The notes under the pieces were generated by a model, which had not been told where the DNA came from, ran no database searches, and saw only the letters and a program-made list of their open reading frames with translations. This document shows positions 1 to 64,000 of a stretch of 64,000 nucleotides of DNA, one piece after another. The DNA is from Mycobacterium sp. Its GTDB lineage: Bacteria > Actinomycetota > Actinomycetes > Mycobacteriales > Mycobacteriaceae. The DNA is taken from positions 1 through 64,000 of the forward strand of contig JAGQTV010000114.1 in assembly GCA_020438845.1 (NCBI GenBank). The letters run 5' to 3'. Made by a program: the position numbers and the translations under genes. Each line of letters starts with the position of its first letter. Positions within the stretch are counted from its first letter, which is position 1.

Positions 1-1
1 A

Positions 2-277
2 CACGCCACAGACCGCGGCTGCACCGCCCCAGGCTGCTCCATGCCCGGCTACCTCGCCGAAGTCCACCACGTCGACGAATGGGCCCACGGCGGCCACACC
101 AACATCGACAAACTCACCTTCGCCTGCCCAGCACACCACCGCCTGATCAAACCCGGCGGCTGGACCACCCGAAAACGCAAAGACGGCACCACCGAATGGC
201 TGCCCCCACCACACCTACCGATCAAGCCAGCCACCAACACCTACCACCACCCGGAGAAAATGCTCCCTCCGCAGTAG
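2..277 (+). CDS. HNH endonuclease, C-terminal part (DUF222/REP13E12 family), truncated by window edge
   Basis: The reading frame is open from base 2 and stops at 275-277, so only the last 91 or so residues are visible. The segment carries an HNH nuclease core: paired cysteines before the core (CTAPGC), then [12 protein letters not shown] with the catalytic His pair, an Asn (HTNIDK), and a closing CPAHHRL. This order is typical of the DUF222-HNH proteins that occur in many copies in mycobacteria (13E12 repeats). Such proteins are presumed metal-dependent nucleases, often linked to mobile or repeated DNA; the role of this copy is unknown. The ATG at 41 lies inside the HNH domain and is not the real start. 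Confidence 0.85.
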
Positions 278-292
278 TTCGGGTGCTGTAAG

Positions 293-673
293 TCAGGCCG
301 GGCGGATCTCCAGACCGACGGTCCGCCCCGCTCCGCCACGCAGCTTCGAGAAGAAGCTGAACACCTTCCCGACGATCCCGTAGCGGTTGTTGATCGCGCG
401 GTAGACCATGTCGGTCTGAGAGTCTTCGAGCACGCTCGCCACCGCCTCCACCGGTTCGCCCTTCACGTTGCCGCGCATGTCGCAGACGGCCAGGGTGACC
501 CGCGGGGTGTTGCGGATTCGCTTGACTTTCCAGGAGTCCTTCTCGGTGATCACCAGCGCCCGGTCGCCGTCCCGGGCGATCCAGATCGGCGTCGGCTTGG
601 GCCGGCCGTCCTTGGTGAAAGTCGTCAGGAGGACGTACTTGGCTTGGGAAACGTCATTGAAAGTTGCAGCCAT
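293..673 (-). CDS. PPOX-class F420-dependent oxidoreductase (Rv2061c-like)
   Basis: 126 residues if begun at the ATG at 673; a TTG three codons upstream is possible but weaker. The fold signature is the split-barrel flavin/F420 binding family: an N-terminal strand (YVLLTTFTKDGRPKPTPIW) followed by a short strand and WKVKRIRNTPRVTLAVCD, the usual order in small pyridoxamine-oxidase-like proteins that use F420 in mycobacteria. It lies 24 bp downstream of cobN on the same strand, the same neighbour it has in M. tuberculosis from memory, so it is probably cotranscribed with cobN. Substrate unknown. A link to corrin chemistry is only suggested by position. Confidence 0.8.
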   Translation of the reverse strand: MAATFNDVSQAKYVLLTTFTKDGRPKPTPIWIARDGDRALVITEKDSWKVKRIRNTPRVTLAVCDMRGNVKGEPVEAVASVLEDSQTDMVYRAINNRYGIVGKVFSFFSKLRGGAGRTVGLEIRPA

Positions 674-697
674 GCCGGCCAATCTACTAGCGCGGCG

Positions 698-3600
698 CTA
701 CCTGCCTTCCAGGTCGCCCTCTGTCTCCAACAGAACCCGGCGCAGGCCGTCGAGGGTCGCCGGTTCCGGGTTCTGCCACAGACCCCGGCCGACAGCTTCC
801 AGCAGCCGCTCCGACATGCCGTGCAGCGCCCACGGATTGGACTCCGAGAGGAACTTGCGGTTCTCCGAATCCAGCACGTACTGCTCGGTGAGCTGCTCAT
901 ACATCCAGTCGGCCATCACCCCGGCGGTGGCGTCGTAGCCGAACAGGTAGTCCACGGTGGCAGCCATTTCGAACGCGCCCTTGTAACCGTGGCGGCGCAT
1001 GGCAGCCATCCAACGGGGGTTGACCACTCGGGCTCGAAACACCCGGGCCGTCTCCTCACTGAGAGTCCGGGTGCGCACGGCATCGGGCCGGGTGTTGTCG
1101 CCGATATAGGCGGCTGGGGCCCTCCCGGTCAACGCCCGGACAGTGGCGACCATGCCGCCGTGGTACTGGAAATAGTCGTCGGAGTCAGCGATGTCATGTT
1201 CGCGGCAGTCAGTGTTCTTTGCGGCCACCGCAATGCGCCGGTACTGGTTCTCCATGTCGGCGGCGGCGGGCCTGCCGTCAAGGCCGCGTCCGTAAGCGAA
1301 GCCACCCCATGCGGTGTAAACCTCGGCGAGGTCGGCGTCGTCGCGCCAGTTGCGGCTGTCGATCAACTGCAGCAGTCCGGCACCGTAAGTGCCGGGCTTG
1401 GAGCCGAAAATCCTTGTGGTGGCGCGCCGTTCGTCACCGTGCAGGTCCAGGTCTGCCGCGACATGAGCGCGCACGAAGTTCTGATCCGACGGCTCGTCGA
1501 GGCCCGCCACTAACCGAACGGCGTCGTCGAGCATGGTGACGACGTGTGGGAAGGCGTCGCGGAAGAACCCGGAGATCCGCACCGTGACGTCGATGCGCGG
1601 ACGACCCAACTCCGCCAAGGCAATCGGCTCCAGCCCGACCACCCGTCGTGAGGCGTCGTCCCACACCGGCCGGACCCCCAGCAACGCCAGGATCTCCGCA
1701 ATGTCGTCCCCGGAGGTCCGCATGGCGGACGTCCCCCACGCCGACAGACCCACCGAACGGGGCCAGTCACCGTAATCGGCGCGGTAGCGTGCCAGCAGCG
1801 AATCCGCCATGGCCACACCGGTTTCCCAGGCGAGCCGCGAGGGCATGGCCTTAGGGTCAACGGAATAGAAATTGCGGCCGGTGGGCAATACGTTTACCAG
1901 CCCGCGCAGCGGCGATCCGGAGGGCCCGGCGGCGATGTATCGGCCGTCCAGGGCACGCAGCACCTGCTCGATCTCACTAGAGGTGCCGGCCAGGCGGGGC
2001 ACCACCTCGTCAGCGGTGAACCGCAGGATCGCGGCGATATCGGGGTCATCCGTGAGTTCGGCGGCGTATGCGGAATCCCATCCGGAGGCCTGCAATGCCG
2101 CCAGAAGGTTGCGGGCACGGCATTCGGCGGCGTCGACGGCACTGCGATCGTCGCTGCCGTCCTCGGAAAGCCCTAGTGCCTGCCGCAGGCCAGGCAGGTG
2201 CTGTTCGCCGGCGAACAACTGACGGGCCCGCATGATCGCCAGCACCAGATCCAGTTCGGCTTCGCCGGCCGGGGCGGCGCCGAGGATGTGCAGGCCGTCG
2301 CGGATCTGAACGTCCTTGATCTCACAGAGCCAGCCGTCGACATGGAGCAGCATGTCGTCGAAGTGGTCGTCCTCGGGGCGGTCGGCCAGCCCCAGGTCGT
2401 GGTCCATCTTGGCTGAGCGCATCAGCGTCCAGATCTGCTGGCGAATGGCGGGCAGCTTGGCCGGGTCGAGCGCGGCGATGGTGGCGTGCTCGTCGAGCAG
2501 TTGTTCCAGCCGCGCGATGTCGCCGTAGCTTTCGGCCCTGGCCATCGGGGGAATCAGGTGATCGACCAACACCGCATGGGCGCGACGTTTGGCCTGCGTG
2601 CCCTCGCCGGGGTCGTTGACCAGAAACGGATAGATCAGCGGAAGATCGCCCAGGGCGGCGTCGGGACCGCAGTCCGCCGACAGCCCGAGGGTCTTGCCAG
2701 GCAACCACTCCAGGTTGCCGTGCTTGCCGAGGTGCACGACGGCGTGGGCACCGAACTCGTGGCGAAGCCACAGATAGGTGGCCAGATAATGGTGACTCGG
2801 CGGCAGGTCGGGGTCGTGGTAGATCGCAACCGGGTTCTGCCCGAAGCCGCGGGGCGGCTGCACCAGAATCACCAGATTCTCGGATTGAATTGCCGCGACG
2901 ACGATTTCGCCGGCCGCCTCCGAACTGCTATCGACGAACAGATCCCCCGGCGGCGGTCCCCAATGCTGCACGACGGCGTCGGCCAGGTCGGTGGGCAGAT
3001 CGGCAAACCACTCCCGGTAGCGGGCGGCCGGGATTCGAATCGGATTACCGGCCAGCTGCCCTTCGGTGAGCCAGTCCGGATCCTGCCCGCCGCGTTCGAT
3101 CAGCCCATGCATGAGTGCGTCGCCATCAGCCGCGTCCAGGCCCGGAACCTCGCCGATCCGATAGCCGTTGTCCTGCAGAGCCTTCAGTAGCACGATCGCA
3201 CTGGCCGGGGTGTCCAGGCCGACAGCATTGCCGATTCGCGAATGTTTGGTCGGATACGCCGAGAACACCAGTGCCAGCCGCTTCTCCGACGGCGGAACCC
3301 GCCGCAGCAGAGCGTGTTTGACTGCCAGGCCGGCCACCCGGGCACAACGCTCCCGATCGGGCACATAGGCGATCAATCCGTCTGCGTCGATCTCCTTGAA
3401 CGAGAACGGCACCGTGATGATCCGCCCGTCGAACTCCGGAACCGCCACCTGGGTGGCAACGTCCAAGGGGCTCAGTCCGTCGTCGTTGGCCGCCCACCGT
3501 GACCGGGAACTGGTCAGGCACAGTCCCTGCAGGATCGGAACATCCAGGGCAGCAAGGTGTTTGACGTCCCAGGCGTCGTCGTCTCCCCCGGCGCCCACGC

Positions 3601-4297
3601 CCGCGGGACGAGCGCCACCGGCGGCCAGCACGGTGACCACCATCGCGTCAGCCTTACCCAGCAGCGTCAGCAGTTCGGATTCCGGGGTGCGCAGCGAGGT
3701 GCAGTACACCGGCAACGGCCGCCCGCCCACTCGCTCGATGGCAGCGCACAACGCTTCGACGTAGGCGGTGTTGCCGGCCAACTGCTGGGCACGGTAGTAG
3801 AGCACCGCGATCGTGGGAGGGTCGGACACCGAGCCGTCGAAACTGACCGCAGCCCGTTCCAGCACCCCCCACGACGGGGTCTCGACCGGCGGGGCGAAAC
3901 CGAAACCCGTCATCAGCAGGGTGTCACACACGAAGTCGTGCAGTCCGCGCAAGTTGTCCACCCCGCCCTGGGCCAGGTAGGTATGGGCCTGCACGGCGAT
4001 GCCCGCCGGCACGGTCGAACGTTCCATCAGGTCGGCGTCGGGAGCCTGCTCGCCGCTGACCACCACCACAGGCAGGCCGCTGGCCACGCAGGCGTCGACA
4101 CCGTCCGGCCAGGCGCGGTAGCCGCCGAGGAGGCGCACCACCACAACAGACACGCCGTCCAGCAATTGAGCGAGGTCGTCGTCCGGGAGCCTTGACGGAT
4201 TGGCCCACCGATAGGACGCTCCGCACGCACGCGCGGTGATGAGGTCGGTGTCCGACGTGGACAGCAGCAGGACACACGCACCGGGCCGGGGGGTCAC
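698..4297 (-). CDS. cobN: Cobaltochelatase large subunit CobN
   Basis: 1199 residues with a GTG start at 4297, about the family length. CobN is the large subunit that inserts Co2+ into hydrogenobyrinic acid a,c-diamide in the aerobic B12 route, driven by an AAA+/VWA partner pair. The central H-subunit signature is clear, with HLGKHGNLEWLPGK followed by YPFLVNDPGEGTQ and a basic AVLVDHLIPPM stretch, plus the C-terminal DYLFGYDATAGV segment. It starts 9 bp after the stop of a membrane-protein gene belonging to a MoxR operon and may be read from that transcript. The AAA+/VWA partners are not obvious in the window unless the MoxR/DUF58 genes serve. Orthology is secure. Confidence 0.97.
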   Translation of the reverse strand: MTPRPGACVLLLSTSDTDLITARACGASYRWANPSRLPDDDLAQLLDGVSVVVVRLLGGYRAWPDGVDACVASGLPVVVVSGEQAPDADLMERSTVPAGIAVQAHTYLAQGGVDNLRGLHDFVCDTLLMTGFGFAPPVETPSWGVLERAAVSFDGSVSDPPTIAVLYYRAQQLAGNTAYVEALCAAIERVGGRPLPVYCTSLRTPESELLTLLGKADAMVVTVLAAGGARPAGVGAGGDDDAWDVKHLAALDVPILQGLCLTSSRSRWAANDDGLSPLDVATQVAVPEFDGRIITVPFSFKEIDADGLIAYVPDRERCARVAGLAVKHALLRRVPPSEKRLALVFSAYPTKHSRIGNAVGLDTPASAIVLLKALQDNGYRIGEVPGLDAADGDALMHGLIERGGQDPDWLTEGQLAGNPIRIPAARYREWFADLPTDLADAVVQHWGPPPGDLFVDSSSEAAGEIVVAAIQSENLVILVQPPRGFGQNPVAIYHDPDLPPSHHYLATYLWLRHEFGAHAVVHLGKHGNLEWLPGKTLGLSADCGPDAALGDLPLIYPFLVNDPGEGTQAKRRAHAVLVDHLIPPMARAESYGDIARLEQLLDEHATIAALDPAKLPAIRQQIWTLMRSAKMDHDLGLADRPEDDHFDDMLLHVDGWLCEIKDVQIRDGLHILGAAPAGEAELDLVLAIMRARQLFAGEQHLPGLRQALGLSEDGSDDRSAVDAAECRARNLLAALQASGWDSAYAAELTDDPDIAAILRFTADEVVPRLAGTSSEIEQVLRALDGRYIAAGPSGSPLRGLVNVLPTGRNFYSVDPKAMPSRLAWETGVAMADSLLARYRADYGDWPRSVGLSAWGTSAMRTSGDDIAEILALLGVRPVWDDASRRVVGLEPIALAELGRPRIDVTVRISGFFRDAFPHVVTMLDDAVRLVAGLDEPSDQNFVRAHVAADLDLHGDERRATTRIFGSKPGTYGAGLLQLIDSRNWRDDADLAEVYTAWGGFAYGRGLDGRPAAADMENQYRRIAVAAKNTDCREHDIADSDDYFQYHGGMVATVRALTGRAPAAYIGDNTRPDAVRTRTLSEETARVFRARVVNPRWMAAMRRHGYKGAFEMAATVDYLFGYDATAGVMADWMYEQLTEQYVLDSENRKFLSESNPWALHGMSERLLEAVGRGLWQNPEPATLDGLRRVLLETEGDLEGR

Positions 4298-4306
4298 CCG
4301 CCTACC

Positions 4307-4837
4307 TTATGCGGGCCGTTCAGGTTCCGGCTCTGCCGCCGGTAGATAACCGGTGCGTTCGTCAGCCCACAGCGGCAGAGCCACCACGACCAGGATCGTC
4401 ACCGCGATGAGCGGCGCCAGCAGCGGAACCCACGCCAGCTCCAGATCAAGGAGGCTGGCCGTCAACCCGACGAGAGTGAAGCCGACCATTCCGACGACGG
4501 TCGGCATCGTCATCGTGACCGCGTCGCTCGCGGACCCCCGCGCACCGGTAAACCCCCGAACTCCGGACGACACCGCGTAGCGGAGCACTAGGTAGACCGC
4601 CGCCGACAGCCCGGAAAGCGCTGCGAACAGCGGCGTGGGATCAGCCACTGCCATCGCCGCCACACATATCAGCACCGCTGCGGCCGCCGCCTGGCGGACG
4701 AATAGCCCCGCCAGCAGCGCTGCTGTCGACAGCCCTAGTACCGCAAGATGGATCGGGCCGGCCGGCCGAACCGCCGTGACCACCATGAGGATGCCGAACG
4801 CCGAGGAGAACAGCAGGAGAGCGGACTGACGGGTCAT
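4307..4837 (-). CDS. Small multi-pass membrane protein of the MoxR operon
   Basis: 176 residues from the ATG at 4837, which overlaps the stop of the DUF58 gene by 4 bp (ATGA), a strong sign of translational coupling. Four or five hydrophobic segments can be seen: near residues 5-22, 28-48, 50-85 and two after residue 110. The tail is short and acidic/proline-rich. I recognise no domain; the place at the end of a MoxR-DUF58 operon suggests a membrane partner of that system. A longer upstream start at 4981 is open but lies inside the DUF58 gene and adds an arginine-rich, non-membrane stretch, so I rejected it. Confidence 0.75.
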   Translation of the reverse strand: MTRQSALLLFSSAFGILMVVTAVRPAGPIHLAVLGLSTAALLAGLFVRQAAAAAVLICVAAMAVADPTPLFAALSGLSAAVYLVLRYAVSSGVRGFTGARGSASDAVTMTMPTVVGMVGFTLVGLTASLLDLELAWVPLLAPLIAVTILVVVALPLWADERTGYLPAAEPEPERPA

Positions 4838-6132
4838 CGATACCGCCGCCTGCCCCGGCCTCGCCGGCCCTGCGGCAACAGCCGCATCGCCACTTCGAGG
4901 GTGTACTCCGCCGGCCATGGCACCACGTCGACACCGACAGCTCCCATGTCGCGATACATCGCCGAACGCTGCAGTTTCCACATCCGCTTGACGATGTCAT
5001 CGTGCTCGTCGGTCAGCGGATACTCCTCGAGAACGTCGACCACCACCACGGTGTGGCCGCGTTTGCACAGATCCATCAGCGCCAACCCGAACGCTGCATC
5101 GAGCAGGGTGGAGAAGGCGACGATGACCGCTCCCGGCGGCACGGCGGCCTGCGGCGCCAGGGTTCCCGTCACGGTTCGGAAGCCCTCACCGGCGCCCAGC
5201 ACCGTGTCAAGCACCCGGTAGAACTGCCGCTGCCCCATGTCCATGCCCAACCAACGCGGCTGCTGGCCACCCAGCCCCACGACCCCGGCGCGGTCGCCAT
5301 TGCGCAACGCCGATTGCACCACCTGTACCGCACCCTCGACGGCCCGCTCGGTCGCGGTTGTCGCCGGACCAGGCGGCTGGAGGCTGAGGTCCACCAGCAC
5401 GGCCACGTCCACCGACCGGTCGGTGAGACGCTGGGTGACGTGCAGGCTTCCGCGTCGGGCACTGACCGACCAGTTGACCGAGCGCAGTTGGTCACCCGGC
5501 ACGTAGGCGCGGATGTCGGCGTACTCCACGCCGGGACCGACGTAGCGGGTCAGGTGGGTCCCGAGACGGTCGGGCATGTCGGTGCGGGGCAGACCGGTCG
5601 ATGGTGGCGGTACCACGGGGAAAACGAAGACATCGGCTATCTCGGCCGATGCGGTAGCGGTTAACAGACCCCCGGGTGCGACCACGTTCACGACGGTCCG
5701 CAGCGGGTAACGGCCCCAGCGCTCGGCAGAGGCCGCGACGACCTGGCGTTCTGGAGTGCTTTCGGGGAGCACTTCGATTTTCATGGCGTGCAGCGCCTCG
5801 ACCGTCACTGCCACGGCGGTTCCATCTGCTGCCGCGGCCAATTCGACGACGGTCTGCACCGGATCACCTTCGAAGCAGCGCAACAGGTCCGGGGTGGCCT
5901 GCACCGACACCCTGGGCATTCGCGGCTGCCAGCTCACCGAGGTCAGGACACCGAGCAGTGGCGCGGCGAACACCACAAGCTGCCATCGACCGGAGATCAG
6001 CGCCGCGGCCAGTGCAACCGCTGCGCAGACGAAAATTGTTCGAGTCAATTCTGATGTGCGCCAACGCAATTCGAGTTCTATCCGGCGGCTGCTCACCTCC
6101 GTTTTCGCAGCCTCGGTATCGGTTTGGGCCAC
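4834..6132 (-). CDS. DUF58 domain protein (degenerate VWA) of a MoxR operon
   Basis: 432 residues from the GTG at 6132, two bases after the stop of the MoxR gene; the frame is open further upstream but that part would sit inside moxR. Two membrane segments occur near residues 28-65, followed by a beta-rich region and the DUF58 core: GVEYADIRAYVPGDQLRSVNWSVSAR with the RxYxPGDxxRxxxW pattern, then a VWA-like segment VLVDLSLQ where the metal-site motif DxSxS is not intact. DUF58 proteins work with MoxR AAA+ ATPases, probably in folding or activating envelope or metal proteins. The neighbours on both sides (moxR, membrane proteins, DUF4129) fit that pairing. Confidence 0.88.
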   Translation of the reverse strand: MAQTDTEAAKTEVSSRRIELELRWRTSELTRTIFVCAAVALAAALISGRWQLVVFAAPLLGVLTSVSWQPRMPRVSVQATPDLLRCFEGDPVQTVVELAAAADGTAVAVTVEALHAMKIEVLPESTPERQVVAASAERWGRYPLRTVVNVVAPGGLLTATASAEIADVFVFPVVPPPSTGLPRTDMPDRLGTHLTRYVGPGVEYADIRAYVPGDQLRSVNWSVSARRGSLHVTQRLTDRSVDVAVLVDLSLQPPGPATTATERAVEGAVQVVQSALRNGDRAGVVGLGGQQPRWLGMDMGQRQFYRVLDTVLGAGEGFRTVTGTLAPQAAVPPGAVIVAFSTLLDAAFGLALMDLCKRGHTVVVVDVLEEYPLTDEHDDIVKRMWKLQRSAMYRDMGAVGVDVVPWPAEYTLEVAMRLLPQGRRGRGRRRYR

Positions 6133-6134
6133 GG

Positions 6135-7160
6135 TCAGCCCCGACCCGGCGCACGCGGCACCGGCAGCCGGTTGAGCAGTTGTTCCATGACGTCGCCGCC
6201 GTGCATGCTGCGCACCCACATCTCCGGCCGCAGGCTGATCCGGTGGCCGAAGGCGGCAACCGCAAGAGCCTTGACGTCCTCGGGCACCACGTAGTCGCGG
6301 CCGTTGAGCAACGCCCGGGCCCTCGCCAGTTGAACCAGGTCGAGTTCGGCGCGCGGGCTCGCGCCGACGACCACCTGGGGATGGGTGCGAGTCGCCGCCG
6401 CCAGTGCCACCACATAACGCAGGACGTCGTCATGGACGCTGACCTGTTCCACCGCACCCTGCATCGCAAGAAGACGTTGTGCGTCAACAATTTGGGTGAC
6501 CTCGACCTCGGCCGAACCGCGCTCCAACCGGCGGCGCAACATCGCCGTCTCGTCCTGTTCGGAGAGGTACTTCAGCGCAACCTTCACGGCGAACCGGTCC
6601 AGTTGCGCCTCAGGCAGTGGGTAGGTGCCTTCGAATTCGATCGGGTTGTCGGTGGCGATGACGATGAACGGCTCCGGCAGGTGGTGGGTTTGGCCGTCGA
6701 TACTGACTTGTCCCTCAGCCATGGCCTCCAGCAATGCAGCCTGGGTCTTGGGCGGGGTGCGATTGATTTCGTCGGCCATCAGCAGGTTGGTGAAGATCGG
6801 CCCGCGACGGAATTCGAATTGGCCCGACCGCATGTCGTAGATGGTCGAGCCGAGCAGATCCGCCGGCAGAAGGTCGGGAGTGAACTGCACCCGGGTGAAC
6901 TTCAGACCCAGCGCGGCGGCGAACGACCGGGCGATCAGGGTCTTTCCCATTCCGGGCAGGTCTTCGATCAGCACGTGGCCACCGGCCAGCACGGTGGTCA
7001 GGATCAGCGTCAGCGCGGCGCGCTTGCCGACGACGGCCCGCTCCACCTCGTCGAGGACGGCCTCGCCCAGCCCAGTCGTGTCAGTGCCGGTCGTGTCGGT
7101 GCCGGTCGTGTCAGTGCCGGTCGCGTCGGTGCCGGTCGTGTCGGTGCCTGATGTCGTCAT
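6135..7160 (-). CDS. MoxR-family AAA+ ATPase with N-terminal TDTTG repeat tail
   Basis: 341 residues. The Walker A motif is EDLPGMGKT and Walker B is LLMADEINRTPPKTQAAL, followed by a sensor IATDNPIEFEGTYPLPEAQLDRF and a C-terminal lid with SPRAELDLVQLARA. These are classic for MoxR ATPases, which act with VWA/DUF58 partners as chaperones for other complexes. The first 30 or so residues are a repeat of the pentapeptide TDTTG, not a normal part of the family, encoded by a 15-bp tandem repeat. The gene overlaps the upstream membrane-protein gene by 4 bp. If translation began downstream of the repeat, LGEAVLDEVERAVVG would be near the N-terminus and the domain would remain whole. Confidence 0.93.
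   Translation of the reverse strand: MTTSGTDTTGTDATGTDTTGTDTTGTDTTGLGEAVLDEVERAVVGKRAALTLILTTVLAGGHVLIEDLPGMGKTLIARSFAAALGLKFTRVQFTPDLLPADLLGSTIYDMRSGQFEFRRGPIFTNLLMADEINRTPPKTQAALLEAMAEGQVSIDGQTHHLPEPFIVIATDNPIEFEGTYPLPEAQLDRFAVKVALKYLSEQDETAMLRRRLERGSAEVEVTQIVDAQRLLAMQGAVEQVSVHDDVLRYVVALAAATRTHPQVVVGASPRAELDLVQLARARALLNGRDYVVPEDVKALAVAAFGHRISLRPEMWVRSMHGGDVMEQLLNRLPVPRAPGRG
7075..7148. repeat. 15-bp tandem repeat (4 full units plus ends) in moxR 5' end
   Basis: On the + strand the unit is TCGGTGCCGGTCGTG, starting at 7081, 7096, 7111 and 7126, with a part unit from 7141 and a part before 7081. Copies differ by single bases (TCAGTG for TCGGTG, GTCGCG for GTCGTG). The length is a multiple of three, so moxR stays in frame and gains TDTTG blocks. 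It looks like replication slippage and should vary in copy number between strains. Confidence 0.93.
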
Positions 7161-7642
7161 GCTTGTTCCAGTCTTCGGAGGATTTCGTCGAGGGTGGCCC
7201 GGCCCGGGCCGGGCTCGTCACGCTTGGCAGGCTGAGTGTTGTGCGGATCGACCCACGGCCACAGGTCGTCGCCGAAGACCATCCGCCCGGTAGCCGCCAC
7301 CGCGGCCGGCTCCTTCTGCCGGGTGGCCAACAGGAACTCGCGGGCCAGCTTGGGCCGCAAGTGCCGGTCCCACTCCGTGCGGCCCGAGTCCGACCAGCGG
7401 ATCATCGCGTCGGTCTGCGACTTCCACCGGTACAGCGACTCCAAAGCCTCGTTGACCGGCGGGGTCTCCGGCGGCTCGGGCTTGGCCCCGGCCATGTTGT
7501 TGCGCAGTTCGATCGCCATCACCGCCACCGCCAACCCCGCGATCGGCAGAGCCCAGTGACGCGCAACGACGAGGGCGATCAACTCGGCCAACAGGACCAG
7601 CAGAAAGCTGCTGGCCGCCACTCGGCTCCTGCCCGAATTCAC
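7157..7642 (-). CDS. Membrane-anchored protein of the MoxR operon
   Basis: 161 residues, GTG start at 7642 overlapping the DUF4129 gene stop by 4 bp (GTGA), and 4 bp overlap with moxR at its own end. Two hydrophobic segments near residues 10-27 and 30-47 are followed by a soluble region rich in charged residues (PEPPETPP, then LESLYRWKSQTDAMIRWSDSGRTEWDRHLRPKLAREF). This matches small proteins seen between DUF4129 and moxR genes in actinobacteria, but I know no function. The tight overlaps on both sides mean it is made in step with its neighbours. Confidence 0.8.
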   Translation of the reverse strand: MNSGRSRVAASSFLLVLLAELIALVVARHWALPIAGLAVAVMAIELRNNMAGAKPEPPETPPVNEALESLYRWKSQTDAMIRWSDSGRTEWDRHLRPKLAREFLLATRQKEPAAVAATGRMVFGDDLWPWVDPHNTQPAKRDEPGPGRATLDEILRRLEQA

Positions 7643-8625
7643 AGTGAATCCCGCAACGAACCCGCCGACGGAGCGCGCACCGGACTCCGCAACTCGCCGA
7701 GAACCGCTCGCAATGCCTGCTCGGCAGTGTCTCGGTGCCGCTCGGTCATCACATGCGGACTGAAACGCGCCTCGGTGAACAATGCCACCAGCGTCGACGC
7801 GTTGTTCGCGCTCAAAGCTCGTTTGCCGACGGCCCGAGCCAGCACCTCAGTGGGAGTGTCGGAGGCCTGCGGGGCAGCATCGGGCTCGCCGGCCAACGCC
7901 TGCTCCATCGCCGCGTAGCAGGCGATGATGGCCTCCCGAGGCTCGCGGCTGAGGTCACCCACCTCGGCCAGGCCGCGCTCGGCGGCCACCGCCAGCGGTT
8001 CCGCGGCCGGTTCGACCGGAGCGGTCCGGATCGCCGACAGCACGGTCGGCTCCGGGCGGGGGCGCTTGAGTGCGCTGACGATTCCGCTGGCGACGATCAT
8101 CACCGTCATCAGGGCCGTCGTTCCCATCAGGTACCAAAATGCGTCCTTGCCCGCCCGGGTCGCCGCCGGCGATGGCGGAGGGCCCACTTGTCCACCGTCG
8201 GGCGTGTCGACGGCGTTCGTGTTCTGTGCGAGGTCCGGTCCAAGCCGGATCTGCTGCAGCAACGCGTAGGCCATAACCGCGGCCAGGACAAGCCCGAGGC
8301 CCAACACCAGCAGACGCAGTTGCCACCGCCCCTTCCCCTCGCCGAACCCGCCGGGCACGTCGTGCCGTGCCGCGGCGACGGGTTGCTTCGGGCGACGCGC
8401 CGCCGCAACCAGGGCCACGCCCATCACCAGCAACGAGACACTCAACAACGCGATCAGGCCGGCCAACGTGAATGGGTTCTCGTCGGACCGTCCCCGAGGG
8501 CCCGCTTGAGGACCGGGCACGCGACCACGCAGGGTAACCCCCGCTGCGACCAGCAGCGTGAGCAGGACGGCGACCCGTCCTGCTCTTCCCCGCACCGCCG
8601 TGGATTGCGTACCTATGGCTCCCAT
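7639..8625 (-). CDS. DUF4129 domain membrane protein, first gene of the MoxR operon
   Basis: 328 residues from the ATG at 8625. There are three predicted membrane segments: residues 17-32, a long hydrophobic run 54-74 and 94-118, then a further one near 165-185. The C-terminal cytoplasmic part contains the DUF4129 pattern, EAIIACYAAMEQAL, then PTEVLARAVG and LVALFTEARFSPHVMTERHRDTAEQAL. DUF4129 occurs at the end of transglutaminase-type proteins and with MoxR/DUF58 genes. The frame is open to 8841 but that would run through the divergent cobG start. Only 27 bp separate it from cobG, so the two genes share a compact divergent promoter region. It probably leads a transcript running through cobN. 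Confidence 0.82.
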   Translation of the reverse strand: MGAIGTQSTAVRGRAGRVAVLLTLLVAAGVTLRGRVPGPQAGPRGRSDENPFTLAGLIALLSVSLLVMGVALVAAARRPKQPVAAARHDVPGGFGEGKGRWQLRLLVLGLGLVLAAVMAYALLQQIRLGPDLAQNTNAVDTPDGGQVGPPPSPAATRAGKDAFWYLMGTTALMTVMIVASGIVSALKRPRPEPTVLSAIRTAPVEPAAEPLAVAAERGLAEVGDLSREPREAIIACYAAMEQALAGEPDAAPQASDTPTEVLARAVGKRALSANNASTLVALFTEARFSPHVMTERHRDTAEQALRAVLGELRSPVRAPSAGSLRDSL

Positions 8626-8652
8626 GGTGTCACGCCGCCGTACCGTGGGCTT

Positions 8653-9795
8653 GTGAGTCGGACGCGCGACCATGACGCCTGCCCGGGAGCCCTGCAGGTC
8701 CATCAGGCCGCCGACGGCGCCCTGGCCCGGGTGCGGTTGCCCGGCGGCATGATCGACGCCGCCGGACTCGAAGCACTGGCCGACGCCGCCACCCGGTTCG
8801 GAGCAGGCACCCTGGAGCTGACCTCGCGAGGAAATCTGCAAGTGCGTGGCGTCCGGGGGGAATCGGGCATCGCCGGGTTGGCCGATGCGGTCACCGCGGC
8901 CGGCCTACTCCCGTCGCCCGGCCATGAGCGGGTGCGCAACATCGTCGCCTCCCCGCTCTCAGGCCGGGCCGGCGGACTCGCCGACGTCCGGCCATGGGTG
9001 GCCGAGTTGGACAGGGCGATCTGCGCCGAGCCTGAACTGGCCGATTTGCCGGGCCGGTTCCTGTTCTCGATCGACGACGGGAGCGCCGATGTGTCCGGGA
9101 TCGGCGCCGACATCGGGGTTCAGGTCATGGGGCGCGACGTGGCGCTACTGCTGGCCGGCTCCGACACCGGGGTGCGGCTGGATCCTTCCCAAACCATCGA
9201 GACTCTGATGACACTGGCCCGCCGATTCGCCGCTACGCGCGGAAGCGCTTGGCGGGTGAACGAATTGGCCGATCCGTCCTCCCTTCTGGCCGGCTTCACG
9301 GCGTCCGCTCCGGGTGGTCCCGTCGCCCCGGCCGGCCCCCCGCCGGTCGGCTGGATAGCCCAGGACGACGACCGGGTTGCGCTGGGCGCGGTAGTGCCCT
9401 TGGGCGTGTTGACGGCCCGTCAGGCACAGTTCGTGGCCGCTGTCGAGGCTCCGGTGGTGATTACCCCGTGGCGCTCGCTGGTGATCTGCGATCTCGAGGA
9501 GGGGGTGGCCGACACCGTCCTGCGGGTGCTGGCACCGCTGGGCCTGGTGTTCGACGAAACCTCTCACTGGCTGCAGGTGAGCGCCTGCGTCGGCAGGCCT
9601 GGATGCGAACGGTCGGCGGCCGATGTCCGAGCCGACGCCGCCCGTGCCGTCGACGGCACCGAGAGTGAGGCTGGGGGTGGCGGCCGGGTCCACTACGCAG
9701 GCTGCGACCGGGCCTGCGGCCGACCACCTCAGGCGAAGGTGCTGGTGGCCACCGAAGGGGGCTACCGCGAGCTGGGGCGGTCGGACGGGTCGTAG
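8653..9795 (+). CDS. cobG: Precorrin-3B synthase CobG
   Basis: 380 residues from a GTG at 8653. CobG is the oxygen-dependent step of aerobic corrin synthesis, converting precorrin-3A to precorrin-3B, with an iron-sulfur centre in a nitrite/sulfite reductase-like fold. The sequence shows the half-domain pattern ([20 protein letters not shown]) and near the end the cluster ligands CVGRPGC (C-x5-C) and CDRAC (C-x3-C). Its presence means the organism uses the late-cobalt, aerobic route. It is followed by cobH 10 bp later and cobIJ overlapping that, forming one operon. An upstream-open frame from 7735 is antisense to the DUF4129 gene and is not used. Confidence 0.95.
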
Positions 9796-9805
9796 GGTTG
9801 ACGCC

Positions 9806-10432
9806 GTGCTCGACTATGTCCGCGACGCCGCTGAGATCTATCGGCAATCGTTCGCGACGATTCGGGCCGAGGCCGACCTGAGCTGCTTTCCCTCCGACGT
9901 CGCCCGTGTGGTGGTCCGCTTGGTCCACACCTGCGGGCAGGTGGACCTCGCCGAGCATGTGGCGTTCACACCCGACGTCGTGTCCGAGACGCACGCGGCA
10001 CTGGCCGCGGGTGCACCGATCCTGTGCGACTCGTCGATGGTGGCCGCCGGAATCACCGCCGCCCGACTGCCCGCGGGTAATGAAGTGGTGTCGCTGGTTG
10101 CCGACCCCCGCGCCGCAGACCTTGCACAGCGCCGGGAGACCACACGTTCGGCAGCGGCAGTGGAGTTGTGGGCCGATCGGCTCGCCGGGTCGGTGCTGGC
10201 GATAGGCAACGCCCCCACCGCGCTGTTCCGGCTGCTGGAGCTTATCGACGACGGGGTGCCTGCGCCGGTGGCGGTGCTTGGCGGACCGGTCGGCTTCGTC
10301 GGCTCCGCGCAGTCCAAGCAGGAGCTCATCGACCGGCCCCGCGGCATGGAATACCTTGTGGTGCAGGGCCGTCGGGGCGGTAGCGCGATGGCCGCGGCTG
10401 CCGTGAACGCGATAGCGAGTGAACGCGAGTGA
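9806..10432 (+). CDS. cobH: Precorrin-8X methylmutase CobH
   Basis: 208 residues from a GTG at 9806, the same length as I recall for the M. tuberculosis protein. CobH moves a methyl group from C-11 to C-12 of precorrin-8X to give hydrogenobyrinic acid. Family features seen: [15 protein letters not shown] at the start, then [15 protein letters not shown] with the active-site His, ILCDSSMV, and the C-terminal [16 protein letters not shown] followed by a [15 protein letters not shown] segment. It ends in a 4-bp GTGA overlap with cobIJ, indicating coupled translation. The frame is open upstream into cobG but homology and the operon arrangement support this start. Confidence 0.96.
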
Positions 10433-11901
10433 GCGGGCGGGCGGCGAAACAAGGCACCCTCTACGGAGTCGGGCTGGGCCCGGGTGACCCGGAACTTGTA
10501 ACGGTCAAGGCTGCCCGGGTGATCGCCGAAGCCGACGTGGTCGCCTATCACAGTGCGCGCCACGGCCGTAGCATCGCCCGCCGGATCGCCGAGCCCTATC
10601 TGCGGCCGGGCCAGATCGAGGAGCATCTGGTGTATCCGGTGACCACCGAGACCACCGACCACCCGGGCGGCTACGCCGGCGCAATGGAGGATTTCTACGC
10701 CCGCTCCGCCGACCTGATAGCCGCACACCTCGCTGCGGGCCGCAACGTCGCCTTGCTTGCCGAGGGCGACCCACTGTTCTACAGCTCCTACATGCACATG
10801 CACACTCGGCTCACCCGGCGATTCAGCGCGGTGATCGTGCCCGGGGTGACGTCGGTGAGTGCGGCCTCGGCGGCTGTCGGTACCCCGCTGGTGACCGGTG
10901 ACGAAGTGCTGTCCGTGTTGCCCGGCACCCTGCCGGTGGCCGAGTTGGCCCAGCGGCTGAGCGAAACCGACGCCGCCGTGGTGATGAAACTCGGCCGGAC
11001 TTATCCGCAAGTGCGCGAAGCCCTTTCGTTGGCGGGCCGGCTCGACGATGCGGTCTACGTGGAGCGGGCCAGCACCGAGACCCAGCGGGTACTCCCGGCG
11101 GCGGACGTGGACGACGACCGGGTACCGTACTTCTCGCTGGCGGTGGTGCCCGGCAGACCGCGCGATGACGCGCAGCCCGGAACGGTCGCCGTCGTCGGCC
11201 TCGGGCCCGGCGACATCGCGTGGATGACGCCCCAGAGCCGCCGCGAACTGGCGGCCGCCACCGACCTGGTCGGTTACGGCCCCTACCTGGACCGCGTTCC
11301 GCCCCGGCCCAGGCAGCGCCGCCACGCATCCGACAACACCGACGAGATGCACCGCGCCCGCCTGGCCTGCGAACTGGCCGAGCAGGGCCGTGCGGTGGCG
11401 GTCGTCTCCTCCGGCGACCCAGGAGTGTTCGCCATGGCTACCGCGGTGCTCGAGGAAGCCAAGCAGTGGCCGAACGTGACGGTTCGGGTGATACCGGCGA
11501 TGACGGCCGCACAGGCAGTGGCCAGCCGGGTGGGCGCGCCCCTGGGCCACGACTATGCGGTGGTGTCGCTGTCCGACCGGCTCAAGCCCTGGGACGTCAT
11601 CGCCACGCGCCTGTCGGCGGCCGCCGCCTCGGATTTGGTCCTGGCGATCTACAACCCGGCTTCCACGAGTCGCACCTGGCAGGTCGAGGCCATGCGAGAC
11701 CTGCTTCTGGAACACCGCGATGCCGGCACCCCGGTAGTGATCGGCCGGGATGTGTCCGGACCGCACGAGTCGGTGAAGGTCGTTCGCCTTGCCGACCTCG
11801 ACGGCAGCGACGTCGACATGCGATGCCTGCTGATCGTCGGCTCGTCGCAGACGCAGTGGTACGGCGATACGGTGTTCACCCCGCGTCGCTATCCAGGCTG
11901 A
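10429..11901 (+). CDS. cobIJ: CobI-CobJ fusion: precorrin-2 C20- and precorrin-3B C17-methyltransferase
   Basis: 490 residues, GTG start overlapping cobH. Two SAM-dependent tetrapyrrole methylase domains are fused head to tail. The first begins [17 protein letters not shown] near residue 9 and contains [15 protein letters not shown]; the second begins at about residue 252 with [13 protein letters not shown] and has [13 protein letters not shown] and IYNPAST. The first corresponds to CobI (C20) and the second to CobJ (C17, ring contraction). The fusion is usual in mycobacteria. Its stop overlaps the convergent cobK gene by 13 bp in a small tandem repeat. In M. tuberculosis sigC and blaC follow at this point; they are absent here. 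Confidence 0.96.
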
Positions 11902-12626
11902 GCACCCAGGCTGAGCACCCAGGACACCGCGTCCTCCACCGAGCTCACCACGGCGACCCCGGCCGGAAGTGGCGGGCGGTCGATCATCACGACGTCCACA
12001 TCCAGTGCCTGCGCGGCGTGCAGTTTGGCCTCGGTGAGCTCTCCCCCACTGTTCTTGGTCACCAGCACGTCGATGCGATACCGCTGGAGCAGTCCGTATT
12101 CGTCTTCGTAACGGTAGGGGCCCCGGGAGAGCAGCAGCTGGTGACACCGCGGCAGCGCCGTGGGGTCGGGTGCGGTGACCACCCGGATCAGGAACCACGC
12201 GTCGCTGCCCGCAAAGGCGGCCGCCCCGGAACGGCCAGTGGTCAGGAACACCCGCGAATAACCCTGCTGAGCAACGTATTCAGCTGCTGCGGTATCAGAT
12301 CGCGCCCGATGGGCCCCGACCGCGCTCCAGGCTGGCCGGTGCAGTACCAGGTGCCGCAGCCCGAGTCCGGAGCACGCCTGCGCGGCATGGGCGGTCATGG
12401 CGGAGGCGAACGGGTGGGTGGCATCGACCACAGCGGTGATGTTGTTCTCGACCAACCAGTTCCGCAGACCCTCGACACCGCCGAAGCCGCCCATCCGCAC
12501 TGGCCCGACCGGCAGTGCAGGGTCGGGAACCCGGCCGGCCAACGAACTGACCAGCTCGATGTTGGGGTGCAGCCGGGCAGCCAGGTCCCGAGCCTCGCCG
12601 GTGCCGCCCAGTAGCAGCAGCCGCAT
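11889..12626 (-). CDS. cobK: Precorrin-6A reductase CobK
   Basis: 245 residues from the ATG at 12626, whose A is shared with the last base of the cobM stop (TGATG). CobK reduces precorrin-6A to precorrin-6B with NADPH. The start MRLLLLGGTGEARDLA is the typical CobK nucleotide-binding turn, and DATHPFA and LTTGRSG segments match the family. A TTG one codon upstream is possible but unneeded. It is the last gene of the cobL-cobM-cobK transcript, with overlaps at both junctions. Confidence 0.95.
   Translation of the reverse strand: MRLLLLGGTGEARDLAARLHPNIELVSSLAGRVPDPALPVGPVRMGGFGGVEGLRNWLVENNITAVVDATHPFASAMTAHAAQACSGLGLRHLVLHRPAWSAVGAHRARSDTAAAEYVAQQGYSRVFLTTGRSGAAAFAGSDAWFLIRVVTAPDPTALPRCHQLLLSRGPYRYEDEYGLLQRYRIDVLVTKNSGGELTEAKLHAAQALDVDVVMIDRPPLPAGVAVVSSVEDAVSWVLSLGAQPG
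11893..11923. repeat. 13-bp tandem repeat at the cobIJ/cobK convergent ends
   Basis: CCAGGCTGAGCAC occurs at 11893-11905 and 11906-11918, followed by a partial copy CCAGG. It covers the stop of cobIJ (11899-11901) and the last codons of cobK, so the duplication has reset the end of at least one gene. It is not a multiple of three, yet both genes end cleanly. Confidence 0.85.
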
Positions 12627-13384
12627 CAATGCCGGCTTCCCCGGGGACGCCCGCCGGAGTACAGGTAGCTGTCCGGAAAACCCTGTGCGGCAAGCGCCTC
12701 GCCGATGACAATGACCGCGGTGCGGGTGATACCGGCGCGGTGAACCTCACCGGCGATGTCAGATAACGTGCCACGCAGCACCATCTGCTCTGGCCAGCTG
12801 GCGAACGCGACCACCGCGACCGGGGTGTCCGGCCGGCGGCCGCTGTCCAGGAGTTCAGCCACGACGGCGTCGATGCGGTGGGCGGCCAAGTGGATCACCA
12901 GGGTTCCCGGCATGGCGGTGAGATCCTCGCCATTGGGCATCGCTGTCGAGAGGGTGGCGACCCGAGTCAGCGTCACCGTCTGGGCGACCCCCGGGACCGT
13001 CAGTTCCCGACCGAGCACCGCTGCCGCTGCTGCGAATGCCGGCACCCCCGGGACGATCTCGTAGGTGATCCCAAGCGCGTCGAGCCTTCGGGATTGCTCC
13101 GCCAGTGCGCTGTAAATCGAAGGATCGCCGGAGTGCAGCCGGGCGACATCGTGGCCTGCAGCGTCGGCGGCAGCGATCTCGTCGACGATGTCCTCCAACG
13201 TAAGCGGACCGGTGTTGACGATCCGGCTTCCCGGCGGGCACAGGTCGAGAAGGTCGGCGCTCTCCCGGTCGGGCATGATCGAGCCGGCATAGAGGCAAAC
13301 CGGACAGCGCCGGAGCAGCCGTTGGGCGCGAACGGTGATCAGGTCGGCGGCACCGGGCCCGGCGCCGATGAAATACACGGTCAC
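12626..13384 (-). CDS. cobM: Precorrin-4 C11-methyltransferase CobM
   Basis: 252 residues from a GTG at 13384 that overlaps the cobL stop as GTGA. The N-terminus TVYFIGAGPGAADLITVRAQ is the tetrapyrrole methylase SAM loop; VCLYAGSIMP, RLHSGDPSIYSALAEQ and EIVPGVPAFAAAAA follow in the order expected for CobM. It adds the C-11 methyl group to precorrin-4. The coordinates put it between cobL and cobK in one operon. An upstream ATG-like start at 13402 would lengthen the overlap with cobL and adds MGGQRP, which is less likely. Confidence 0.95.
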   Translation of the reverse strand: MTVYFIGAGPGAADLITVRAQRLLRRCPVCLYAGSIMPDRESADLLDLCPPGSRIVNTGPLTLEDIVDEIAAADAAGHDVARLHSGDPSIYSALAEQSRRLDALGITYEIVPGVPAFAAAAAVLGRELTVPGVAQTVTLTRVATLSTAMPNGEDLTAMPGTLVIHLAAHRIDAVVAELLDSGRRPDTPVAVVAFASWPEQMVLRGTLSDIAGEVHRAGITRTAVIVIGEALAAQGFPDSYLYSGGRPRGSRH

Positions 13385-14559
13385 AGGACGCTGACCACCC
13401 ATTGAGTGATCGGCATGGCCGGGCGCCAGCCGGTGAATCCGCCCAGCGGCTCACCGCGGTAATGCTGGAAGCGGCGCAGCTCGCCGCCCAGCCGCGAATG
13501 CCATTCGACGAGAAGTGCTTCGGACTCGGCGGTGACCGCATTGGCCACCAGCCGACCACCGGCCGGGAGCCGATCCACACAGGCCGACACCAAACCAGGC
13601 GCGGTCAGCCCGCCACCGATGAAGATCACGTCCGGGTTGCCGCCATCGGCAAAGGCACCGGGGGCTTCGCCGAGCACCGTGACATCACAGCCGAAGGCCC
13701 GGGCGTTTTCGCCGATCCGTTGACTCCGACCCGCATTGTTCTCGAACGCCACTGCGCGGCAACCTGTTGCGCTACGGCACCATTCGACGGCGATGCTGCC
13801 CGAAGCTGCCCCGACGTCCCACAACAATTCGCCGGGCCGCGGCGCCAGCGCCGCCAGCGTCACAGCGCGGATGCCTTGTTTGGTGATCATGCCGTCGTGG
13901 GCGAATGCATCGTCGGGCAGCGTGTGGCCAGTGCGCTCGTCGGGCAGGTAGCGCACGGCGATCACGGCGAGGTCGTCGATTTCGCCCGGCGTCGCGGACC
14001 AGCTTTCGGCGTTGCCCCCGCGGATGCGCTCCGCCGGGCCGCCAAGCTGTTCCAGAACGGTGAACTCCGAAGCGCCCCGGCCAGTTACGGCCAGCAGTGC
14101 GGCCAGCTGACTCGGCGTCGAGGCATCCCGGCAGAGCACAACGGCCTGGCCGCCGCGGCGCACCGCGGTGTGCACCGGGGCGGTCACCAGGCTGATCACT
14201 TCGGTGTCCTGGGTCTGCCATCCCATCCGGGCGCAGGCCAGGGTCACCGAGGAAACGTGGGGAAGTACCCGGACCTGGTCCGGTCCGTAGAGACGGATCA
14301 GCGTGCCGCCGATGCCATGCAGCAGAGGGTCGCCGCTGGCGACAACGTGGACGTCCTCGCCCCCGGCATCGTCAAGCAGATGTCGCAGCGCCGGCATCAT
14401 CGGGCTCGGCCAGGGGAGCCTGGGCGCGGTGACGGTATCGTCGAGTAGGGCGAGTTGCCGCGGCGCGCCGTAGATGACTGCTGCACTGCGCAATTCGCTC
14501 TTCGCTACCTCGGAGATTCCGGCCGTTCCGTCGGCACCGACGCCCACGACGATGATCAC
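13381..14559 (-). CDS. cobL: Precorrin-6Y C5,15-methyltransferase (decarboxylating) CobL
   Basis: 392 residues. CobL methylates C-5 and C-15 of precorrin-6B and removes the C-12 acetate carboxyl. It has an N-terminal CobE/tetrapyrrole methylase domain (MIIVVGVGADGTAGIS; VVASGDPLLHGIGGTLIR) and a C-terminal CobT-type methyltransferase domain with the SAM site LLWDVGAASGSIAVEW near residue 240. Two-domain length is normal. It heads the cobL-cobM-cobK operon; the SDR gene upstream ends 19 bp before its start. Confidence 0.95.
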   Translation of the reverse strand: MIIVVGVGADGTAGISEVAKSELRSAAVIYGAPRQLALLDDTVTAPRLPWPSPMMPALRHLLDDAGGEDVHVVASGDPLLHGIGGTLIRLYGPDQVRVLPHVSSVTLACARMGWQTQDTEVISLVTAPVHTAVRRGGQAVVLCRDASTPSQLAALLAVTGRGASEFTVLEQLGGPAERIRGGNAESWSATPGEIDDLAVIAVRYLPDERTGHTLPDDAFAHDGMITKQGIRAVTLAALAPRPGELLWDVGAASGSIAVEWCRSATGCRAVAFENNAGRSQRIGENARAFGCDVTVLGEAPGAFADGGNPDVIFIGGGLTAPGLVSACVDRLPAGGRLVANAVTAESEALLVEWHSRLGGELRRFQHYRGEPLGGFTGWRPAMPITQWVVSVL

Positions 14560-14578
14560 CGGATCACCTTTGCAACTG

Positions 14579-15355
14579 TCACCGGGGCAACCTCCGCCAC
14601 ACCGCTTGCGGCAACAACCTCATCCCGAAGAACAACGGACGCAACGCCCATGGCACCCACACCGTGCGATGTCCACGCGCCAAGGCTCGCACCGTCGCAT
14701 CGGCCACCTGGGCCGGCGTGCTGGACAGCGGCGCGGGTTCCATCCCGGCGGTCATCCGGCCGATCACGAATCCCGGCCGCACGATCAGCAACCGAACTCC
14801 GCTGCCGTGCAACGCGTCCGACAACCCGCTGGCGAAGCCGTCCAGACCGGCTTTGGCCGAACCGTAGACGTAGTTGGCCCGCCGCACCCGAATCCCGGCC
14901 ACCGATGAGAACACCACCAGCGCACCACTGCCTGCACTGCGCATGGCCGCCGCCAGCGCGGTCAGCAGACTGATCTGAGCGAGGTAATCGGTGTGGACGA
15001 TCGCCACCGCGTGCGCCGCGTCCGTCTCGGCTCGCGCCTGGTCGCCCAGGATTCCGAAGGCCAGCACGGCGATGTCGATCGGCCCGAATTCCCCGACCAA
15101 CGCCGCGACCATCGGACCGCGGGAGTCGAGTTCGTCGGCGTTGAACTCCACGGTATGCACACCCGCAGCGCCGGCCGACCGGACCGCCGCGACTTCGTCG
15201 TCAAGCCGATCGGCCCCGCGGGCGGCCAGCACCACCGTCGAACCCGCCGCCAACCGGCAGGCGAGTTCCAGGCCGATCTCACTGCGACCACCGAAGATCA
15301 CCACAGTTTTCGCGGTCACCACAGTTTTCGGGGGCCCACTGGCCGTGTCCTGCAT
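14579..15355 (-). CDS. Short-chain dehydrogenase/reductase (Rv2073c-like)
   Basis: 258 residues from the ATG at 15355. It has an NAD(P)-binding start KTVVIFGGRSEIGLELA (a variant of TGxxxGxG), a conserved Asp-rich strand, and the catalytic YxxxK as YVYGSAKAGL with a preceding Ser (VVFSSVAG). It belongs to the decaprenylphosphoryl-type or general SDR group; no substrate can be assigned. It lies just upstream of cobL on the same strand and is divergent (35 bp) from the Rv2074-like gene. The N-terminus contains a duplicated TVV (bases 15301-15335 hold two copies of ACCACAGTTTTCG). A start at 15484 would run into the divergent gene. Confidence 0.85.
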   Translation of the reverse strand: MQDTASGPPKTVVTAKTVVIFGGRSEIGLELACRLAAGSTVVLAARGADRLDDEVAAVRSAGAAGVHTVEFNADELDSRGPMVAALVGEFGPIDIAVLAFGILGDQARAETDAAHAVAIVHTDYLAQISLLTALAAAMRSAGSGALVVFSSVAGIRVRRANYVYGSAKAGLDGFASGLSDALHGSGVRLLIVRPGFVIGRMTAGMEPAPLSSTPAQVADATVRALARGHRTVWVPWALRPLFFGMRLLPQAVWRRLPR

Positions 15356-15390
15356 AGCAGCGATTATTCCCTGCGCTAGCGTGAAGGTTG

Positions 15391-15795
15391 ATGTCCACTG
15401 CCAGGCTGACCAGCGAGGCGCGCGAGTTTCTCGGCGAACGCCACCTGGCCATGATGACCACACTGCGCGCCGACGGCTCGCCACACGTCGTGGCAGTCGG
15501 ATTCACCTTCGACCCCGAGACCCACATCGCGCGGGTGATCACATCGGATGGGACGCAAAAAGCAGTCAACGCAGAACGTAGCAAGATCGGGGTGCTCTCC
15601 CAGGTCGACGGTGCCCGCTGGTTGTCATTGGAGGGCATCGCCAGCGTCAACCGCGATGCCGATGCCGTCCGCGACGCCGAACTTCGCTATGCGCAGCGGT
15701 ACCGCACGCCAAAGCCGAACCCACGTCGAGTTGTCGTCGAGGTGCTGGTGCAGCGGGTACTGGGTTCTTCGACGCTGCTCGACCGAACCAGCTAG
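15391..15795 (+). CDS. F420-dependent biliverdin reductase (Rv2074-like)
   Basis: 134 residues from the ATG at 15391; a TTG one codon before is possible. The sequence is very close to what I recall of Rv2074, shown to reduce biliverdin-IX alpha to bilirubin with F420H2: [47 protein letters not shown] and [12 protein letters not shown] all match. It is a split-barrel PPOX-family protein. It is followed by a strong hairpin, then the convergent fasciclin gene. Its presence in the same window as a heme oxygenase and phytochrome is of interest because both involve biliverdin. Confidence 0.9.
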
Positions 15796-15800
15796 AAAGA

Positions 15801-15839
15801 GCCCTGCGCCACCGGCCGGAGGGGCCGGCGGCGCAGGGC
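15801..15839. terminator. Bidirectional hairpin terminator between convergent genes
   Basis: A perfect 10-bp stem (GCCCTGCGCC at 15801-15810 with GGCGCAGGGC at 15830-15839) extends inward through CCGGCC/GGCCGG with one A-C mismatch and a GGAGG loop. It lies 6 bp after the Rv2074-like stop and 18 bp before the fasciclin gene end. There is no T run, as usual in mycobacteria. Confidence 0.85.
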
Positions 15840-15856
15840 CGGGTTGATCGGATCGG

Positions 15857-16435
15857 CTAGCTGGGCGGCAGCAGCACCGAGTCAATCAGGTAGACCGTGG
15901 CGTTGGTGGTTTTGACACCGCCGCACACCACGTTGGCGTTGTTGACCATCAGGTGGTCGCCCGATCCGCTTACTGTCACGGTCGCGCCTTGCACCGTCTT
16001 GTGGGTTCCGACGACCTGATCTGGGGCGGCCTGCCCGGGAACGACGTGGTAGGTCAGGATCGACGTCAGCAGGGCTGAGTCTGTCTTGAGCTTGTCAATT
16101 GTTGCTGCGTCGAGTTTGGCGAAGGCGTCGTTGGTCGGCGCGAACACGGTGAACTGCCCGCCGTCGAGGGTGCTGACGAGGTTTACCTGCGGGTTGAGCC
16201 CGCCGGAGACCGCGGCGGCCAGGGTCGTCAGCACGGGGCTGTTGGCAGCCGCGACGGTGAGCGGGGATGCGGCCATGCCGGCGACCGATCCTGGTCCGGA
16301 GGGATTCTGCTCCGCGTAGGAGGCGCATCCCGGCCCCACGAGGTCAGCGGCGGCGCTGGGTGCGGTCGCGACGGCGAAAATTGCCGCTGCTGCGGCGGCG
16401 GCCGCACCGAATCGCAGATTCACGTGCTTGGTCAT
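15857..16435 (-). CDS. Secreted fasciclin-domain protein (MPT70/MPT83-like)
   Basis: 192 residues from the ATG at 16435, preceded by a good ribosome site (GGAAGGAT, 16441-16448). A signal peptide of about 30 residues ends at SAAADLV. The rest is one fasciclin domain: [26 protein letters not shown] with the H1 box, then [10 protein letters not shown] with the YH motif, and [11 protein letters not shown] at the end. This is the family of MPT70 and MPT83, secreted or cell-surface proteins controlled by SigK in M. tuberculosis. There is no lipobox cysteine, so it resembles MPT70 more than the lipoprotein MPT83. A SigK-like promoter lies upstream, and sigK is 500 bp away. Confidence 0.9.
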
Positions 16436-16490
16436 TGTTGATCCTTCCGTCATTGCCGCGCCACGGTGGTGACGCGCTTACACCCACTGC

Positions 16491-16516
16491 TTCGGTGCCG
16501 GCGGTCGTTCGGATCG
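16491..16516 (-). promoter_or_regulatory. SigK-like promoter for the fasciclin gene
   Basis: On the - strand CGATCC (16516-16511) is followed by 15 bases and then CCGAA (16495-16491), about 55 bp before the ATG. The same arrangement occurs on the + strand at 16575-16600. The likeness to a CCATCC-type -35 element is from memory of reported SigK promoters; no measurement supports it here. Confidence 0.5.
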
Positions 16517-16574
16517 GTGGAACCGAACGTGACCTCGATCACGTGCGAATCGCGCTGTCAATAATTGTGCAGAC

Positions 16575-16600
16575 CCATCCACCGTTCGATCGGCTCCGAA
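16575..16600 (+). promoter_or_regulatory. SigK-like promoter for the small membrane protein
   Basis: CCATCC (16575-16580), 15 bases, then CCGAAG (16596-16601). The element is 53 bp before the ATG at 16654. Its twin on the other strand serves the fasciclin gene, giving two outward-facing promoters 58 bp apart. Confidence 0.55.
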
Positions 16601-16653
16601 GAAGAGATGCGGCCTGCTTGCAAGGCCACCGGTCAAGGAACGGAGACGAAATC

Positions 16654-16860
16654 ATGGGAGACAAATTCCTCGATGTGACATCGATGGGGAACTGGAGTTG
16701 GGCCGAAACCTCCATGGTTGCGGTGCTTGTCGTCATCGCCGTCCTCACGATGCGCTCCATCATCGAGCGCGAGCGGGCGATGACCTTCGGCAAGGACGCC
16801 GAGTCCCGCAGGGCGGCCTACGAAGCGCGCTGGCGCTCTGGCCACATGACGGGAGCGTAG
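16654..16860 (+). CDS. Small single-pass membrane protein next to sigK
   Basis: 68 residues with an ATG at 16654 and purine-rich site (GGAACGGAG) upstream. One hydrophobic segment (about residues 19-34, TSMVAVLVVIAVLTM) is followed by a charged tail RSIIERERAMTFGKDAESRRAAYEA. I recognise no family. Its own SigK-like promoter and place between the fasciclin gene and sigK suggest it belongs to the same regulon. Being short and upstream-open to 16267, it could be missed by gene finders. The SigK-like promoter, ribosome site and clear membrane segment favour a real gene. Confidence 0.6.
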   Translation: MGDKFLDVTSMGNWSWAETSMVAVLVVIAVLTMRSIIERERAMTFGKDAESRRAAYEARWRSGHMTGA

Positions 16861-16942
16861 ACCCGAGATTCCTGATAACGGGGAGTGTCGAAAATTTGTG
16901 ATGCTCTCTGGTTACGCTCTTGTTCGATAACGCTGAGAACAG

Positions 16943-17512
16943 GTGCGTGTACCGGTGAATCACAAAGAAGGAGCAGCCCTCGATGAGCTGCTCCGCAAGA
17001 TTGGCCACGGCGATCGCGAAGCGTTCGCAGCCTTCTACGACATCACCCGCTCCCGGGTTTACGGGGTGGTCTTGCGGGTCCTCAGGGATCGCGGCTACAG
17101 CGAAGAAACCACTCAGGACATCTATCTCCAGGTGTGGCGCACCGCCGAAAGCTACGACCCGAGTTTGGGAAGCGCGCTGGCCTGGCTGTTGACCCTCGCC
17201 CACCGTCGAGCGGTGGACAGGGTCCGCGTGGAGCAGGCGGCCAGCCAGCGCGATTTCCGTTACGGCACAACATCACTGGAGCGCGATACCGATCATGTCA
17301 GTGATGCGGTCATTTCCGACGAAGAACGACGACAGGTGACCGGCTGTCTTGGCGGGTTGACCGATTTGCAACGTGAGTGCATCGAGCTCGCCTACTACCA
17401 AGGATTAACCTACGTCGAGGTTGCCAAGCGCCTGTCGGCCAACCTCGCCACAGTCAAGTCAAGGATGCGTGACGCCCTGCGTGGTCTGCGCAACTGCCTG
17501 AACGCGGGATAA
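16943..17512 (+). CDS. sigK: ECF RNA polymerase sigma factor SigK
   Basis: 189 residues from a GTG at 16943; a GTG at 16955 would give 185. Region 2 (DREAFAAFYDITRSRVYGVVLRVLRD, then GYSEETTQDIYLQVW) and region 4 (LQRECIELAYYQGLTYVEVAKRLSANLATVKSRMRDAL, a helix-turn-helix) are complete. The sequence agrees closely with SigK of M. tuberculosis as I remember it. SigK directs expression of MPT70/MPT83 and redox genes and is held by RskA. The next gene is rskA, 13 bp downstream with a strong ribosome site. The locus position differs from M. tuberculosis, where sigK lies near Rv0445c, so this could be a paralogue; either way the group is the same. Confidence 0.88.
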   Translation: MRVPVNHKEGAALDELLRKIGHGDREAFAAFYDITRSRVYGVVLRVLRDRGYSEETTQDIYLQVWRTAESYDPSLGSALAWLLTLAHRRAVDRVRVEQAASQRDFRYGTTSLERDTDHVSDAVISDEERRQVTGCLGGLTDLQRECIELAYYQGLTYVEVAKRLSANLATVKSRMRDALRGLRNCLNAG

Positions 17513-17525
17513 GGAGGAGGCGAGA

Positions 17526-18266
17526 ATGACACAATCACAGGCCGAGCTCGTCGAACTCGCCGTCCCATACGCATTGGACGCCCTGTCGGAATCCGAGCGC
17601 ATCGAAGTCGAAGGCAAAGTGGCGGCCGCGGGTTCGGCGGTGGCCGACGATTTCTACGACGAGGTGCGAGCCGTGCGGGAGACCATGGCGCTCATTTCTG
17701 TGGCGACCGCTCAGGAGCCGCCCGCCGGTCTTCGCCGGCGGCTGATCGAGCGCATCAGTGAGGACGAGGGCAGCGCCACAACCGGCGGCAACGTCCGGCC
17801 ACTGCGCTCCCCCGTGCCCCGGCGCCGCTGGCGCACTGCCGTGTTGTCTGCGGCAGCAGTGCTGGCGGTGGGCCTCAGCGCGGTCGGTATCGGGCTGTCC
17901 TTGCGTCCACCGGCGCAACCCTCCACCGCACAGGAGGTCTTCGCCGCTCCGGACGTGCACACGATCTCTGGGGCTATCCCAGCCGGCGGGACTGCGACCG
18001 TGGTCTTTTCGCGGGATCGCAACGCCGGGGTCCTGGTGATGAACGACGTACCGCCGCCTGCTCCGGGAACCGTGTATCAGATGTGGCTGGTGAACGATAC
18101 CGGTGCGACCTCGGCCGGAACGATGGACGCCAAGGCTGTGGCCCCCTCGACGACCGCAGTACTGAGTGATTTGCACCATGCCAGGAAGCTGGCGTTTACC
18201 GCGGAACCGGGGGCCGGTTCGACGAAGCCCACCGGTCAAGTGATCGCTGAGCTGCCGCTGATCTAG
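17526..18266 (+). CDS. rskA: Anti-sigma-K factor RskA
   Basis: 246 residues, ATG with a near-perfect AAGGAGG seven bases upstream. The N-terminal cytoplasmic part (1-100) is the sigma-binding domain, beginning ELAVPYALDALSESER; one membrane segment is at about 104-126; the outer part (135-245) is the RskA C-terminal domain with DVHTISGAIPAGGTATVVFSRDRN and YQMWLVNDTG. RskA holds SigK at the membrane and is cleaved by regulated proteolysis to release it. It overlaps no gene and sits directly between sigK and the MPT53-like thioredoxin, giving a complete sigma/anti-sigma/target cassette. Confidence 0.9.
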   Translation: MTQSQAELVELAVPYALDALSESERIEVEGKVAAAGSAVADDFYDEVRAVRETMALISVATAQEPPAGLRRRLIERISEDEGSATTGGNVRPLRSPVPRRRWRTAVLSAAAVLAVGLSAVGIGLSLRPPAQPSTAQEVFAAPDVHTISGAIPAGGTATVVFSRDRNAGVLVMNDVPPPAPGTVYQMWLVNDTGATSAGTMDAKAVAPSTTAVLSDLHHARKLAFTAEPGAGSTKPTGQVIAELPLI

Positions 18267-18356
18267 CGGTTGGAGCAATCCGTGCGGGTCTTGGCTCCGA
18301 AGTACCTGCGCAGGCTCACAACCGAGGCTTGCGACTACTTGAGGAGGTTCACCCCC

Positions 18357-18854
18357 GTGACGATGCGATGGATCACCAGGACTGGGGCGCTGTTGGTCGC
18401 CGTGCTCGCCCTGACATTCGGTCTGGCAAAACCGGGCACCGCGTCCGCAGCCGACCTCGACTTTTCCGGTACTACCTTAAACGGGGGCACCTTCAACGGA
18501 TCCAGCCTGAAAGGCCGACCCGCCGTGCTCTGGTTCTGGACCCCGTGGTGCCCTTTCTGCAACCAGGAGGCCCCCAGCGTCAGCGCGGTCTCGGCGGCCA
18601 ATCCTGATGTGACCTTCGTCGGGATTTCCACCCGGGCGGACGTAGCAGCCATGAAGGCCTTCGTCGCCAAGTACAACTTGAATTTCCCGAACATCGACGA
18701 CGCGGACGGCACCATCTGGGCCAAGTTCAACGTGCCGTGGCAGCCGGCCTATGTGTTCCTGAAGCCTGACGGAACATCGTCTTTCGTCAACAACCCGACG
18801 TCGGCGATGTCCCAGCAGGAACTCACCGACCGAGTGCGCGCGCTGACCACCTAG
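18357..18854 (+). CDS. Secreted thioredoxin-like oxidoreductase (MPT53/DsbE-like)
   Basis: 165 residues from a GTG at 18357 with GAGGAGG nine bases upstream. A signal peptide runs to about residue 30 (TASAADLD). The active site is WFWTPWCPFCNQEAP, a CPFC redox pair, and the cis-proline region is VPWQPAYVF. MPT53 of M. tuberculosis is an extracytoplasmic Dsb-type oxidase; this protein is strongly alike. CcdA, in the next gene, supplies electrons across the membrane to such proteins. The start at 18270 would add a non-signal stretch. Confidence 0.9.
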   Translation: MTMRWITRTGALLVAVLALTFGLAKPGTASAADLDFSGTTLNGGTFNGSSLKGRPAVLWFWTPWCPFCNQEAPSVSAVSAANPDVTFVGISTRADVAAMKAFVAKYNLNFPNIDDADGTIWAKFNVPWQPAYVFLKPDGTSSFVNNPTSAMSQQELTDRVRALTT

Positions 18855-18863
18855 CCGACAGAG

Positions 18864-19739
18864 GTGTCCTCCGACCTTATTGGTCTGGCGTTCGCGGCTG
18901 GCATGGTCGCCGCGTTCAACCCGTGCGGCTTCGCCATGCTGCCCGCTTACCTTGCTCTGGTTGTTCGCAGGCCCGGTGACGGGCCGTTGGTAGCGCTCGG
19001 CCGCGCCGGACTGGCGACTTCGGCAATGGCGCTGGGGTTTCTGGCGGTGTTCGGCTCGTTCGGCCTTCTGACCGTGTCGGTTGCCTCCATCGTTCAGCGG
19101 TACCTGCCCTATGTGACCCTGCTGATCGGTTGTGTGCTGATTGCACTCGGCGGTTGGTTGCTGTCGGGGCGCGAGTTGGTGATCGGGTCGATGGGCAAGG
19201 GCTCCCACTGGGCGCCGACCGCTCGGCTGTGGTCGATGACCGGGTACGGCGTCGGATACGCACTCGCCTCGCTATCGTGCACGATCGGACCCTTCCTCGC
19301 GGTGACGGGCAGCAGTGTGGGCACCGGTTCAGCGCTGGGCGCGATGAGCGTCTACCTCGCGTACGCTGCCGGATTCGTTTTGGTGGTAGGGGCCCTGGCA
19401 GGCGCGCTCGCCGTGGCGAGTTCGACCCTGGTCGACCGGATGCGGGCAGTACTTCCCTACGTCAACCGAGCGGGCGGGCTGATCATGGTGGCGGTCGGTC
19501 TTTACGTCGCCTACTACGGGTGGTTCGAGTTGCGGCTGTTCGGTTCGGAGGTCGGTGTCAATGATCCGGTCATCACCTCAGCCGGCCGGTTCCAACGAGC
19601 GCTGGCAGGCTTCGTCTACACGAACGGTGCCTGGCCCTGGCTGGTGGCGCTTGTCGCGTTACTCGCGACGGCGTTGGCCGCCACCTGGATTCGCCGGCGA
19701 CGGGTCACACGACGATCAACTCGTGCGGCCGGGCGTTGA
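18864..19739 (+). CDS. CcdA/DsbD-type transmembrane thiol transporter
   Basis: 291 residues with about six to eight membrane segments. The two redox cysteines are in FNPCGFAMLPAYL near residue 20 and in LSCTIGPFLAV near residue 136, spaced as in CcdA, which moves reducing power from cytoplasmic thioredoxin to outside partners. The start GTG at 18864 is 9 bp after the stop of the MPT53-like gene, so the pair are cotranscribed. The order MPT53-like then CcdA matches Rv2878c-Rv2877c in M. tuberculosis as I remember it. The last 35 bases overlap the convergent pepE gene. Confidence 0.9.
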   Translation: MSSDLIGLAFAAGMVAAFNPCGFAMLPAYLALVVRRPGDGPLVALGRAGLATSAMALGFLAVFGSFGLLTVSVASIVQRYLPYVTLLIGCVLIALGGWLLSGRELVIGSMGKGSHWAPTARLWSMTGYGVGYALASLSCTIGPFLAVTGSSVGTGSALGAMSVYLAYAAGFVLVVGALAGALAVASSTLVDRMRAVLPYVNRAGGLIMVAVGLYVAYYGWFELRLFGSEVGVNDPVITSAGRFQRALAGFVYTNGAWPWLVALVALLATALAATWIRRRRVTRRSTRAAGR

Positions 19740-20814
19740 CCGGCAGCGCTCCGTCGGCGGTGACGACCACGATGTCCTCGATCCGGGCTCCCCACCGCCC
19801 CGGGAAATAGATCCCCGGTTCGACGCTGAAAGCCATGCCCTCGGCGAGCGGCAGATCGTTGCCGGCGACGATGTAGGGCTCTTCGTGCACCGACAGGCCG
19901 ATGCCGTGTCCGGTACGGTGCACGAAGTACTCGGCCAGACCGGCCTCGGCCAGCACGTCACGCGCTGCGGCGTCGATCTGTTGGGCTGTCATTCCGGGGC
20001 GCACGGCGTCCACCGCAGCAGCTTGGGCACGCTGCAGCACTGCGTACCGTTGGGCGATCTCGGGGTTCGGCTCACCGATGCTGTAGGTGCGGGTGCAGTC
20101 GGAGTTGTAGCCCGGTTCCATCGGGCCGCCGATGTCGACGACGACGATGTCACCGTTCTGCAAGGTGCGATCCGAGCACTCGTGGTGCGGGTCGGCGCCG
20201 TTGGGGCCGGAGCCGACTATGACGAAGGCGACGTCCGAATGGCCCTCGGCCACTATGGCTTCAGCGATGTCGGCGGCCACTTCGGCTTCGGTGCGGCCCG
20301 GCCTGAGGAACTCCGGAACCCGGGCGTGGACCCGGTCGATCGCCGCTCCGGCCTGGCGCAGCGCCTCGATCTCGCTGGCATCCTTGACCATCCGCTGCGC
20401 TGCAAGCACCTCAGTGGCCAACACCGGCACCGTTCCCAGCATTGCGGCCAGCGGGAGCAGGTGCAGTGCCGGCATGGAATCGGTGACCGCGCAGGCCGTC
20501 CCGCCCAGAGCCTGCGCGACCAGGCGGTACGGATCCTCTCCGTCCACCCAGTCCCGCACGGCCACGCCCAGATCGGCGATTGCCGACTCGCGCACCGCCG
20601 CAAGCTCCAACCGGGGCAGCACCACCGTGGGATCGCCGTGGGATGGAACCACCAGGGCCGTCAACCGCTCGAAGGTCTGCGCCCGCGACCCGGTCAGGTA
20701 ACGCAGGTCGTAGCCGGGGGTGATCACCAGACCCGCAAGCCCCGCCGCCCGGGCACCATCGGCGACCGCGGCGAGTCGACGCGCATAAACCTCACTGTTG
20801 AACCGATCACTCAC
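19705..20814 (-). CDS. pepE: M24 family metallopeptidase (Xaa-Pro dipeptidase) PepE
   Basis: 369 residues from a GTG at 20814. The pita-bread fold metal ligands are all present: VVVDIGG and [10 protein letters not shown] (two Asp), [15 protein letters not shown] (His), [10 protein letters not shown] (Glu) and [10 protein letters not shown] (Glu). It cleaves dipeptides or Xaa-Pro bonds in the cytoplasm. The frame is open to 20919 but that region contains the tandem repeat of the divergent exonuclease gene, which would give [12 protein letters not shown], so the shorter start is preferred. Divergent gene starts are only 25 bp apart. Confidence 0.9.
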
Positions 20815-20839
20815 GACTGCCACGTTAGCGTGGGGGCTT

Positions 20840-21823
20840 ATGCCCATCCCCCCGGTGCCCATCCCCCCGGCGCCCATCCCCCCGGCCGCTCCACTCTTGC
20901 TCCTCGACGGCGCCAGCATGTGGTTCCGCTCCTATTTCGGAGTGCCGACCTCGATCACGGCGCCTGACGGCCGCCCGGTCAACGCCGTTCGCGGATTCAT
21001 CGACAGCATCGCCACGTTGGTCACCCGGGAGCGTCCCGCTCGGCTGGTGGTGTGTCTGGACCTGGACTGGCGTCCGGCGTGGCGGGTATCGCTGATCCCG
21101 TCGTACAAGACCCACCGTGTCGCCGCTGAAGTCGACGAACTTGACGTCGAAGAAGTCCCCGACGACCTGAGTCCCCAGGTGGAAATGATCCTGGAGGTTC
21201 TCGACGCCTACGGGATCGCAACCGCTGGAGCACCGGGCTACGAAGCCGACGACGTCCTGGGCACGCTGGCCGAAGCAGAGCGCCACGACCGGGTCGTGGT
21301 GGTCAGCGGCGATCGTGACCTCCTGCAACTGGTCGCCGACGACCCGGTCCAGGTGCGCGTGCTTTATCTGGGGCGGGGGTTGTCCAATGCGACGACGTTC
21401 GGCCCGGCTGAGGTGGCCGAGCGGTACGGCGTTCCGGTGGATCGCGCCGGTGCGGCCTACGCGGAGTTGGCGCTGCTGCGCGGCGATCCGTCCGACGGCC
21501 TACCCGGCGTGCCCGGTGTCGGCGAGAAGACCGCCGCCACCATGCTCACCCAGTACGGCTCGCTTGCGGCCGTCCTGGCAGCAGCGCATGACCCGAAATC
21601 GCAGCTGCCCAAGGCTTTTCGCGCCAAGATCCTGGCGGCAACCGACTATATCGAGGCGGCTGGACCGGTGGTGCGGGTGGCCCGCGATGCTCCGGTTTCG
21701 CTGTCCGGAACCGACCGTCTGCCGCTGCACGCGGCCGATCCGAAGCGGGTGGCCGAACTGGCCGCGGCCTACGGAATCGGATCACCCGTCACGCGCTTGC
21801 AGAAAGCTCTCGACACCCTGTAG
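20840..21823 (+). CDS. 5'-3' exonuclease (Pol I-like FEN domain, Rv2090-like)
   Basis: 327 residues from the ATG at 20840, which is the first codon of the proline repeat. The FEN/PIN-type nuclease core is clear: [15 protein letters not shown], then [29 protein letters not shown] and [13 protein letters not shown] with acidic metal ligands, and a helix-hairpin-helix [18 protein letters not shown] near 225. It resembles the nuclease domain of DNA polymerase I standing alone, as in Rv2090. It would remove RNA primers or flaps. The N-terminal [16 protein letters not shown] arises from the repeat and has no family counterpart I know. Confidence 0.92.
20842..20886. repeat. 15-bp tandem repeat (3 units) in exonuclease 5' end
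   Basis: GCCCATCCCCCCGGT, then two copies of GCCCATCCCCCCGGC, at 20842, 20857 and 20872. In frame with the exonuclease gene it encodes [15 protein letters not shown] at the N-terminus. It lies in the shared 5' region of pepE and the exonuclease gene. Confidence 0.93.
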
Positions 21824-21850
21824 CCCCGACGGTGTAGAACCCGACGACGC

Positions 21851-22705
21851 TCAGCCGAAGAAGTCCGCCAGAAGTTGAGCCACCTCATGCGGACGGTCCT
21901 CGGCAAGGAAGTGGGTCGCATCCACCGACCTGCCGGAGACGTCATCGGCCCACTGGCTCCAAAGTGCCAACGGGTCATACCAGACCCCGATGGCTCCATA
22001 GCTGGCCCACAATGCGAGCAGTGGTGCGGTGATCTTCCGTCCGGCGGCGCGGTCGGCACGATCAAGGTCGGAGTCGATACCGAAGCCCGCGCGATAGTCC
22101 TCGCACATCGCCTGCACCGTCGCTGGACGCCGCCACGCCGCGCGGTAGGAGTCCAACGCGCCCGGTTCGAACGTAGTCATCTGCATCAGCGAGCCCTCGA
22201 AGAACCCGTCCGGGTTGTGGCCTATCAGCGTCTCCGGGAACGGCGCGGGTTGGATCAGGAAGAACCAATGCCAGTAACCGACGCCGAACGCACGGTCGGC
22301 GCGGTCATACATCTCCGCGGTCGGCACGATGTCAAGAACGGCGACGCGCTCCACGCGTGCCGGGTGGTCCAGGGCCATCCGGTACGCCACCCGACCACCA
22401 CGGTCGTGCCCACACACCGCAAAGCTCTCGAATCCGAGGTCTGCCATCGCGGCGACCAGCCGACGCGCCCAGGCCCGCTTGGAGTGCGGCGCGTGGTCGG
22501 CCTCGACAGGAGGTGGTTCTGAGTCGCCGTAGCCTGGCAGGTCGGCCAGAACGACGGTGAACGTGCGCGCCAGGATGGGTGCCACGGCATGCCACATCGC
22601 GTGCGTCTGCGGATAGCCGTGCAGCAACAGCAGGGGTGGCCCGTGACCACCCACCCAGATGGCGATCCCGTCCTCGGATCGGCGCGCCTGGAATCCCTCG
22701 AACAT
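21851..22705 (-). CDS. Alpha/beta hydrolase, haloacetate-dehalogenase-like
   Basis: 284 residues. The oxyanion-hole HGYPQTHAMW, the nucleophile elbow AVCGHDRGGRVAYRM (Asp), an Asp near FLDIV-type strand (VLDIVPT) and a final His at DATHFLAEDRP form the expected catalytic set. The HDRGGR elbow with an Asp nucleophile and GYWHWFFL further on are reminiscent of fluoroacetate/haloacetate dehalogenases, where HW lines the halide pocket. Epoxide-hydrolase-like activity is the main alternative. It is a separate transcription unit, convergent to the exonuclease with 27 bp between. Confidence 0.85.
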   Translation of the reverse strand: MFEGFQARRSEDGIAIWVGGHGPPLLLLHGYPQTHAMWHAVAPILARTFTVVLADLPGYGDSEPPPVEADHAPHSKRAWARRLVAAMADLGFESFAVCGHDRGGRVAYRMALDHPARVERVAVLDIVPTAEMYDRADRAFGVGYWHWFFLIQPAPFPETLIGHNPDGFFEGSLMQMTTFEPGALDSYRAAWRRPATVQAMCEDYRAGFGIDSDLDRADRAAGRKITAPLLALWASYGAIGVWYDPLALWSQWADDVSGRSVDATHFLAEDRPHEVAQLLADFFG

Positions 22706-22733
22706 GTTCTGCCCGCACCGGCGGCCGAACGGA

Positions 22734-23444
22734 TTACTTGGGCCGGCCGACCTCGTAGGTGCCCTTGTCGTCCTGGAAGGTCACCGTGACTTGGCGCTTG
22801 GTGCCATCGATGCTGACCTCGCAGTTGAAGGTGTCACCCTTCTTGACCGTCGGGTTCTGACCGTTGTTGCACTTGACGTCCTTGACGTTCTTGGCCCCAT
22901 AACCATTTGCGTCGTCGGTCAGGATCTGCTGCACGCCCTGCTGCGCCTTGTTGACGTCGAGTTTGGTGGTGACAAAGAATCCGGGCTTCCAGAATCCGAG
23001 CACCAACACGACAAGCAGGACCAGCGCGGCCAACGCCCCGAGCACCACGCCGAGGGCGCGGCCGGACTTCTTGGCCGCATCCGGGGCTCCCGGCGGCCCG
23101 TAGCCGCCGTACTGACCGGGCTGTCCGGGCTGGGGGTACTGGCCCGGCTGCGGGTACTGCCCGTACTGCGGTGGGCCGTACTGACCGTACTGGCCGTACT
23201 GACCGGGCTGCCCCGGCTGGCCGTAGGCATTGCCGTAGTCGGTCGGCTGACCGTAGGCCTGCGTCGGGGGGTAGCCCGGCATCGGCTGGCCGTACTGCTG
23301 ATACTGCTGCGGGGTGTAGGCCGGCGGCTGCCAGGCCGGTGCCTCGCTGCTCGGCGGCTGCCAGCTGGGGTTCGCATCCGAGCCAGGGGCAGGCTGATCC
23401 TTACCCTGCCAGGGGTTGGGGTCAGAACCCTGCGGTCCGCTCAT
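22734..23444 (-). CDS. DUF4333 membrane protein with Q/P/G/Y-rich N-terminus (Rv2091c-like)
   Basis: 236 residues with a good ribosome site (AAGGAGAGAC) before the ATG. Residues 1-120 are low-complexity: repeats of GQPGQYGQY and PQPGQYPQP type, with many Gln, Pro, Gly and Tyr. One membrane segment at about 128-152 ([23 protein letters not shown]) is followed by the DUF4333 domain with two Cys ([15 protein letters not shown]), probably a disulfide outside the cell. The tail is basic. Similar proteins are common in mycobacteria; the function is unknown. Confidence 0.85.
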
Positions 23445-23511
23445 CGTCTCTCCTTGCTGTCAGATCGCTGGTCGCGATTCGCCGCGCTCCCACCGTAGCG
23501 TTTGATTCACC

Positions 23512-26370
23512 CTATCCGTTGTCCACGGCGACGACGCCGCGCCGGATGTCGTCTATGGCGCGTTTCGCGGTCTTCCGCAAACCTGCCTCGGGTGCGGCGT
23601 TGCGGACCTGGTCCAGCAGGTCGAGCACCTGACGGCACCACCGCACGAAATCGCCCGCCGGCAGCTGGACACCGTTGCCTGCGACGTCGGAGGCGGCCAG
23701 CGCGGCGGCCAGGTTGCCGGTGGTAGCCCACCGGTAGACAGCCGGCGCGAACCCTTCGTCGGGTTCCCGCGAGGGGTTGAGGCGGTGGCGGTTCTCGTCG
23801 GCGCGTAGTTGGTCGGACAACCGCCGGGTCGCAACGAGCGCCCTGCGCACCTGCGGGGTCGGCAGTTCGACGGCATGCAGCGGGGTAGGCCCGTCGCCGC
23901 CGCGGGTCTCGAACACCATCGCAGAAAGCACTGCTGCCAGCTCAGCCGCCTGAAGGCCTTTCCAGACCCCGGTCCGCAGGCACTCGGCGACCAACAGGTC
24001 GCTCTCGCTGTAGATCCTTGCCAGCAGCCTGCCGTCGTCGGTGACCTGCGGGCGCTCCTGCCCGTGGGCGGCACCGATATACCCGCGCTCGGTCAGCAGT
24101 CCGACGATGCGGTCGAACGTACGGGCCAGCGAGTTGGTGGCAGCGCTGACCTTCGCGCGGGTCTGCTCGTTGTCCCGCTCGATGCGCAGAAACCGCTCGG
24201 CCACGCGCACCTGTGTCTCGCGGTCGGCCATCCGATGGCCCGGGTGCCGCCGCATCGCCTCCCGCAAAGCCAGGAGTTCGGGATCCGAATCGGCCGATTC
24301 GTCGGTCTCGGCGCGTCGCTTCCGCGCTGAAGGCACGACAATTCCCTCCGCAGCCGACCGGAGCGCCGAGGCCAGGTCCCGGCGGACCTTGGGCTGACGA
24401 TGCTCGACCCGCTTGGGCAGACTCATCGACCCCAGCGGCGCTCCACCGGTATAGTCCGCCGAGGAAATCCTTCCCGCCCAACGGTTTTCGGTCAGCACCA
24501 ACGGACGCGGATCGTCTGGCTCGCGAGCCGGTTCCAGCACCACCGCCATCCCGCCACGCCGACCGTGGGTCAAGGTGATGATGTCGCCGCGGCGCAGCGT
24601 GGCCAAAGCATCGGTGGCGGCCTGCCGACGCTGCAGCCGGGAGCTTCGCGACGCCGCGCGCTCGCGTTCGCCGATCTTGGCGCGCAGCCGGGCGTAGTCG
24701 AGGATCGCCGGTTCGACGCCGCCGCCCGCGCGGCGTTTCCAACCCAACTCCGCAGCGATCTCGTCGAGCATCTTCTCGCCTCGCTCGACCCCGCGGATAA
24801 GGCCGACCACTGACCGATCCGCTTGGTACTGGGCGAAGGAGCGCTCCAGAAGCTCGCGCGCCGCGGCCGGCCCCATCTGGCTGACCAGGTTGATGGTCAT
24901 GTTGTAGGACGGAACGAACGAACTGCGCAGCGGGAAGGTTCGGGTGGAGGCCAGGCCGGCGATCTCGGTCGGTTCGGCGGTGGAGTCCTGCGGGTTCCAC
25001 ACCACCACCGCGTGACCCTCGACGTCGATTCCGCGACGCCCGGCGCGACCGGTCAACTGGGTGTACTCCCCCGGCGTCAGCGGCAGGTGCTGTTCGCCGT
25101 TGAACTTGACCAGCTTCTCCAACACCACGGTGCGGGCCGGCATGTTGATGCCCAACGCGAGTGTTTCGGTGGCGAAGACGGCCTTCACCAGCCCGGCGGT
25201 GAAGAGTTCCTCCACAGTGTGCCGGAACATCGGCAACATCCCGGCGTGATGAGCTGCCAGCCCGCGGAGCAGCCCTTCGCGCCACTCGTAGTAGTCCAGC
25301 ACCGCCAGGTCGGCGTCGGCGAGGTCGGCGCAGCGGCGGTCGATCACCTCGGCGATGCGAGCTCGATCCGATTCAGTTGTGAGCCGCAATGGGCTGCGCA
25401 GGCACTGCTTGACCGCCGCTTCGCATCCGGCCCGGGAGAAGATGAAGGTAATGGCGGGCAGCAGTCCCTCGCGGTCCAGGGTCGTGATGACGTCCGGGCG
25501 CGACGGCGGACGGTACAGCCCCGGGCCGCCGGGACGGCCACGCCGGTGGCGCGGTTCCCAGTCGACCAGCCGGTCGGCCTCGCGACGGTGAGCGATGTGA
25601 CGGACCAATTCCTGGTCGACGTTATGCCGGCCGGAGGCCGCTGTACCCGTGTCGCCCTGCCGGCCGGAGGCCGCTGTGCCGGTGGCGCCCTGCCGGCCGG
25701 AGGCCGCTGTGCCGGTGGCGCCCTGATAGTCGAACAGGTCAAACAGCCGCTTGCCCACCAGCACGTGCTGCCACAGCGGCACCGGGCGGTGCTCGTCGAC
25801 CACCACGGTGGTGTCCCCCCGCACGGTCTTGATCCAGCCGCCGAATTCCTCGGCATTGCTCACGGTGGCCGAGAGGCTGACCAGCCGCACCTCCTCCGGC
25901 AAGTGCAGGATCACTTCCTCCCAGACCGCGCCGCGCATGCGGTCGGCCAGGAAGTGGACTTCGTCCATCACGACGTAGGACAGCCCGCGCAGCGCATGCG
26001 AACCCGCGTAGAGCATGTTGCGTAACACTTCGGTGGTCATCACCACCACAGGGGCGTCGCCGTTGATCGACTGGTCGCCGGTGAGCAAGCCGATGCGCTC
26101 CGGACCGTACCGGCGCACCAGGTCGGTGTGCTTCTGGTTGCTCAGCGCCTTGATCGGGGCGGTGTAGAAGCACTTCTGACCTGCTGCCAGCGCCAGGTGC
26201 ACCGCGAACTCCCCCACCACCGTCTTTCCTGCCCCGGTCGGGGCGCAGACCAACACACCGTGGCCGCGTTCCAGCGCCTGGCAGCCGGCGATCTGAAACG
26301 GATCGAGTGTGAACGTCAGCTGCTCGGCGAAGCCGGCAAGCTGGGAGTCTTGATTAGGTGATGTCGTCAT
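23512..26370 (-). CDS. helY: ATP-dependent DExH helicase HelY (SKI2-like)
   Basis: 952 residues. Motif I is CAPTGAGKT, motif [13 protein letters not shown], motif [13 protein letters not shown], and later motif VI is [12 protein letters not shown], with a C-terminal DSHCT-type region. It is an RNA/DNA helicase of the Ski2/Mtr4 group, orthologous to Rv2092c. Relative to a remembered length near 906, this copy has an extra stretch at about residue 215-250, encoded by three 33-bp repeats. The start ATG overlaps tatC by 17 bp, so the two are coupled. Confidence 0.94.
25625..25723. repeat. 33-bp tandem repeat (3 units) inside helY
   Basis: Units start at 25625, 25658 and 25691, each beginning TGCCGGCCGGAGGCCGCTGT. 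The second and third are identical; the first differs at four positions. In helY they give 11-residue blocks [11 protein letters not shown] twice and [11 protein letters not shown]. It sits between helicase motifs III and IV, where an added loop would be tolerated. Confidence 0.9.
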
Positions 26371-27268
26371 GGGCGGCCACCGGAGTGGGCGGCTCGATCG
26401 GTGCAGCCTCGTCGTCGGAAAGATCTGACGCGGCCTCCCGCTTGGCCTTGCGCTTGTCGTGCAGGCGGGTGATCTGGATGGCGAACTCCAACAGCAGCGT
26501 CAGCGCCAACCCCAACGCCAGCATCGAAAACGGATCCTGGCCGGGGGTGGCGACGGCCGCGAAGGCGAACACTCCGAAGATCAGCCCGCGACGCCAGCTC
26601 TTGAGTTTGTCGTAGCTGAGCATGCCGACGACGTTGAGCATGATGATCAGCAAAGGGAACTCGAAGCTGACGCCGAACACCAGCAGCAGGTTGATCAAGA
26701 ATCCGAAGTAGCGGTCGCCGGAAAGCGCGGTGACCTGGACGTCGCTGCCGACCGTCAGCAGGAAGTGCAGAGCCTTCGACACCACAACGTAAGCCAGGAC
26801 CGCGCCGGTGACGAACAAGGCGGCGGCGGAAACGACGAACGCGGTGGCGAAACGACGTTCGTTGCGGTAGAGCCCCGGTGTGATGAAGGCCCACAGCTGG
26901 TAGAACCACACCGGGCAGGCCAGTACGATCCCGGCGGTCAGACCGACCCGCAACCGCAGCATGAACTGATCGAACGGCGCGGTGGCCAGCAGCCGGCACC
27001 CGCCATCGGCACTGATATCCGCCCGCGCCGAGGCCGGCAGGCTGCAGTACGGCTGCCGAAGCCAGTCGCCGAGGCTCCCGAAGCCGAACAACCCGTGGCC
27101 GTACCAGAAGAACCCGACGATGGTGGTCAGTGCGACCGCGGCCATCGAGATCAGCAGCCGCGTGCGCAGTTCCCGGACATGCTCGACCAGCGACATGGTG
27201 CCATCGGGATTGGTGCGGCTGCGCCGCTGCCTGGGGTCCAGGCGGGAGAACATTCGGGGAGTGCGCAC
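26354..27268 (-). CDS. tatC: Twin-arginine translocase subunit TatC
   Basis: 304 residues from a GTG at 27268 (a downstream ATG would give MFSRLDPR). Six membrane segments are visible; [15 protein letters not shown] in the N-terminal loop has the conserved Glu, and the [20 protein letters not shown] region with the conserved Phe-Pro-like turn follows. TatC is the receptor for twin-arginine signal peptides. It sits in the tatA-tatC-helY order known from M. tuberculosis and is coupled to helY by overlap. A tandem repeat fills the gap to tatA. Confidence 0.95.
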
Positions 27269-27272
27269 AGTC

Positions 27273-27317
27273 GATTACCTAGTGCCCGATTACCTGGTGC
27301 CGGATTACCTGTGGCGC
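27273..27317. repeat. 15-bp tandem repeat (3 units) in the tatA-tatC gap
   Basis: GATTACCTAGTGCCC (27273), GATTACCTGGTGCCG (27288) and GATTACCTGTGGCG (27303). The gap has 74 bp and the repeat covers most of it, immediately 5' of the tatC start, so copy number changes the distance between tatA stop and the tatC ribosome site. Confidence 0.88.
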
Positions 27318-27342
27318 GTCGCGCCGAACGGGGTGGGGCAGG

Positions 27343-27609
27343 TCAGGCCGGCCGGGCGTCGGTCGGGTCGGCCGCGGGCTGGACGGGAGCGACCACGGGG
27401 GCCTGGGCCTGGCTGATCTGCGGCGTTTCGGCCTTGGTATCCGATTTTGTGTCGGATTTTGCCTCGCCCTGAAGTTCCTTGACCTCGGACTTGAAGATGC
27501 GCATCGACTTACCCAGCGAGCGGGCAGCGTCGGGCAATCTCTTCGAGCCGAAAAGAAGCACGAACACCAAGATGACAATCAGCCAGTGCCAAGGACTGAG
27601 ACTGCCCAT
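27343..27609 (-). CDS. tatA: Sec-independent translocase protein TatA
   Basis: 88 residues. A single N-terminal membrane helix ([18 protein letters not shown]) is followed by the amphipathic [24 protein letters not shown], then a low-complexity tail. This is the pore-forming TatA. SDTK is repeated twice in the tail. Together with tatC it makes the minimal Tat pair for this locus; tatB is not seen here. Confidence 0.94.
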
Positions 27610-27638
27610 TTTCTAACCTCCAGACGTCGGACTCGATG

Positions 27639-28700
27639 CTACCCGGCTTCGGCCCCGGACTTGCCCAGCACCGCATAGACGGCTAACGCATCCTGGGCTG
27701 CCCGGCGGACGCGGCGAGCCAGCCCCTCTGGTTCCAGCACCTGTACGTCGGCGCCGAATCCGAGGATTTGGCGGGCCATCCACTCCTCTGCCGCGTAGGT
27801 CATCACCACCTCGAAATTCCCGTCGGGCAGTTCCGCGGTGACCCGCATCGGAAAATATTCGAGCATCCAGGAGGCCTGCGGGGAGATCTGCAGCCTGGCC
27901 GACGGCAGCGACGGATCGGCGTGGAACAGGGCGGTGTTCGTGGGCGCCTCGACGGCCGGACGGGGCGGGGCAGCGGGTTCGTCGAGCACGCGAGCGTCCA
28001 GAATCCGGTCAAACCGGAATAGCCGCACCCCTTCGGCCTCGCGTGACCACGCCTCCAGGTAGCTCCAGTCACCGACCACGACCACTCGGATCGGGTCGAC
28101 GATCCGGCTGGACTGGGCGTCTCGGGAGGCCGAGTAGTACTCAATCACCAAAGCGCGCTGGTCGCGCACGGCCGCCCGGACCGCAGCGACGGCGGCAGTC
28201 TCCTCTGGCGCAGTCTCCGCTGGCGCAGTCTCCTCTGGGGCAGTCTCGTCTGGGGCGGTCTCCCCCGGGCCGGCGACTGGCCCGACGGTCACCGGACCCT
28301 GAGCTGCTCCGGTGGCCGCCTCGATCTTGGCGATCGCACTGCGCGCCGCGGCCGGGTCCACCACGCCGGGAATGTCGGAGAGAGCCCGCAGGGCCAGCAA
28401 CAAACCGGTGGCCTCCGGCGAGGTCAGCCGCAGCGGCCGGTCCATGCCGGCCGAGAAGGTGACCTTGATGGTGTCCCCGGACAGTTCGAAGTCGATCAGG
28501 TCACCGGGGTAGTAGCCGGGCAGTCCGCACATCCACAGCAGGTTGATGTCCTGCTGCAGTTGTCTGCGGTTGACGCCAAGGTCCGAGGCGGCCTTCGCAT
28601 AGCTGACCCGCGGGTTGGCCTGGAAGTAGGGGATCATGTTCAGCCACCGCACCAAGCGGGCGGCGACGGGGGTCATGGGTGTGGCTGGCGGTGGGGTCAC
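27639..28700 (-). CDS. pafC: WYL-domain regulator PafC, with ETAPE repeat insertion
   Basis: 353 residues, about 35 more than the length I remember for M. tuberculosis PafC. An N-terminal helix-turn-helix (AKAASDLGVNRRQLQQDINLL) is followed by a WYL domain and a C-terminal WCX part. PafB and PafC form a heterodimer activating the LexA-independent DNA damage response in mycobacteria; WYL domains sense a ligand such as single-stranded DNA. The extra length is mostly a Glu-Thr-Ala-Pro run encoded by a 15-bp repeat between the HTH and WYL parts. The ATG overlaps pafB by 4 bp. Confidence 0.93.
   Translation of the reverse strand: MTPPPATPMTPVAARLVRWLNMIPYFQANPRVSYAKAASDLGVNRRQLQQDINLLWMCGLPGYYPGDLIDFELSGDTIKVTFSAGMDRPLRLTSPEATGLLLALRALSDIPGVVDPAAARSAIAKIEAATGAAQGPVTVGPVAGPGETAPDETAPEETAPAETAPEETAAVAAVRAAVRDQRALVIEYYSASRDAQSSRIVDPIRVVVVGDWSYLEAWSREAEGVRLFRFDRILDARVLDEPAAPPRPAVEAPTNTALFHADPSLPSARLQISPQASWMLEYFPMRVTAELPDGNFEVVMTYAAEEWMARQILGFGADVQVLEPEGLARRVRRAAQDALAVYAVLGKSGAEAG
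28195..28269. repeat. 15-bp tandem repeat (5 units) inside pafC
   Basis: Units begin at 28195, 28210, 28225, 28240 and 28255, consensus GCAGTCTCCTCTGGC on the + strand. The copies differ by one to four bases. In pafC they encode pentapeptides of the ETAPE type in a linker. Confidence 0.93.
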
Positions 28701-29704
28701 GGCAGCACCGGAACCTGAGCTTGGGCGGTCAGCCGCGCCACCACGTCCTGACGAAGCGATGCCGGTTCCAGCACCACCGCGTCAGCCCCGTAACCGGCTA
28801 TCTCCCGGGCCAGTAATTCCGGTGGGCCACCCCCGATCTCGATGAGGTCACCGTCGCGCCCGGCGATGGCGCGGCGGCCTATTACCCGTCCCGCCCGTCG
28901 CAGGGCAACGGCTCGCCCGTCGGCCAACCACACCACGGCCGCTGCGGCCGCCCGGCCGCCAGCGGATGCCGCGCCGATCGACTGGCTCACCAACGCTCTC
29001 AGGTCAACGCCATCCGGCCGGGCCACGGCACCGTCGGGCCCGACTGCATTCACTTCCGAGCCGATCCGGGACAGCCGGAAGATGCGGGTGGCGTCGCGGT
29101 CACGGTCGTGGCCGACCAGGTACCAGCGGCCCGCCGCGGTGACAACGCCCCACGGCTCAACGGTACGAACGCTGTACGGCCCGACCGGGCTGGACCGGTG
29201 CTGGAACTGCACCGCCCGGCCCGCGTCGATGGCGGCAAGCAGCTTCCCCAGCACGGCTTCGGAGCCACGCAAACCGGTCGGCACGGCACTGGTGGTGATC
29301 GCAACCTCGGTGACCGGATCGATGTCGATCCCGGCAGCCCGCAGTTTGAGCAGCGCCCGCTGGGTGGCAGTGATCCGCTCCGGTGACTCCCACAGCGTGG
29401 TGGCCACCGCGACGGCGGCCGCTTCATCGGCTGTCAGGTCGATTTCGGGCAAGGAGTACACGGCGGGCTTGATCCGGTAGCCCTCGGTGGCGTCGAACGC
29501 CGATACCTTGCCGGTCTCCAGCGGTATGCCCAGATCCCGCAGTTCAGCCTTGTCCCGCTCGAACATGCGGGAGAACGCCTCGTCGCTGGGGCAGTCGGCG
29601 TAGCCGGCGATGTTCCTGCGGATCCGCTCCGCGGTCAGGTAGCCCTGAGTGGATAGTAGCGCGATGACGAGGTTCATCAACCGCTCGACTTTGGAGATCG
29701 CCAC
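28697..29704 (-). CDS. pafB: WYL-domain regulator PafB
   Basis: 335 residues. The N-terminal HTH (ISKVERLMNLVIALLSTQGYLTAERIRRNIAGYA) is standard for PafB, followed by the WYL domain (VRTVEPWGVVTAAGRWYLVGHD) and the tail with GGGPPELLAREIAGYG. Pairs with PafC as an activator of the DNA-damage response; in M. tuberculosis it is cotranscribed with pafA. The gene overlaps pafC and is followed by a short gap to pafA. Confidence 0.94.
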   Translation of the reverse strand: MAISKVERLMNLVIALLSTQGYLTAERIRRNIAGYADCPSDEAFSRMFERDKAELRDLGIPLETGKVSAFDATEGYRIKPAVYSLPEIDLTADEAAAVAVATTLWESPERITATQRALLKLRAAGIDIDPVTEVAITTSAVPTGLRGSEAVLGKLLAAIDAGRAVQFQHRSSPVGPYSVRTVEPWGVVTAAGRWYLVGHDRDRDATRIFRLSRIGSEVNAVGPDGAVARPDGVDLRALVSQSIGAASAGGRAAAAAVVWLADGRAVALRRAGRVIGRRAIAGRDGDLIEIGGGPPELLAREIAGYGADAVVLEPASLRQDVVARLTAQAQVPVLP

Positions 29705-29757
29705 CGGCCAACTTTAGCCGGAGACGTGCCGTCAGCCGGGTAGTCACCGGCCGGCTT

Positions 29758-31128
29758 TCACATGCTGGCAATCAGTCGCTTCACCCGCTCGTCGCTGGAG
29801 CGGAACGGGTCCTTGCACAAGACTGTGCGCTGCGCCTGGTCATTGAGCTTGAGATGCACCCAGTCGACAGTGAAATCCCGCCCGGCCTCCTGGGCCGCGG
29901 CGATGAAATCTCCGCGCAGCTTGGCGCGGGTGGTCTGAGGTGGGGTGTCGACGGCCGCGTCGATCTCCTCGTCCGTGGTCACCCGGGCCGCCAGACCGCG
30001 GCGCTGCAACACGTCGAAGACGCCGCGACCGCGCTTTATGTCGTGATAGGCAAGATCCAACTGGCTGATCTTGGGATCGGACAACTCCATGTTGTAGCGG
30101 TCCTGGTAGCGCTGGAAAAGTTTCTGCTTGATCACCCAGTCGATCTCGGTGTCGACTTTGGCGAAGTCCTGACTCTCCACGGCATCGAGTTGACGTCCCC
30201 ACAGGTCGACCACCTGCGCGAGTTGGGCCCCGAGATGGGAATCGGGCTCACGGGACTGCAGGTAGTCGACCGCTCGGGCGTGGTACTCACGCTGGATGTC
30301 CAAAGCGCTGGCCTGTCGGCCCCCGGCCAGCCTGACCGGACGCCGTCCGGTCAGATCGTGGCTGACCTCGCGGATGGCCCGAATCGGGTTGTCCAGCGAG
30401 AAGTCCCGGAACGGAACCCCGGCCTCGATCATCTCCAGGACCAGGGCAGCTGAACCGACCTTGAGCAGCGTGGTCATCTCGCACATGTTGGAGTCGCCGA
30501 CGATCACGTGCAGCCGGCGGTACTTCTCGGCGTCGGCGTGCGGCTCGTCGCGGGTGTTGATGATCGGGCGCGAACGGGTCGTCGCCGAGGAGACGCCCTC
30601 CCAGATGTGCTCGGCGCGTTGGGACAGACAGAACGTCGCGGCTTTCGGGGTTTGCAGAACTTTGCCGGCCCCACAGATCAGTTGGCGAGTGACCAGGAAC
30701 GGCAACAGAACGTCGGAGATTCTGGAGAATTCCCCGGCCCGGACTATCAGGTAGTTCTCGTGACAACCGTAGGAGTTTCCGGCCGAATCGGTGTTGTTCT
30801 TGAACAGGTAGATGTCACCGCCGATGCCCTCGTCGGCCAGCCGTTGCTCGGCATCGACGAGCAGGTCTTCCAACACCCGCTCGCCGGCTCGGTCGTGGGT
30901 GACGAGCTGGAACAGGTCGTCGCACTCGGCGGTCGCATACTCCGGATGGCTTCCGACGTCGAGATACAGCCGTGCGCCGTTGCGCAGGAAGACGTTGGAA
31001 CTCCGGCCCCAGGACACCACGCGACGGAACAGGTAGCGGGCCACTTCGTCCGGGGATAACCGGCGATGTCCGTGAAACGTGCACGTGACACCGAACTCCG
31101 TCTCGATGCCCATGATGCGTCGCTGCAC
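29758..31128 (-). CDS. pafA: Pup-protein ligase PafA
   Basis: 456 residues from the GTG at 31128 ([13 protein letters not shown]). PafA attaches the C-terminal Glu of Pup to substrate lysines using ATP, in a glutamine-synthetase-like fold. The sequence is almost identical to that remembered for M. tuberculosis: [10 protein letters not shown] with the metal-binding Glu, [32 protein letters not shown], and a C-terminal ending KRLIASM. Upstream extension to 31191 is not needed. It is 53 bp before pafB. Confidence 0.97.
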
Positions 31129-31263
31129 GCAGTCGAGCCTACTGCTTGGCCGATTCCCGGGAGGGACCGCCGCGGCGGTTCGGGCGACCACAAATGAGAC
31201 TTACGGCACGAAGCGGCGCGGTTACGGTCATGCGCGGTTGCTTCGTTGATTACGCTGACCCCC

Positions 31264-31488
31264 GTGGAGCGCGACGTCAGACCCGGCACCAGGCTGTGGA
31301 TGGTCCTGTTGGCCATCGCCGGGTTCGTCGTGGTGATCCTGAGTTGGACGGTTCCGGAACCGGAACCGTCGAACCCGAACCCCACCCGGCGGGTCGAGCC
31401 TATCTCCTTGGCCCAGTGTGCCCAGGATATTCCGCCGGCGCCGAACTACGGCGCCCGCACGGTGGACTACACGACCTGCGTCAACTGA
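31264..31488 (+). CDS. Small single-pass membrane protein between pafA and prcA
   Basis: 74 residues if started at the GTG at 31264. One membrane segment (TRLWMVLLAIAGFVVVILSW) is followed by a proline-rich region and C-terminal PPAPNYGARTVDYTTCVN. It is divergent from pafA and convergent with prcA, 9 bp from the prcA end. I do not recognise it. A TTG at 31246 is also possible. In M. tuberculosis a block of unrelated genes occupies this position. Confidence 0.6.
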   Translation: MERDVRPGTRLWMVLLAIAGFVVVILSWTVPEPEPSNPNPTRRVEPISLAQCAQDIPPAPNYGARTVDYTTCVN

Positions 31489-31497
31489 GCCCCAGGC

Positions 31498-32229
31498 TCA
31501 GGAACCCGCAGACAGCAAGCCCTCCAACGCCGTGCCGGTGATCCGCCGGAAGGCGCGCCGGGGCCGGTTGGTATCCAAGATCGCCACTTCCAGGGTCGAC
31601 GGCCCCAGCACCCTCGGCTCGGCCGCCGGAGTCGCGTTCCCGGCGGCACTGGCGACGCCGGCCCGCAGTGCGTCGACGGCGACCCCCAGCGCATCGGCCA
31701 GTTCGGCGTTCTCCGAGTAGGACGCCTTGAGCGCAGTGATGATCGGCTCGGTGGTGCCGCCCATAACCACGAATTGCGGCTCGTCGGCAATTGACCCGTC
31801 GTAGGTGATCCGGTACAGCTCCGGGGCCTTGGTCTCGCCGTGGTGGGCCACTTCAGCGACACACAGCTCGACCTCGTAAGGCTTCGGCTGCTCGGTGAAA
31901 ATGGTGCCCAGGGTCTGGGCGTAGACATTGGCCAGCTGCCTGCCGGTTACGTCGCGCCGGTCATAGGCGTAGCCGCGCGTGTCGGCGTACTGGATCCCCC
32001 CGCGACGGAGGCTGTCGAACTCGTTGAACCGTCCGACGGCGGCGAAGCCCACCCGGTCATAGATCTCGCTGACCTTCTGCAGCGAGCGCGAGGGGTTCTC
32101 CGCGACGAACAGCACACCGCCGGCGTAGGTCAGTGCGATCACACTGCGGCCGCGGGCGATCCCCTTGCGCGCAAGCTCGGACCGCTCGCGCATCGCCTGC
32201 TCGGGCGAGATGAAATACGGGAACGTCAT
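31498..32229 (-). CDS. prcA: 20S proteasome alpha subunit PrcA
   Basis: 243 residues from the ATG at 32229. It begins [23 protein letters not shown], as in other mycobacteria, with no cleaved leader; the alpha rings gate the proteasome. Other conserved segments are [16 protein letters not shown] and [20 protein letters not shown]. It lies downstream of prcB; the gap of 43 bp has a tandem repeat. A longer frame to 32358 would run through the repeat and into prcB and is rejected. Confidence 0.96.
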
Positions 32230-32273
32230 GCCTGTGCCCCCATGACGTCTGCCCCCATGACGTCTGCCCCCAT
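32227..32273. repeat. 15-bp tandem repeat in the prcB-prcA gap
   Basis: CATGACGTCTGCCCC occurs twice at 32241 and 32256, with a degenerate 14-bp copy (CATGCCTGTGCCCC) before and a CAT after. On the coding strand each unit carries an ATG and a GGGG run, so the gap contains out-of-frame ATGs and repeated weak ribosome sites before the true prcA start. Confidence 0.9.
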
Positions 32274-33187
32274 CATGCGTCCGCCCTGGGCGCCTGGTTG
32301 CTCGGCCCCCGGCCTGGCCCGTACTCATCCGTGCGCGAACGGTTTTCGATAACCTCACGAGCCAGAACGGCGATCCGTTCCTCGGTCACCTCTTGCGCCC
32401 CGGCCGCCTCGATGGTGACCGCCGTCGGGAAGATCCCGCGGACCAGGTCCGGTCCGCCGGTGGCCGAGTCGTCATCGGCTGCGTCGTAGAGCGCCTCGAC
32501 AGCCACCTTCAGCGCCGAATCGGCGTCCCGCGCGGCCGGATAAAGCTTCTTCATCGACGCCTTGGCGAACAGCGAGCCGGAACCCACTGCCTGATAGCCC
32601 TCCTCCTCGATGTGCCAGCCGCCGGCGGCGTCGAAGGACACGATGCGGCCGGCTGCGGCCGGGTCGACGTCGTCGAGGTCATAGCCGACCAGCAAGGGCA
32701 GGGCGACGAAACCCTGCAGCGCCGCCCCCAGATTGCCGCGCACCATGATGGCCAGCCGGTTGACCTTGCCGGGGAAGGTCATCGCCACGCCCTCGAGCTT
32801 TTCGTAGTGCTCGAGCTCCACGGCGTAGAGGCGGGCGAATTCAACCGCCAGCGCAGCAGTGCCGGCGATGCCCGTGGCGGTGTAGTCGTCGGTGATGTAG
32901 ACCTTCTGCACATCGCGGCCGGCGATCATGTTGCCCTGCGTGGAGCGCCGGTCCCCGGCGATGAGGACACCGCCGGGATACTTCAGAGCAACGATGGTGG
33001 TGCCGTGCGGCAGGGAGGCCGAAGGCTCCCCCGCGACCCCTCTGGCCAGTTCGGCATACCTGACGTTCGGCAGCAGCTCCGGAGCCTGCCTGCGGAGGAA
33101 CTCGGAGAAGGAGGACAGATCGACGGAATGAGCGGACGAGGTCAGCGGCGGGTTGGGGGCGAGGCGATCAGGGCTCAGCCAGGTCAC
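32273..33187 (-). CDS. prcB: 20S proteasome beta subunit PrcB, with propeptide
   Basis: 304 residues, GTG start overlapping pup by 4 bp (GTGA). A propeptide of 62 residues ends SLPHG and the mature chain begins [11 protein letters not shown] with the catalytic Thr63. [13 protein letters not shown] and the [12 protein letters not shown] segment follow. PrcB provides the peptidase activity and is assembled with PrcA. The tail past [11 protein letters not shown] ([15 protein letters not shown]) is longer and more proline-rich than I remember. Confidence 0.97.
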
Positions 33188-33378
33188 TGTCCGCCCTTTT
33201 GGACATAGGCGCGGACGAAGTCTTCGGCATTCTCCTCGAGCACGTCGTCGATTTCGTCGAGGAGGTCGTCGGTCTCGGCGGCCAGCTTCTCGCGACGCTC
33301 CTGCCCGCCGGCTGCGTTACCGGAGAGGTCGTCGTCCTCGCCGCCTCCGCCGCCACGCTTGGTCTGTTCCTGGGCCAT
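33184..33378 (-). CDS. pup: Prokaryotic ubiquitin-like protein Pup
   Basis: 64 residues, mostly disordered and acidic, ending in GGQ. The final Gln must be converted to Glu by Dop before PafA can attach Pup to substrates. The conserved [18 protein letters not shown] end is intact. The ribosome site GGGAGG precedes the ATG. Two TTCC-NNN-GGAA dyads lie 35-63 bp upstream. It overlaps prcB by 4 bp, so Pup and the proteasome are co-translated. Confidence 0.97.
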
Positions 33379-33412
33379 CGCTGCCTCCCGCTCTCCTCGA
33401 CGATCCCGTTGA

Positions 33413-33441
33413 TTCCACCGGAACGTCTAATTCCAACGGAA
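33413..33441 (-). promoter_or_regulatory. Two tandem TTCCNNNGGAA dyads upstream of pup
   Basis: TTCCACCGGAA (33413-33423) and TTCCAACGGAA (33431-33441), each a 4-bp inverted repeat with a 3-bp centre, in the same 18-bp-spaced direct repeat (TTCCAxCGGAACGTC). They lie 35-63 bp before the pup ATG, in a 124-bp gap before dop. They may be an operator, or another small tandem duplication. Confidence 0.4.
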
Positions 33442-33502
33442 CGTCGCCTCCACAGTACCGCCCGCACCGTCGGGCACTGACACCGAAGCCGACCCCCGCG
33501 CG

Positions 33503-35011
33503 TCAATTCGTCAGTTGTTCAACCAACTCCGCTGCGCTGTCGACCGAGTCCAACAGCGCACCCACATGAGCCTTGCTGCCCCGCAACGGTTCCAGCGTGG
33601 GAATCCGGATCAGAGCGTCACCGCCGAGATCGAAGATCACCGAGTCCCAACTCGCCGCAGCGATGTCAGCTCCGAAGCGGCGCAGGCACTCCCCTCGGAA
33701 GTAAGCCCGGGTGTCTGTGGGCGGATTGTCCACGGCCGCAAGCACTTGCTGCTCGGTGACCAGGCGTTGCATCGACCCTCGAGCCACCAGGCGGTTGTAG
33801 AGGCCCTTTTCCAGCCGCACGTCGGAGTACTGCAGATCCACCAGTTGCAGCCGCGGCGCCGACCAGGACAGGTTCTCCCGCTGCCGGAATCCGTCGAGCA
33901 GACGCAGCTTGGCCGGCCAGTCCAGCAACTCCGCGCACTCCATCGGGTCGCGTTCCAACAGATCCAGGACGCGCGCCCACGTCTCGACGACGTCGGTCGC
34001 GCGCGGATCGGGGTCTCGGGCGTCCATCAGCTTGGCCACCCGCTCGAGATACATGCGTTGCAGCGCCAAGCCGGTGAGCTCCCTGCCGTCCACCAGGGCT
34101 ACCGTCGCGCGCAGCGATGGATCCCGGCTGATGACGTGCACTGCGTGCACCGGCCGGGCCAACGCCAGATCGGAGAGGTCAATACCGTGCTGCGGGCCCT
34201 CCTCGATCAAGTCGAGTGCCAGCGCGGTGGTGCCCAGCTTGAGGTAGGTGGACGTCTCGGCCAGGTTGGCGTCGCCGATGATGACGTGCAGCCGGCGGTA
34301 CTTGTCGGCGTCGGCGTGCGGTTCGTCGCGCGTGTTGATGATGCCGCGCTTCAGCGTGGTTTCCAGCCCGACCTCGACCTCGATGTAGTCGGCGCGCTGG
34401 GACAGCTGAAACCCCGGCTCGTCGCCCGACGGCCCGATCCCGACCCGGCCCGAGCCGGTAACGACCTGCCGCGACACCAGGAACGGCGTCAAGCCGGCGA
34501 TCACCGCTGAGAACGGGGTCTGCCGGCTCATCAGGTAGTTCTCGTGGGACCCGTAGGAAGCGCCCTTGCCGTCGACGTTGTTCTTGTACAGCTGCAGTTT
34601 GCTCGCGCCGGGCACGCTGGCAACATGGCGAGCGGCGGCCTCCATGACCCGCTCCCCGGCCTTGTCCCAGATCACCGCGTCCAACGGGTCGGTCACCTCG
34701 GGAGCGGAGTACTCCGGGTGGGCATGGTCGACGTAGAGGCGAGCCCCGTTGGTGAGGATCATGTTCGCCGCACCCACCTCGTCGGCATCGACGATCGGCG
34801 GCGGCCCGGAGGGCCTGCTCAGGTCGAATCCGCGAGCGTCACGCAGGGGCGACTCGACCTCGTAGTCCCAGCGGGTGCGCTTGGCGCGTTGGATGCCGGC
34901 GGCCGCGGCGTAGGCCAGCACCGCCTGAGTGGAGGTCAGTATCGGGTTGGCGGTCGGATCGGTTGGCGACGAGATGCCGTATTCCACCTCTGTGCCGATG
35001 ATCCGCTGCAT
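33503..35011 (-). CDS. dop: Deamidase of Pup, Dop (depupylase)
   Basis: 502 residues from the ATG at 35011. It begins [16 protein letters not shown]; the body, [51 protein letters not shown] and the [19 protein letters not shown] end, matches Dop. Dop deamidates the C-terminal Gln of Pup and removes Pup from proteins, sharing the PafA fold but with an extra loop ([12 protein letters not shown] region). The frame is open to 35758 but that stretch is antisense to the membrane protein gene and is not used. Confidence 0.97.
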
Positions 35012-35075
35012 GCCAAACAGAGTAACGGGGGTTGCGAACGGTACGGGCTCTGCAAACGGTTTAGTGTGACCCACG

Positions 35076-36269
35076 ATGAGCCGACCCCTGCCCCCCTCGC
35101 AATCCAGGGCGTCTCGGCCCGACGCTGCGGAGCACTGGTTCCTGGCCCATGGCCTGCCCGCAGTGATCCGTCGTTCGGCTCTGGTGAGCCGAATCTGGAG
35201 CAGGTCGGTGCCGGCACTGGTCGCCCTGGCGGTGGTGGCAGCCAACTCGATCGCGGTGGTCGCGCTTTCCGGCAGCCACACCATCGACATCGCCGGGCGT
35301 CCGGACCTGCCCGAGGGCATCGTCCTGGCGCTGACGGTCGTACTGCTGCCCATCGCCGCGTTCCTCGGATGGTTGGCGGCGAGAACCGATTCGGTCTCCG
35401 GACGGGTGGCCATCGGGGCCCTGGCCACGGGGGTCATCGCTCTCGGCGCCATCTTCGGCGGTCCCAGCCCCCGAATCTCGGGCAACCTGGTGTTGTTCAG
35501 CACCCTGATCGGAATCATCCTGTGCCTCACAGCAACGGGCCTGGGTTCGATTCTGGGCTGGGTGGGCAAGACCATGCTGGCCAACGCGGCGTCGACTACC
35601 GCGATGTTCGTGCGGGCACTCCCGGTGGTGCTGCTCACCTTTCTGGTGTTCTTCAACACCCACGTGTGGCTGATGACCTCGTTGATCAGCCGCGCACGGT
35701 TGTGGGCAGGGATGATTTTTCTCTTCCTGATTTCGGCGAGCTTCCTGGTGGCGACCACGCTCGATCAGGTGCGGCCGTTGCTGGCCGACCCGGGCACCGT
35801 GCCGGTGGCTGTGCCCGATGACCCCGACCCACTGGCCGGGACCCCGTTTGCGGAAATGCCCGACGGGTCCGATCCCGATCCGCTGTCGATCGGGGAACGA
35901 GTCAACATCGTGTTCGCCATGGCCGCCGCCCAACTGCTGCATGTACTGACCGTCGCCATGATGACGGGGATGGTCTTCCTGGTCCTGGGCCTGATCCTGG
36001 TGAGCCCGGAAGTTCTGGATGCCTGGACCCGGGGAGCCGGCCGTCGGACCGGCGAATTTCTCGGGATGACGTTGCCCATTCCCGACTCCCTGATTCAGAC
36101 CACCATGCTGCTGGGAGCCCTCACCTTCATGTACGTCTCGGCCAAGGCGGTGACCGACACCCAGTACCGGGCGCAGTTCGTCGAGCCGATGCTGGATTCG
36201 GTGCGGGTGACGTTGCTGGCACGCAACCGCTACCGGGCCGTTCGGCCGAGACGTTCGCCGATCACCTGA
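35076..36269 (+). CDS. Multi-pass membrane protein (Rv2113-like)
   Basis: 397 residues, seven or more hydrophobic segments (about 45-65, 88-107, 115-135, 150-170, 180-205, 210-235 and later 290-335). The stretch between segments near residue 245-280 is acidic and proline-rich ([24 protein letters not shown]). No domain is recognised. It starts 64 bp from dop on the other strand, the same place as Rv2113. Could act at the membrane in a process linked to its neighbours, but nothing in the sequence proves that. Confidence 0.8.
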
Positions 36270-36320
36270 TGTGCGGTGGCCGTACCCTCGAGTCTGCCCG
36301 TCTAGAAAAGGAGGCCGCGC

Positions 36321-36938
36321 ATGGTTGAGCAGTCCGGAAGCGACTTGTTCGGGAAGCGTTACGGTGAGGTTCTTCTGATCCGGATTGGCGCCGGCGGGCC
36401 GGTCGCGGACGTGTACAACAGCTATCCGCTCAACGACTGCCCCGCCGAACTCTGGGACGCGCTCGACGCCGAGGAGATCGCGAAGGCGAACGGTGCCGCG
36501 GCCGCGTTACTCAACGGACCCCGCTACTGGCTGATGAGCCACGTCGAGAAGCACGCCGCGGGTCCGACGGACACCAAGAACTTCGGCGGCATCGACATGA
36601 TGCGGCAGGCCTCGGTGACATTGTCATCGAACAATCCGCAGCCCTACTCGGTGAACAAGGTGGACCGCCGTGCGGTATTCACATTCGACCCCGGCCGCCC
36701 GGTCTTCGAACTCGTCGACCCGGACGGGCAACGGTGGGTGATGCAGACCTGGAGCCAGGTGGTCGACAAGAACCTGACGCTGGACGACCTGGCCGGCCTG
36801 GCCTCGCGGCTGCACCTCCCGGATGGTTGGCGCTATGAAACCCGCACGCTGACCAGCCCGTTGACGGTGGACACCACCGCCCGCGACGCCCACGTCCTAC
36901 AGGACGAACTGACCAACAGCTACTCGCTGCAGTTCTGA
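36321..36938 (+). CDS. Conserved protein of unknown function (Rv2114-like)
   Basis: 205 residues with a strong ribosome site (AAAGGAGG 36307-36314). No signal or membrane segment; the sequence has a mixed alpha/beta look (LFGKRYGEVLLIRIGAGGPVADVYNSYPLNDCPAELWDAL). It includes PQPYSVNKVDRRAVFTFDPGRPVFELVDPDG, which suggests a beta-sandwich part. It is convergent with mpa, 19 bp away. I know no function; conserved at this place in mycobacteria. Confidence 0.82.
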   Translation: MVEQSGSDLFGKRYGEVLLIRIGAGGPVADVYNSYPLNDCPAELWDALDAEEIAKANGAAAALLNGPRYWLMSHVEKHAAGPTDTKNFGGIDMMRQASVTLSSNNPQPYSVNKVDRRAVFTFDPGRPVFELVDPDGQRWVMQTWSQVVDKNLTLDDLAGLASRLHLPDGWRYETRTLTSPLTVDTTARDAHVLQDELTNSYSLQF

Positions 36939-36957
36939 GGTCAGAAGCAGGTTTCGG

Positions 36958-38757
36958 TCAGAGGTACTGGCCCAGGTTGGACTCGGTGTCGATGGCCCGG
37001 CTGGCACTGGAGCCCTTGCCCGTGACCAGCGTGCGGATGTAGACGATCCGTTCGCCCTTCTTGCCTGAGATTCGGGCCCAGTCATCCGGATTGGTGGTGT
37101 TGGGCAGATCCTCGTTCTCCGCGAACTCGTCGACGATCGAGTCCAGCAGGTGCTGAATGCGCAGGCCCCGCTGCCCGGTTTCGAGCACCGACTTGATGGC
37201 GTACTTCTTGGACCGGTCGACGACGTTCTGGATCATCGCCCCTGAGTTGAAGTCCTTGAAGTACATGACTTCCTTGTCCCCGTTGGCGTAGGTGACCTCA
37301 AGGAAGCGGTTGTCGTCGATCTCGGCGTACATCCGGTCGACCACCTTCTCGATCATCGCCTTGATGCAGGCGCCGCGGTCGCCGCCGAACTCGGCCAGGT
37401 CGTCGGCGTGGACAGGCAGGGACTCGGTGAGGTACTTGCTGAAGATGTCCTGCGCCGCCTCGGCGTCCGGGCGTTCGATCTTGATCTTGACGTCCAGTCG
37501 GCCGGGCCGCAGGATCGCGGGGTCGATCATGTCCTCGCGGTTGGAGGCACCGATGACTATGACGTTCTCCAGCCCCTCGACGCCGTCGATCTCGCTGAGC
37601 AGCTGAGGTACCACGGTGGTCTCGACGTCGGAACTGACGCCGGTGCCGCGGGTACGGAAGATCGAGTCCATCTCGTCGAAGAAGACGATCACCGGGGTGC
37701 CCTCGGAGGCCTTCTCCCTGGCCCGCTGGAAGATCAGCCGGATATGACGCTCGGTCTCGCCGACGAACTTGTTCAGCAGCTCCGGGCCCTTGATGTTGAG
37801 GAAGTAGGACTTGGCCTCCCGGGCGTCGTCGCCGCGCACTTCGGCCATCTTCTTGGCCAGTGAGTTGGCCACCGCCTTGGCGATCAACGTCTTGCCGCAG
37901 CCGGGCGGGCCGTACAAAAGCACGCCTTTGGGCGGACGCAGTGCGTACTCCCGGTAGAGCTCTTTGTGCAGGAACGGGAGCTCCACGGCATCGCGGATCT
38001 GCTCGATCTGGCGGGTCAGGCCACCAATGTCGGAGTAGGCGACGTCGGGCACATCCTCAAGAACCAGGTCCTCGACCTCCGCCTTGGGGATGCGCTCGAA
38101 GGCATACCCCGCTTTGGTATCGACCAGCAGCGAGTCGCCGGGGCGCAACTTGCGGGGGCGCTGGTCGTCGGCGAAGGTGTCTTCCAGTTCGCGGGCCACT
38201 TCGGGATCCATGTCCTCGAGGGCCACCAGCGGCTCGGCCAGCCAGACGATTCGCTCCTCGTCGGCGTGGCCGACCACCAATGCCCGATGCCCGTCGGCGA
38301 GCACCTCACGCAGGGTGCTGATCTCGCCGACCGCCTCGAAGTTCCCGGCTTCGACGACTGTCAGCGCCTCGTTGAGGCGGAGGGTTTGCCCCTTCTTGAG
38401 CACCTTGACGTCGATGTTGGGCGAGCAGGTAAGCCGCATCTTGCGCCCGGAAGTAAAGACGTCGACAGTGTCGTCGTCGTGCACGCCGAGGAGCACGCCG
38501 TAGCCGCTCGGCGGCTGACCGAGACGGTCCACCTCTTCACGCAGCGCCAGTAGCTGCTGACGGGCCTCCTTGAGGGTGTCCATCAATTTGGCGTTGCGGG
38601 CAGCCAGCGAGTCGATACGGGACTCAAGTTGCTGCACCTCACGGGGACTGCGCGCGCCGCCGCCGGCATTCTGCAGCTGATCCCGCAGGAGCGCCATCTC
38701 CCGGCGTAGCTGCTCCAACTCTGCAGCCTCGGATCCAGAACGGTGTGAATCACTCAT
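36958..38757 (-). CDS. mpa: Proteasome-associated ATPase Mpa (ARC)
   Basis: 599 residues. An N-terminal coiled coil (about residues 10-75) binds Pup, followed by OB folds and the AAA+ domain with Walker [10 protein letters not shown] near residue 280 and Walker [11 protein letters not shown], then an RPGRLDVKI second region of homology. The protein ends GQYL with the penultimate Tyr that docks into the alpha ring. Mpa unfolds pupylated proteins for PrcAB. Located near dop but separated by two + strand genes. Confidence 0.96.
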
Positions 38758-38915
38758 AACGGCTCCTTCCCCGCACCGGTCTGTGGCGTGGCGGATACCT
38801 CAACGCTACCGGCGATTGGGCCGTGGTGCGTGCTCGACGAATTTCGACACACGGACTTCGCTGGTAATCTGGCTCAGTAAATCGGGCCGATTTGGGCCGA
38901 TCGAAAGGACAGGTT

Positions 38916-39392
38916 GTGATTATCAAATTCCTCGCTACGGGCGTGGCGGCCGCCGCGGTTGTTGCCGGCGGTGCTGCTGCAGCCATGCCCAGCTCCGCAC
39001 CGGCGATCGAGCCGGTGGTCTTCGGTGTTCCAATGCCGCTGGACCCCGCTGCCGACCTGCCCACCGCCGACCAACTCAACGGCGTGCTGTACGGACTGGC
39101 TGACCCCAGCGTTCCGTTCGCGTCGAAGAGCTACCTGGTCGAGGGTGGCATCGGCCGCATTGAGGCCCGCACCGCCGATGCCATGATGCAGAGCGCAGTG
39201 TCCAAGGGCCAGGTTCCGCTGAATTTCTCGATCGGCGGAATCACCCCGGCGGGTCCGGCCGCGGCGACCGCGAACGTCACCGCATCCGGCCCGAGTCTGG
39301 CCCCGACCACCCAGGCCGTCACCTTCGTCGACCAGGACGGCTGGAAGCTGTCCCGCTCGTCGGCATCGACGGTGCTGGCGATCTTCGGCTAG
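38916..39392 (+). CDS. Secreted low-molecular-weight antigen MTB12 (CFP-2)-like protein
   Basis: 158 residues from a GTG at 38916 with AAAGGACAGG as ribosome site. A signal peptide of about 25-30 residues ends AAAAMPSS. The mature part, PVVFGVPMPLDPA, LADPSVPFASKSYLVEGGIGRIEARTADAM and FSIGGITPAGPAAATANV, closely follows MTB12/CFP-2 as remembered, a small secreted antigen. Immediately followed by lppK, a lipoprotein of the same fold family, so the two may be tandem relatives. It is divergent from mpa with 158 bp between. Confidence 0.85.
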   Translation: MIIKFLATGVAAAAVVAGGAAAAMPSSAPAIEPVVFGVPMPLDPAADLPTADQLNGVLYGLADPSVPFASKSYLVEGGIGRIEARTADAMMQSAVSKGQVPLNFSIGGITPAGPAAATANVTASGPSLAPTTQAVTFVDQDGWKLSRSSASTVLAIFG

Positions 39393-39394
39393 CC

Positions 39395-39907
39395 ATTACC
39401 GGCTCCAGGGCCCTGCTGAGCGCCGTCACGGTTGTGGCGGCGCTCGGCGTTTCTGGGTGCGGCACGTCGGCGCAGTCCCCACAGACCTCGGCTACGAACC
39501 CGATGTCCAGCTCGTCGGGCGAACCGTCGCCGGTCGCAGCCCCGCCGCCCATCCCGCTGCCCGCTCCGCAGGAGTTGACCGCCGTGATGGACCGGCTGGC
39601 CGACCCCACGGTCAGCGGAGCCGACAAGCTCGTCCTTATCGAGGACGCCACCCCGCGGGAAGTGGGCACGATCGACCGGTTCGCCACCGCGCTGCGCGAC
39701 GGCGGCTTCGCCCCGGCCACCTTCACCGCCACCGACGTCCACTGGTCGGAAGCGACACCCGGCGTCGTTCTGGCAACGCTTCGGATCACCAACCCTGACG
39801 ATCACGGCGAGTTCGCCTTCCCACTGGCGTTTCGTTCCGGTCCGACCGGCTGGCAATTGACCCGTGACACCGCCGAGATGCTGCTGGCCTTCTCGTCCGG
39901 ACAGTGA
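39395..39907 (+). CDS. lppK: Lipoprotein LppK, with apparent ATT start
   Basis: 170 residues if begun at ATT 39395, which follows the previous stop by 2 bases. The lipobox is VSGC at about residue 22, and a typical lipoprotein signal (Arg at residue 5, then a hydrophobic run) needs this start; the first ATG/GTG/TTG is GTG 39434, which leaves only nine residues before Cys. The mature part (LADPTVSGADKLVLIEDATPREVGTIDRFATALRDGGFAP) matches LppK and is distantly like the MTB12-like neighbour. It may be read by coupling with that gene. The CTGs at 39413/39416 are other candidates. Confidence 0.8.
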   Translation: MTGSRALLSAVTVVAALGVSGCGTSAQSPQTSATNPMSSSSGEPSPVAAPPPIPLPAPQELTAVMDRLADPTVSGADKLVLIEDATPREVGTIDRFATALRDGGFAPATFTATDVHWSEATPGVVLATLRITNPDDHGEFAFPLAFRSGPTGWQLTRDTAEMLLAFSSGQ

Positions 39908-39914
39908 AGCGCCC

Positions 39915-40208
39915 GTGTGGATCGGATGGCTGGAGTTCGACATCCTGCTCGGCGACGTGCATTCGCTGAAGGAGAAGCGGTCCGTGGTGCGGCCGATCGT
40001 GGCTGAGCTTCACCGCAGGTTCAGCGTGTCCGCCGCCGAGACCGGCGGCTTGGACCTGCACCGGCGGGCCGGCCTCGGAGTGGCCGTGGTGGCCGCTGAC
40101 CGCGCTCACGTGGTGGACGTGCTCGACGCCGCGGAGCGACTGGTGGCGGGACGGCCGGAGATCGAACTGCTGTCAGCGCGACGGGAGCTGCGTCGGAGTG
40201 ACGATTGA
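39915..40208 (+). CDS. DUF503 family protein (Rv2117-like)
   Basis: 97 residues from a GTG at 39915, the same length as Rv2117. The start WIGWLEFDILLGDVHSLKEKRSVVRPIV is the DUF503 signature, and the small alpha/beta dodecin-like fold is expected. It follows lppK by 7 bp. The biological role is not known; relatives are often next to ribosome maturation genes in other bacteria. High confidence in the family, none in function. Confidence 0.88.
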   Translation: MWIGWLEFDILLGDVHSLKEKRSVVRPIVAELHRRFSVSAAETGGLDLHRRAGLGVAVVAADRAHVVDVLDAAERLVAGRPEIELLSARRELRRSDD

Positions 40209-40245
40209 CGCAAGCGACTTGATATTCGGCACAGCGGTACCCGGG

Positions 40246-41740
<1,495 letters not shown>

Positions 41741-41744
<4 letters not shown>

Positions 41745-42223
41745 AGCACGCTGGTCAAGTAGGCCACGGCGACGCCGGCCGCCACCGCGAAAAGATCCTC
41801 CCCCAACGCGACGGGCCGGTCTCGGCGCCCGTCCGCACCGGCCAATCGGGTGCGCACCTCGTACCCGCCGATGGTTCCGATTACGGCGCCAATGATTCCG
41901 GCACCGAGGCTGCCCCATCTGTAGCCCCAGGCGGTGCCCAGTACCGCGCCGGAGAAAGCACCAGTTGCCAACCGGAACAGGAATTGCGGTGCCGTCTTGC
42001 GGCTCGGCATGAAGGACATCTGGTCACTGACCAACTCAGCGACAGCGAGGACTGTCAGGACGCTGACTGTCACCCAGTGACCCATCCAGGAGGCCCAGGT
42101 CCCCGACAGGTTGATCCACTGCAGGAAGGCAGCCCAGGCCACGACGGCGGGAGCGGTGAACGACCGCAGGCCGGCGACGACGCCGATCAGCAGAGCCAGC
42201 AAGAGGACCAGCGCATGCGTCAT
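41741..42223 (-). CDS. DUF4126 membrane protein (Rv2120c-like)
   Basis: 160 residues with four or five membrane segments. The start LLALLIGVVAGLRSFTAPAVVAWAAFL is characteristic of DUF4126, as is the G-rich GAVLGTAWGYRWGSLGAGIIGAVIGTIGGYEVRT. Function is unknown. It is located between hisG and a secreted protein, with 42 bp from hisG; the 4-bp overlap makes it part of one operon with the secreted protein. Confidence 0.85.
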
Positions 42224-42265
42224 GACGGTGACGCTAGCACGCCCGACCTGGGCTTTAGGGCGGCT

Positions 42266-43117
42266 TCAGAACCGGCAGAAGCGGACGTCGGAGGCCAGAA
42301 TCGCCTTGGCCCCGATACCGGCGAGCCGGTCCATGATGGCATTGGCCTCCCGCCGCGGTACCAGAGCCCGCACTGCGACCCAGTCCGGGTCGGCCAGCGG
42401 GGCGATGGTGGGCGATTCCAGACCGGGGGTGATCTCGGTGGCGCGGTCGAGCACCGAGCGGGGGCAGTCGTAGTCGAGCATCAGGTATTGCTGACCGAAC
42501 ACCACACCCTGGACCCGGGCGGCCAACTGATCACGTGCCGCACGGTTGGTGTCACCCGCGTTCGCCCGCTCGATGAGCACCGCCTCCGAATCGCACAGCG
42601 GCTCCCCGAACGCCACCAAGTCATGCAGGCTCAGCGTGCGTCCTGACCCCACCACGTCGGCGATCGCGTCGGCGACGCCCAACTGCACCGAAATCTCCAC
42701 CGCACCGTCGAGACGGATCACGGTGGCGTCGATGCCCCTGGCCGCGAGATCCCTTCGCACCAGGTGCGGATAGGCGGTTGCGATCCGCTTTCCGGCCAGG
42801 TCGGCCACCGTCCAGGACCGGCCTGCGGGCGCCGCATAGCGAAAACTGGACGAACCGAACCCCAACGCCAGCCGTTCGCTGACCGGGGCGCCGGACTCGG
42901 CAGCCAGATCCCGCCCGGTGATACCGAAGTCGAGCTGGCCGGAGCCGACGTAGATGGCGATGTCCTTGGGACGCAGGAAGAAGAATTCGACACCGTTCAC
43001 CCGGTCGATGACGGTGAGGTCCTTGGGGTCGCTCCGTCGCCGGTAACCGGCCTCGGAGAGCACCTCGACCGCCGATTCCGATAACGCCCCTTTGTTGGGA
43101 ACCGCTACACGCAACAT
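42266..43117 (-). CDS. hisG: ATP phosphoribosyltransferase HisG (long form)
   Basis: 283 residues. [20 protein letters not shown] starts the catalytic domain; [20 protein letters not shown] and the phosphate-binding loop in [19 protein letters not shown] are present. The C-terminal 80 residues are the regulatory domain that binds histidine in long HisG. First committed step of histidine synthesis. hisE lies 9 bp upstream, so the two are transcribed together. Confidence 0.96.
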
Positions 43118-43126
43118 GACCGACCG

Positions 43127-43408
43127 CTACAGCTTCCGATAGACGTCATCGAGCCCCAGACCGCGCGCGATCATCAGCACCTGGGTCCAGTACAACAGCT
43201 GACTGATCTCCTCGGCCAACGCCTCATCCGGCTCATGCTCAGCTGCCAGCCACACCTCGCCAGCTTCCTCGAGGATCTTCTTGCCCAGGTTATGCACGCC
43301 GGCGTCCAGTGCGGCCACGGTGGCGCTGCCAGCCGGGCGGGCGCGGGCGCGTTCACCGAGTTCGGCGAACAGCTCCTCGAAAGTCTTCACGGCCAGCGAT
43401 TGTTCCAT
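43127..43408 (-). CDS. hisE: Phosphoribosyl-ATP pyrophosphatase HisE
   Basis: 93 residues from the ATG at 43408, the same length as in M. tuberculosis. MazG-like helices with the metal-binding [14 protein letters not shown] and [14 protein letters not shown] motif. It performs the second step of histidine synthesis. The frame extends to 43513, giving a Cys-containing leader unlike HisE, so I use the internal start. Confidence 0.96.
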
Positions 43409-43531
43409 GTAGGGGATGAACCCGTCACGGCGGATTTCCAGCCGCCACCGGTTGAGCTGAGTAATGTCGCACCCACCGCAGGTCCAGCGAGGAGGCGAAG
43501 GCCGATCGCTCATGAGGTAGGAGGATCAGCC

Positions 43532-45070
43532 ATGCAGGGACCATCCGGTACCGGAACCGTGGAGGAGGCCCCGAAGGAACCCGTCCACACCGGAAGGGTG
43601 GTGGCGATCGCGACGATCGCCGCCCTCGGCGGATTCCTTTTCGGTTATGACAGTTCGGTCATCAACGGCGCCAACAAGGCCGTTTTCTACCACTTCCAAG
43701 TCTCCGACAAGGCCATGCAGGGGTTCGTGGTGGCCATCGCGCTGCTGGGCTCCGCGATCGGCGCATTCATCGGCGGGCGGCTGACCGACAAGTTCGGCCG
43801 TCGCAAAGTCATGATCGTCGCCGCCATCTTGTTCCTGGTGGCCGGTGTGGGACAAGCCTTCCCGTTCAGCACGGGCGACTTCATGGTGTGGCGCTTCGTC
43901 GGCGGTTTCGCCATCGGCCTGGCCGCCGTGGTGTCACCGATGTACATCTCCGAGGCAGCACCGGCACACCTGCGAGGCCGACTGTCCTCGCTGTTCCAAC
44001 TGGCCATCGTGGTGGGAATCTTCGCCACCCAGCTGGTGAACCAGATCATCATCCACTTCACCCCGGACGCGGTGGAGAAGCCCCTCAAGGACCCCACCGT
44101 CCCGCCGGTGGAAGCCAACAACACGCTGGCCCTCGGACTGGCGGCATGGCAGTGGATGTTTCTCTGCATGGTCATCCCGGCGGTCATCTACTGGACGCTG
44201 TCGCTGACATTGCCGGAATCCCCGCGTTTCCTGGTGGCTCGGGGCCAGGACAGCGCCGCGGCCGGTGTTCTCAAGCAGATCTACGTCGGTAGCGTGGCCG
44301 ACAAGGTAGCGGCCATCAAGGCCTCGCTGGCCGGCGAGCACAAGATGCACATGGCCGACATCAAGGGACCTCGCGCGGGCCTACTGCCCATCGTCTGGGT
44401 AGGCATCATCCTGGCGGTGCTCCAGCAATTCGTCGGCATCAACGCCGTCTTCTACTACTCCAACCTGATCTGGAGCGCGGTTGGTTTCGGCGAGAGCAAG
44501 GCTTTCCTCACCTCGACGATCATCAGCGCCGTCAACGTCATCTTCACCTTCGTCGCCATCGGATTGATCGACCGGCTCGGCCGAAAACCGCTGTTGTTGA
44601 TCGGCTCCATCGGCATGGCAGCCACTCTGGGTGTGCTGACGTTCGTCTTCCAATCCGCACCGGCCTGCACCGAGGCGCTGCTGGGTACCGAGGGCTGCGA
44701 AACGGTGGCCAACCTGAACACACCCATGCTGTCCAGCTCCGGCGGGTTGGTCGCGGTGATCATGCTCAACACCTACGTGGCGTTCTTCGCAGCCACCTGG
44801 GGCCCGATCGTCTGGGTGCTGCTCGGCGAGATGTTCCCGAACAAAATCCGCGCGGCGGCCATGTCGGTAGCGGTCGCGGCCAACTGGATCGCGAACTTCA
44901 TCGTCTCGGAGACCTTCCCCGGTCTGGTCGGCATCTCCCTCGGCCTTGCCTACGGGCTGTTCACGCTGGGTGCGGTGGTCTCGTTCTTCTACGTCTACCG
45001 GTACGTGAAGGAGACCAAGGGCGTGCAACTGGAGGACATGGAGCAGTTGGAGGGCGTCGAGATCGAGTGA
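43532..45070 (+). CDS. Sugar porter (MFS) transporter
   Basis: 512 residues from the ATG at 43532 with AGGTAGGAGGA upstream. Twelve membrane segments with sugar porter signatures: GFLFGYDSSVINGA (TM1), GGRLTDKFGRRK between TM2 and TM3, LPESPRFLVARG after TM6, QQFVGINAVFYYSN (TM7), RLGRKPLLL and a C-terminal ETKG. It is a proton symporter like XylE/GalP; the sugar cannot be told. The TM7-TM8 and TM9-TM10 regions contain a Cys pair in a loop (PACTEALLGTEGCETV), likely external. Longer frame to 43235 is antisense to hisE. Confidence 0.92.
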   Translation: MQGPSGTGTVEEAPKEPVHTGRVVAIATIAALGGFLFGYDSSVINGANKAVFYHFQVSDKAMQGFVVAIALLGSAIGAFIGGRLTDKFGRRKVMIVAAILFLVAGVGQAFPFSTGDFMVWRFVGGFAIGLAAVVSPMYISEAAPAHLRGRLSSLFQLAIVVGIFATQLVNQIIIHFTPDAVEKPLKDPTVPPVEANNTLALGLAAWQWMFLCMVIPAVIYWTLSLTLPESPRFLVARGQDSAAAGVLKQIYVGSVADKVAAIKASLAGEHKMHMADIKGPRAGLLPIVWVGIILAVLQQFVGINAVFYYSNLIWSAVGFGESKAFLTSTIISAVNVIFTFVAIGLIDRLGRKPLLLIGSIGMAATLGVLTFVFQSAPACTEALLGTEGCETVANLNTPMLSSSGGLVAVIMLNTYVAFFAATWGPIVWVLLGEMFPNKIRAAAMSVAVAANWIANFIVSETFPGLVGISLGLAYGLFTLGAVVSFFYVYRYVKETKGVQLEDMEQLEGVEIE

Positions 45071-45087
45071 GCGCCCCGGGTCGAGGC

Positions 45088-45107
45088 GCATCATGATGCA
45101 GGCGCCT
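45088..45107. other. Palindrome pair in the intergenic region after the sugar transporter
   Basis: GCATCATGATGC (45088-45099) and AGGCGCCT (45100-45107) are perfect palindromes back to back, just upstream of the decayed vapC. Toxin-antitoxin operons are often bound by the antitoxin at such sites, so this could be the operator remnant of a lost vapBC promoter. No vapB is present. Confidence 0.5.
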
Positions 45108-45127
45108 GATGCCATGATGCGCCAGTG

Positions 45128-45415
45128 CGCAGTGCCCTGATGCGAACGTCCTGCTGTATGCCTTCCGCCGCGACAGCGACGACACCATCGATGCGCGCAG
45201 TGGTTACAGAACGCCATGACCGGGGCGGAACCCGTGGGGGTAAGCGAACTGGTTCTGTCCGCGGTGGTGCGTCTTGCTACGAATCACCGAGTTTTCCGGC
45301 AACCGAGCAGCACCGGGGCGGCTTTGGACTTCTGCGCGGCACCTGGATCACCAACGATCGCGGATACGCCAGATTCCCGAACGTCCGTTGGAGCACCCCG
45401 TTCACTCACAGCTGA
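45128..45415 (+). pseudogene. Decayed VapC toxin (PIN domain), frameshifted and internally deleted
   Basis: Three segments in different frames fit a VapC protein. From 45136, PDANVLLYAFRRDSDD gives the N-terminus with the first catalytic Asp. From about 45200, QWLQNAMTGAEPVGVSELVLSAVVRL in a second frame continues it through RQPSSTGAALDFCA. From about 45340, GTWITNDRGYARFPNVRWSTPF in a third frame is a typical VapC C-terminus, with the last acidic pair, ending at 45413-45415. The middle (the DxxxAALA helix and its acidic site) is missing, so the protein cannot work. There is no vapB upstream. The gap 45071-45424 holds only this remnant and palindromes. Confidence 0.82.
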
Positions 45416-45424
45416 CACCAGCCG

Positions 45425-46258
45425 TCAATGACCGTCGCCTTCCCCCGTGCCGCGGCCGCCCACCCGGGCGACAACCAGATCGGCGACCGCTGACATACCT
45501 TCGGCATTGGGATGAAATGGCTTGGGCCGTCCCGGCAGGAATGGTCCCGCTCCGATCGTCCACGGCGCACCAGACCAGGCGTGGTGGTCTCGACTGGCGT
45601 GCGATGCGGCGACGATCTCGCAGCCGGTTTCGCGGGCAGCCGTGGCGGTCAGGTCTTCCAGCCTGGCGGCCACGTGGCGGGCCAAATCGGCGATGGGTTC
45701 AGACAACGGGGGTGCCGGAATTCCCGCCGGGGGCAGCAGCGTGAGGTAGTCGACGAACATCACCCGAGCCCGGGGGCAGCGTCCGCGCACCGCAGCGCCG
45801 ACCTCGTTGAGGGACGTCGCAACCTCGTTGAGGGCCCACTCGCGCGCGGCAGGGTCGAGCAGGACACGCAGGGCGGGACCGATCACCGGCACACGGCGCA
45901 GGATCGCGGGCAGCGTTGCGGCGAAGAGCAATGGCACGTAGCCGACGTCGTTGCCTCCGATCGTGATCGTGACCAGCCGCTCAGAACCGTCGAGCGCGTC
46001 GATTTGTGGGGCCGAGCCGTGCTGAGGTTGTCGCAGGATGTGCGCCGTCGTCGCACCGGAATACGTGACGTCGATCAGGTCCAGTCCCAGGCGCGCCGCG
46101 ACCAGGTGCGGATAGTTGCGCTCCGAACGCATGGCACGCCGGGGCGACCCGGTTGCCCGTGGAGCGATGCCCGGACCGGCGGCCATGGAACTGCCAAGGG
46201 CGACGTACCGGTTCATGGCCCCGGCATTCCTGGACCCGGCCGCGTCACCGGTCGTCAC
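45425..46258 (-). CDS. SGNH-family hydrolase (lipase/esterase-like)
   Basis: 277 residues if begun at the GTG at 46258, which overlaps the HAD stop (GTGA); an ATG at 46216 (MNRYVALGSSMAAGPG) gives 263 and puts the catalytic Ser near residue 9-10. Block I is ALGSSMAAGPG with the Ser, block III ITIGGNDVGY with Asn, and block V KPFHPNAEGM with catalytic His. No signal peptide is seen. Acts on esters or lipids; substrate unknown. Cotranscribed with the HAD gene. Confidence 0.88.
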   Translation of the reverse strand: MTTGDAAGSRNAGAMNRYVALGSSMAAGPGIAPRATGSPRRAMRSERNYPHLVAARLGLDLIDVTYSGATTAHILRQPQHGSAPQIDALDGSERLVTITIGGNDVGYVPLLFAATLPAILRRVPVIGPALRVLLDPAAREWALNEVATSLNEVGAAVRGRCPRARVMFVDYLTLLPPAGIPAPPLSEPIADLARHVAARLEDLTATAARETGCEIVAASHASRDHHAWSGAPWTIGAGPFLPGRPKPFHPNAEGMSAVADLVVARVGGRGTGEGDGH

Positions 46259-46920
46259 TCAGCCGAGGCGCGGTGATAGATCTGGACCAGCGTCTCGTGG
46301 TCAACGTCGGCCAACGAGGAGATCTGCCGACGCCGCGGGCCGATCGGGACCGCGATGTCATTGGGCACCACCAGCACCGGACATCCGGCATCCTGCGCCG
46401 AGGCCGCGCCAGTGACCGAGTCCTCGATGGCCAGGCAGTCGGCCGGATCCAGCCGGAGTAATTCGGCCGCCCGGCGGTAGGGGTCCGGTGCGGGCTTTCC
46501 ACGCGGCACCTCGTCGCCGCACACGCTGGCGGTGAAATAGTGCCGTCCGATGCTGTTGAGCGCCCGTTCGGTCAGCCCGCGGCGGGTGTTGGTAACCAGG
46601 GCCATCGGGACAGCCGCCACCGACAACGCCTCAAGCAGTTCGCGCGCACCGTCGCACCATGGCAAGCCGGCGTCGAACAGTTCGCCCGCGATCTCGTGCA
46701 GCCAGTCTGCGGTGGCGGCCATTTCGACGGGATCGTGCTCCAACCCCAGATCGGTGTACACGATGCGGATGACGTTCTCGGACGAGCCACCGACGGTGGA
46801 TTCCCGCACCTCGGGAGTCAGCACTCCGCCGAGTTTGGTGTAGAGCTTGTGCATGGCGACGTCCCAGAGTTTCTCGGAGTCCACCAGCGTGCCGTCCATG
46901 TCGAAGAGCACGGCTTTCAT
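46255..46920 (-). CDS. HAD-family phosphatase (beta-phosphoglucomutase-like)
   Basis: 221 residues. Motif I is VLFDMDGTLVDSEK with the nucleophile Asp, motif II LVTNTRRG, a Lys in PRGKPAPDPYR, and motif IV AIEDSVTGAASA. The helical cap after motif I is of the C1 type. Substrates are sugar phosphates or similar; none can be chosen. It lies 21 bp after metH and overlaps the SGNH gene, so the three genes may share a transcript. Confidence 0.88.
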   Translation of the reverse strand: MKAVLFDMDGTLVDSEKLWDVAMHKLYTKLGGVLTPEVRESTVGGSSENVIRIVYTDLGLEHDPVEMAATADWLHEIAGELFDAGLPWCDGARELLEALSVAAVPMALVTNTRRGLTERALNSIGRHYFTASVCGDEVPRGKPAPDPYRRAAELLRLDPADCLAIEDSVTGAASAQDAGCPVLVVPNDIAVPIGPRRRQISSLADVDHETLVQIYHRASAE

Positions 46921-46941
46921 GCGGCGCCGAACATTGAAGTA

Positions 46942-50661
<3,720 letters not shown>

Positions 50662-50668
50662 GTGCACT

Positions 50669-50685
50669 CCTTCCTCAGCGGAAGG
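50669..50685 (-). promoter_or_regulatory. Hairpin that hides the metH ribosome-binding site
   Basis: On the - strand CCTTCC, loop GCTGA, GGAAGG form a 6-bp perfect stem whose 3' arm is the Shine-Dalgarno of metH (GGAAGGAG), 7 bases before the GTG. This would repress translation when closed. No B12 or SAM riboswitch core is evident upstream in the 228-bp gap. Confidence 0.5.
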
Positions 50686-50889
50686 CGTCCTTAACTCTGC
50701 CGAGCGTGGCGGATACCAAGGGACTCCAGCTCCCAGATAACCGTTGCAACGCCTCTCGACCTTGAGAAAGTCTACGTCGTGACCCGACCGGCTTCTGGAC
50801 GACCGTCTCGTCGCTGCGACCCGCTTGACCAACGCGAGACCCATGTCTGATGCGTCTCATAGCGGCCCGAGCAGGGTTACGCTGAAGCG

Positions 50890-51768
50890 GTGAGTTCATG
50901 GAACTTCAGCGGCAGTCAAGGCCCCAGCCTGCCCGAACTCCACAACACCATCATTGTGGCGGCCTTCGAGGGCTGGAATGACGCCGGCGACGCCGCCAGT
51001 GACGCCCTCGAGCACCTTGATGCCATCTGGGAGGCCCAGCCGGTTATCGAGATCGACGACGAGGCCTACTTCGACTACCAGGTCAATCGGCCGGTGATCC
51101 GGCAGGTCGACGGGGTTACCCGGGAATTGGTCTGGCCGTCGATGCAGATCTCCTACTGCCGACCACCCGGCGCCGACCGGGACATCGTCCTCATGCACGG
51201 CGTGGAGCCCAACATGCGCTGGCGCAGCTTCTGCGCTGAACTGCTGGCCATAGCCGACAAGCTCAATGTCGACACCGTGGTGATTCTCGGGGCCCTGCTG
51301 GCCGACACACCGCACACCCGTCCAGTGCCGGTGTCCGGGGCGGCCTACTCCCCCGATTCGGCCAAGTTCTTCGGCCTCGAAGAGTCGCGTTACGAAGGCC
51401 CGACAGGTATCGCGGGTGTCTTCCAGGACGCCTGCGTGGCCGCCGGGATCCCGGCAGTGACGTTCTGGGCTGCGGTTCCCCATTACGTTTCCCAGCCGCC
51501 CAACCCGAAGGCCACGGTGGCGTTGCTGCGCCGGGTCGAGGAGGTGCTCGACATCGAAGTGCCGTTGGGCGACCTGCCGGCCCAGGCGGAGGAATGGGAA
51601 GAGGCGGTCACCGAGATGACGGCCGAGGACGAGGAGATCGCCGACTACGTCGCCAGCCTCGAGGCACGAGGAGACGCCGAGGTCGACGTCAACGAGGCGC
51701 TGTCCAAGGTCGACGGCGACGCGCTGGCGGCGGAATTCGAGCGCTACCTGCGCCGCCGCGGACGCTAG
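50890..51768 (+). CDS. PAC2 family protein (Rv2125-like)
   Basis: 292 residues from a GTG at 50890. The start LHNTIIVAAFEGWNDAGDAASDALEHL is typical of PAC2 proteins, related in fold to eukaryotic proteasome assembly chaperone PAC2. In a genome with a proteasome that association is suggestive but unproven. The C-terminus is acidic (EEWEEAVTEMTAEDEEIADYV). It is divergent from metH, and its stop overlaps that of the TetR gene in the palindrome CTAG. Confidence 0.88.
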   Translation: MSSWNFSGSQGPSLPELHNTIIVAAFEGWNDAGDAASDALEHLDAIWEAQPVIEIDDEAYFDYQVNRPVIRQVDGVTRELVWPSMQISYCRPPGADRDIVLMHGVEPNMRWRSFCAELLAIADKLNVDTVVILGALLADTPHTRPVPVSGAAYSPDSAKFFGLEESRYEGPTGIAGVFQDACVAAGIPAVTFWAAVPHYVSQPPNPKATVALLRRVEEVLDIEVPLGDLPAQAEEWEEAVTEMTAEDEEIADYVASLEARGDAEVDVNEALSKVDGDALAAEFERYLRRRGR

Positions 51769-52622
51769 CTGCGCACCTGCTGCCCGGCGGGCGTCCCGGT
51801 TCCGACCGACTTGATGAAGGCATCGGTGAAGATGTCGCAGACGGTGTCGATGTCGGTCCTGGGGTAGGCGGGGACGTCAGGCGCCGCTGGTCGGGTCAGG
51901 ACGTGGAGTGTGATCGGCCCCAGCAATTGCTGAGCCAATAGCGGCCGCGGGAGATCGAGAATGCGGCCGGCCTGGATCTCCCGGTCGAGCCAACGCGTGA
52001 GGATCCCGACGACGCGCGGCGCCGAGTATGCGGTGAAGTTTCGCACAGCGGGACTGTCCGGCCGAGCGAAAATCTCGGCGAATATCGCCGGCGCGATGTG
52101 GGGACTGCGGCCGAATGCGGTGGCCACCGTGGCCAGAAAACCCCGGACCTTCTCCCGGAAGTCGTCCTGCTCTCCGCAGAGATAATCCTCGATTTCGCGA
52201 ATTGGGCTGTCGTGCTCAAACACCGCCGTTATCAGTGCATCGCGGCCGCCGAATGCGGCATGCAGGCTGTAGACCGAACAGCCGGCCCGCTTGGCCACAG
52301 CCTCCAGTGTTGTTGCCGACAAGCCGGACGCACCGATGAGCTCCGCGGCGGCCGCGATCGCGCGGACCCGCACGGGCGGTTTGCCGCCGGGGTCCACCCC
52401 CACGGCGCGAACCGCATTGTCGAGAACGTCGCGGGCACCCCCGAGTCGGCGCCACAGGGTGCTGCGCGAAATACCGGCGGTGGCCGCGATGACCGCCACC
52501 GGAACATCGGCGACGTCGCAGCCCGCGGCCTCGGCGGCCTGCAACGCAGCCGCGATCAACTCGGGCGCGATGCTCTCGTTGTCGGCGGGGTTTGGCGTCG
52601 TGGGCTTGTTCTCTGGAGTCAT
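51765..52622 (-). CDS. TetR-family regulator with a second N-terminal HTH-like segment
   Basis: 285 residues, longer than the usual 190-220. A standard TetR HTH is at about 90-135 (IAAAAELIGASGLSATTLEAVAKRAGCSVYSLHAAFGGRDALITAVFEHD). Before it, residues 22-72 also look like a TetR HTH: APELIAAALQAAEAAG, then VPVAVIAATAGISRSTLWRRLGG. It may have arisen by duplication or fusion. The C-terminal ligand part includes VRGFLATVATAFGRSPHIAPAIFAEIFARPDSPAVRNF. It is divergent from the FAD monooxygenase gene, which it probably regulates, and two direct repeats lie between. Confidence 0.85.
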   Translation of the reverse strand: MTPENKPTTPNPADNESIAPELIAAALQAAEAAGCDVADVPVAVIAATAGISRSTLWRRLGGARDVLDNAVRAVGVDPGGKPPVRVRAIAAAAELIGASGLSATTLEAVAKRAGCSVYSLHAAFGGRDALITAVFEHDSPIREIEDYLCGEQDDFREKVRGFLATVATAFGRSPHIAPAIFAEIFARPDSPAVRNFTAYSAPRVVGILTRWLDREIQAGRILDLPRPLLAQQLLGPITLHVLTRPAAPDVPAYPRTDIDTVCDIFTDAFIKSVGTGTPAGQQVRS

Positions 52623-52641
52623 GTGATGGCCTCAACCGGCA

Positions 52642-52685
52642 ATGCTACGTGTGATACGTTGCACCATGCTGCGTGTATCAACGTT
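52642..52685. promoter_or_regulatory. Two direct repeats between tetR and the monooxygenase gene
   Basis: ATGCTACGTGTGATACGTT (52642-52660) and ATGCTGCGTGTATCAACGTT (52666-52685), starts 24 bp apart. Each contains a GATAC or GTATC core. They are in the divergent promoter, 20 bp before the tetR start and 70 bp before the monooxygenase ATG, a usual place for a TetR operator. Confidence 0.5.
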
Positions 52686-52756
52686 TCATCCACGTCTGCG
52701 CGGCCAGGCCGAACCCAGTGGATAAGCCGATTGCAAGCGACCTGCAGGAGACGAAC

Positions 52757-54022
52757 ATGACCCATCCCGAATCGACTACATGCGCGGTGGTGGGCGGCGG
52801 TCCAGCCGGGATGGTCCTCGGCCTGCTGTTGGCCCGCGCCGGCGTCCAGGTCAGCGTGTTCGAGAAGCATGCCGATTTCTTCCGTGATTTCCGCGGTGAC
52901 ACCGTGCACCCGGTGACCCTGACCCTGCTTGACGACCTCGGTTTGTACCCGAAGTTCCAGGCGATGCCCCACAGCGAGGTGGGCACCTTCGGACTCCAGA
53001 CCAACGGGCGCAGGGTGGTCTTCTCCGACTTTCGACGGCTGCGCGAGCCTCACCCCGTCCTTGCCCTGGTGCCGCAATGGGATCTGCTTAATCTTCTCGC
53101 TGAGGCTGCCAAAGCGGAGCCGACTTTCACGCTGCGGATGCAGACCGAAGTCACCGGCCTGCTGTACGACGGCGAGAGGATCGCCGGCGTGCGCTACCAG
53201 GGCCCCGACGGACCCGGCGAACTGCGCGCCGAGCTCACCGTGGCCTGCGACGGCCGCACCTCGACGGTTCGCAGCGAAGCCGGGATGGTGCCCCAGGAGT
53301 TTCCCGTTCCGTTCGACGTCGCATGGTTTCGCCTCGACGCCAAATCCGATATCAAATACGAACTCGCTCCGCGGATCTCGGACAAACTCATGCTGATTCT
53401 CATTCCCCGCGAAGGCTACTTCCAGACCGGCGCCTTTCTGCCGAAGGGCAGCGAACCGCAACTGCACGCCCGAGGCCTGGACTCATTCCGTACCCAAGTC
53501 GCCGCCCTTGTCCCGGAGGCCGCGATCGACTCCCTGAACTCCTGGGACGACGTCAGGATCCTTGACGCCCGGGTCAACCGCCTTCATCGGTGGTACAAAC
53601 CCGGCCTGCTCTGCATCGGCGACGCCGCCCATGCCATGTCACCGGTCGGCGGGGTCGGCGTCAATCTGGCCATCGCCGACGCCGTCGCCGCCGCCGGGAT
53701 CCTCGCCGAACCACTCAAGCAACACCGACTCGCCGACTCCGACCTGGCCGCTGTAGAGAGCCGCAGGAAGATGCCGGCGGTGCTCACTCAGAACGCCCAA
53801 CGGCTCCTGCACCGGGCATTCGCGCGGATTCTGTCGGGCAACCCGCTGCCGAAACCCCCCGCCTTTGTGACCAGGGCCGCGGCCACCCTGTGGAGCCTGG
53901 TCCCGGCGGCCTCGGTGATTCCGGCCCACCTGGTGGGCGTCGGCGTCCGCCCCGAGCGCGCGCCCCAATTCGCCCGGCGCCCAGCACAACCGGCCAGTGC
54001 CGATCCGCCACCGCCGAGATAG
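52757..54022 (+). CDS. FAD-dependent aromatic monooxygenase-like protein
   Basis: 421 residues from the ATG at 52757 with AGGAG six bases upstream. The FAD fingerprint is AVVGGGPAGMVLGLLLARAGVQVSVFEK; the DG motif VACDGRTSTVRSEAG; and the second FAD motif CIGDAAHAMSPVGGVGVNLAIADA. This is the p-hydroxybenzoate hydroxylase group. The C-terminal 40 residues are arginine/proline-rich. Substrate unknown, but the following acyl-CoA dehydrogenase genes suggest a catabolic set. Divergent from tetR. Longer frame to 52673 lacks a good start. Confidence 0.9.
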   Translation: MTHPESTTCAVVGGGPAGMVLGLLLARAGVQVSVFEKHADFFRDFRGDTVHPVTLTLLDDLGLYPKFQAMPHSEVGTFGLQTNGRRVVFSDFRRLREPHPVLALVPQWDLLNLLAEAAKAEPTFTLRMQTEVTGLLYDGERIAGVRYQGPDGPGELRAELTVACDGRTSTVRSEAGMVPQEFPVPFDVAWFRLDAKSDIKYELAPRISDKLMLILIPREGYFQTGAFLPKGSEPQLHARGLDSFRTQVAALVPEAAIDSLNSWDDVRILDARVNRLHRWYKPGLLCIGDAAHAMSPVGGVGVNLAIADAVAAAGILAEPLKQHRLADSDLAAVESRRKMPAVLTQNAQRLLHRAFARILSGNPLPKPPAFVTRAAATLWSLVPAASVIPAHLVGVGVRPERAPQFARRPAQPASADPPPPR

Positions 54023-54070
54023 AGCGACCGGCCCAGCCCGGCTCGGCCGGGTCTGCGATAACGTGCTGGC

Positions 54071-55252
54071 ATGCGACTTGCCTTGAGCGACGCCGACGCC
54101 GCTTTCCGCGACGAGATGCGGGAGTTCTTCACCACGCAGATTCCCGCCGAGATCCGCGAACGCGCACGCAACGACACACTGAAGTACCCCGACGACCTGG
54201 TCACCGCCCAGCAGATCTTGAACAAAGCGGGCTTGGGGGTGCCGAACTGGCCGGTCGAGTGGGGCGGCAGGGATTGGACCCCGCTGCAGCGCCAGATCTG
54301 GGCCGACGAGTTGCGGCTGGCCTGCGTGCCCGAACCGCTTGCCTTCAACGCCAGCATGGTAGGCCCGGTGATCGCCCAGTTCGGGTCCCAGGAAATCAAG
54401 GAACGCTTCCTCCCGGCGACCGCCAACCTCGACATCTGGTGGTGTCAGGGCTTTTCCGAGCCGGAGGCCGGCTCGGACCTGGCCTCGCTGCGCACCACCG
54501 CGGTGCGCGACGGGGACCACTACATCATCAACGGTCAGAAGACCTGGACGACGCTGGGCCAGTACGCCGACTGGATCTTCGTGCTGGCCCGCACGAACCC
54601 CGACGCTCCCAAGAAGCAGGCCGGAATCTCCTTCATCCTCGTTGAGATGTCCACTCCGGGCATCACGCTGCGGCCGATCAAGCTGATCGACGGCAGCTAC
54701 GAGGTCAACGAGGTGTTCTTCGAGGACGTCCGAGTTCCGGTCGACCAGCTCGTCGGCGAGGAGAACGCCGGCTGGGGCTACGCGAAGTTCCTGCTGTCCA
54801 ACGAGCGCACCGGCATCGCCCGGGTCGGCACGTCGAAAGTGTGGCTGGAAGACGTGAAAGCACGGGCCGCCAAGACCCCGGTGGGCTTCCCGGCGGGGGG
54901 CACCCTGCTCGACGATCCGCTGTTCGCGGCCCGGGTCGCCGAGATCGAAAGCGAGTTGGTGGCTCTGGAACTCACCCAGCTGCGCGTCAGCGGTGACGAG
55001 GGCACTGGCAAGCCCAATCCCGCGTCGTCCATCCTGAAACTGCGCGGGTCCCAGATCCAGCAGGAAATCACGGAGTTATTGGTCGAGGTGGCCGGGCCCG
55101 ACGCGCTGCCGTTCGACGCCACCGGGACCGACTCACCGCCCTGGGCCCAGCACGCCGCGCCAAAGTACCTCAACTACCGCAAGACCTCGATCTACGGCGG
55201 CAGCAACGAAATTCAGCGCACCATCATCTCCTCGACCATCCTGGGACTGTAA
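54071..55252 (+). CDS. Acyl-CoA dehydrogenase (FadE-type), larger partner
   Basis: 393 residues. Substrate- and FAD-binding segments: WWCQGFSEPEAGSDLASL, HYIINGQKTWTT, QYADWIFVLARTN, and the C-terminal TSIYGGSNEIQRTIISSTILGL. Followed 5 bp later by a shorter acyl-CoA dehydrogenase in one operon. Paired FadE genes of this sort make alpha2-beta2 enzymes for steroid or branched side-chain CoA esters in mycobacteria. Which substrate is used is not shown. The frame start at ATG 54071 follows a short 48-bp gap from the monooxygenase gene. Confidence 0.9.
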   Translation: MRLALSDADAAFRDEMREFFTTQIPAEIRERARNDTLKYPDDLVTAQQILNKAGLGVPNWPVEWGGRDWTPLQRQIWADELRLACVPEPLAFNASMVGPVIAQFGSQEIKERFLPATANLDIWWCQGFSEPEAGSDLASLRTTAVRDGDHYIINGQKTWTTLGQYADWIFVLARTNPDAPKKQAGISFILVEMSTPGITLRPIKLIDGSYEVNEVFFEDVRVPVDQLVGEENAGWGYAKFLLSNERTGIARVGTSKVWLEDVKARAAKTPVGFPAGGTLLDDPLFAARVAEIESELVALELTQLRVSGDEGTGKPNPASSILKLRGSQIQQEITELLVEVAGPDALPFDATGTDSPPWAQHAAPKYLNYRKTSIYGGSNEIQRTIISSTILGL

Positions 55253-55257
55253 GCACC

Positions 55258-56361
55258 ATGAACTTTGACCTGACCGACGAGCAGCAGATGCTGGCCGACA
55301 CTGCGCGGGAGTTGCTGTCGCGCAGCTATGACACCGAAAGCCGCAACAAGACAGTCGAATCGGATCTCGGGTGGAGCCGGGAGGTCTGGAACCAGCTCGC
55401 AGAGATCGGCATCCTGGGCCTGGGTTTCGATCCCGAGGAAGCCGGGCCTATCGAGGTCATGGCCGTCATGACTGAGATGGGTCGCCGGTTGGCTCCGGAA
55501 CCGGTCGCCGCGGCTGCACTCATCCCGGGCGCTGCCATCGCTGCACACGGCTCCGCCGAGCAACGCGCGCTGCTTGACGACGTGGCCGCCGGGGAACTCC
55601 TGCTGGCCTTCGCCCACACCGAGCATGACCGGCGCGGATCCACCGAATTATCCACACGTGCTGTCCGACAGGGTGATTCGTGGACCCTGAACGGGCGAAA
55701 GAATCCGGTACTGGCCGGCGACTGCGCCGATGTCCTGATCGTCAGCGCCGCACTTCCGGGCGGTGGTTCCGGGCTGTTCCTAGTGGATGCAGGTGCAGCC
55801 ACCCGCCATCCCTACCGGACCTTCGACGGTCAGCGCGGCGCCGAGGTGATTCTCGACGATGCCCCGGCTCGACCACTCGGCAACGGCGGCGAAGCAAGTG
55901 GAACGATTGCCGAAGTCGTGGCCCGCTTCCAGTCGGCGCTGTGCGCGGAGGCCGTCGGAGCGATGGACGAATCGCTGCGGCTGACAACCGATTACCTCAA
56001 GAGCCGTAAGCAGTTCGGAGTGCCGCTGAAGACCTTCCAGACGCTCACCCAACGGGCCGCCGATATGTATGTCTCTCTGGAGCAGGCCCGCAGCATGAAC
56101 TTCTATGCCGCGATGTACCTTGCCGAGGGGATCGTCGACCCGATGGTGGCCGCGCGGTCCAAACTGCAGATCGGCCGTTCCGGCCGGCACATTGCACAGG
56201 AGTCCATCCAGCTGCACGGCGGCATCGGCGTGACCGCGGAGTACCCGATCGCCCATTACGCCGCTCGATTGACCGCAATCGACCAGACGTTCGGATCTGC
56301 GACAGACCAACTGCGCTACCTCAGCGGCCGTGTCGGCGACTACGGGGTTGTCACGCTGTAG
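55258..56361 (+). CDS. Acyl-CoA dehydrogenase (FadE-type), smaller partner
   Basis: 367 residues. MNFDLTDEQQMLADTARELL is a normal FadE N-terminus, with IQLHGGIGVTAEYPIAHYAARLTAIDQTFG at the end. It carries weaker substrate motifs than the first (LNGRKNPVLAGDCADVLIV lacking the usual Trp-Thr), as expected of the partner in alpha2-beta2 FadE pairs. It starts 5 bp after its neighbour and would be translated with it. The 233 bp that follow contain no gene. Confidence 0.88.
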   Translation: MNFDLTDEQQMLADTARELLSRSYDTESRNKTVESDLGWSREVWNQLAEIGILGLGFDPEEAGPIEVMAVMTEMGRRLAPEPVAAAALIPGAAIAAHGSAEQRALLDDVAAGELLLAFAHTEHDRRGSTELSTRAVRQGDSWTLNGRKNPVLAGDCADVLIVSAALPGGGSGLFLVDAGAATRHPYRTFDGQRGAEVILDDAPARPLGNGGEASGTIAEVVARFQSALCAEAVGAMDESLRLTTDYLKSRKQFGVPLKTFQTLTQRAADMYVSLEQARSMNFYAAMYLAEGIVDPMVAARSKLQIGRSGRHIAQESIQLHGGIGVTAEYPIAHYAARLTAIDQTFGSATDQLRYLSGRVGDYGVVTL

Positions 56362-56594
56362 GTTTTCCCGCGATTGTCGATCAGAGATCGAAAACACCCT
56401 GCTCATAGCGACGAGCCCGCCACCGGAAGGTTCTGCCCGGCTTAGGCATTGGCGCTCAGCAACCATCTCTGCAGCATGGTTGACGACATTCCGAACGGTG
56501 CCTTATTCCGGTGGCGGGCCAGCCGCGTATCGATGTGATGGCATCACCTCCTCGATCGCCTCAGGGCATCCGTGGGTAGGAGGACGGCCGCCGA

Positions 56595-57032
56595 TCAGGC
56601 GTCGATGACCTGCTTTTCCCTGATTGTGTGCGCTCGATCGCCGTGGTCGATCGCAATCTTTCGGGGCTTGGCCCGCTCGGCCACCGGGATCCGTAGTCGC
56701 AGCACCCCTGCCTGGTAGGACGCTTGGATGCGCTCGGTGTCCAGATTGTCTCCGAGCACCAACTGCCGGCTGAACACACCGCGAGGCCGCTCGGTGGCTA
56801 GCATCTCCCGGGCTGGGTCGACATCCGGACGCTCAGCGCGGACCGTGACCACGTTGCGTTCGATGTCCAGATCCAAGGACCGCTCATCGATACCCGGCAG
56901 ATCGAATTCGACGACGAACTCCTCACCCTCACGCCAGGCATCCATCGGCATCACCGCTGGACGGGCTGCGGTCCCGAGCACCTGCTGAGTGAAGCGGTCC
57001 AGGTCCCGAAAAGGGTCGCTACGCATCAACAT
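56595..57032 (-). CDS. Hsp20-family small heat shock protein (Hsp18-like)
   Basis: 145 residues from the ATG at 57032 ([14 protein letters not shown]) with AGAGGTGG upstream; an earlier start at 57056 adds eight residues. The alpha-crystallin domain runs from about 35 to 130 with [33 protein letters not shown] and the [11 protein letters not shown] end motif. It binds unfolded proteins under heat or oxidative stress. Divergent from a MerR-type gene that probably controls it. The end is a short acidic/basic tail. Confidence 0.93.
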
Positions 57033-57179
57033 GGTCGCCACCTCTACTACTCCCATCTCTCATCGATGTGGCTGAACTTATCTATGCCAACTGGCACATA
57101 TTTTATATATCTCGGATACGCTGGATTGGCAAGAACCCGACGGAATTTTTTTCGAGTCGAACGGGAGCGCCATCGGCCT

Positions 57180-57497
57180 ATGACAGACCAGCGCCACCGA
57201 ATGACCCCGCCACCCGAACAACCCGTCTACGCGATTTCGATTGCCGCCGAACTCTCCGGCGCCGCAATCCAATCCATCCGACTCTGGGAACAGCGCGGAC
57301 TGCTCACTCCGCACCGCAGCCCTGGTGGGACCCGCCGTTACAGCGCAAACGACCTGACCCGCATCGCACGCATCACCGCACTGGTCGACGCCGGGGTCAA
57401 CATCGCCGGCATCGCCCGCATCCTCGACCTTGAGGACGACAACACCGCCCTCCGCGCTCAGCGACAGCCGGGCCGCGACCCGGACCAGCCACGCTAG
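57180..57497 (+). CDS. MerR-family regulator (HspR-like) divergent from hsp20
   Basis: 105 residues from the ATG at 57180. The HTH and wing (YAISIAAELSGAAIQSIRLWEQRGLLTPHRSPGGTRRYS) are MerR type, as in HspR, with a following short helical region (LTRIARITALVDAGVNIAGIARIL) and no C-terminal sensor domain. HspR-like proteins repress Hsp genes under normal conditions. The 147-bp gap to hsp20 is AT-rich and has the inverted repeat TGCCA-AC-TGGCA (near 57090). The tail is Arg/Pro-rich. Confidence 0.85.
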   Translation: MTDQRHRMTPPPEQPVYAISIAAELSGAAIQSIRLWEQRGLLTPHRSPGGTRRYSANDLTRIARITALVDAGVNIAGIARILDLEDDNTALRAQRQPGRDPDQPR

Positions 57498-57563
57498 CCG
57501 AAAAAACGGCCGGGAATTCCAGGACGGACTCCGGTGCCACACTGCAGCGCCTAACCTGTGCCA

Positions 57564-57755
57564 ATGGCTACTTACTCCTGCCCAACCTGCTCCATGTCCA
57601 CCGTCGTCACCTGCGGACACTGCGGCGCCGACCTGGCCGATGGCTCGATCACCACCGCCGAGGGCGTCAACGTCCGTGTCGCGGAGTGCCCCGCGGGACA
57701 CGGCAAGATCAAGTCACCGATGTGCTGCGGCAACGATATGACGTGCAGCGTTTAA
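57564..57755 (+). CDS. Small cysteine-rich zinc-ribbon-like protein
   Basis: 63 residues from the ATG at 57564. It has nine cysteines: CPTC, CGHC, one in AECPAGHG, CC in MCCGN and a final C in MTCSV. The spacing C-x2-C twice suggests one or two zinc sites. Many mycobacteria carry a small protein like this downstream of stress genes, but I cannot name a function. It is convergent with the DUF1254 gene, 3 bp away. Confidence 0.75.
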   Translation: MATYSCPTCSMSTVVTCGHCGADLADGSITTAEGVNVRVAECPAGHGKIKSPMCCGNDMTCSV

Positions 57756-57758
57756 GGC

Positions 57759-59219
57759 TCAGCCGACCTTGACAACCTTGGGCGGCTGCCAGGTGCCGTC
57801 CAGGGCTTCCGGCTTGGGCCAATACAACCGCATGAACATGGTGAACGGCCCGGGTGGAGCCGGCAGCCAGTTGGCCTCCTTCTCGGGGCCCGGACGGGCG
57901 TTCTGGATATAGAGCGTGATGCTGCCGTCGGGGTTCTTGGCCAGGTCGGGCAGCATCGGTGAGTTGATCAGGTACCGGTTGATCGGGTTGTCCACAAGCA
58001 GCGACTCGGGCAGCTTGTACATGGTCACCGACCAGAACGCGTTGACCGGCGGCAACTGCCCCGCCGGGAAAGTCAGGGTGTATTTGTCGGCTCCGGTCAG
58101 CGGAGCGCCGTCAGAATCGGTGGCAAGGGCTGGGTACAGGGCCTCCTGCTTGGAGTTTCCGTAGATCCCGAGCACCGCACCCGCCATGCGGTACAGGTAG
58201 TTCCCGTTGAGTTCTTCCGCCGTACCGAAGAGGTCGCCAGCCTGCACGGCTCCGGTGTCGAACTTGTCCTTCTTGAGGGTCTCGAACTCCGTCCAGGCGT
58301 CAGCCATGCCGGACTTGAACGCCTCCTGGTTCTCCGGGCTGAGTATCTCGGAGCGGAACGTGCCGTCACCGGTCAGCCCGATCGACGCGAAACGCGCCCG
58401 AATGTCCCTCTCCGCCGGCAGGGTCGGGGCGTATTTCAACTGGAAGTCGAGCAGGTCGAAGAATCGCAGCGAAGTCTTCTGCTCCTCTGAAGTCAGCGGG
58501 GTAGGCCAGTCGATGGTCGGCGCCGCCGTCGGCGCCTGCTTCTTGAGGAATACCGACAATGGCTCTGCCTGGTAGCCGGTTTGAATCTTCGCGACAGACT
58601 CAAGATCATCCGGGCCGAGCAACTGGGTGCGGTAGATCACCACGGCGAAGTCGGTGGCGCTCTTGATCACCTGCTGGATACCTTCCGGCTTCTCGCCGTT
58701 CCAACCCGGCCCGGCCAGCAGGTAAGCCCCTCCATCGGTTCCGCTGGTCCGGCTGCCGAGGTAGGCGAAGTTATACGTATAGCCGTCGACGAACTGCAGC
58801 GAGAAGTACCGATCCTTGTTGATCGGCGGAACTAACAACACCAGCGGCTCCGCCCGCAGGTCCGCCCCCAGCATCGAATACGGGGTGTCGGAGTTCGGGG
58901 TCTGAACAGCCGTGTCCGCTGGGGTGTAAACCCTTGCGGTGCTGTGAACTTCGTTCCACGGCCCCTTGTATTCGGGACTGGCGGAGTCGATGAAATAGGA
59001 GTACTGGACCCGGTAGCTGTCGACCATCGGGAAGCCGTAGATATAGGCTTCCTTGGCGATCGCACGGACCCGTTCGGGGGCCAGTGGGCCAGCCGTGGAC
59101 GGAGTCGACGACGTAGTGCTGGCCTGGTTCTGGGTGGCCTTGTTGCCGCAGCCGGCCAGCATGGCGACGAGCAAGACAACGATGAGAACGACCCAGCGCC
59201 GCAATCCAATCCTGTTCAT
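57759..59219 (-). CDS. DUF1254/DUF1214 lipoprotein
   Basis: 486 residues with a lipoprotein signal peptide ending MLAGC (Cys near 24). The DUF1254 domain (AIAKEAYIYGFPMVDSYRVQYSYFID, then PNSDTPYSMLGADLRAEP) occupies about 50-180 and DUF1214 the C-terminal third (PPVNAFWSVTMYKLPESLLVDNPINRYLINS, ending with GPFTMFMRLYWPKPEALDGTWQPP). These two domains normally occur together; function is unknown though relatives are secreted. Separate transcription unit. Downstream of bphP with 118 bp between. Confidence 0.93.
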   Translation of the reverse strand: MNRIGLRRWVVLIVVLLVAMLAGCGNKATQNQASTTSSTPSTAGPLAPERVRAIAKEAYIYGFPMVDSYRVQYSYFIDSASPEYKGPWNEVHSTARVYTPADTAVQTPNSDTPYSMLGADLRAEPLVLLVPPINKDRYFSLQFVDGYTYNFAYLGSRTSGTDGGAYLLAGPGWNGEKPEGIQQVIKSATDFAVVIYRTQLLGPDDLESVAKIQTGYQAEPLSVFLKKQAPTAAPTIDWPTPLTSEEQKTSLRFFDLLDFQLKYAPTLPAERDIRARFASIGLTGDGTFRSEILSPENQEAFKSGMADAWTEFETLKKDKFDTGAVQAGDLFGTAEELNGNYLYRMAGAVLGIYGNSKQEALYPALATDSDGAPLTGADKYTLTFPAGQLPPVNAFWSVTMYKLPESLLVDNPINRYLINSPMLPDLAKNPDGSITLYIQNARPGPEKEANWLPAPPGPFTMFMRLYWPKPEALDGTWQPPKVVKVG

Positions 59220-59296
59220 CGCTGCACACTATCCTTCTGGGTTCATTACGGGATCCGTCTGGAATCCTTCTGGATTGCGCGCCAATGCCGCCCGCG

Positions 59297-59364
59297 GTGT
59301 CATTCAGGACGCTGTGTCATTCAGGACACAGGGTCATTCAGGAAACGGTGTCATTCAGGAAAAG
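59297..59364. repeat. 17-bp tandem repeat (4 units) at the end of bphP
   Basis: Units starting at 59297, 59314, 59331 and 59348, of the form GTGTCATTCAGGANNNN. The last copies form the C-terminal codons of bphP and its stop; the others lie after the stop. Copies are conserved in the first 13 bases and vary in the last four. It is not a multiple of three. Confidence 0.88.
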
Positions 59365-62160
59365 GCCACCGCTAGGCGGGAGTCCGAGTGTCGGTCTGCC
59401 GTACCGGTAGCCCTGCACCCAGTCGTAGCCCAGCGAGAGAAGCATCTCTTCCTGCTCGCCGGTCTCCACTCCCTCAGCAATAATCTGCATCCCGAGTTCA
59501 GAGACCAGCTGGATCGCCCACCGGGCGAAGACCTCGTCACCGGAGTTGCCGCGCATCCGATGAACGAACGTCTGATCCAGCTTGACTATGTCGGCCGGCA
59601 GGGTCTCCAGGTAGGCGAGCGAGGTGTAGCCGGTACCGAAGTCGTCGAGAGCCACCTTGACACCGGCGGATCGAGCCTCGGCCAATAGCCCTTGCAGCCG
59701 GGCTGATTCATTGATCATGGCGGATTCGGTCAGTTCCACCACCAATCGTCCCGGCGGAATTGCGTACTGATCCATCAACTCGGCCAGATATTCGACGTAC
59801 TGAGCGTCGAACGTGTTCGGGCTGGCATTGATCGCCAGGTGGAAATCCCGCGACAGATCGCGCAACGAGTCGCCGCACTGCACGACGGCCTGCTTGGCGA
59901 TGCGGCGGTCGAGCTGACCGATCTGACCGGTCTCCTCGGCCAGTTGGATGAACTCGATAGGCGCGAGGATGCCCCCGTCCGGCCGCCGCCAACGGGCTAG
60001 CGCCTCCGCGCCGATGATCTGGTGGCTTCTCAGCGAGACAATGGGTTGGAACGCAGGAATCAACTGGTCGCGTTCCAGCGCCTCATACAGCTGCTGCTCC
60101 AACTCCAACCGGTGAACCGCCGCGTGCGAGAACTTGTCCTCGTAGAACGCGACACGAGATCCGCCGCCTCGTTTTGCCGAGTACATCGCCAGATCACCGC
60201 GGCGGAGCAATTCGACGGCGTCGGCGCTGCCGTCGGTATCGACCACGGCACCAACGCTCGCGGTCACCACATGCGTCGCGTCGCCGAACGTCATCGGGTC
60301 ACGCAACGTCGCCACGATCCGATCCGCGAGTCGCGCGACGAGATCACGCGGGGCATCGCGGATGAGCACGACGAACTCGTCGCCGCCCAGACGAAACACG
60401 CGGCCTGACCGACCGACCAGATCAGACGTCACCAAGTCAATCCGGGCGCCTGCGGATCGCAGCACCAAATCGCCCTTGTCGTGTCCGAACGCATCATTGA
60501 TGTGTTTGAAGCGATCGAGGTCGAGAAACAACAGGGCCCGGCTATTCCCGGTTTCCCCGCCCGGACCCGACCTTCCCTCCTCGTCGATGGCGATCGCCAG
60601 CGCACGCCGGTTCCCCAGCCGGGTGAGCGGATCGATCGTCGCTTCCATTGCGAGCTGTCGGTAGGAATGCTCAAGCAGACCGGACTGCACCGCGTTATCG
60701 AGCCCCTCTGCCGCAGTCCGATCGTGAGCACTCCACGGACGGCTGCGGTTGGTAACGGTCTCGACGAACTCGTCGAACGACTCGCGGGGCTGCAGCCGCC
60801 CGAGCTCGTCCTTGCGTACCAGGTCGCTGGGCTCACCTCCCCAGCGCACCGTGGTGAGGTATGGCCGGCGGAACCAGGCCAGGTACGTCTCCAGGTTGCC
60901 CGGTAGACGGCTGACAATCGCTCCGGCGCACTCGTCGGATGCGAGCTCGGGCATATCGGCTGCCAGACAATCGCTGGTCTGCACCAGCCTCGTTCCGGCG
61001 GAGGTCATTTGACGTACCCGCCGGTCGACCGCCTCCTGATCGGGAACGTCACCGCGGCGCAGCACCGCGCGATCCACGCGGACCACGAGCCCGTCTGCCT
61101 GCACCGCCGCAAGGGCGTCATCGGCGATCGCCTCGATACTGCGGATGGGATCGTCGCCCGCAGTGAGGTTTCGTCGCAGCTCCTCCGCCAGCGTCGCCAC
61201 CGTAGCCCGTCGCGTCGCGAAGGACTGCTCATCCATCGTCGCCGCCACGAATGAGGCAAGACGACTGAGTGTGACCAACGCCGCACGGTCATGCCGGCCC
61301 AGCGATCGGGGCGCGTTGTGGTGCATGACGAACATCCCGGCCAACCGGCCCCCAGACACCACCGACACCCCTGCCGAGGCAGCCGATCCCATGTTGCGCA
61401 TGTACTGCAGGTGCACCGGTGCTACGGCACGATGCCGCGCGAAACTGAGGTCGAGCTTGGGTGCCCGTTCATCATCGGAGTCCGTGCCGAGTAACCGCAC
61501 CGTATCTCCGCCGACGTCTTCGATGACCCGCACGAGCTGCAGAACGTAGAGCCGGCGGGCCTGCGCCGGAATGTCGGTTGCCGGATAGTGCAGCCCAAGG
61601 TAAGGCTGCAGCCCGGGATCGTTGAGGTACTCGGCGGTCACCTCGCCGTGGCCGTCGGTGTAAATCGTGTACGCCATGGTCCGGGAGTAACCGAACGCCC
61701 GTCCCAGGGCCGCCACCGCTGCCTCGGCGAAGGCCTGCCAGTTCGCCGCAGACAGCAGCGTGGCGATCATCGAGGTCGAATCCGGAGCGACGGCCGGAAG
61801 GTCGCGCTCGAATTCGACGATGTAATGATCGCTTGTTGAGTGGGCATTGACCACGACGGGATCGTCAGTGAGCCAGGGCATTTCAGTACACCAACCGTCG
61901 ATTGCCTCGAATCGCTCGGCAGCGCCGGGAAGTTCGAGTGCCTGTGCGACGTCACGGAGTTGCGCCCCCAACACCGTCGATTCCACGACCTGGGTGGCCG
62001 GCTCGATCAAGTTCTCCGATACGTGGGTGACACGCCCGTCTGCGAGGTCGAACGCGATGAGCCATCCCTGTGCCTGGATGGCGTCCGGCGTATGGATCGG
62101 CGCAGCTTCACACTCCGCGTGATCGACCATCTGCCAGAGGGACTCCGCGCCGTCAGCCAT
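59338..62160 (-). CDS. Bacteriophytochrome with GGDEF and EAL domains
   Basis: 940 residues. PAS (about 10-120) with a Cys at residue 17 followed by PIHTPDAIQAQG, where biliverdin attaches; GAF (about 140-320) with PATDIPAQARRLY (Asp196) and the chromophore His at VAPVHLQYMRNMG (His250) and VMHHNAPR (His280/281); PHY (about 325-500) with the tongue motif RWGGEP and QPRESF. Then GGDEF (about 520-680, RLGGDEFVVL) and EAL (about 690-935, AEALARW). It senses red/far-red light and turns over cyclic-di-GMP. It overlaps bphO by 8 bp. C-terminal repeat described separately. Confidence 0.93.
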   Translation of the reverse strand: MADGAESLWQMVDHAECEAAPIHTPDAIQAQGWLIAFDLADGRVTHVSENLIEPATQVVESTVLGAQLRDVAQALELPGAAERFEAIDGWCTEMPWLTDDPVVVNAHSTSDHYIVEFERDLPAVAPDSTSMIATLLSAANWQAFAEAAVAALGRAFGYSRTMAYTIYTDGHGEVTAEYLNDPGLQPYLGLHYPATDIPAQARRLYVLQLVRVIEDVGGDTVRLLGTDSDDERAPKLDLSFARHRAVAPVHLQYMRNMGSAASAGVSVVSGGRLAGMFVMHHNAPRSLGRHDRAALVTLSRLASFVAATMDEQSFATRRATVATLAEELRRNLTAGDDPIRSIEAIADDALAAVQADGLVVRVDRAVLRRGDVPDQEAVDRRVRQMTSAGTRLVQTSDCLAADMPELASDECAGAIVSRLPGNLETYLAWFRRPYLTTVRWGGEPSDLVRKDELGRLQPRESFDEFVETVTNRSRPWSAHDRTAAEGLDNAVQSGLLEHSYRQLAMEATIDPLTRLGNRRALAIAIDEEGRSGPGGETGNSRALLFLDLDRFKHINDAFGHDKGDLVLRSAGARIDLVTSDLVGRSGRVFRLGGDEFVVLIRDAPRDLVARLADRIVATLRDPMTFGDATHVVTASVGAVVDTDGSADAVELLRRGDLAMYSAKRGGGSRVAFYEDKFSHAAVHRLELEQQLYEALERDQLIPAFQPIVSLRSHQIIGAEALARWRRPDGGILAPIEFIQLAEETGQIGQLDRRIAKQAVVQCGDSLRDLSRDFHLAINASPNTFDAQYVEYLAELMDQYAIPPGRLVVELTESAMINESARLQGLLAEARSAGVKVALDDFGTGYTSLAYLETLPADIVKLDQTFVHRMRGNSGDEVFARWAIQLVSELGMQIIAEGVETGEQEEMLLSLGYDWVQGYRYGRPTLGLPPSGGLFLNDTVS

Positions 62161-62803
62161 CGTTCCCCCTAACCTGCAGGTGTGCGATCAAGGCCCGACG
62201 GTGAACGCCGAACCCGGCACGCGCAGCCTCCACTGCATCCCCTCTCCGGTCTGGACCCAGGTCGTCGAGCGCGTTGCGCACCGCCCGCCAACGCTGCTTG
62301 AGTTGAGCACCGTAAGGGCGCAGGAACAGGTCTTCGCGATCGTGCCGCCACCAGGAGGCAGATCGTACGAACCGCAACAGATGGAGTCCGCCCAAACCGG
62401 ATCCGACGTAGACGTAGAGGATCCCGAGCATGGTTGCATCCGACGACCCTCCCGAAGCAAGCATTTGCATTTCCGGGGCAGGCCGCATTACCGGACAAGA
62501 TCTCCGCACGTCAGGCGAGCCGGCCAGATCGTCCAGGAACGCCGACTCGGCGTCTATCGCCACCCGTTTGGAAACCTCGGCAGGCGAGAGGCCCTCACTC
62601 CACAAGCTCGAGGGAATCAGCGGCAACGTGGCTTCGATGACCTCGGCGGCCGCGATCAGCCCGCCCATGACGGCAGCGTAATAGCCGGAGTCGACCATCC
62701 GGTCCGGATCGACCAACCGGTCAACCGACTCGTGATCCGCCGTGGTCGCTCCCCGTACCGCCGCAAGAGTCGAGCAAGTCTGCCTAGGCATCGAACCAAT
62801 CAT
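62153..62803 (-). CDS. Heme oxygenase-like protein (BphO), partner of the phytochrome
   Basis: 216 residues. The helical heme oxygenase pattern is visible: VRGATTADHESVDRLV with the proximal His (residue 24), and YVYVGSGLGGLHLLRF, which corresponds to the YVLEGSTLGG segment of BphO proteins. It would cleave heme to biliverdin for the next gene, with which it overlaps by 8 bp. The Gly-rich motif has Val-Gly where Glu-Gly is usual, so activity is uncertain. Two Met choices at the start (M1 and M5). Confidence 0.8.
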   Translation of the reverse strand: MIGSMPRQTCSTLAAVRGATTADHESVDRLVDPDRMVDSGYYAAVMGGLIAAAEVIEATLPLIPSSLWSEGLSPAEVSKRVAIDAESAFLDDLAGSPDVRRSCPVMRPAPEMQMLASGGSSDATMLGILYVYVGSGLGGLHLLRFVRSASWWRHDREDLFLRPYGAQLKQRWRAVRNALDDLGPDRRGDAVEAARAGFGVHRRALIAHLQVRGNDG

Positions 62804-62934
62804 TCACTGCCTCGTTTAAAGGGACGTCATCAGAGAACTTACATTCTGCGTTCCGTTTTTTGGGGGTCAGCGGACACAGACAAGGGCACACCGCTCACAC
62901 ACGCAGCGACGCACGTTTCCATCGCGGTGCGATG

Positions 62935-64000
62935 TCAGATCCGCACACCCAGGAGCGCATCAACAGCCGCGGATACCGTTACCGGCGCCGACGGGTCATG
63001 GCCCCCGAACTCCAGCGCATCGGTGACCCAGCCATCCACCGCGGCAAGGGCCTTCGGGGTATCGAGGTCATCGGCCAGGTAGCGCCTGAGTCGAGCGAGC
63101 AGGTCCGCGGAGTCCGGGCCGGCAGGAAGCGCCGCCGCGGTTCTCCATCGGTGCAATCGCGCCTGCGCTTCGGAGAGCACTTCGTCACTCCAGAAGCGGT
63201 CGCTGCGGTAATGCCCGGCCAGCAGGCCGAGGCGAATGGCGGCAGTCTCCACGCCACTGGCGCGCAACTGGGACACCAGTACCAGGTTCCCGAGGCTCTT
63301 GGACATCTTGTGCCCGTCCCAACCGATCATCCCGGCGTGCACGTAGTGACGGGCGAAACGCCGATCCCCAGTGCAGGATTCGGCGTGGGCGGCGGAGAAC
63401 TCATGGTGCGGGAAAATCAGGTCGCTGCCGCCGCCCTGGACATCGAATCCGAAACCGATGCGGCTCAGGGAAATCGCCGAACATTCGACATGCCAGCCTG
63501 GCCGGCCCGGGCCGAACGGGGAGGACCAACTCGGTTCGCCGGGCCGGTGCACCCGCCACAGCAGGGCATCGAGCGGATCGCTCTTACCCGGCCGGTCGGG
63601 GTCTCCCCCACGTTCGGCGAACAGCCGCATCATGGTGTCGCGGTCGTAGTTGGACTCGTAGCCGAACTGGGCTGTGGCGTCGGCACGCTGATAGACGTCG
63701 GGATATTCCGGATCGTCGACCACGTAGGCGGCTCCGCAGGCCATGAGCTTTTCTACCATCTCGACAACCTCGTCGATGGCCTCAGTCGCCGCGACGTACT
63801 CCCGGGGCGGAATGACCCGCAGGGCGGTCATGTCCTCCCGGAAGAGGTCGGTCTGTTGTGCGCCCAGATCCCGCCAGTCGACACCGTCGCGGTCTGCCCG
63901 TTCGAATAGCGGGTCGTCGACGTCGGTGACGTTCTGCACATAGTGCACCTCGTGGCCGTTATCCCGCCAGATACGGTTGATCAAGTCAAAGGCCAAATAG
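62935..64000 (-). CDS. mshC: Cysteine:glucosaminylinositol ligase MshC, 5' end cut by window edge
   Basis: 355 codons to the stop at 62935, running off the window end; about 55 to 60 residues are missing at the N-terminus. It is a cysteinyl-tRNA synthetase relative used in mycothiol synthesis. [29 protein letters not shown] (Zn-binding Cys and substrate region), [11 protein letters not shown] and [11 protein letters not shown] (KMSKS loop) are all present. It lacks the C-terminal tRNA-binding part, as MshC does, and ends VDALLGVRI. In M. tuberculosis it is Rv2130c. Confidence 0.93.

Follow-up and report, generated by a model that had tools for sequence, protein, structure and literature searches.

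Introduction

VNTRs have long been known in mycobacteria, and descriptions of minisatellites in bacteria usually treat them as individual loci for typing. MIRU elements are a single dispersed sequence family with larger units, and in yeast rad27 (FEN1) mutants faulty processing of 5' flaps gives tandem duplications. A paper from 2025 reports that repeats in the promoters of Mycobacterium tuberculosis, including those upstream of dop, vary in copy number, at 10^-2 to 10^-3 per chromosome, within isogenic populations (PMC12817950). Here we describe a mycobacterial clade that carries a distinct length class of tandem array, with units of 14–18 bp and at least 2.8 copies, which was absent from the 0.8 Mb sampled from sister and other mycobacteria. 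As far as our searches reach, we recognised nothing in the literature on this clade or on the class of 15 bp repeats.

Genome, relatives and sampling

The window, which is the whole stretch of 64 000 nucleotides that was analysed, is part of contig C100 of the genome of a Mycobacterium sp. (4.53 Mb in 118 contigs; G000 below). In a FastTree phylogeny of nine concatenated proteins (107 rows), G000 pairs with G371 (support 99) in a clade of nine genomes (support 100) that also contains G234, ZLKRG49, G218, L103, HKST-UBA35, G354 and G032; the sister group holds 11 genomes, including M. sphagni, M. rhodesiae and M. sp. M26. The closest relative found has 86% identity over all aligned positions and 89% over the tree columns, and no second genome of the same species was found. 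G000 and its clade are environmental mycobacteria of small genome size. The clade genomes with named records are MAGs, and several clade genomes are incomplete (G032 is 93% and G354 is 92% complete).

Tandem arrays were detected with TRF using a cut-off score of at least 60. Genes were called with our own codon-usage script, which misplaces some starts, as at the array at 20842. The other clade genomes were sampled thinly and unevenly (9–80 kb per genome), and L016 and L028, the sequence of which is all N, were excluded from the density samples.

Arrays in the window

Nine arrays were detected in the window, compared with means of 0.12 in dinucleotide shuffles and 0.18 in codon-block shuffles and a maximum of one array across 50 shuffles of either type; the arrays are thus real and above chance. 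All eight repeat sites that the first-pass annotation had named are present among them, and there is one more.

The array in the gene for a MoxR-type AAA ATPase (7075..7148, minus strand, 15 bp × 4.9) lies at the N-terminus of the gene at 6135–7160 (minus strand; domain PF07726) and encodes a repeated TGTD(T/A), the N-terminus reading MTTSGTDTTGTDATGTDTTGTDTTGTDTTG. The cob array (11893..11923, no strand assigned, 13 bp × 2.4), which had been placed at the cobIJ/cobK junction, starts in the overlap of the convergent ends of the genes at 10429–11901 (plus strand) and 11889–12626 (minus strand) and falls for the most part within the C-terminal end of the gene on the minus strand. The exonuclease array (20842..20886, plus strand, 15 bp × 3.0) is in frame in the N-terminus of a stand-alone 5'–3' exonuclease (domains PF02739 and PF01367; stop at 21823), provided that the ATG at 20840 is the translation start. 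It sits between the body of the exonuclease and a divergent M24 peptidase gene, and was scored as intergenic by the gene caller, which started the exonuclease at 20897. Inside helY (23512–26370, minus strand), the array at 25625..25725 (minus strand, 33 bp × 3.1) is an 11-residue unit inserted after DLFDY.

Three further arrays have 15 bp units on the minus strand. The first occupies the tatA–tatC gap (27272..27311, 2.7 copies). The second (28195..28263, 4.6 copies) lies in the HTH–WYL linker of pafC (27639–28676, minus strand; domains PF19187, PF13280 and PF25583), where the unit encodes ETAP followed by D, E or A. The third is in the prcB–prcA gap (32235..32273, 2.6 copies) and has a G-run and an ATG in every unit; as read from the sequence, its copies form one mini-ORF ending at a TGA that overlaps the ATG of prcA, and retaining this overlap could favour a multiple-of-three unit here too. 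The bphP array (59295..59360, minus strand, 17 bp × 3.9), previously assigned to the end of the gene, straddles the bphP stop codon and is mostly past it and extragenic (gene at 59338–62160, minus strand; domains PAS-GAF-PHY-GGDEF-EAL). The ninth array (62685..62722, minus strand, 18 bp × 2.1), absent from the first-pass list although its score is at least 60, is at the N-terminus of the gene at 62153–62716/62803 (minus strand). Two arrays are therefore gene-internal (helY and pafC), three are at N-termini (moxR, the exonuclease and 62153–62716) and the other four are in gaps or at gene ends. Because two of the five 15 bp arrays in the window, those at tatA–tatC and prcB–prcA, are extragenic, the 15 bp length is not set by frame selection alone.

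The units had been described as unrelated in sequence, and this stands as far as a strong motif is concerned. Among 24 units of 15 bp the mean best identity is 7.89 of 15 positions, compared with 7.69 after shuffling that keeps the composition (60 shuffles, highest 7.85), and one pair of units reaches 12/15 where the shuffles give up to two such pairs. A strong shared motif was rejected, the similarity being only slightly above that in all 60 shuffles; the units may share a weak common tendency.

Unit length and reading frame

The earlier statement that units in genes are divisible by three also applies beyond the window. In 1.114 Mb of G000 the unit is a multiple of three in 38 of 40 coding arrays and in 20 of the 41 that are non-coding or at junctions; scoring the 20842 array as coding changes these counts to 39/41 and 19/40. 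The in-frame coding set contains 17 units of 15 bp and six of 18 bp. The non-coding and junction units are spread over 14 bp (n = 5), 15 bp (n = 7), 16 bp (n = 2), 17 bp (n = 5) and 18 bp (n = 5), and this spread of 14–18 bp, passed through the frame filter, makes 15 bp, the shortest in-frame length that clears a floor of ∼14 bp, the coding mode.

A mechanism that steps in triplets in non-coding DNA was considered and is unproven: the 20 multiples of three among 41 arrays give p = 0.03, the 18 among 38 arrays that are under half coding give p = 0.05 and the 12 among 18 arrays with zero gene overlap give p = 0.004, with multiples of three in only two of the ten arrays that no open frame spans. 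At least one of the 'zero overlap' arrays, that at 20842, is actually coding.

Density and length class across genomes

A genome-wide tendency to form such repeats had been proposed, and it is borne out and extends to the surrounding clade: G000 has 81 high-identity arrays in 1.11 Mb, window included, and extrapolation from 73 per Mb predicts ∼330 in the whole genome. The overall density of arrays is not special. Two samples of G000 gave 0.075 and 0.114 arrays per kb and the window gave 0.141 per kb, all within the range of 0.055–0.152 per kb for the genus (0.055 in random samples; 0.104 and 0.152 in the orthologous region). Low-complexity genes inflate the counts in the relatives, with g22734 contributing 80 arrays in 65 rows.

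The difference is in unit length. Since a TRF score of 60 corresponds to two perfect 15 bp copies, a copy-matched count was needed, and we required at least 2.8 copies and at least 85% match. Units of 14–18 bp make up 23 of the 52 arrays in 1.05 Mb of G000 outside the window and eight of the 20 arrays in 268 kb of other clade members, compared with none of the four arrays in 400 kb of the sister clade and none of the 11 arrays in 400 kb of the rest of the genus. Arrays with 9 bp units are present in all four samples (own genome, clade, sister and genus) at the same minimum of 2.8 copies, with seven in 1.05 Mb of G000, three in 0.4 Mb of the sister clade and six in 0.4 Mb of the genus, and units of 10–13 bp are rare (three arrays in 1.05 Mb of G000 outside the window). 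The excess of 14–18 bp arrays is thus limited to the clade within the samples taken. The possibility that the 15 bp peak is an artefact of the TRF threshold was rejected, as the peak persists in the copy-matched count. To the question of whether other genomes are equally dense in such loci, which the first-pass annotation had named as a test of its proposal, the answer is yes for all arrays lumped together and no for units of 14–18 bp (0 in 0.8 Mb). Some of the 15 bp arrays are K/A/P-rich tails of the low-complexity type (L058 6474, for example) and were kept in the counts.

Other counts give the same picture. With a score of at least 60 and a match of at least 85%, 25 arrays of 13–18 bp were found in 654 kb outside the window, compared with none and three in the two 400 kb samples. 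The spectrum of exact runs in 718 kb of G000, window included, has 19 runs at lag 15, with one at lag 12, three at lag 14, one at lag 16 and two at lag 18; with more G000 sequence the values are 23 at lag 15, eight at lag 14, eight at lag 18 and one at lag 12. Elsewhere, lag 15 occurs once in 400 kb of random genus DNA and ten times in 1.5 Mb of orthologous DNA. Perfect duplications of 13–60 bp number 51 in 1.114 Mb of G000 (46 per Mb) and 18 in 268 kb of other clade members, compared with 10 per Mb in the sister and genus samples and 21 per Mb in non-clade orthologous DNA, low-complexity genes included.

The clade is uneven: perfect duplications number zero in 13 kb of HKST-UBA35, five in 19 kb of G032 and two in 64 kb of G371, and no array was found in 10.4 kb of core segments of G371. 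Nor is the array excess unique to the clade, as G277, a small genome outside it, has six perfect duplications in 45 kb and is also rich. In conserved core segments G000 ranks first, with five arrays in 12.0 kb compared with 41 in 1,111 kb (102 of 106 loci, the rest holding too little; four genomes counted twice and clade members included), a figure biased upwards by the choice of the window for its arrays; a fair test is given by the samples that exclude the window.

Probable origin by replication misalignment

We consider it probable that these arrays are young minisatellites arising through replication-associated misalignment, commoner or better kept in this clade and filtered by selection. 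A stretch of at least ∼14 bp would be duplicated, often between short flanking matches, and the duplication would then lengthen by further slips, with the clade making or keeping duplications of this kind several times as often as the sampled relatives. In genes, almost only multiples of three would survive selection, mainly in linkers and at termini, and 15 bp would dominate because it is the first in-frame length above the floor. We infer the slippage route, the cause of the ∼14 bp floor and near neutrality, with most arrays probably being near neutral. In the 38 perfect duplications that have two to three copies, a mean of 6.6 bases match beyond the two copies, compared with 0.86 in simulated blunt duplications; this surplus fits duplication between short matches, although it may also reflect further copies that have decayed. 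Simple polymerase slippage, which should give mainly short units, does not predict the floor of ∼14 bp.

Six gene families (Y-family polymerase, NucS, Ku, RecG, RadA and 5'-nuclease) were searched for in the genomes. NucS, the mismatch enzyme of actinobacteria, was detected in 19 of the 20 genomes searched, G000 among them, the exception being G354 (92% complete), and therefore does not explain the clade difference. As NucS has been reported to be unable to correct indels (PMC8228993), it would not correct loops of this kind and no known system would remove them; this blindness could explain why the loops persist, but not why the clade differs.

Alternative explanations

One alternative is relaxed selection in small populations, in which arrays are born at the same rate as in other mycobacteria and are purged less. 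The density of core arrays climbs as genome size drops, from 1.8 per 100 kb in genomes above 5.6 Mb to 13.5 per 100 kb in those of 4.6 Mb or less (Spearman −0.39, p = 0.0007 over 72 genomes, not corrected for kinship), and the second small-genome group (G277 and G025) is also array-rich. Relaxed selection would, however, raise arrays of all lengths, whereas 9 bp arrays are no denser here and 14–18 bp arrays go from 0 to 23, and we think it unlikely to be the explanation.

Selection could instead act on copy number, with the arrays serving as contingency loci that tune expression or protein length by phase variation. Some of the arrays touch the starts of tatC, prcA and the exonuclease, and the promoter repeats of M. 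tuberculosis offer a precedent (PMC12817950). The sites themselves have a history that makes this quite unlikely. G371 has no array at three of the four sites compared (tatA–tatC, pafC and helY), so that even the closest sister does not share the units, and these three arrays are lineage-specific. At tatA–tatC G371 carries the motif once, in the corresponding position; the prcB–prcA gap is ∼44 bp in G000, 28 bp in G371, where it has its own partial repeat, and at most 17 bp in the eleven other relatives shown; and the helY array is absent from the aligned relatives that span the site. The same places are expanded by unrelated units in other genomes: the TatA tail by units of 24 bp in G032 and 9 bp in ZLKRG49, and the PafC linker by a 30 bp (ten-residue) unit in G032; pafC contains an array of one kind or another in 19 of 105 rows. 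We read these same-site expansions as probable independent, recurrent births at tolerant sites. The sites of the arrays are those that tolerate indels, and the preference for 15 bp spans unrelated genes. The emphasis that the first-pass annotation had placed on proteasome, Tat, helicase and damage-response functions finds no support, the arrays being in linkers, termini and gaps that are also variable in the relatives.

A refinement of the misalignment account is that depletion of DinB-type polymerases pushes stalled forks towards realignment and so raises duplication. The Y-family polymerase count is the sole difference in gene content that we found among the six families: PF00817 matches number two in G000, one to three in the other eight clade genomes and four or five in the 11 genomes of the sister group; four is the number in most of the other genomes searched. 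RecG and RadA were found in all 20 genomes searched and Ku in 18 of 20, including G000 and excepting G218 and G032; G032 is array-rich without a Ku match, but is only 93% complete. Core arrays occur at 14.5 per 100 kb in genomes with at most two Y-family genes (14 genomes) and at 2.4 per 100 kb in those with at least four (52 genomes), but at 1.7 per 100 kb in those with three (six genomes), so that there is no smooth trend; this comparison covers 72 of 73 genomes, one having no core segment, and includes the window's own five arrays. Small genome size goes with both low counts and arrays, independent pairs on the tree (at most three Y-family genes versus any array) give a nonsignificant median p of 0.375 and several of the clade genomes are incomplete. 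Frameshifting in homopolymer runs has, moreover, been reported for DinB2 (PMC10159617), so slippage would not necessarily increase on loss of this polymerase. The Y-family count is thus associated with the arrays but confounded with genome size; it is a lead, and as an explanation depletion is distinctly improbable.

A bolder version would have a distinct duplication process with a minimum step of ∼14 nt, by strand annealing or fork restart, unmasked by the loss of DinB2/DinB3-type polymerases and driving the evolution of linkers. We hold this to be unlikely as well; if it were true, the ∼14 nt step and the reading frame would together write 15 bp (five-residue) expansions into conserved proteins throughout the genome.

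Faulty processing of Okazaki 5' flaps might also make tandem duplications. The duplications with extra flanking matches resemble rad27 spectra, and the stand-alone exonuclease in the window has an expanded N-terminus. Flap nucleases were, however, found in all 25 genomes searched, and each of the nine clade genomes has 5'-nuclease domain matches that pass the cut-off, of both the long (PolA-like) and the stand-alone kinds, with the conserved blocks of the stand-alone exonuclease aligning intact in the four clade members compared; this makes a flap-processing defect very improbable. An artefact of assembly or binning is extremely unlikely, for although several of the genomes are MAGs and one of G000's own arrays is at a contig end (L019), the copies in many arrays differ by substitutions, coding arrays are in frame in 38 of 40 cases and short-read assembly tends to collapse repeats rather than invent them.

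A length class that sets one clade apart makes two matters testable: the limits on tandem duplication in bacteria without MutS/MutL and whether the loss of translesion polymerases has an effect on such duplication. The arrays would also be candidate markers for strain typing.

Comparison with known systems

The head-to-tail copies, more numerous than expected by chance, place the arrays among the minisatellites. They do not have the unique spacers of a CRISPR, the copies in the window being contiguous, as the first-pass annotation had said. In regard to an insertion element or MITE, judged by the relatedness of the units alone, the units are unrelated between sites. Loss of NucS, which would mark a mismatch-repair mutator, was not seen in G000, where a predicted NucS domain scores over the cut-off. 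Searches of plasmid and viral collections with the proteasome genes gave no match or relative.

MIRU are tandem copies in gene gaps that sometimes overlap start or stop codons, to which the prcB–prcA array may be compared; however, they are one dispersed family of larger, related units, and no such family was found among the 24 units of 15 bp, which have no strong motif. The duplications in yeast FEN1/rad27 mutants are short and bounded by short direct matches, as here, but in our genomes no flap-nuclease gene is missing. The VNTRs of mycobacteria, among them the promoter repeats of M. tuberculosis, likewise consist of short units repeated directly in tandem, both within genes and in the gaps between them, and an in-frame bias like that in genes here has been reported for pe/ppe variants (PMC12817950). 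The unit reported at dop is 57 bp (PMC12817950), whereas the units here are 14–18 bp and unrelated between sites. The M. tuberculosis repeats vary in copy number; what we describe, known from sequence alone, is an excess at the level of a clade rather than at a few loci. The repeats are thus of an ordinary kind, and it is their abundance across a clade and their preferred length that are unusual.

Repeat units and arrays at individual loci

The tandem array between prcB and prcA (window positions 32235-32273) repeats an element that contains a run of G and an ATG. The array forms a mini-ORF of 15 codons, the stop of which overlaps the prcA start; translational coupling is possible. In relatives, the gene lying between the exonuclease gene and helY (22734-23444) is a hot spot for tandem arrays, with 80 of score at least 55 in 65 of the scanned rows; at a score of 60, the window itself has no array in this gene.

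Several mycobacteria carry a 35-bp tandem unit at the pafB-pafC junction (sampled loci L037, position 8968; L144, 10983; L199, 13123), and a unit of this kind is found at a contig end in genome G024 (L217, position 1), about 60 kb from the junction. By eye, the units share a common core, TCATGCGCGA adjoining CTTCG..CTCGCTGG, and this looks like a dispersed repeat family. A single derived pattern, which also misses some of the listed units, gave no matches in ∼1.06 Mb of the window's own genome, G000. Another 35-bp unit occurs in G277 (L187, 7443) and G354 (L199, 1607), with 29 of 35 positions identical; these carriers are small-genome relatives from different clades. The pafB region of L103 (CAMCWJ010000026.1) groups inside the window's own Mycobacterium clade despite a title naming a Bifidobacterium breve MAG; the record is probably mislabelled.

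Y-family polymerases

When Y-family polymerases were sorted by match score, the ∼170-bit and ∼140-bit groups that are usual in the genus were absent from the clade genomes (G000, G371, G234, G218, G354, G032, G420, G431 and G433). By the same sorting, the only group present in G354 and G032 is a low-scoring one of the ImuB-like type.
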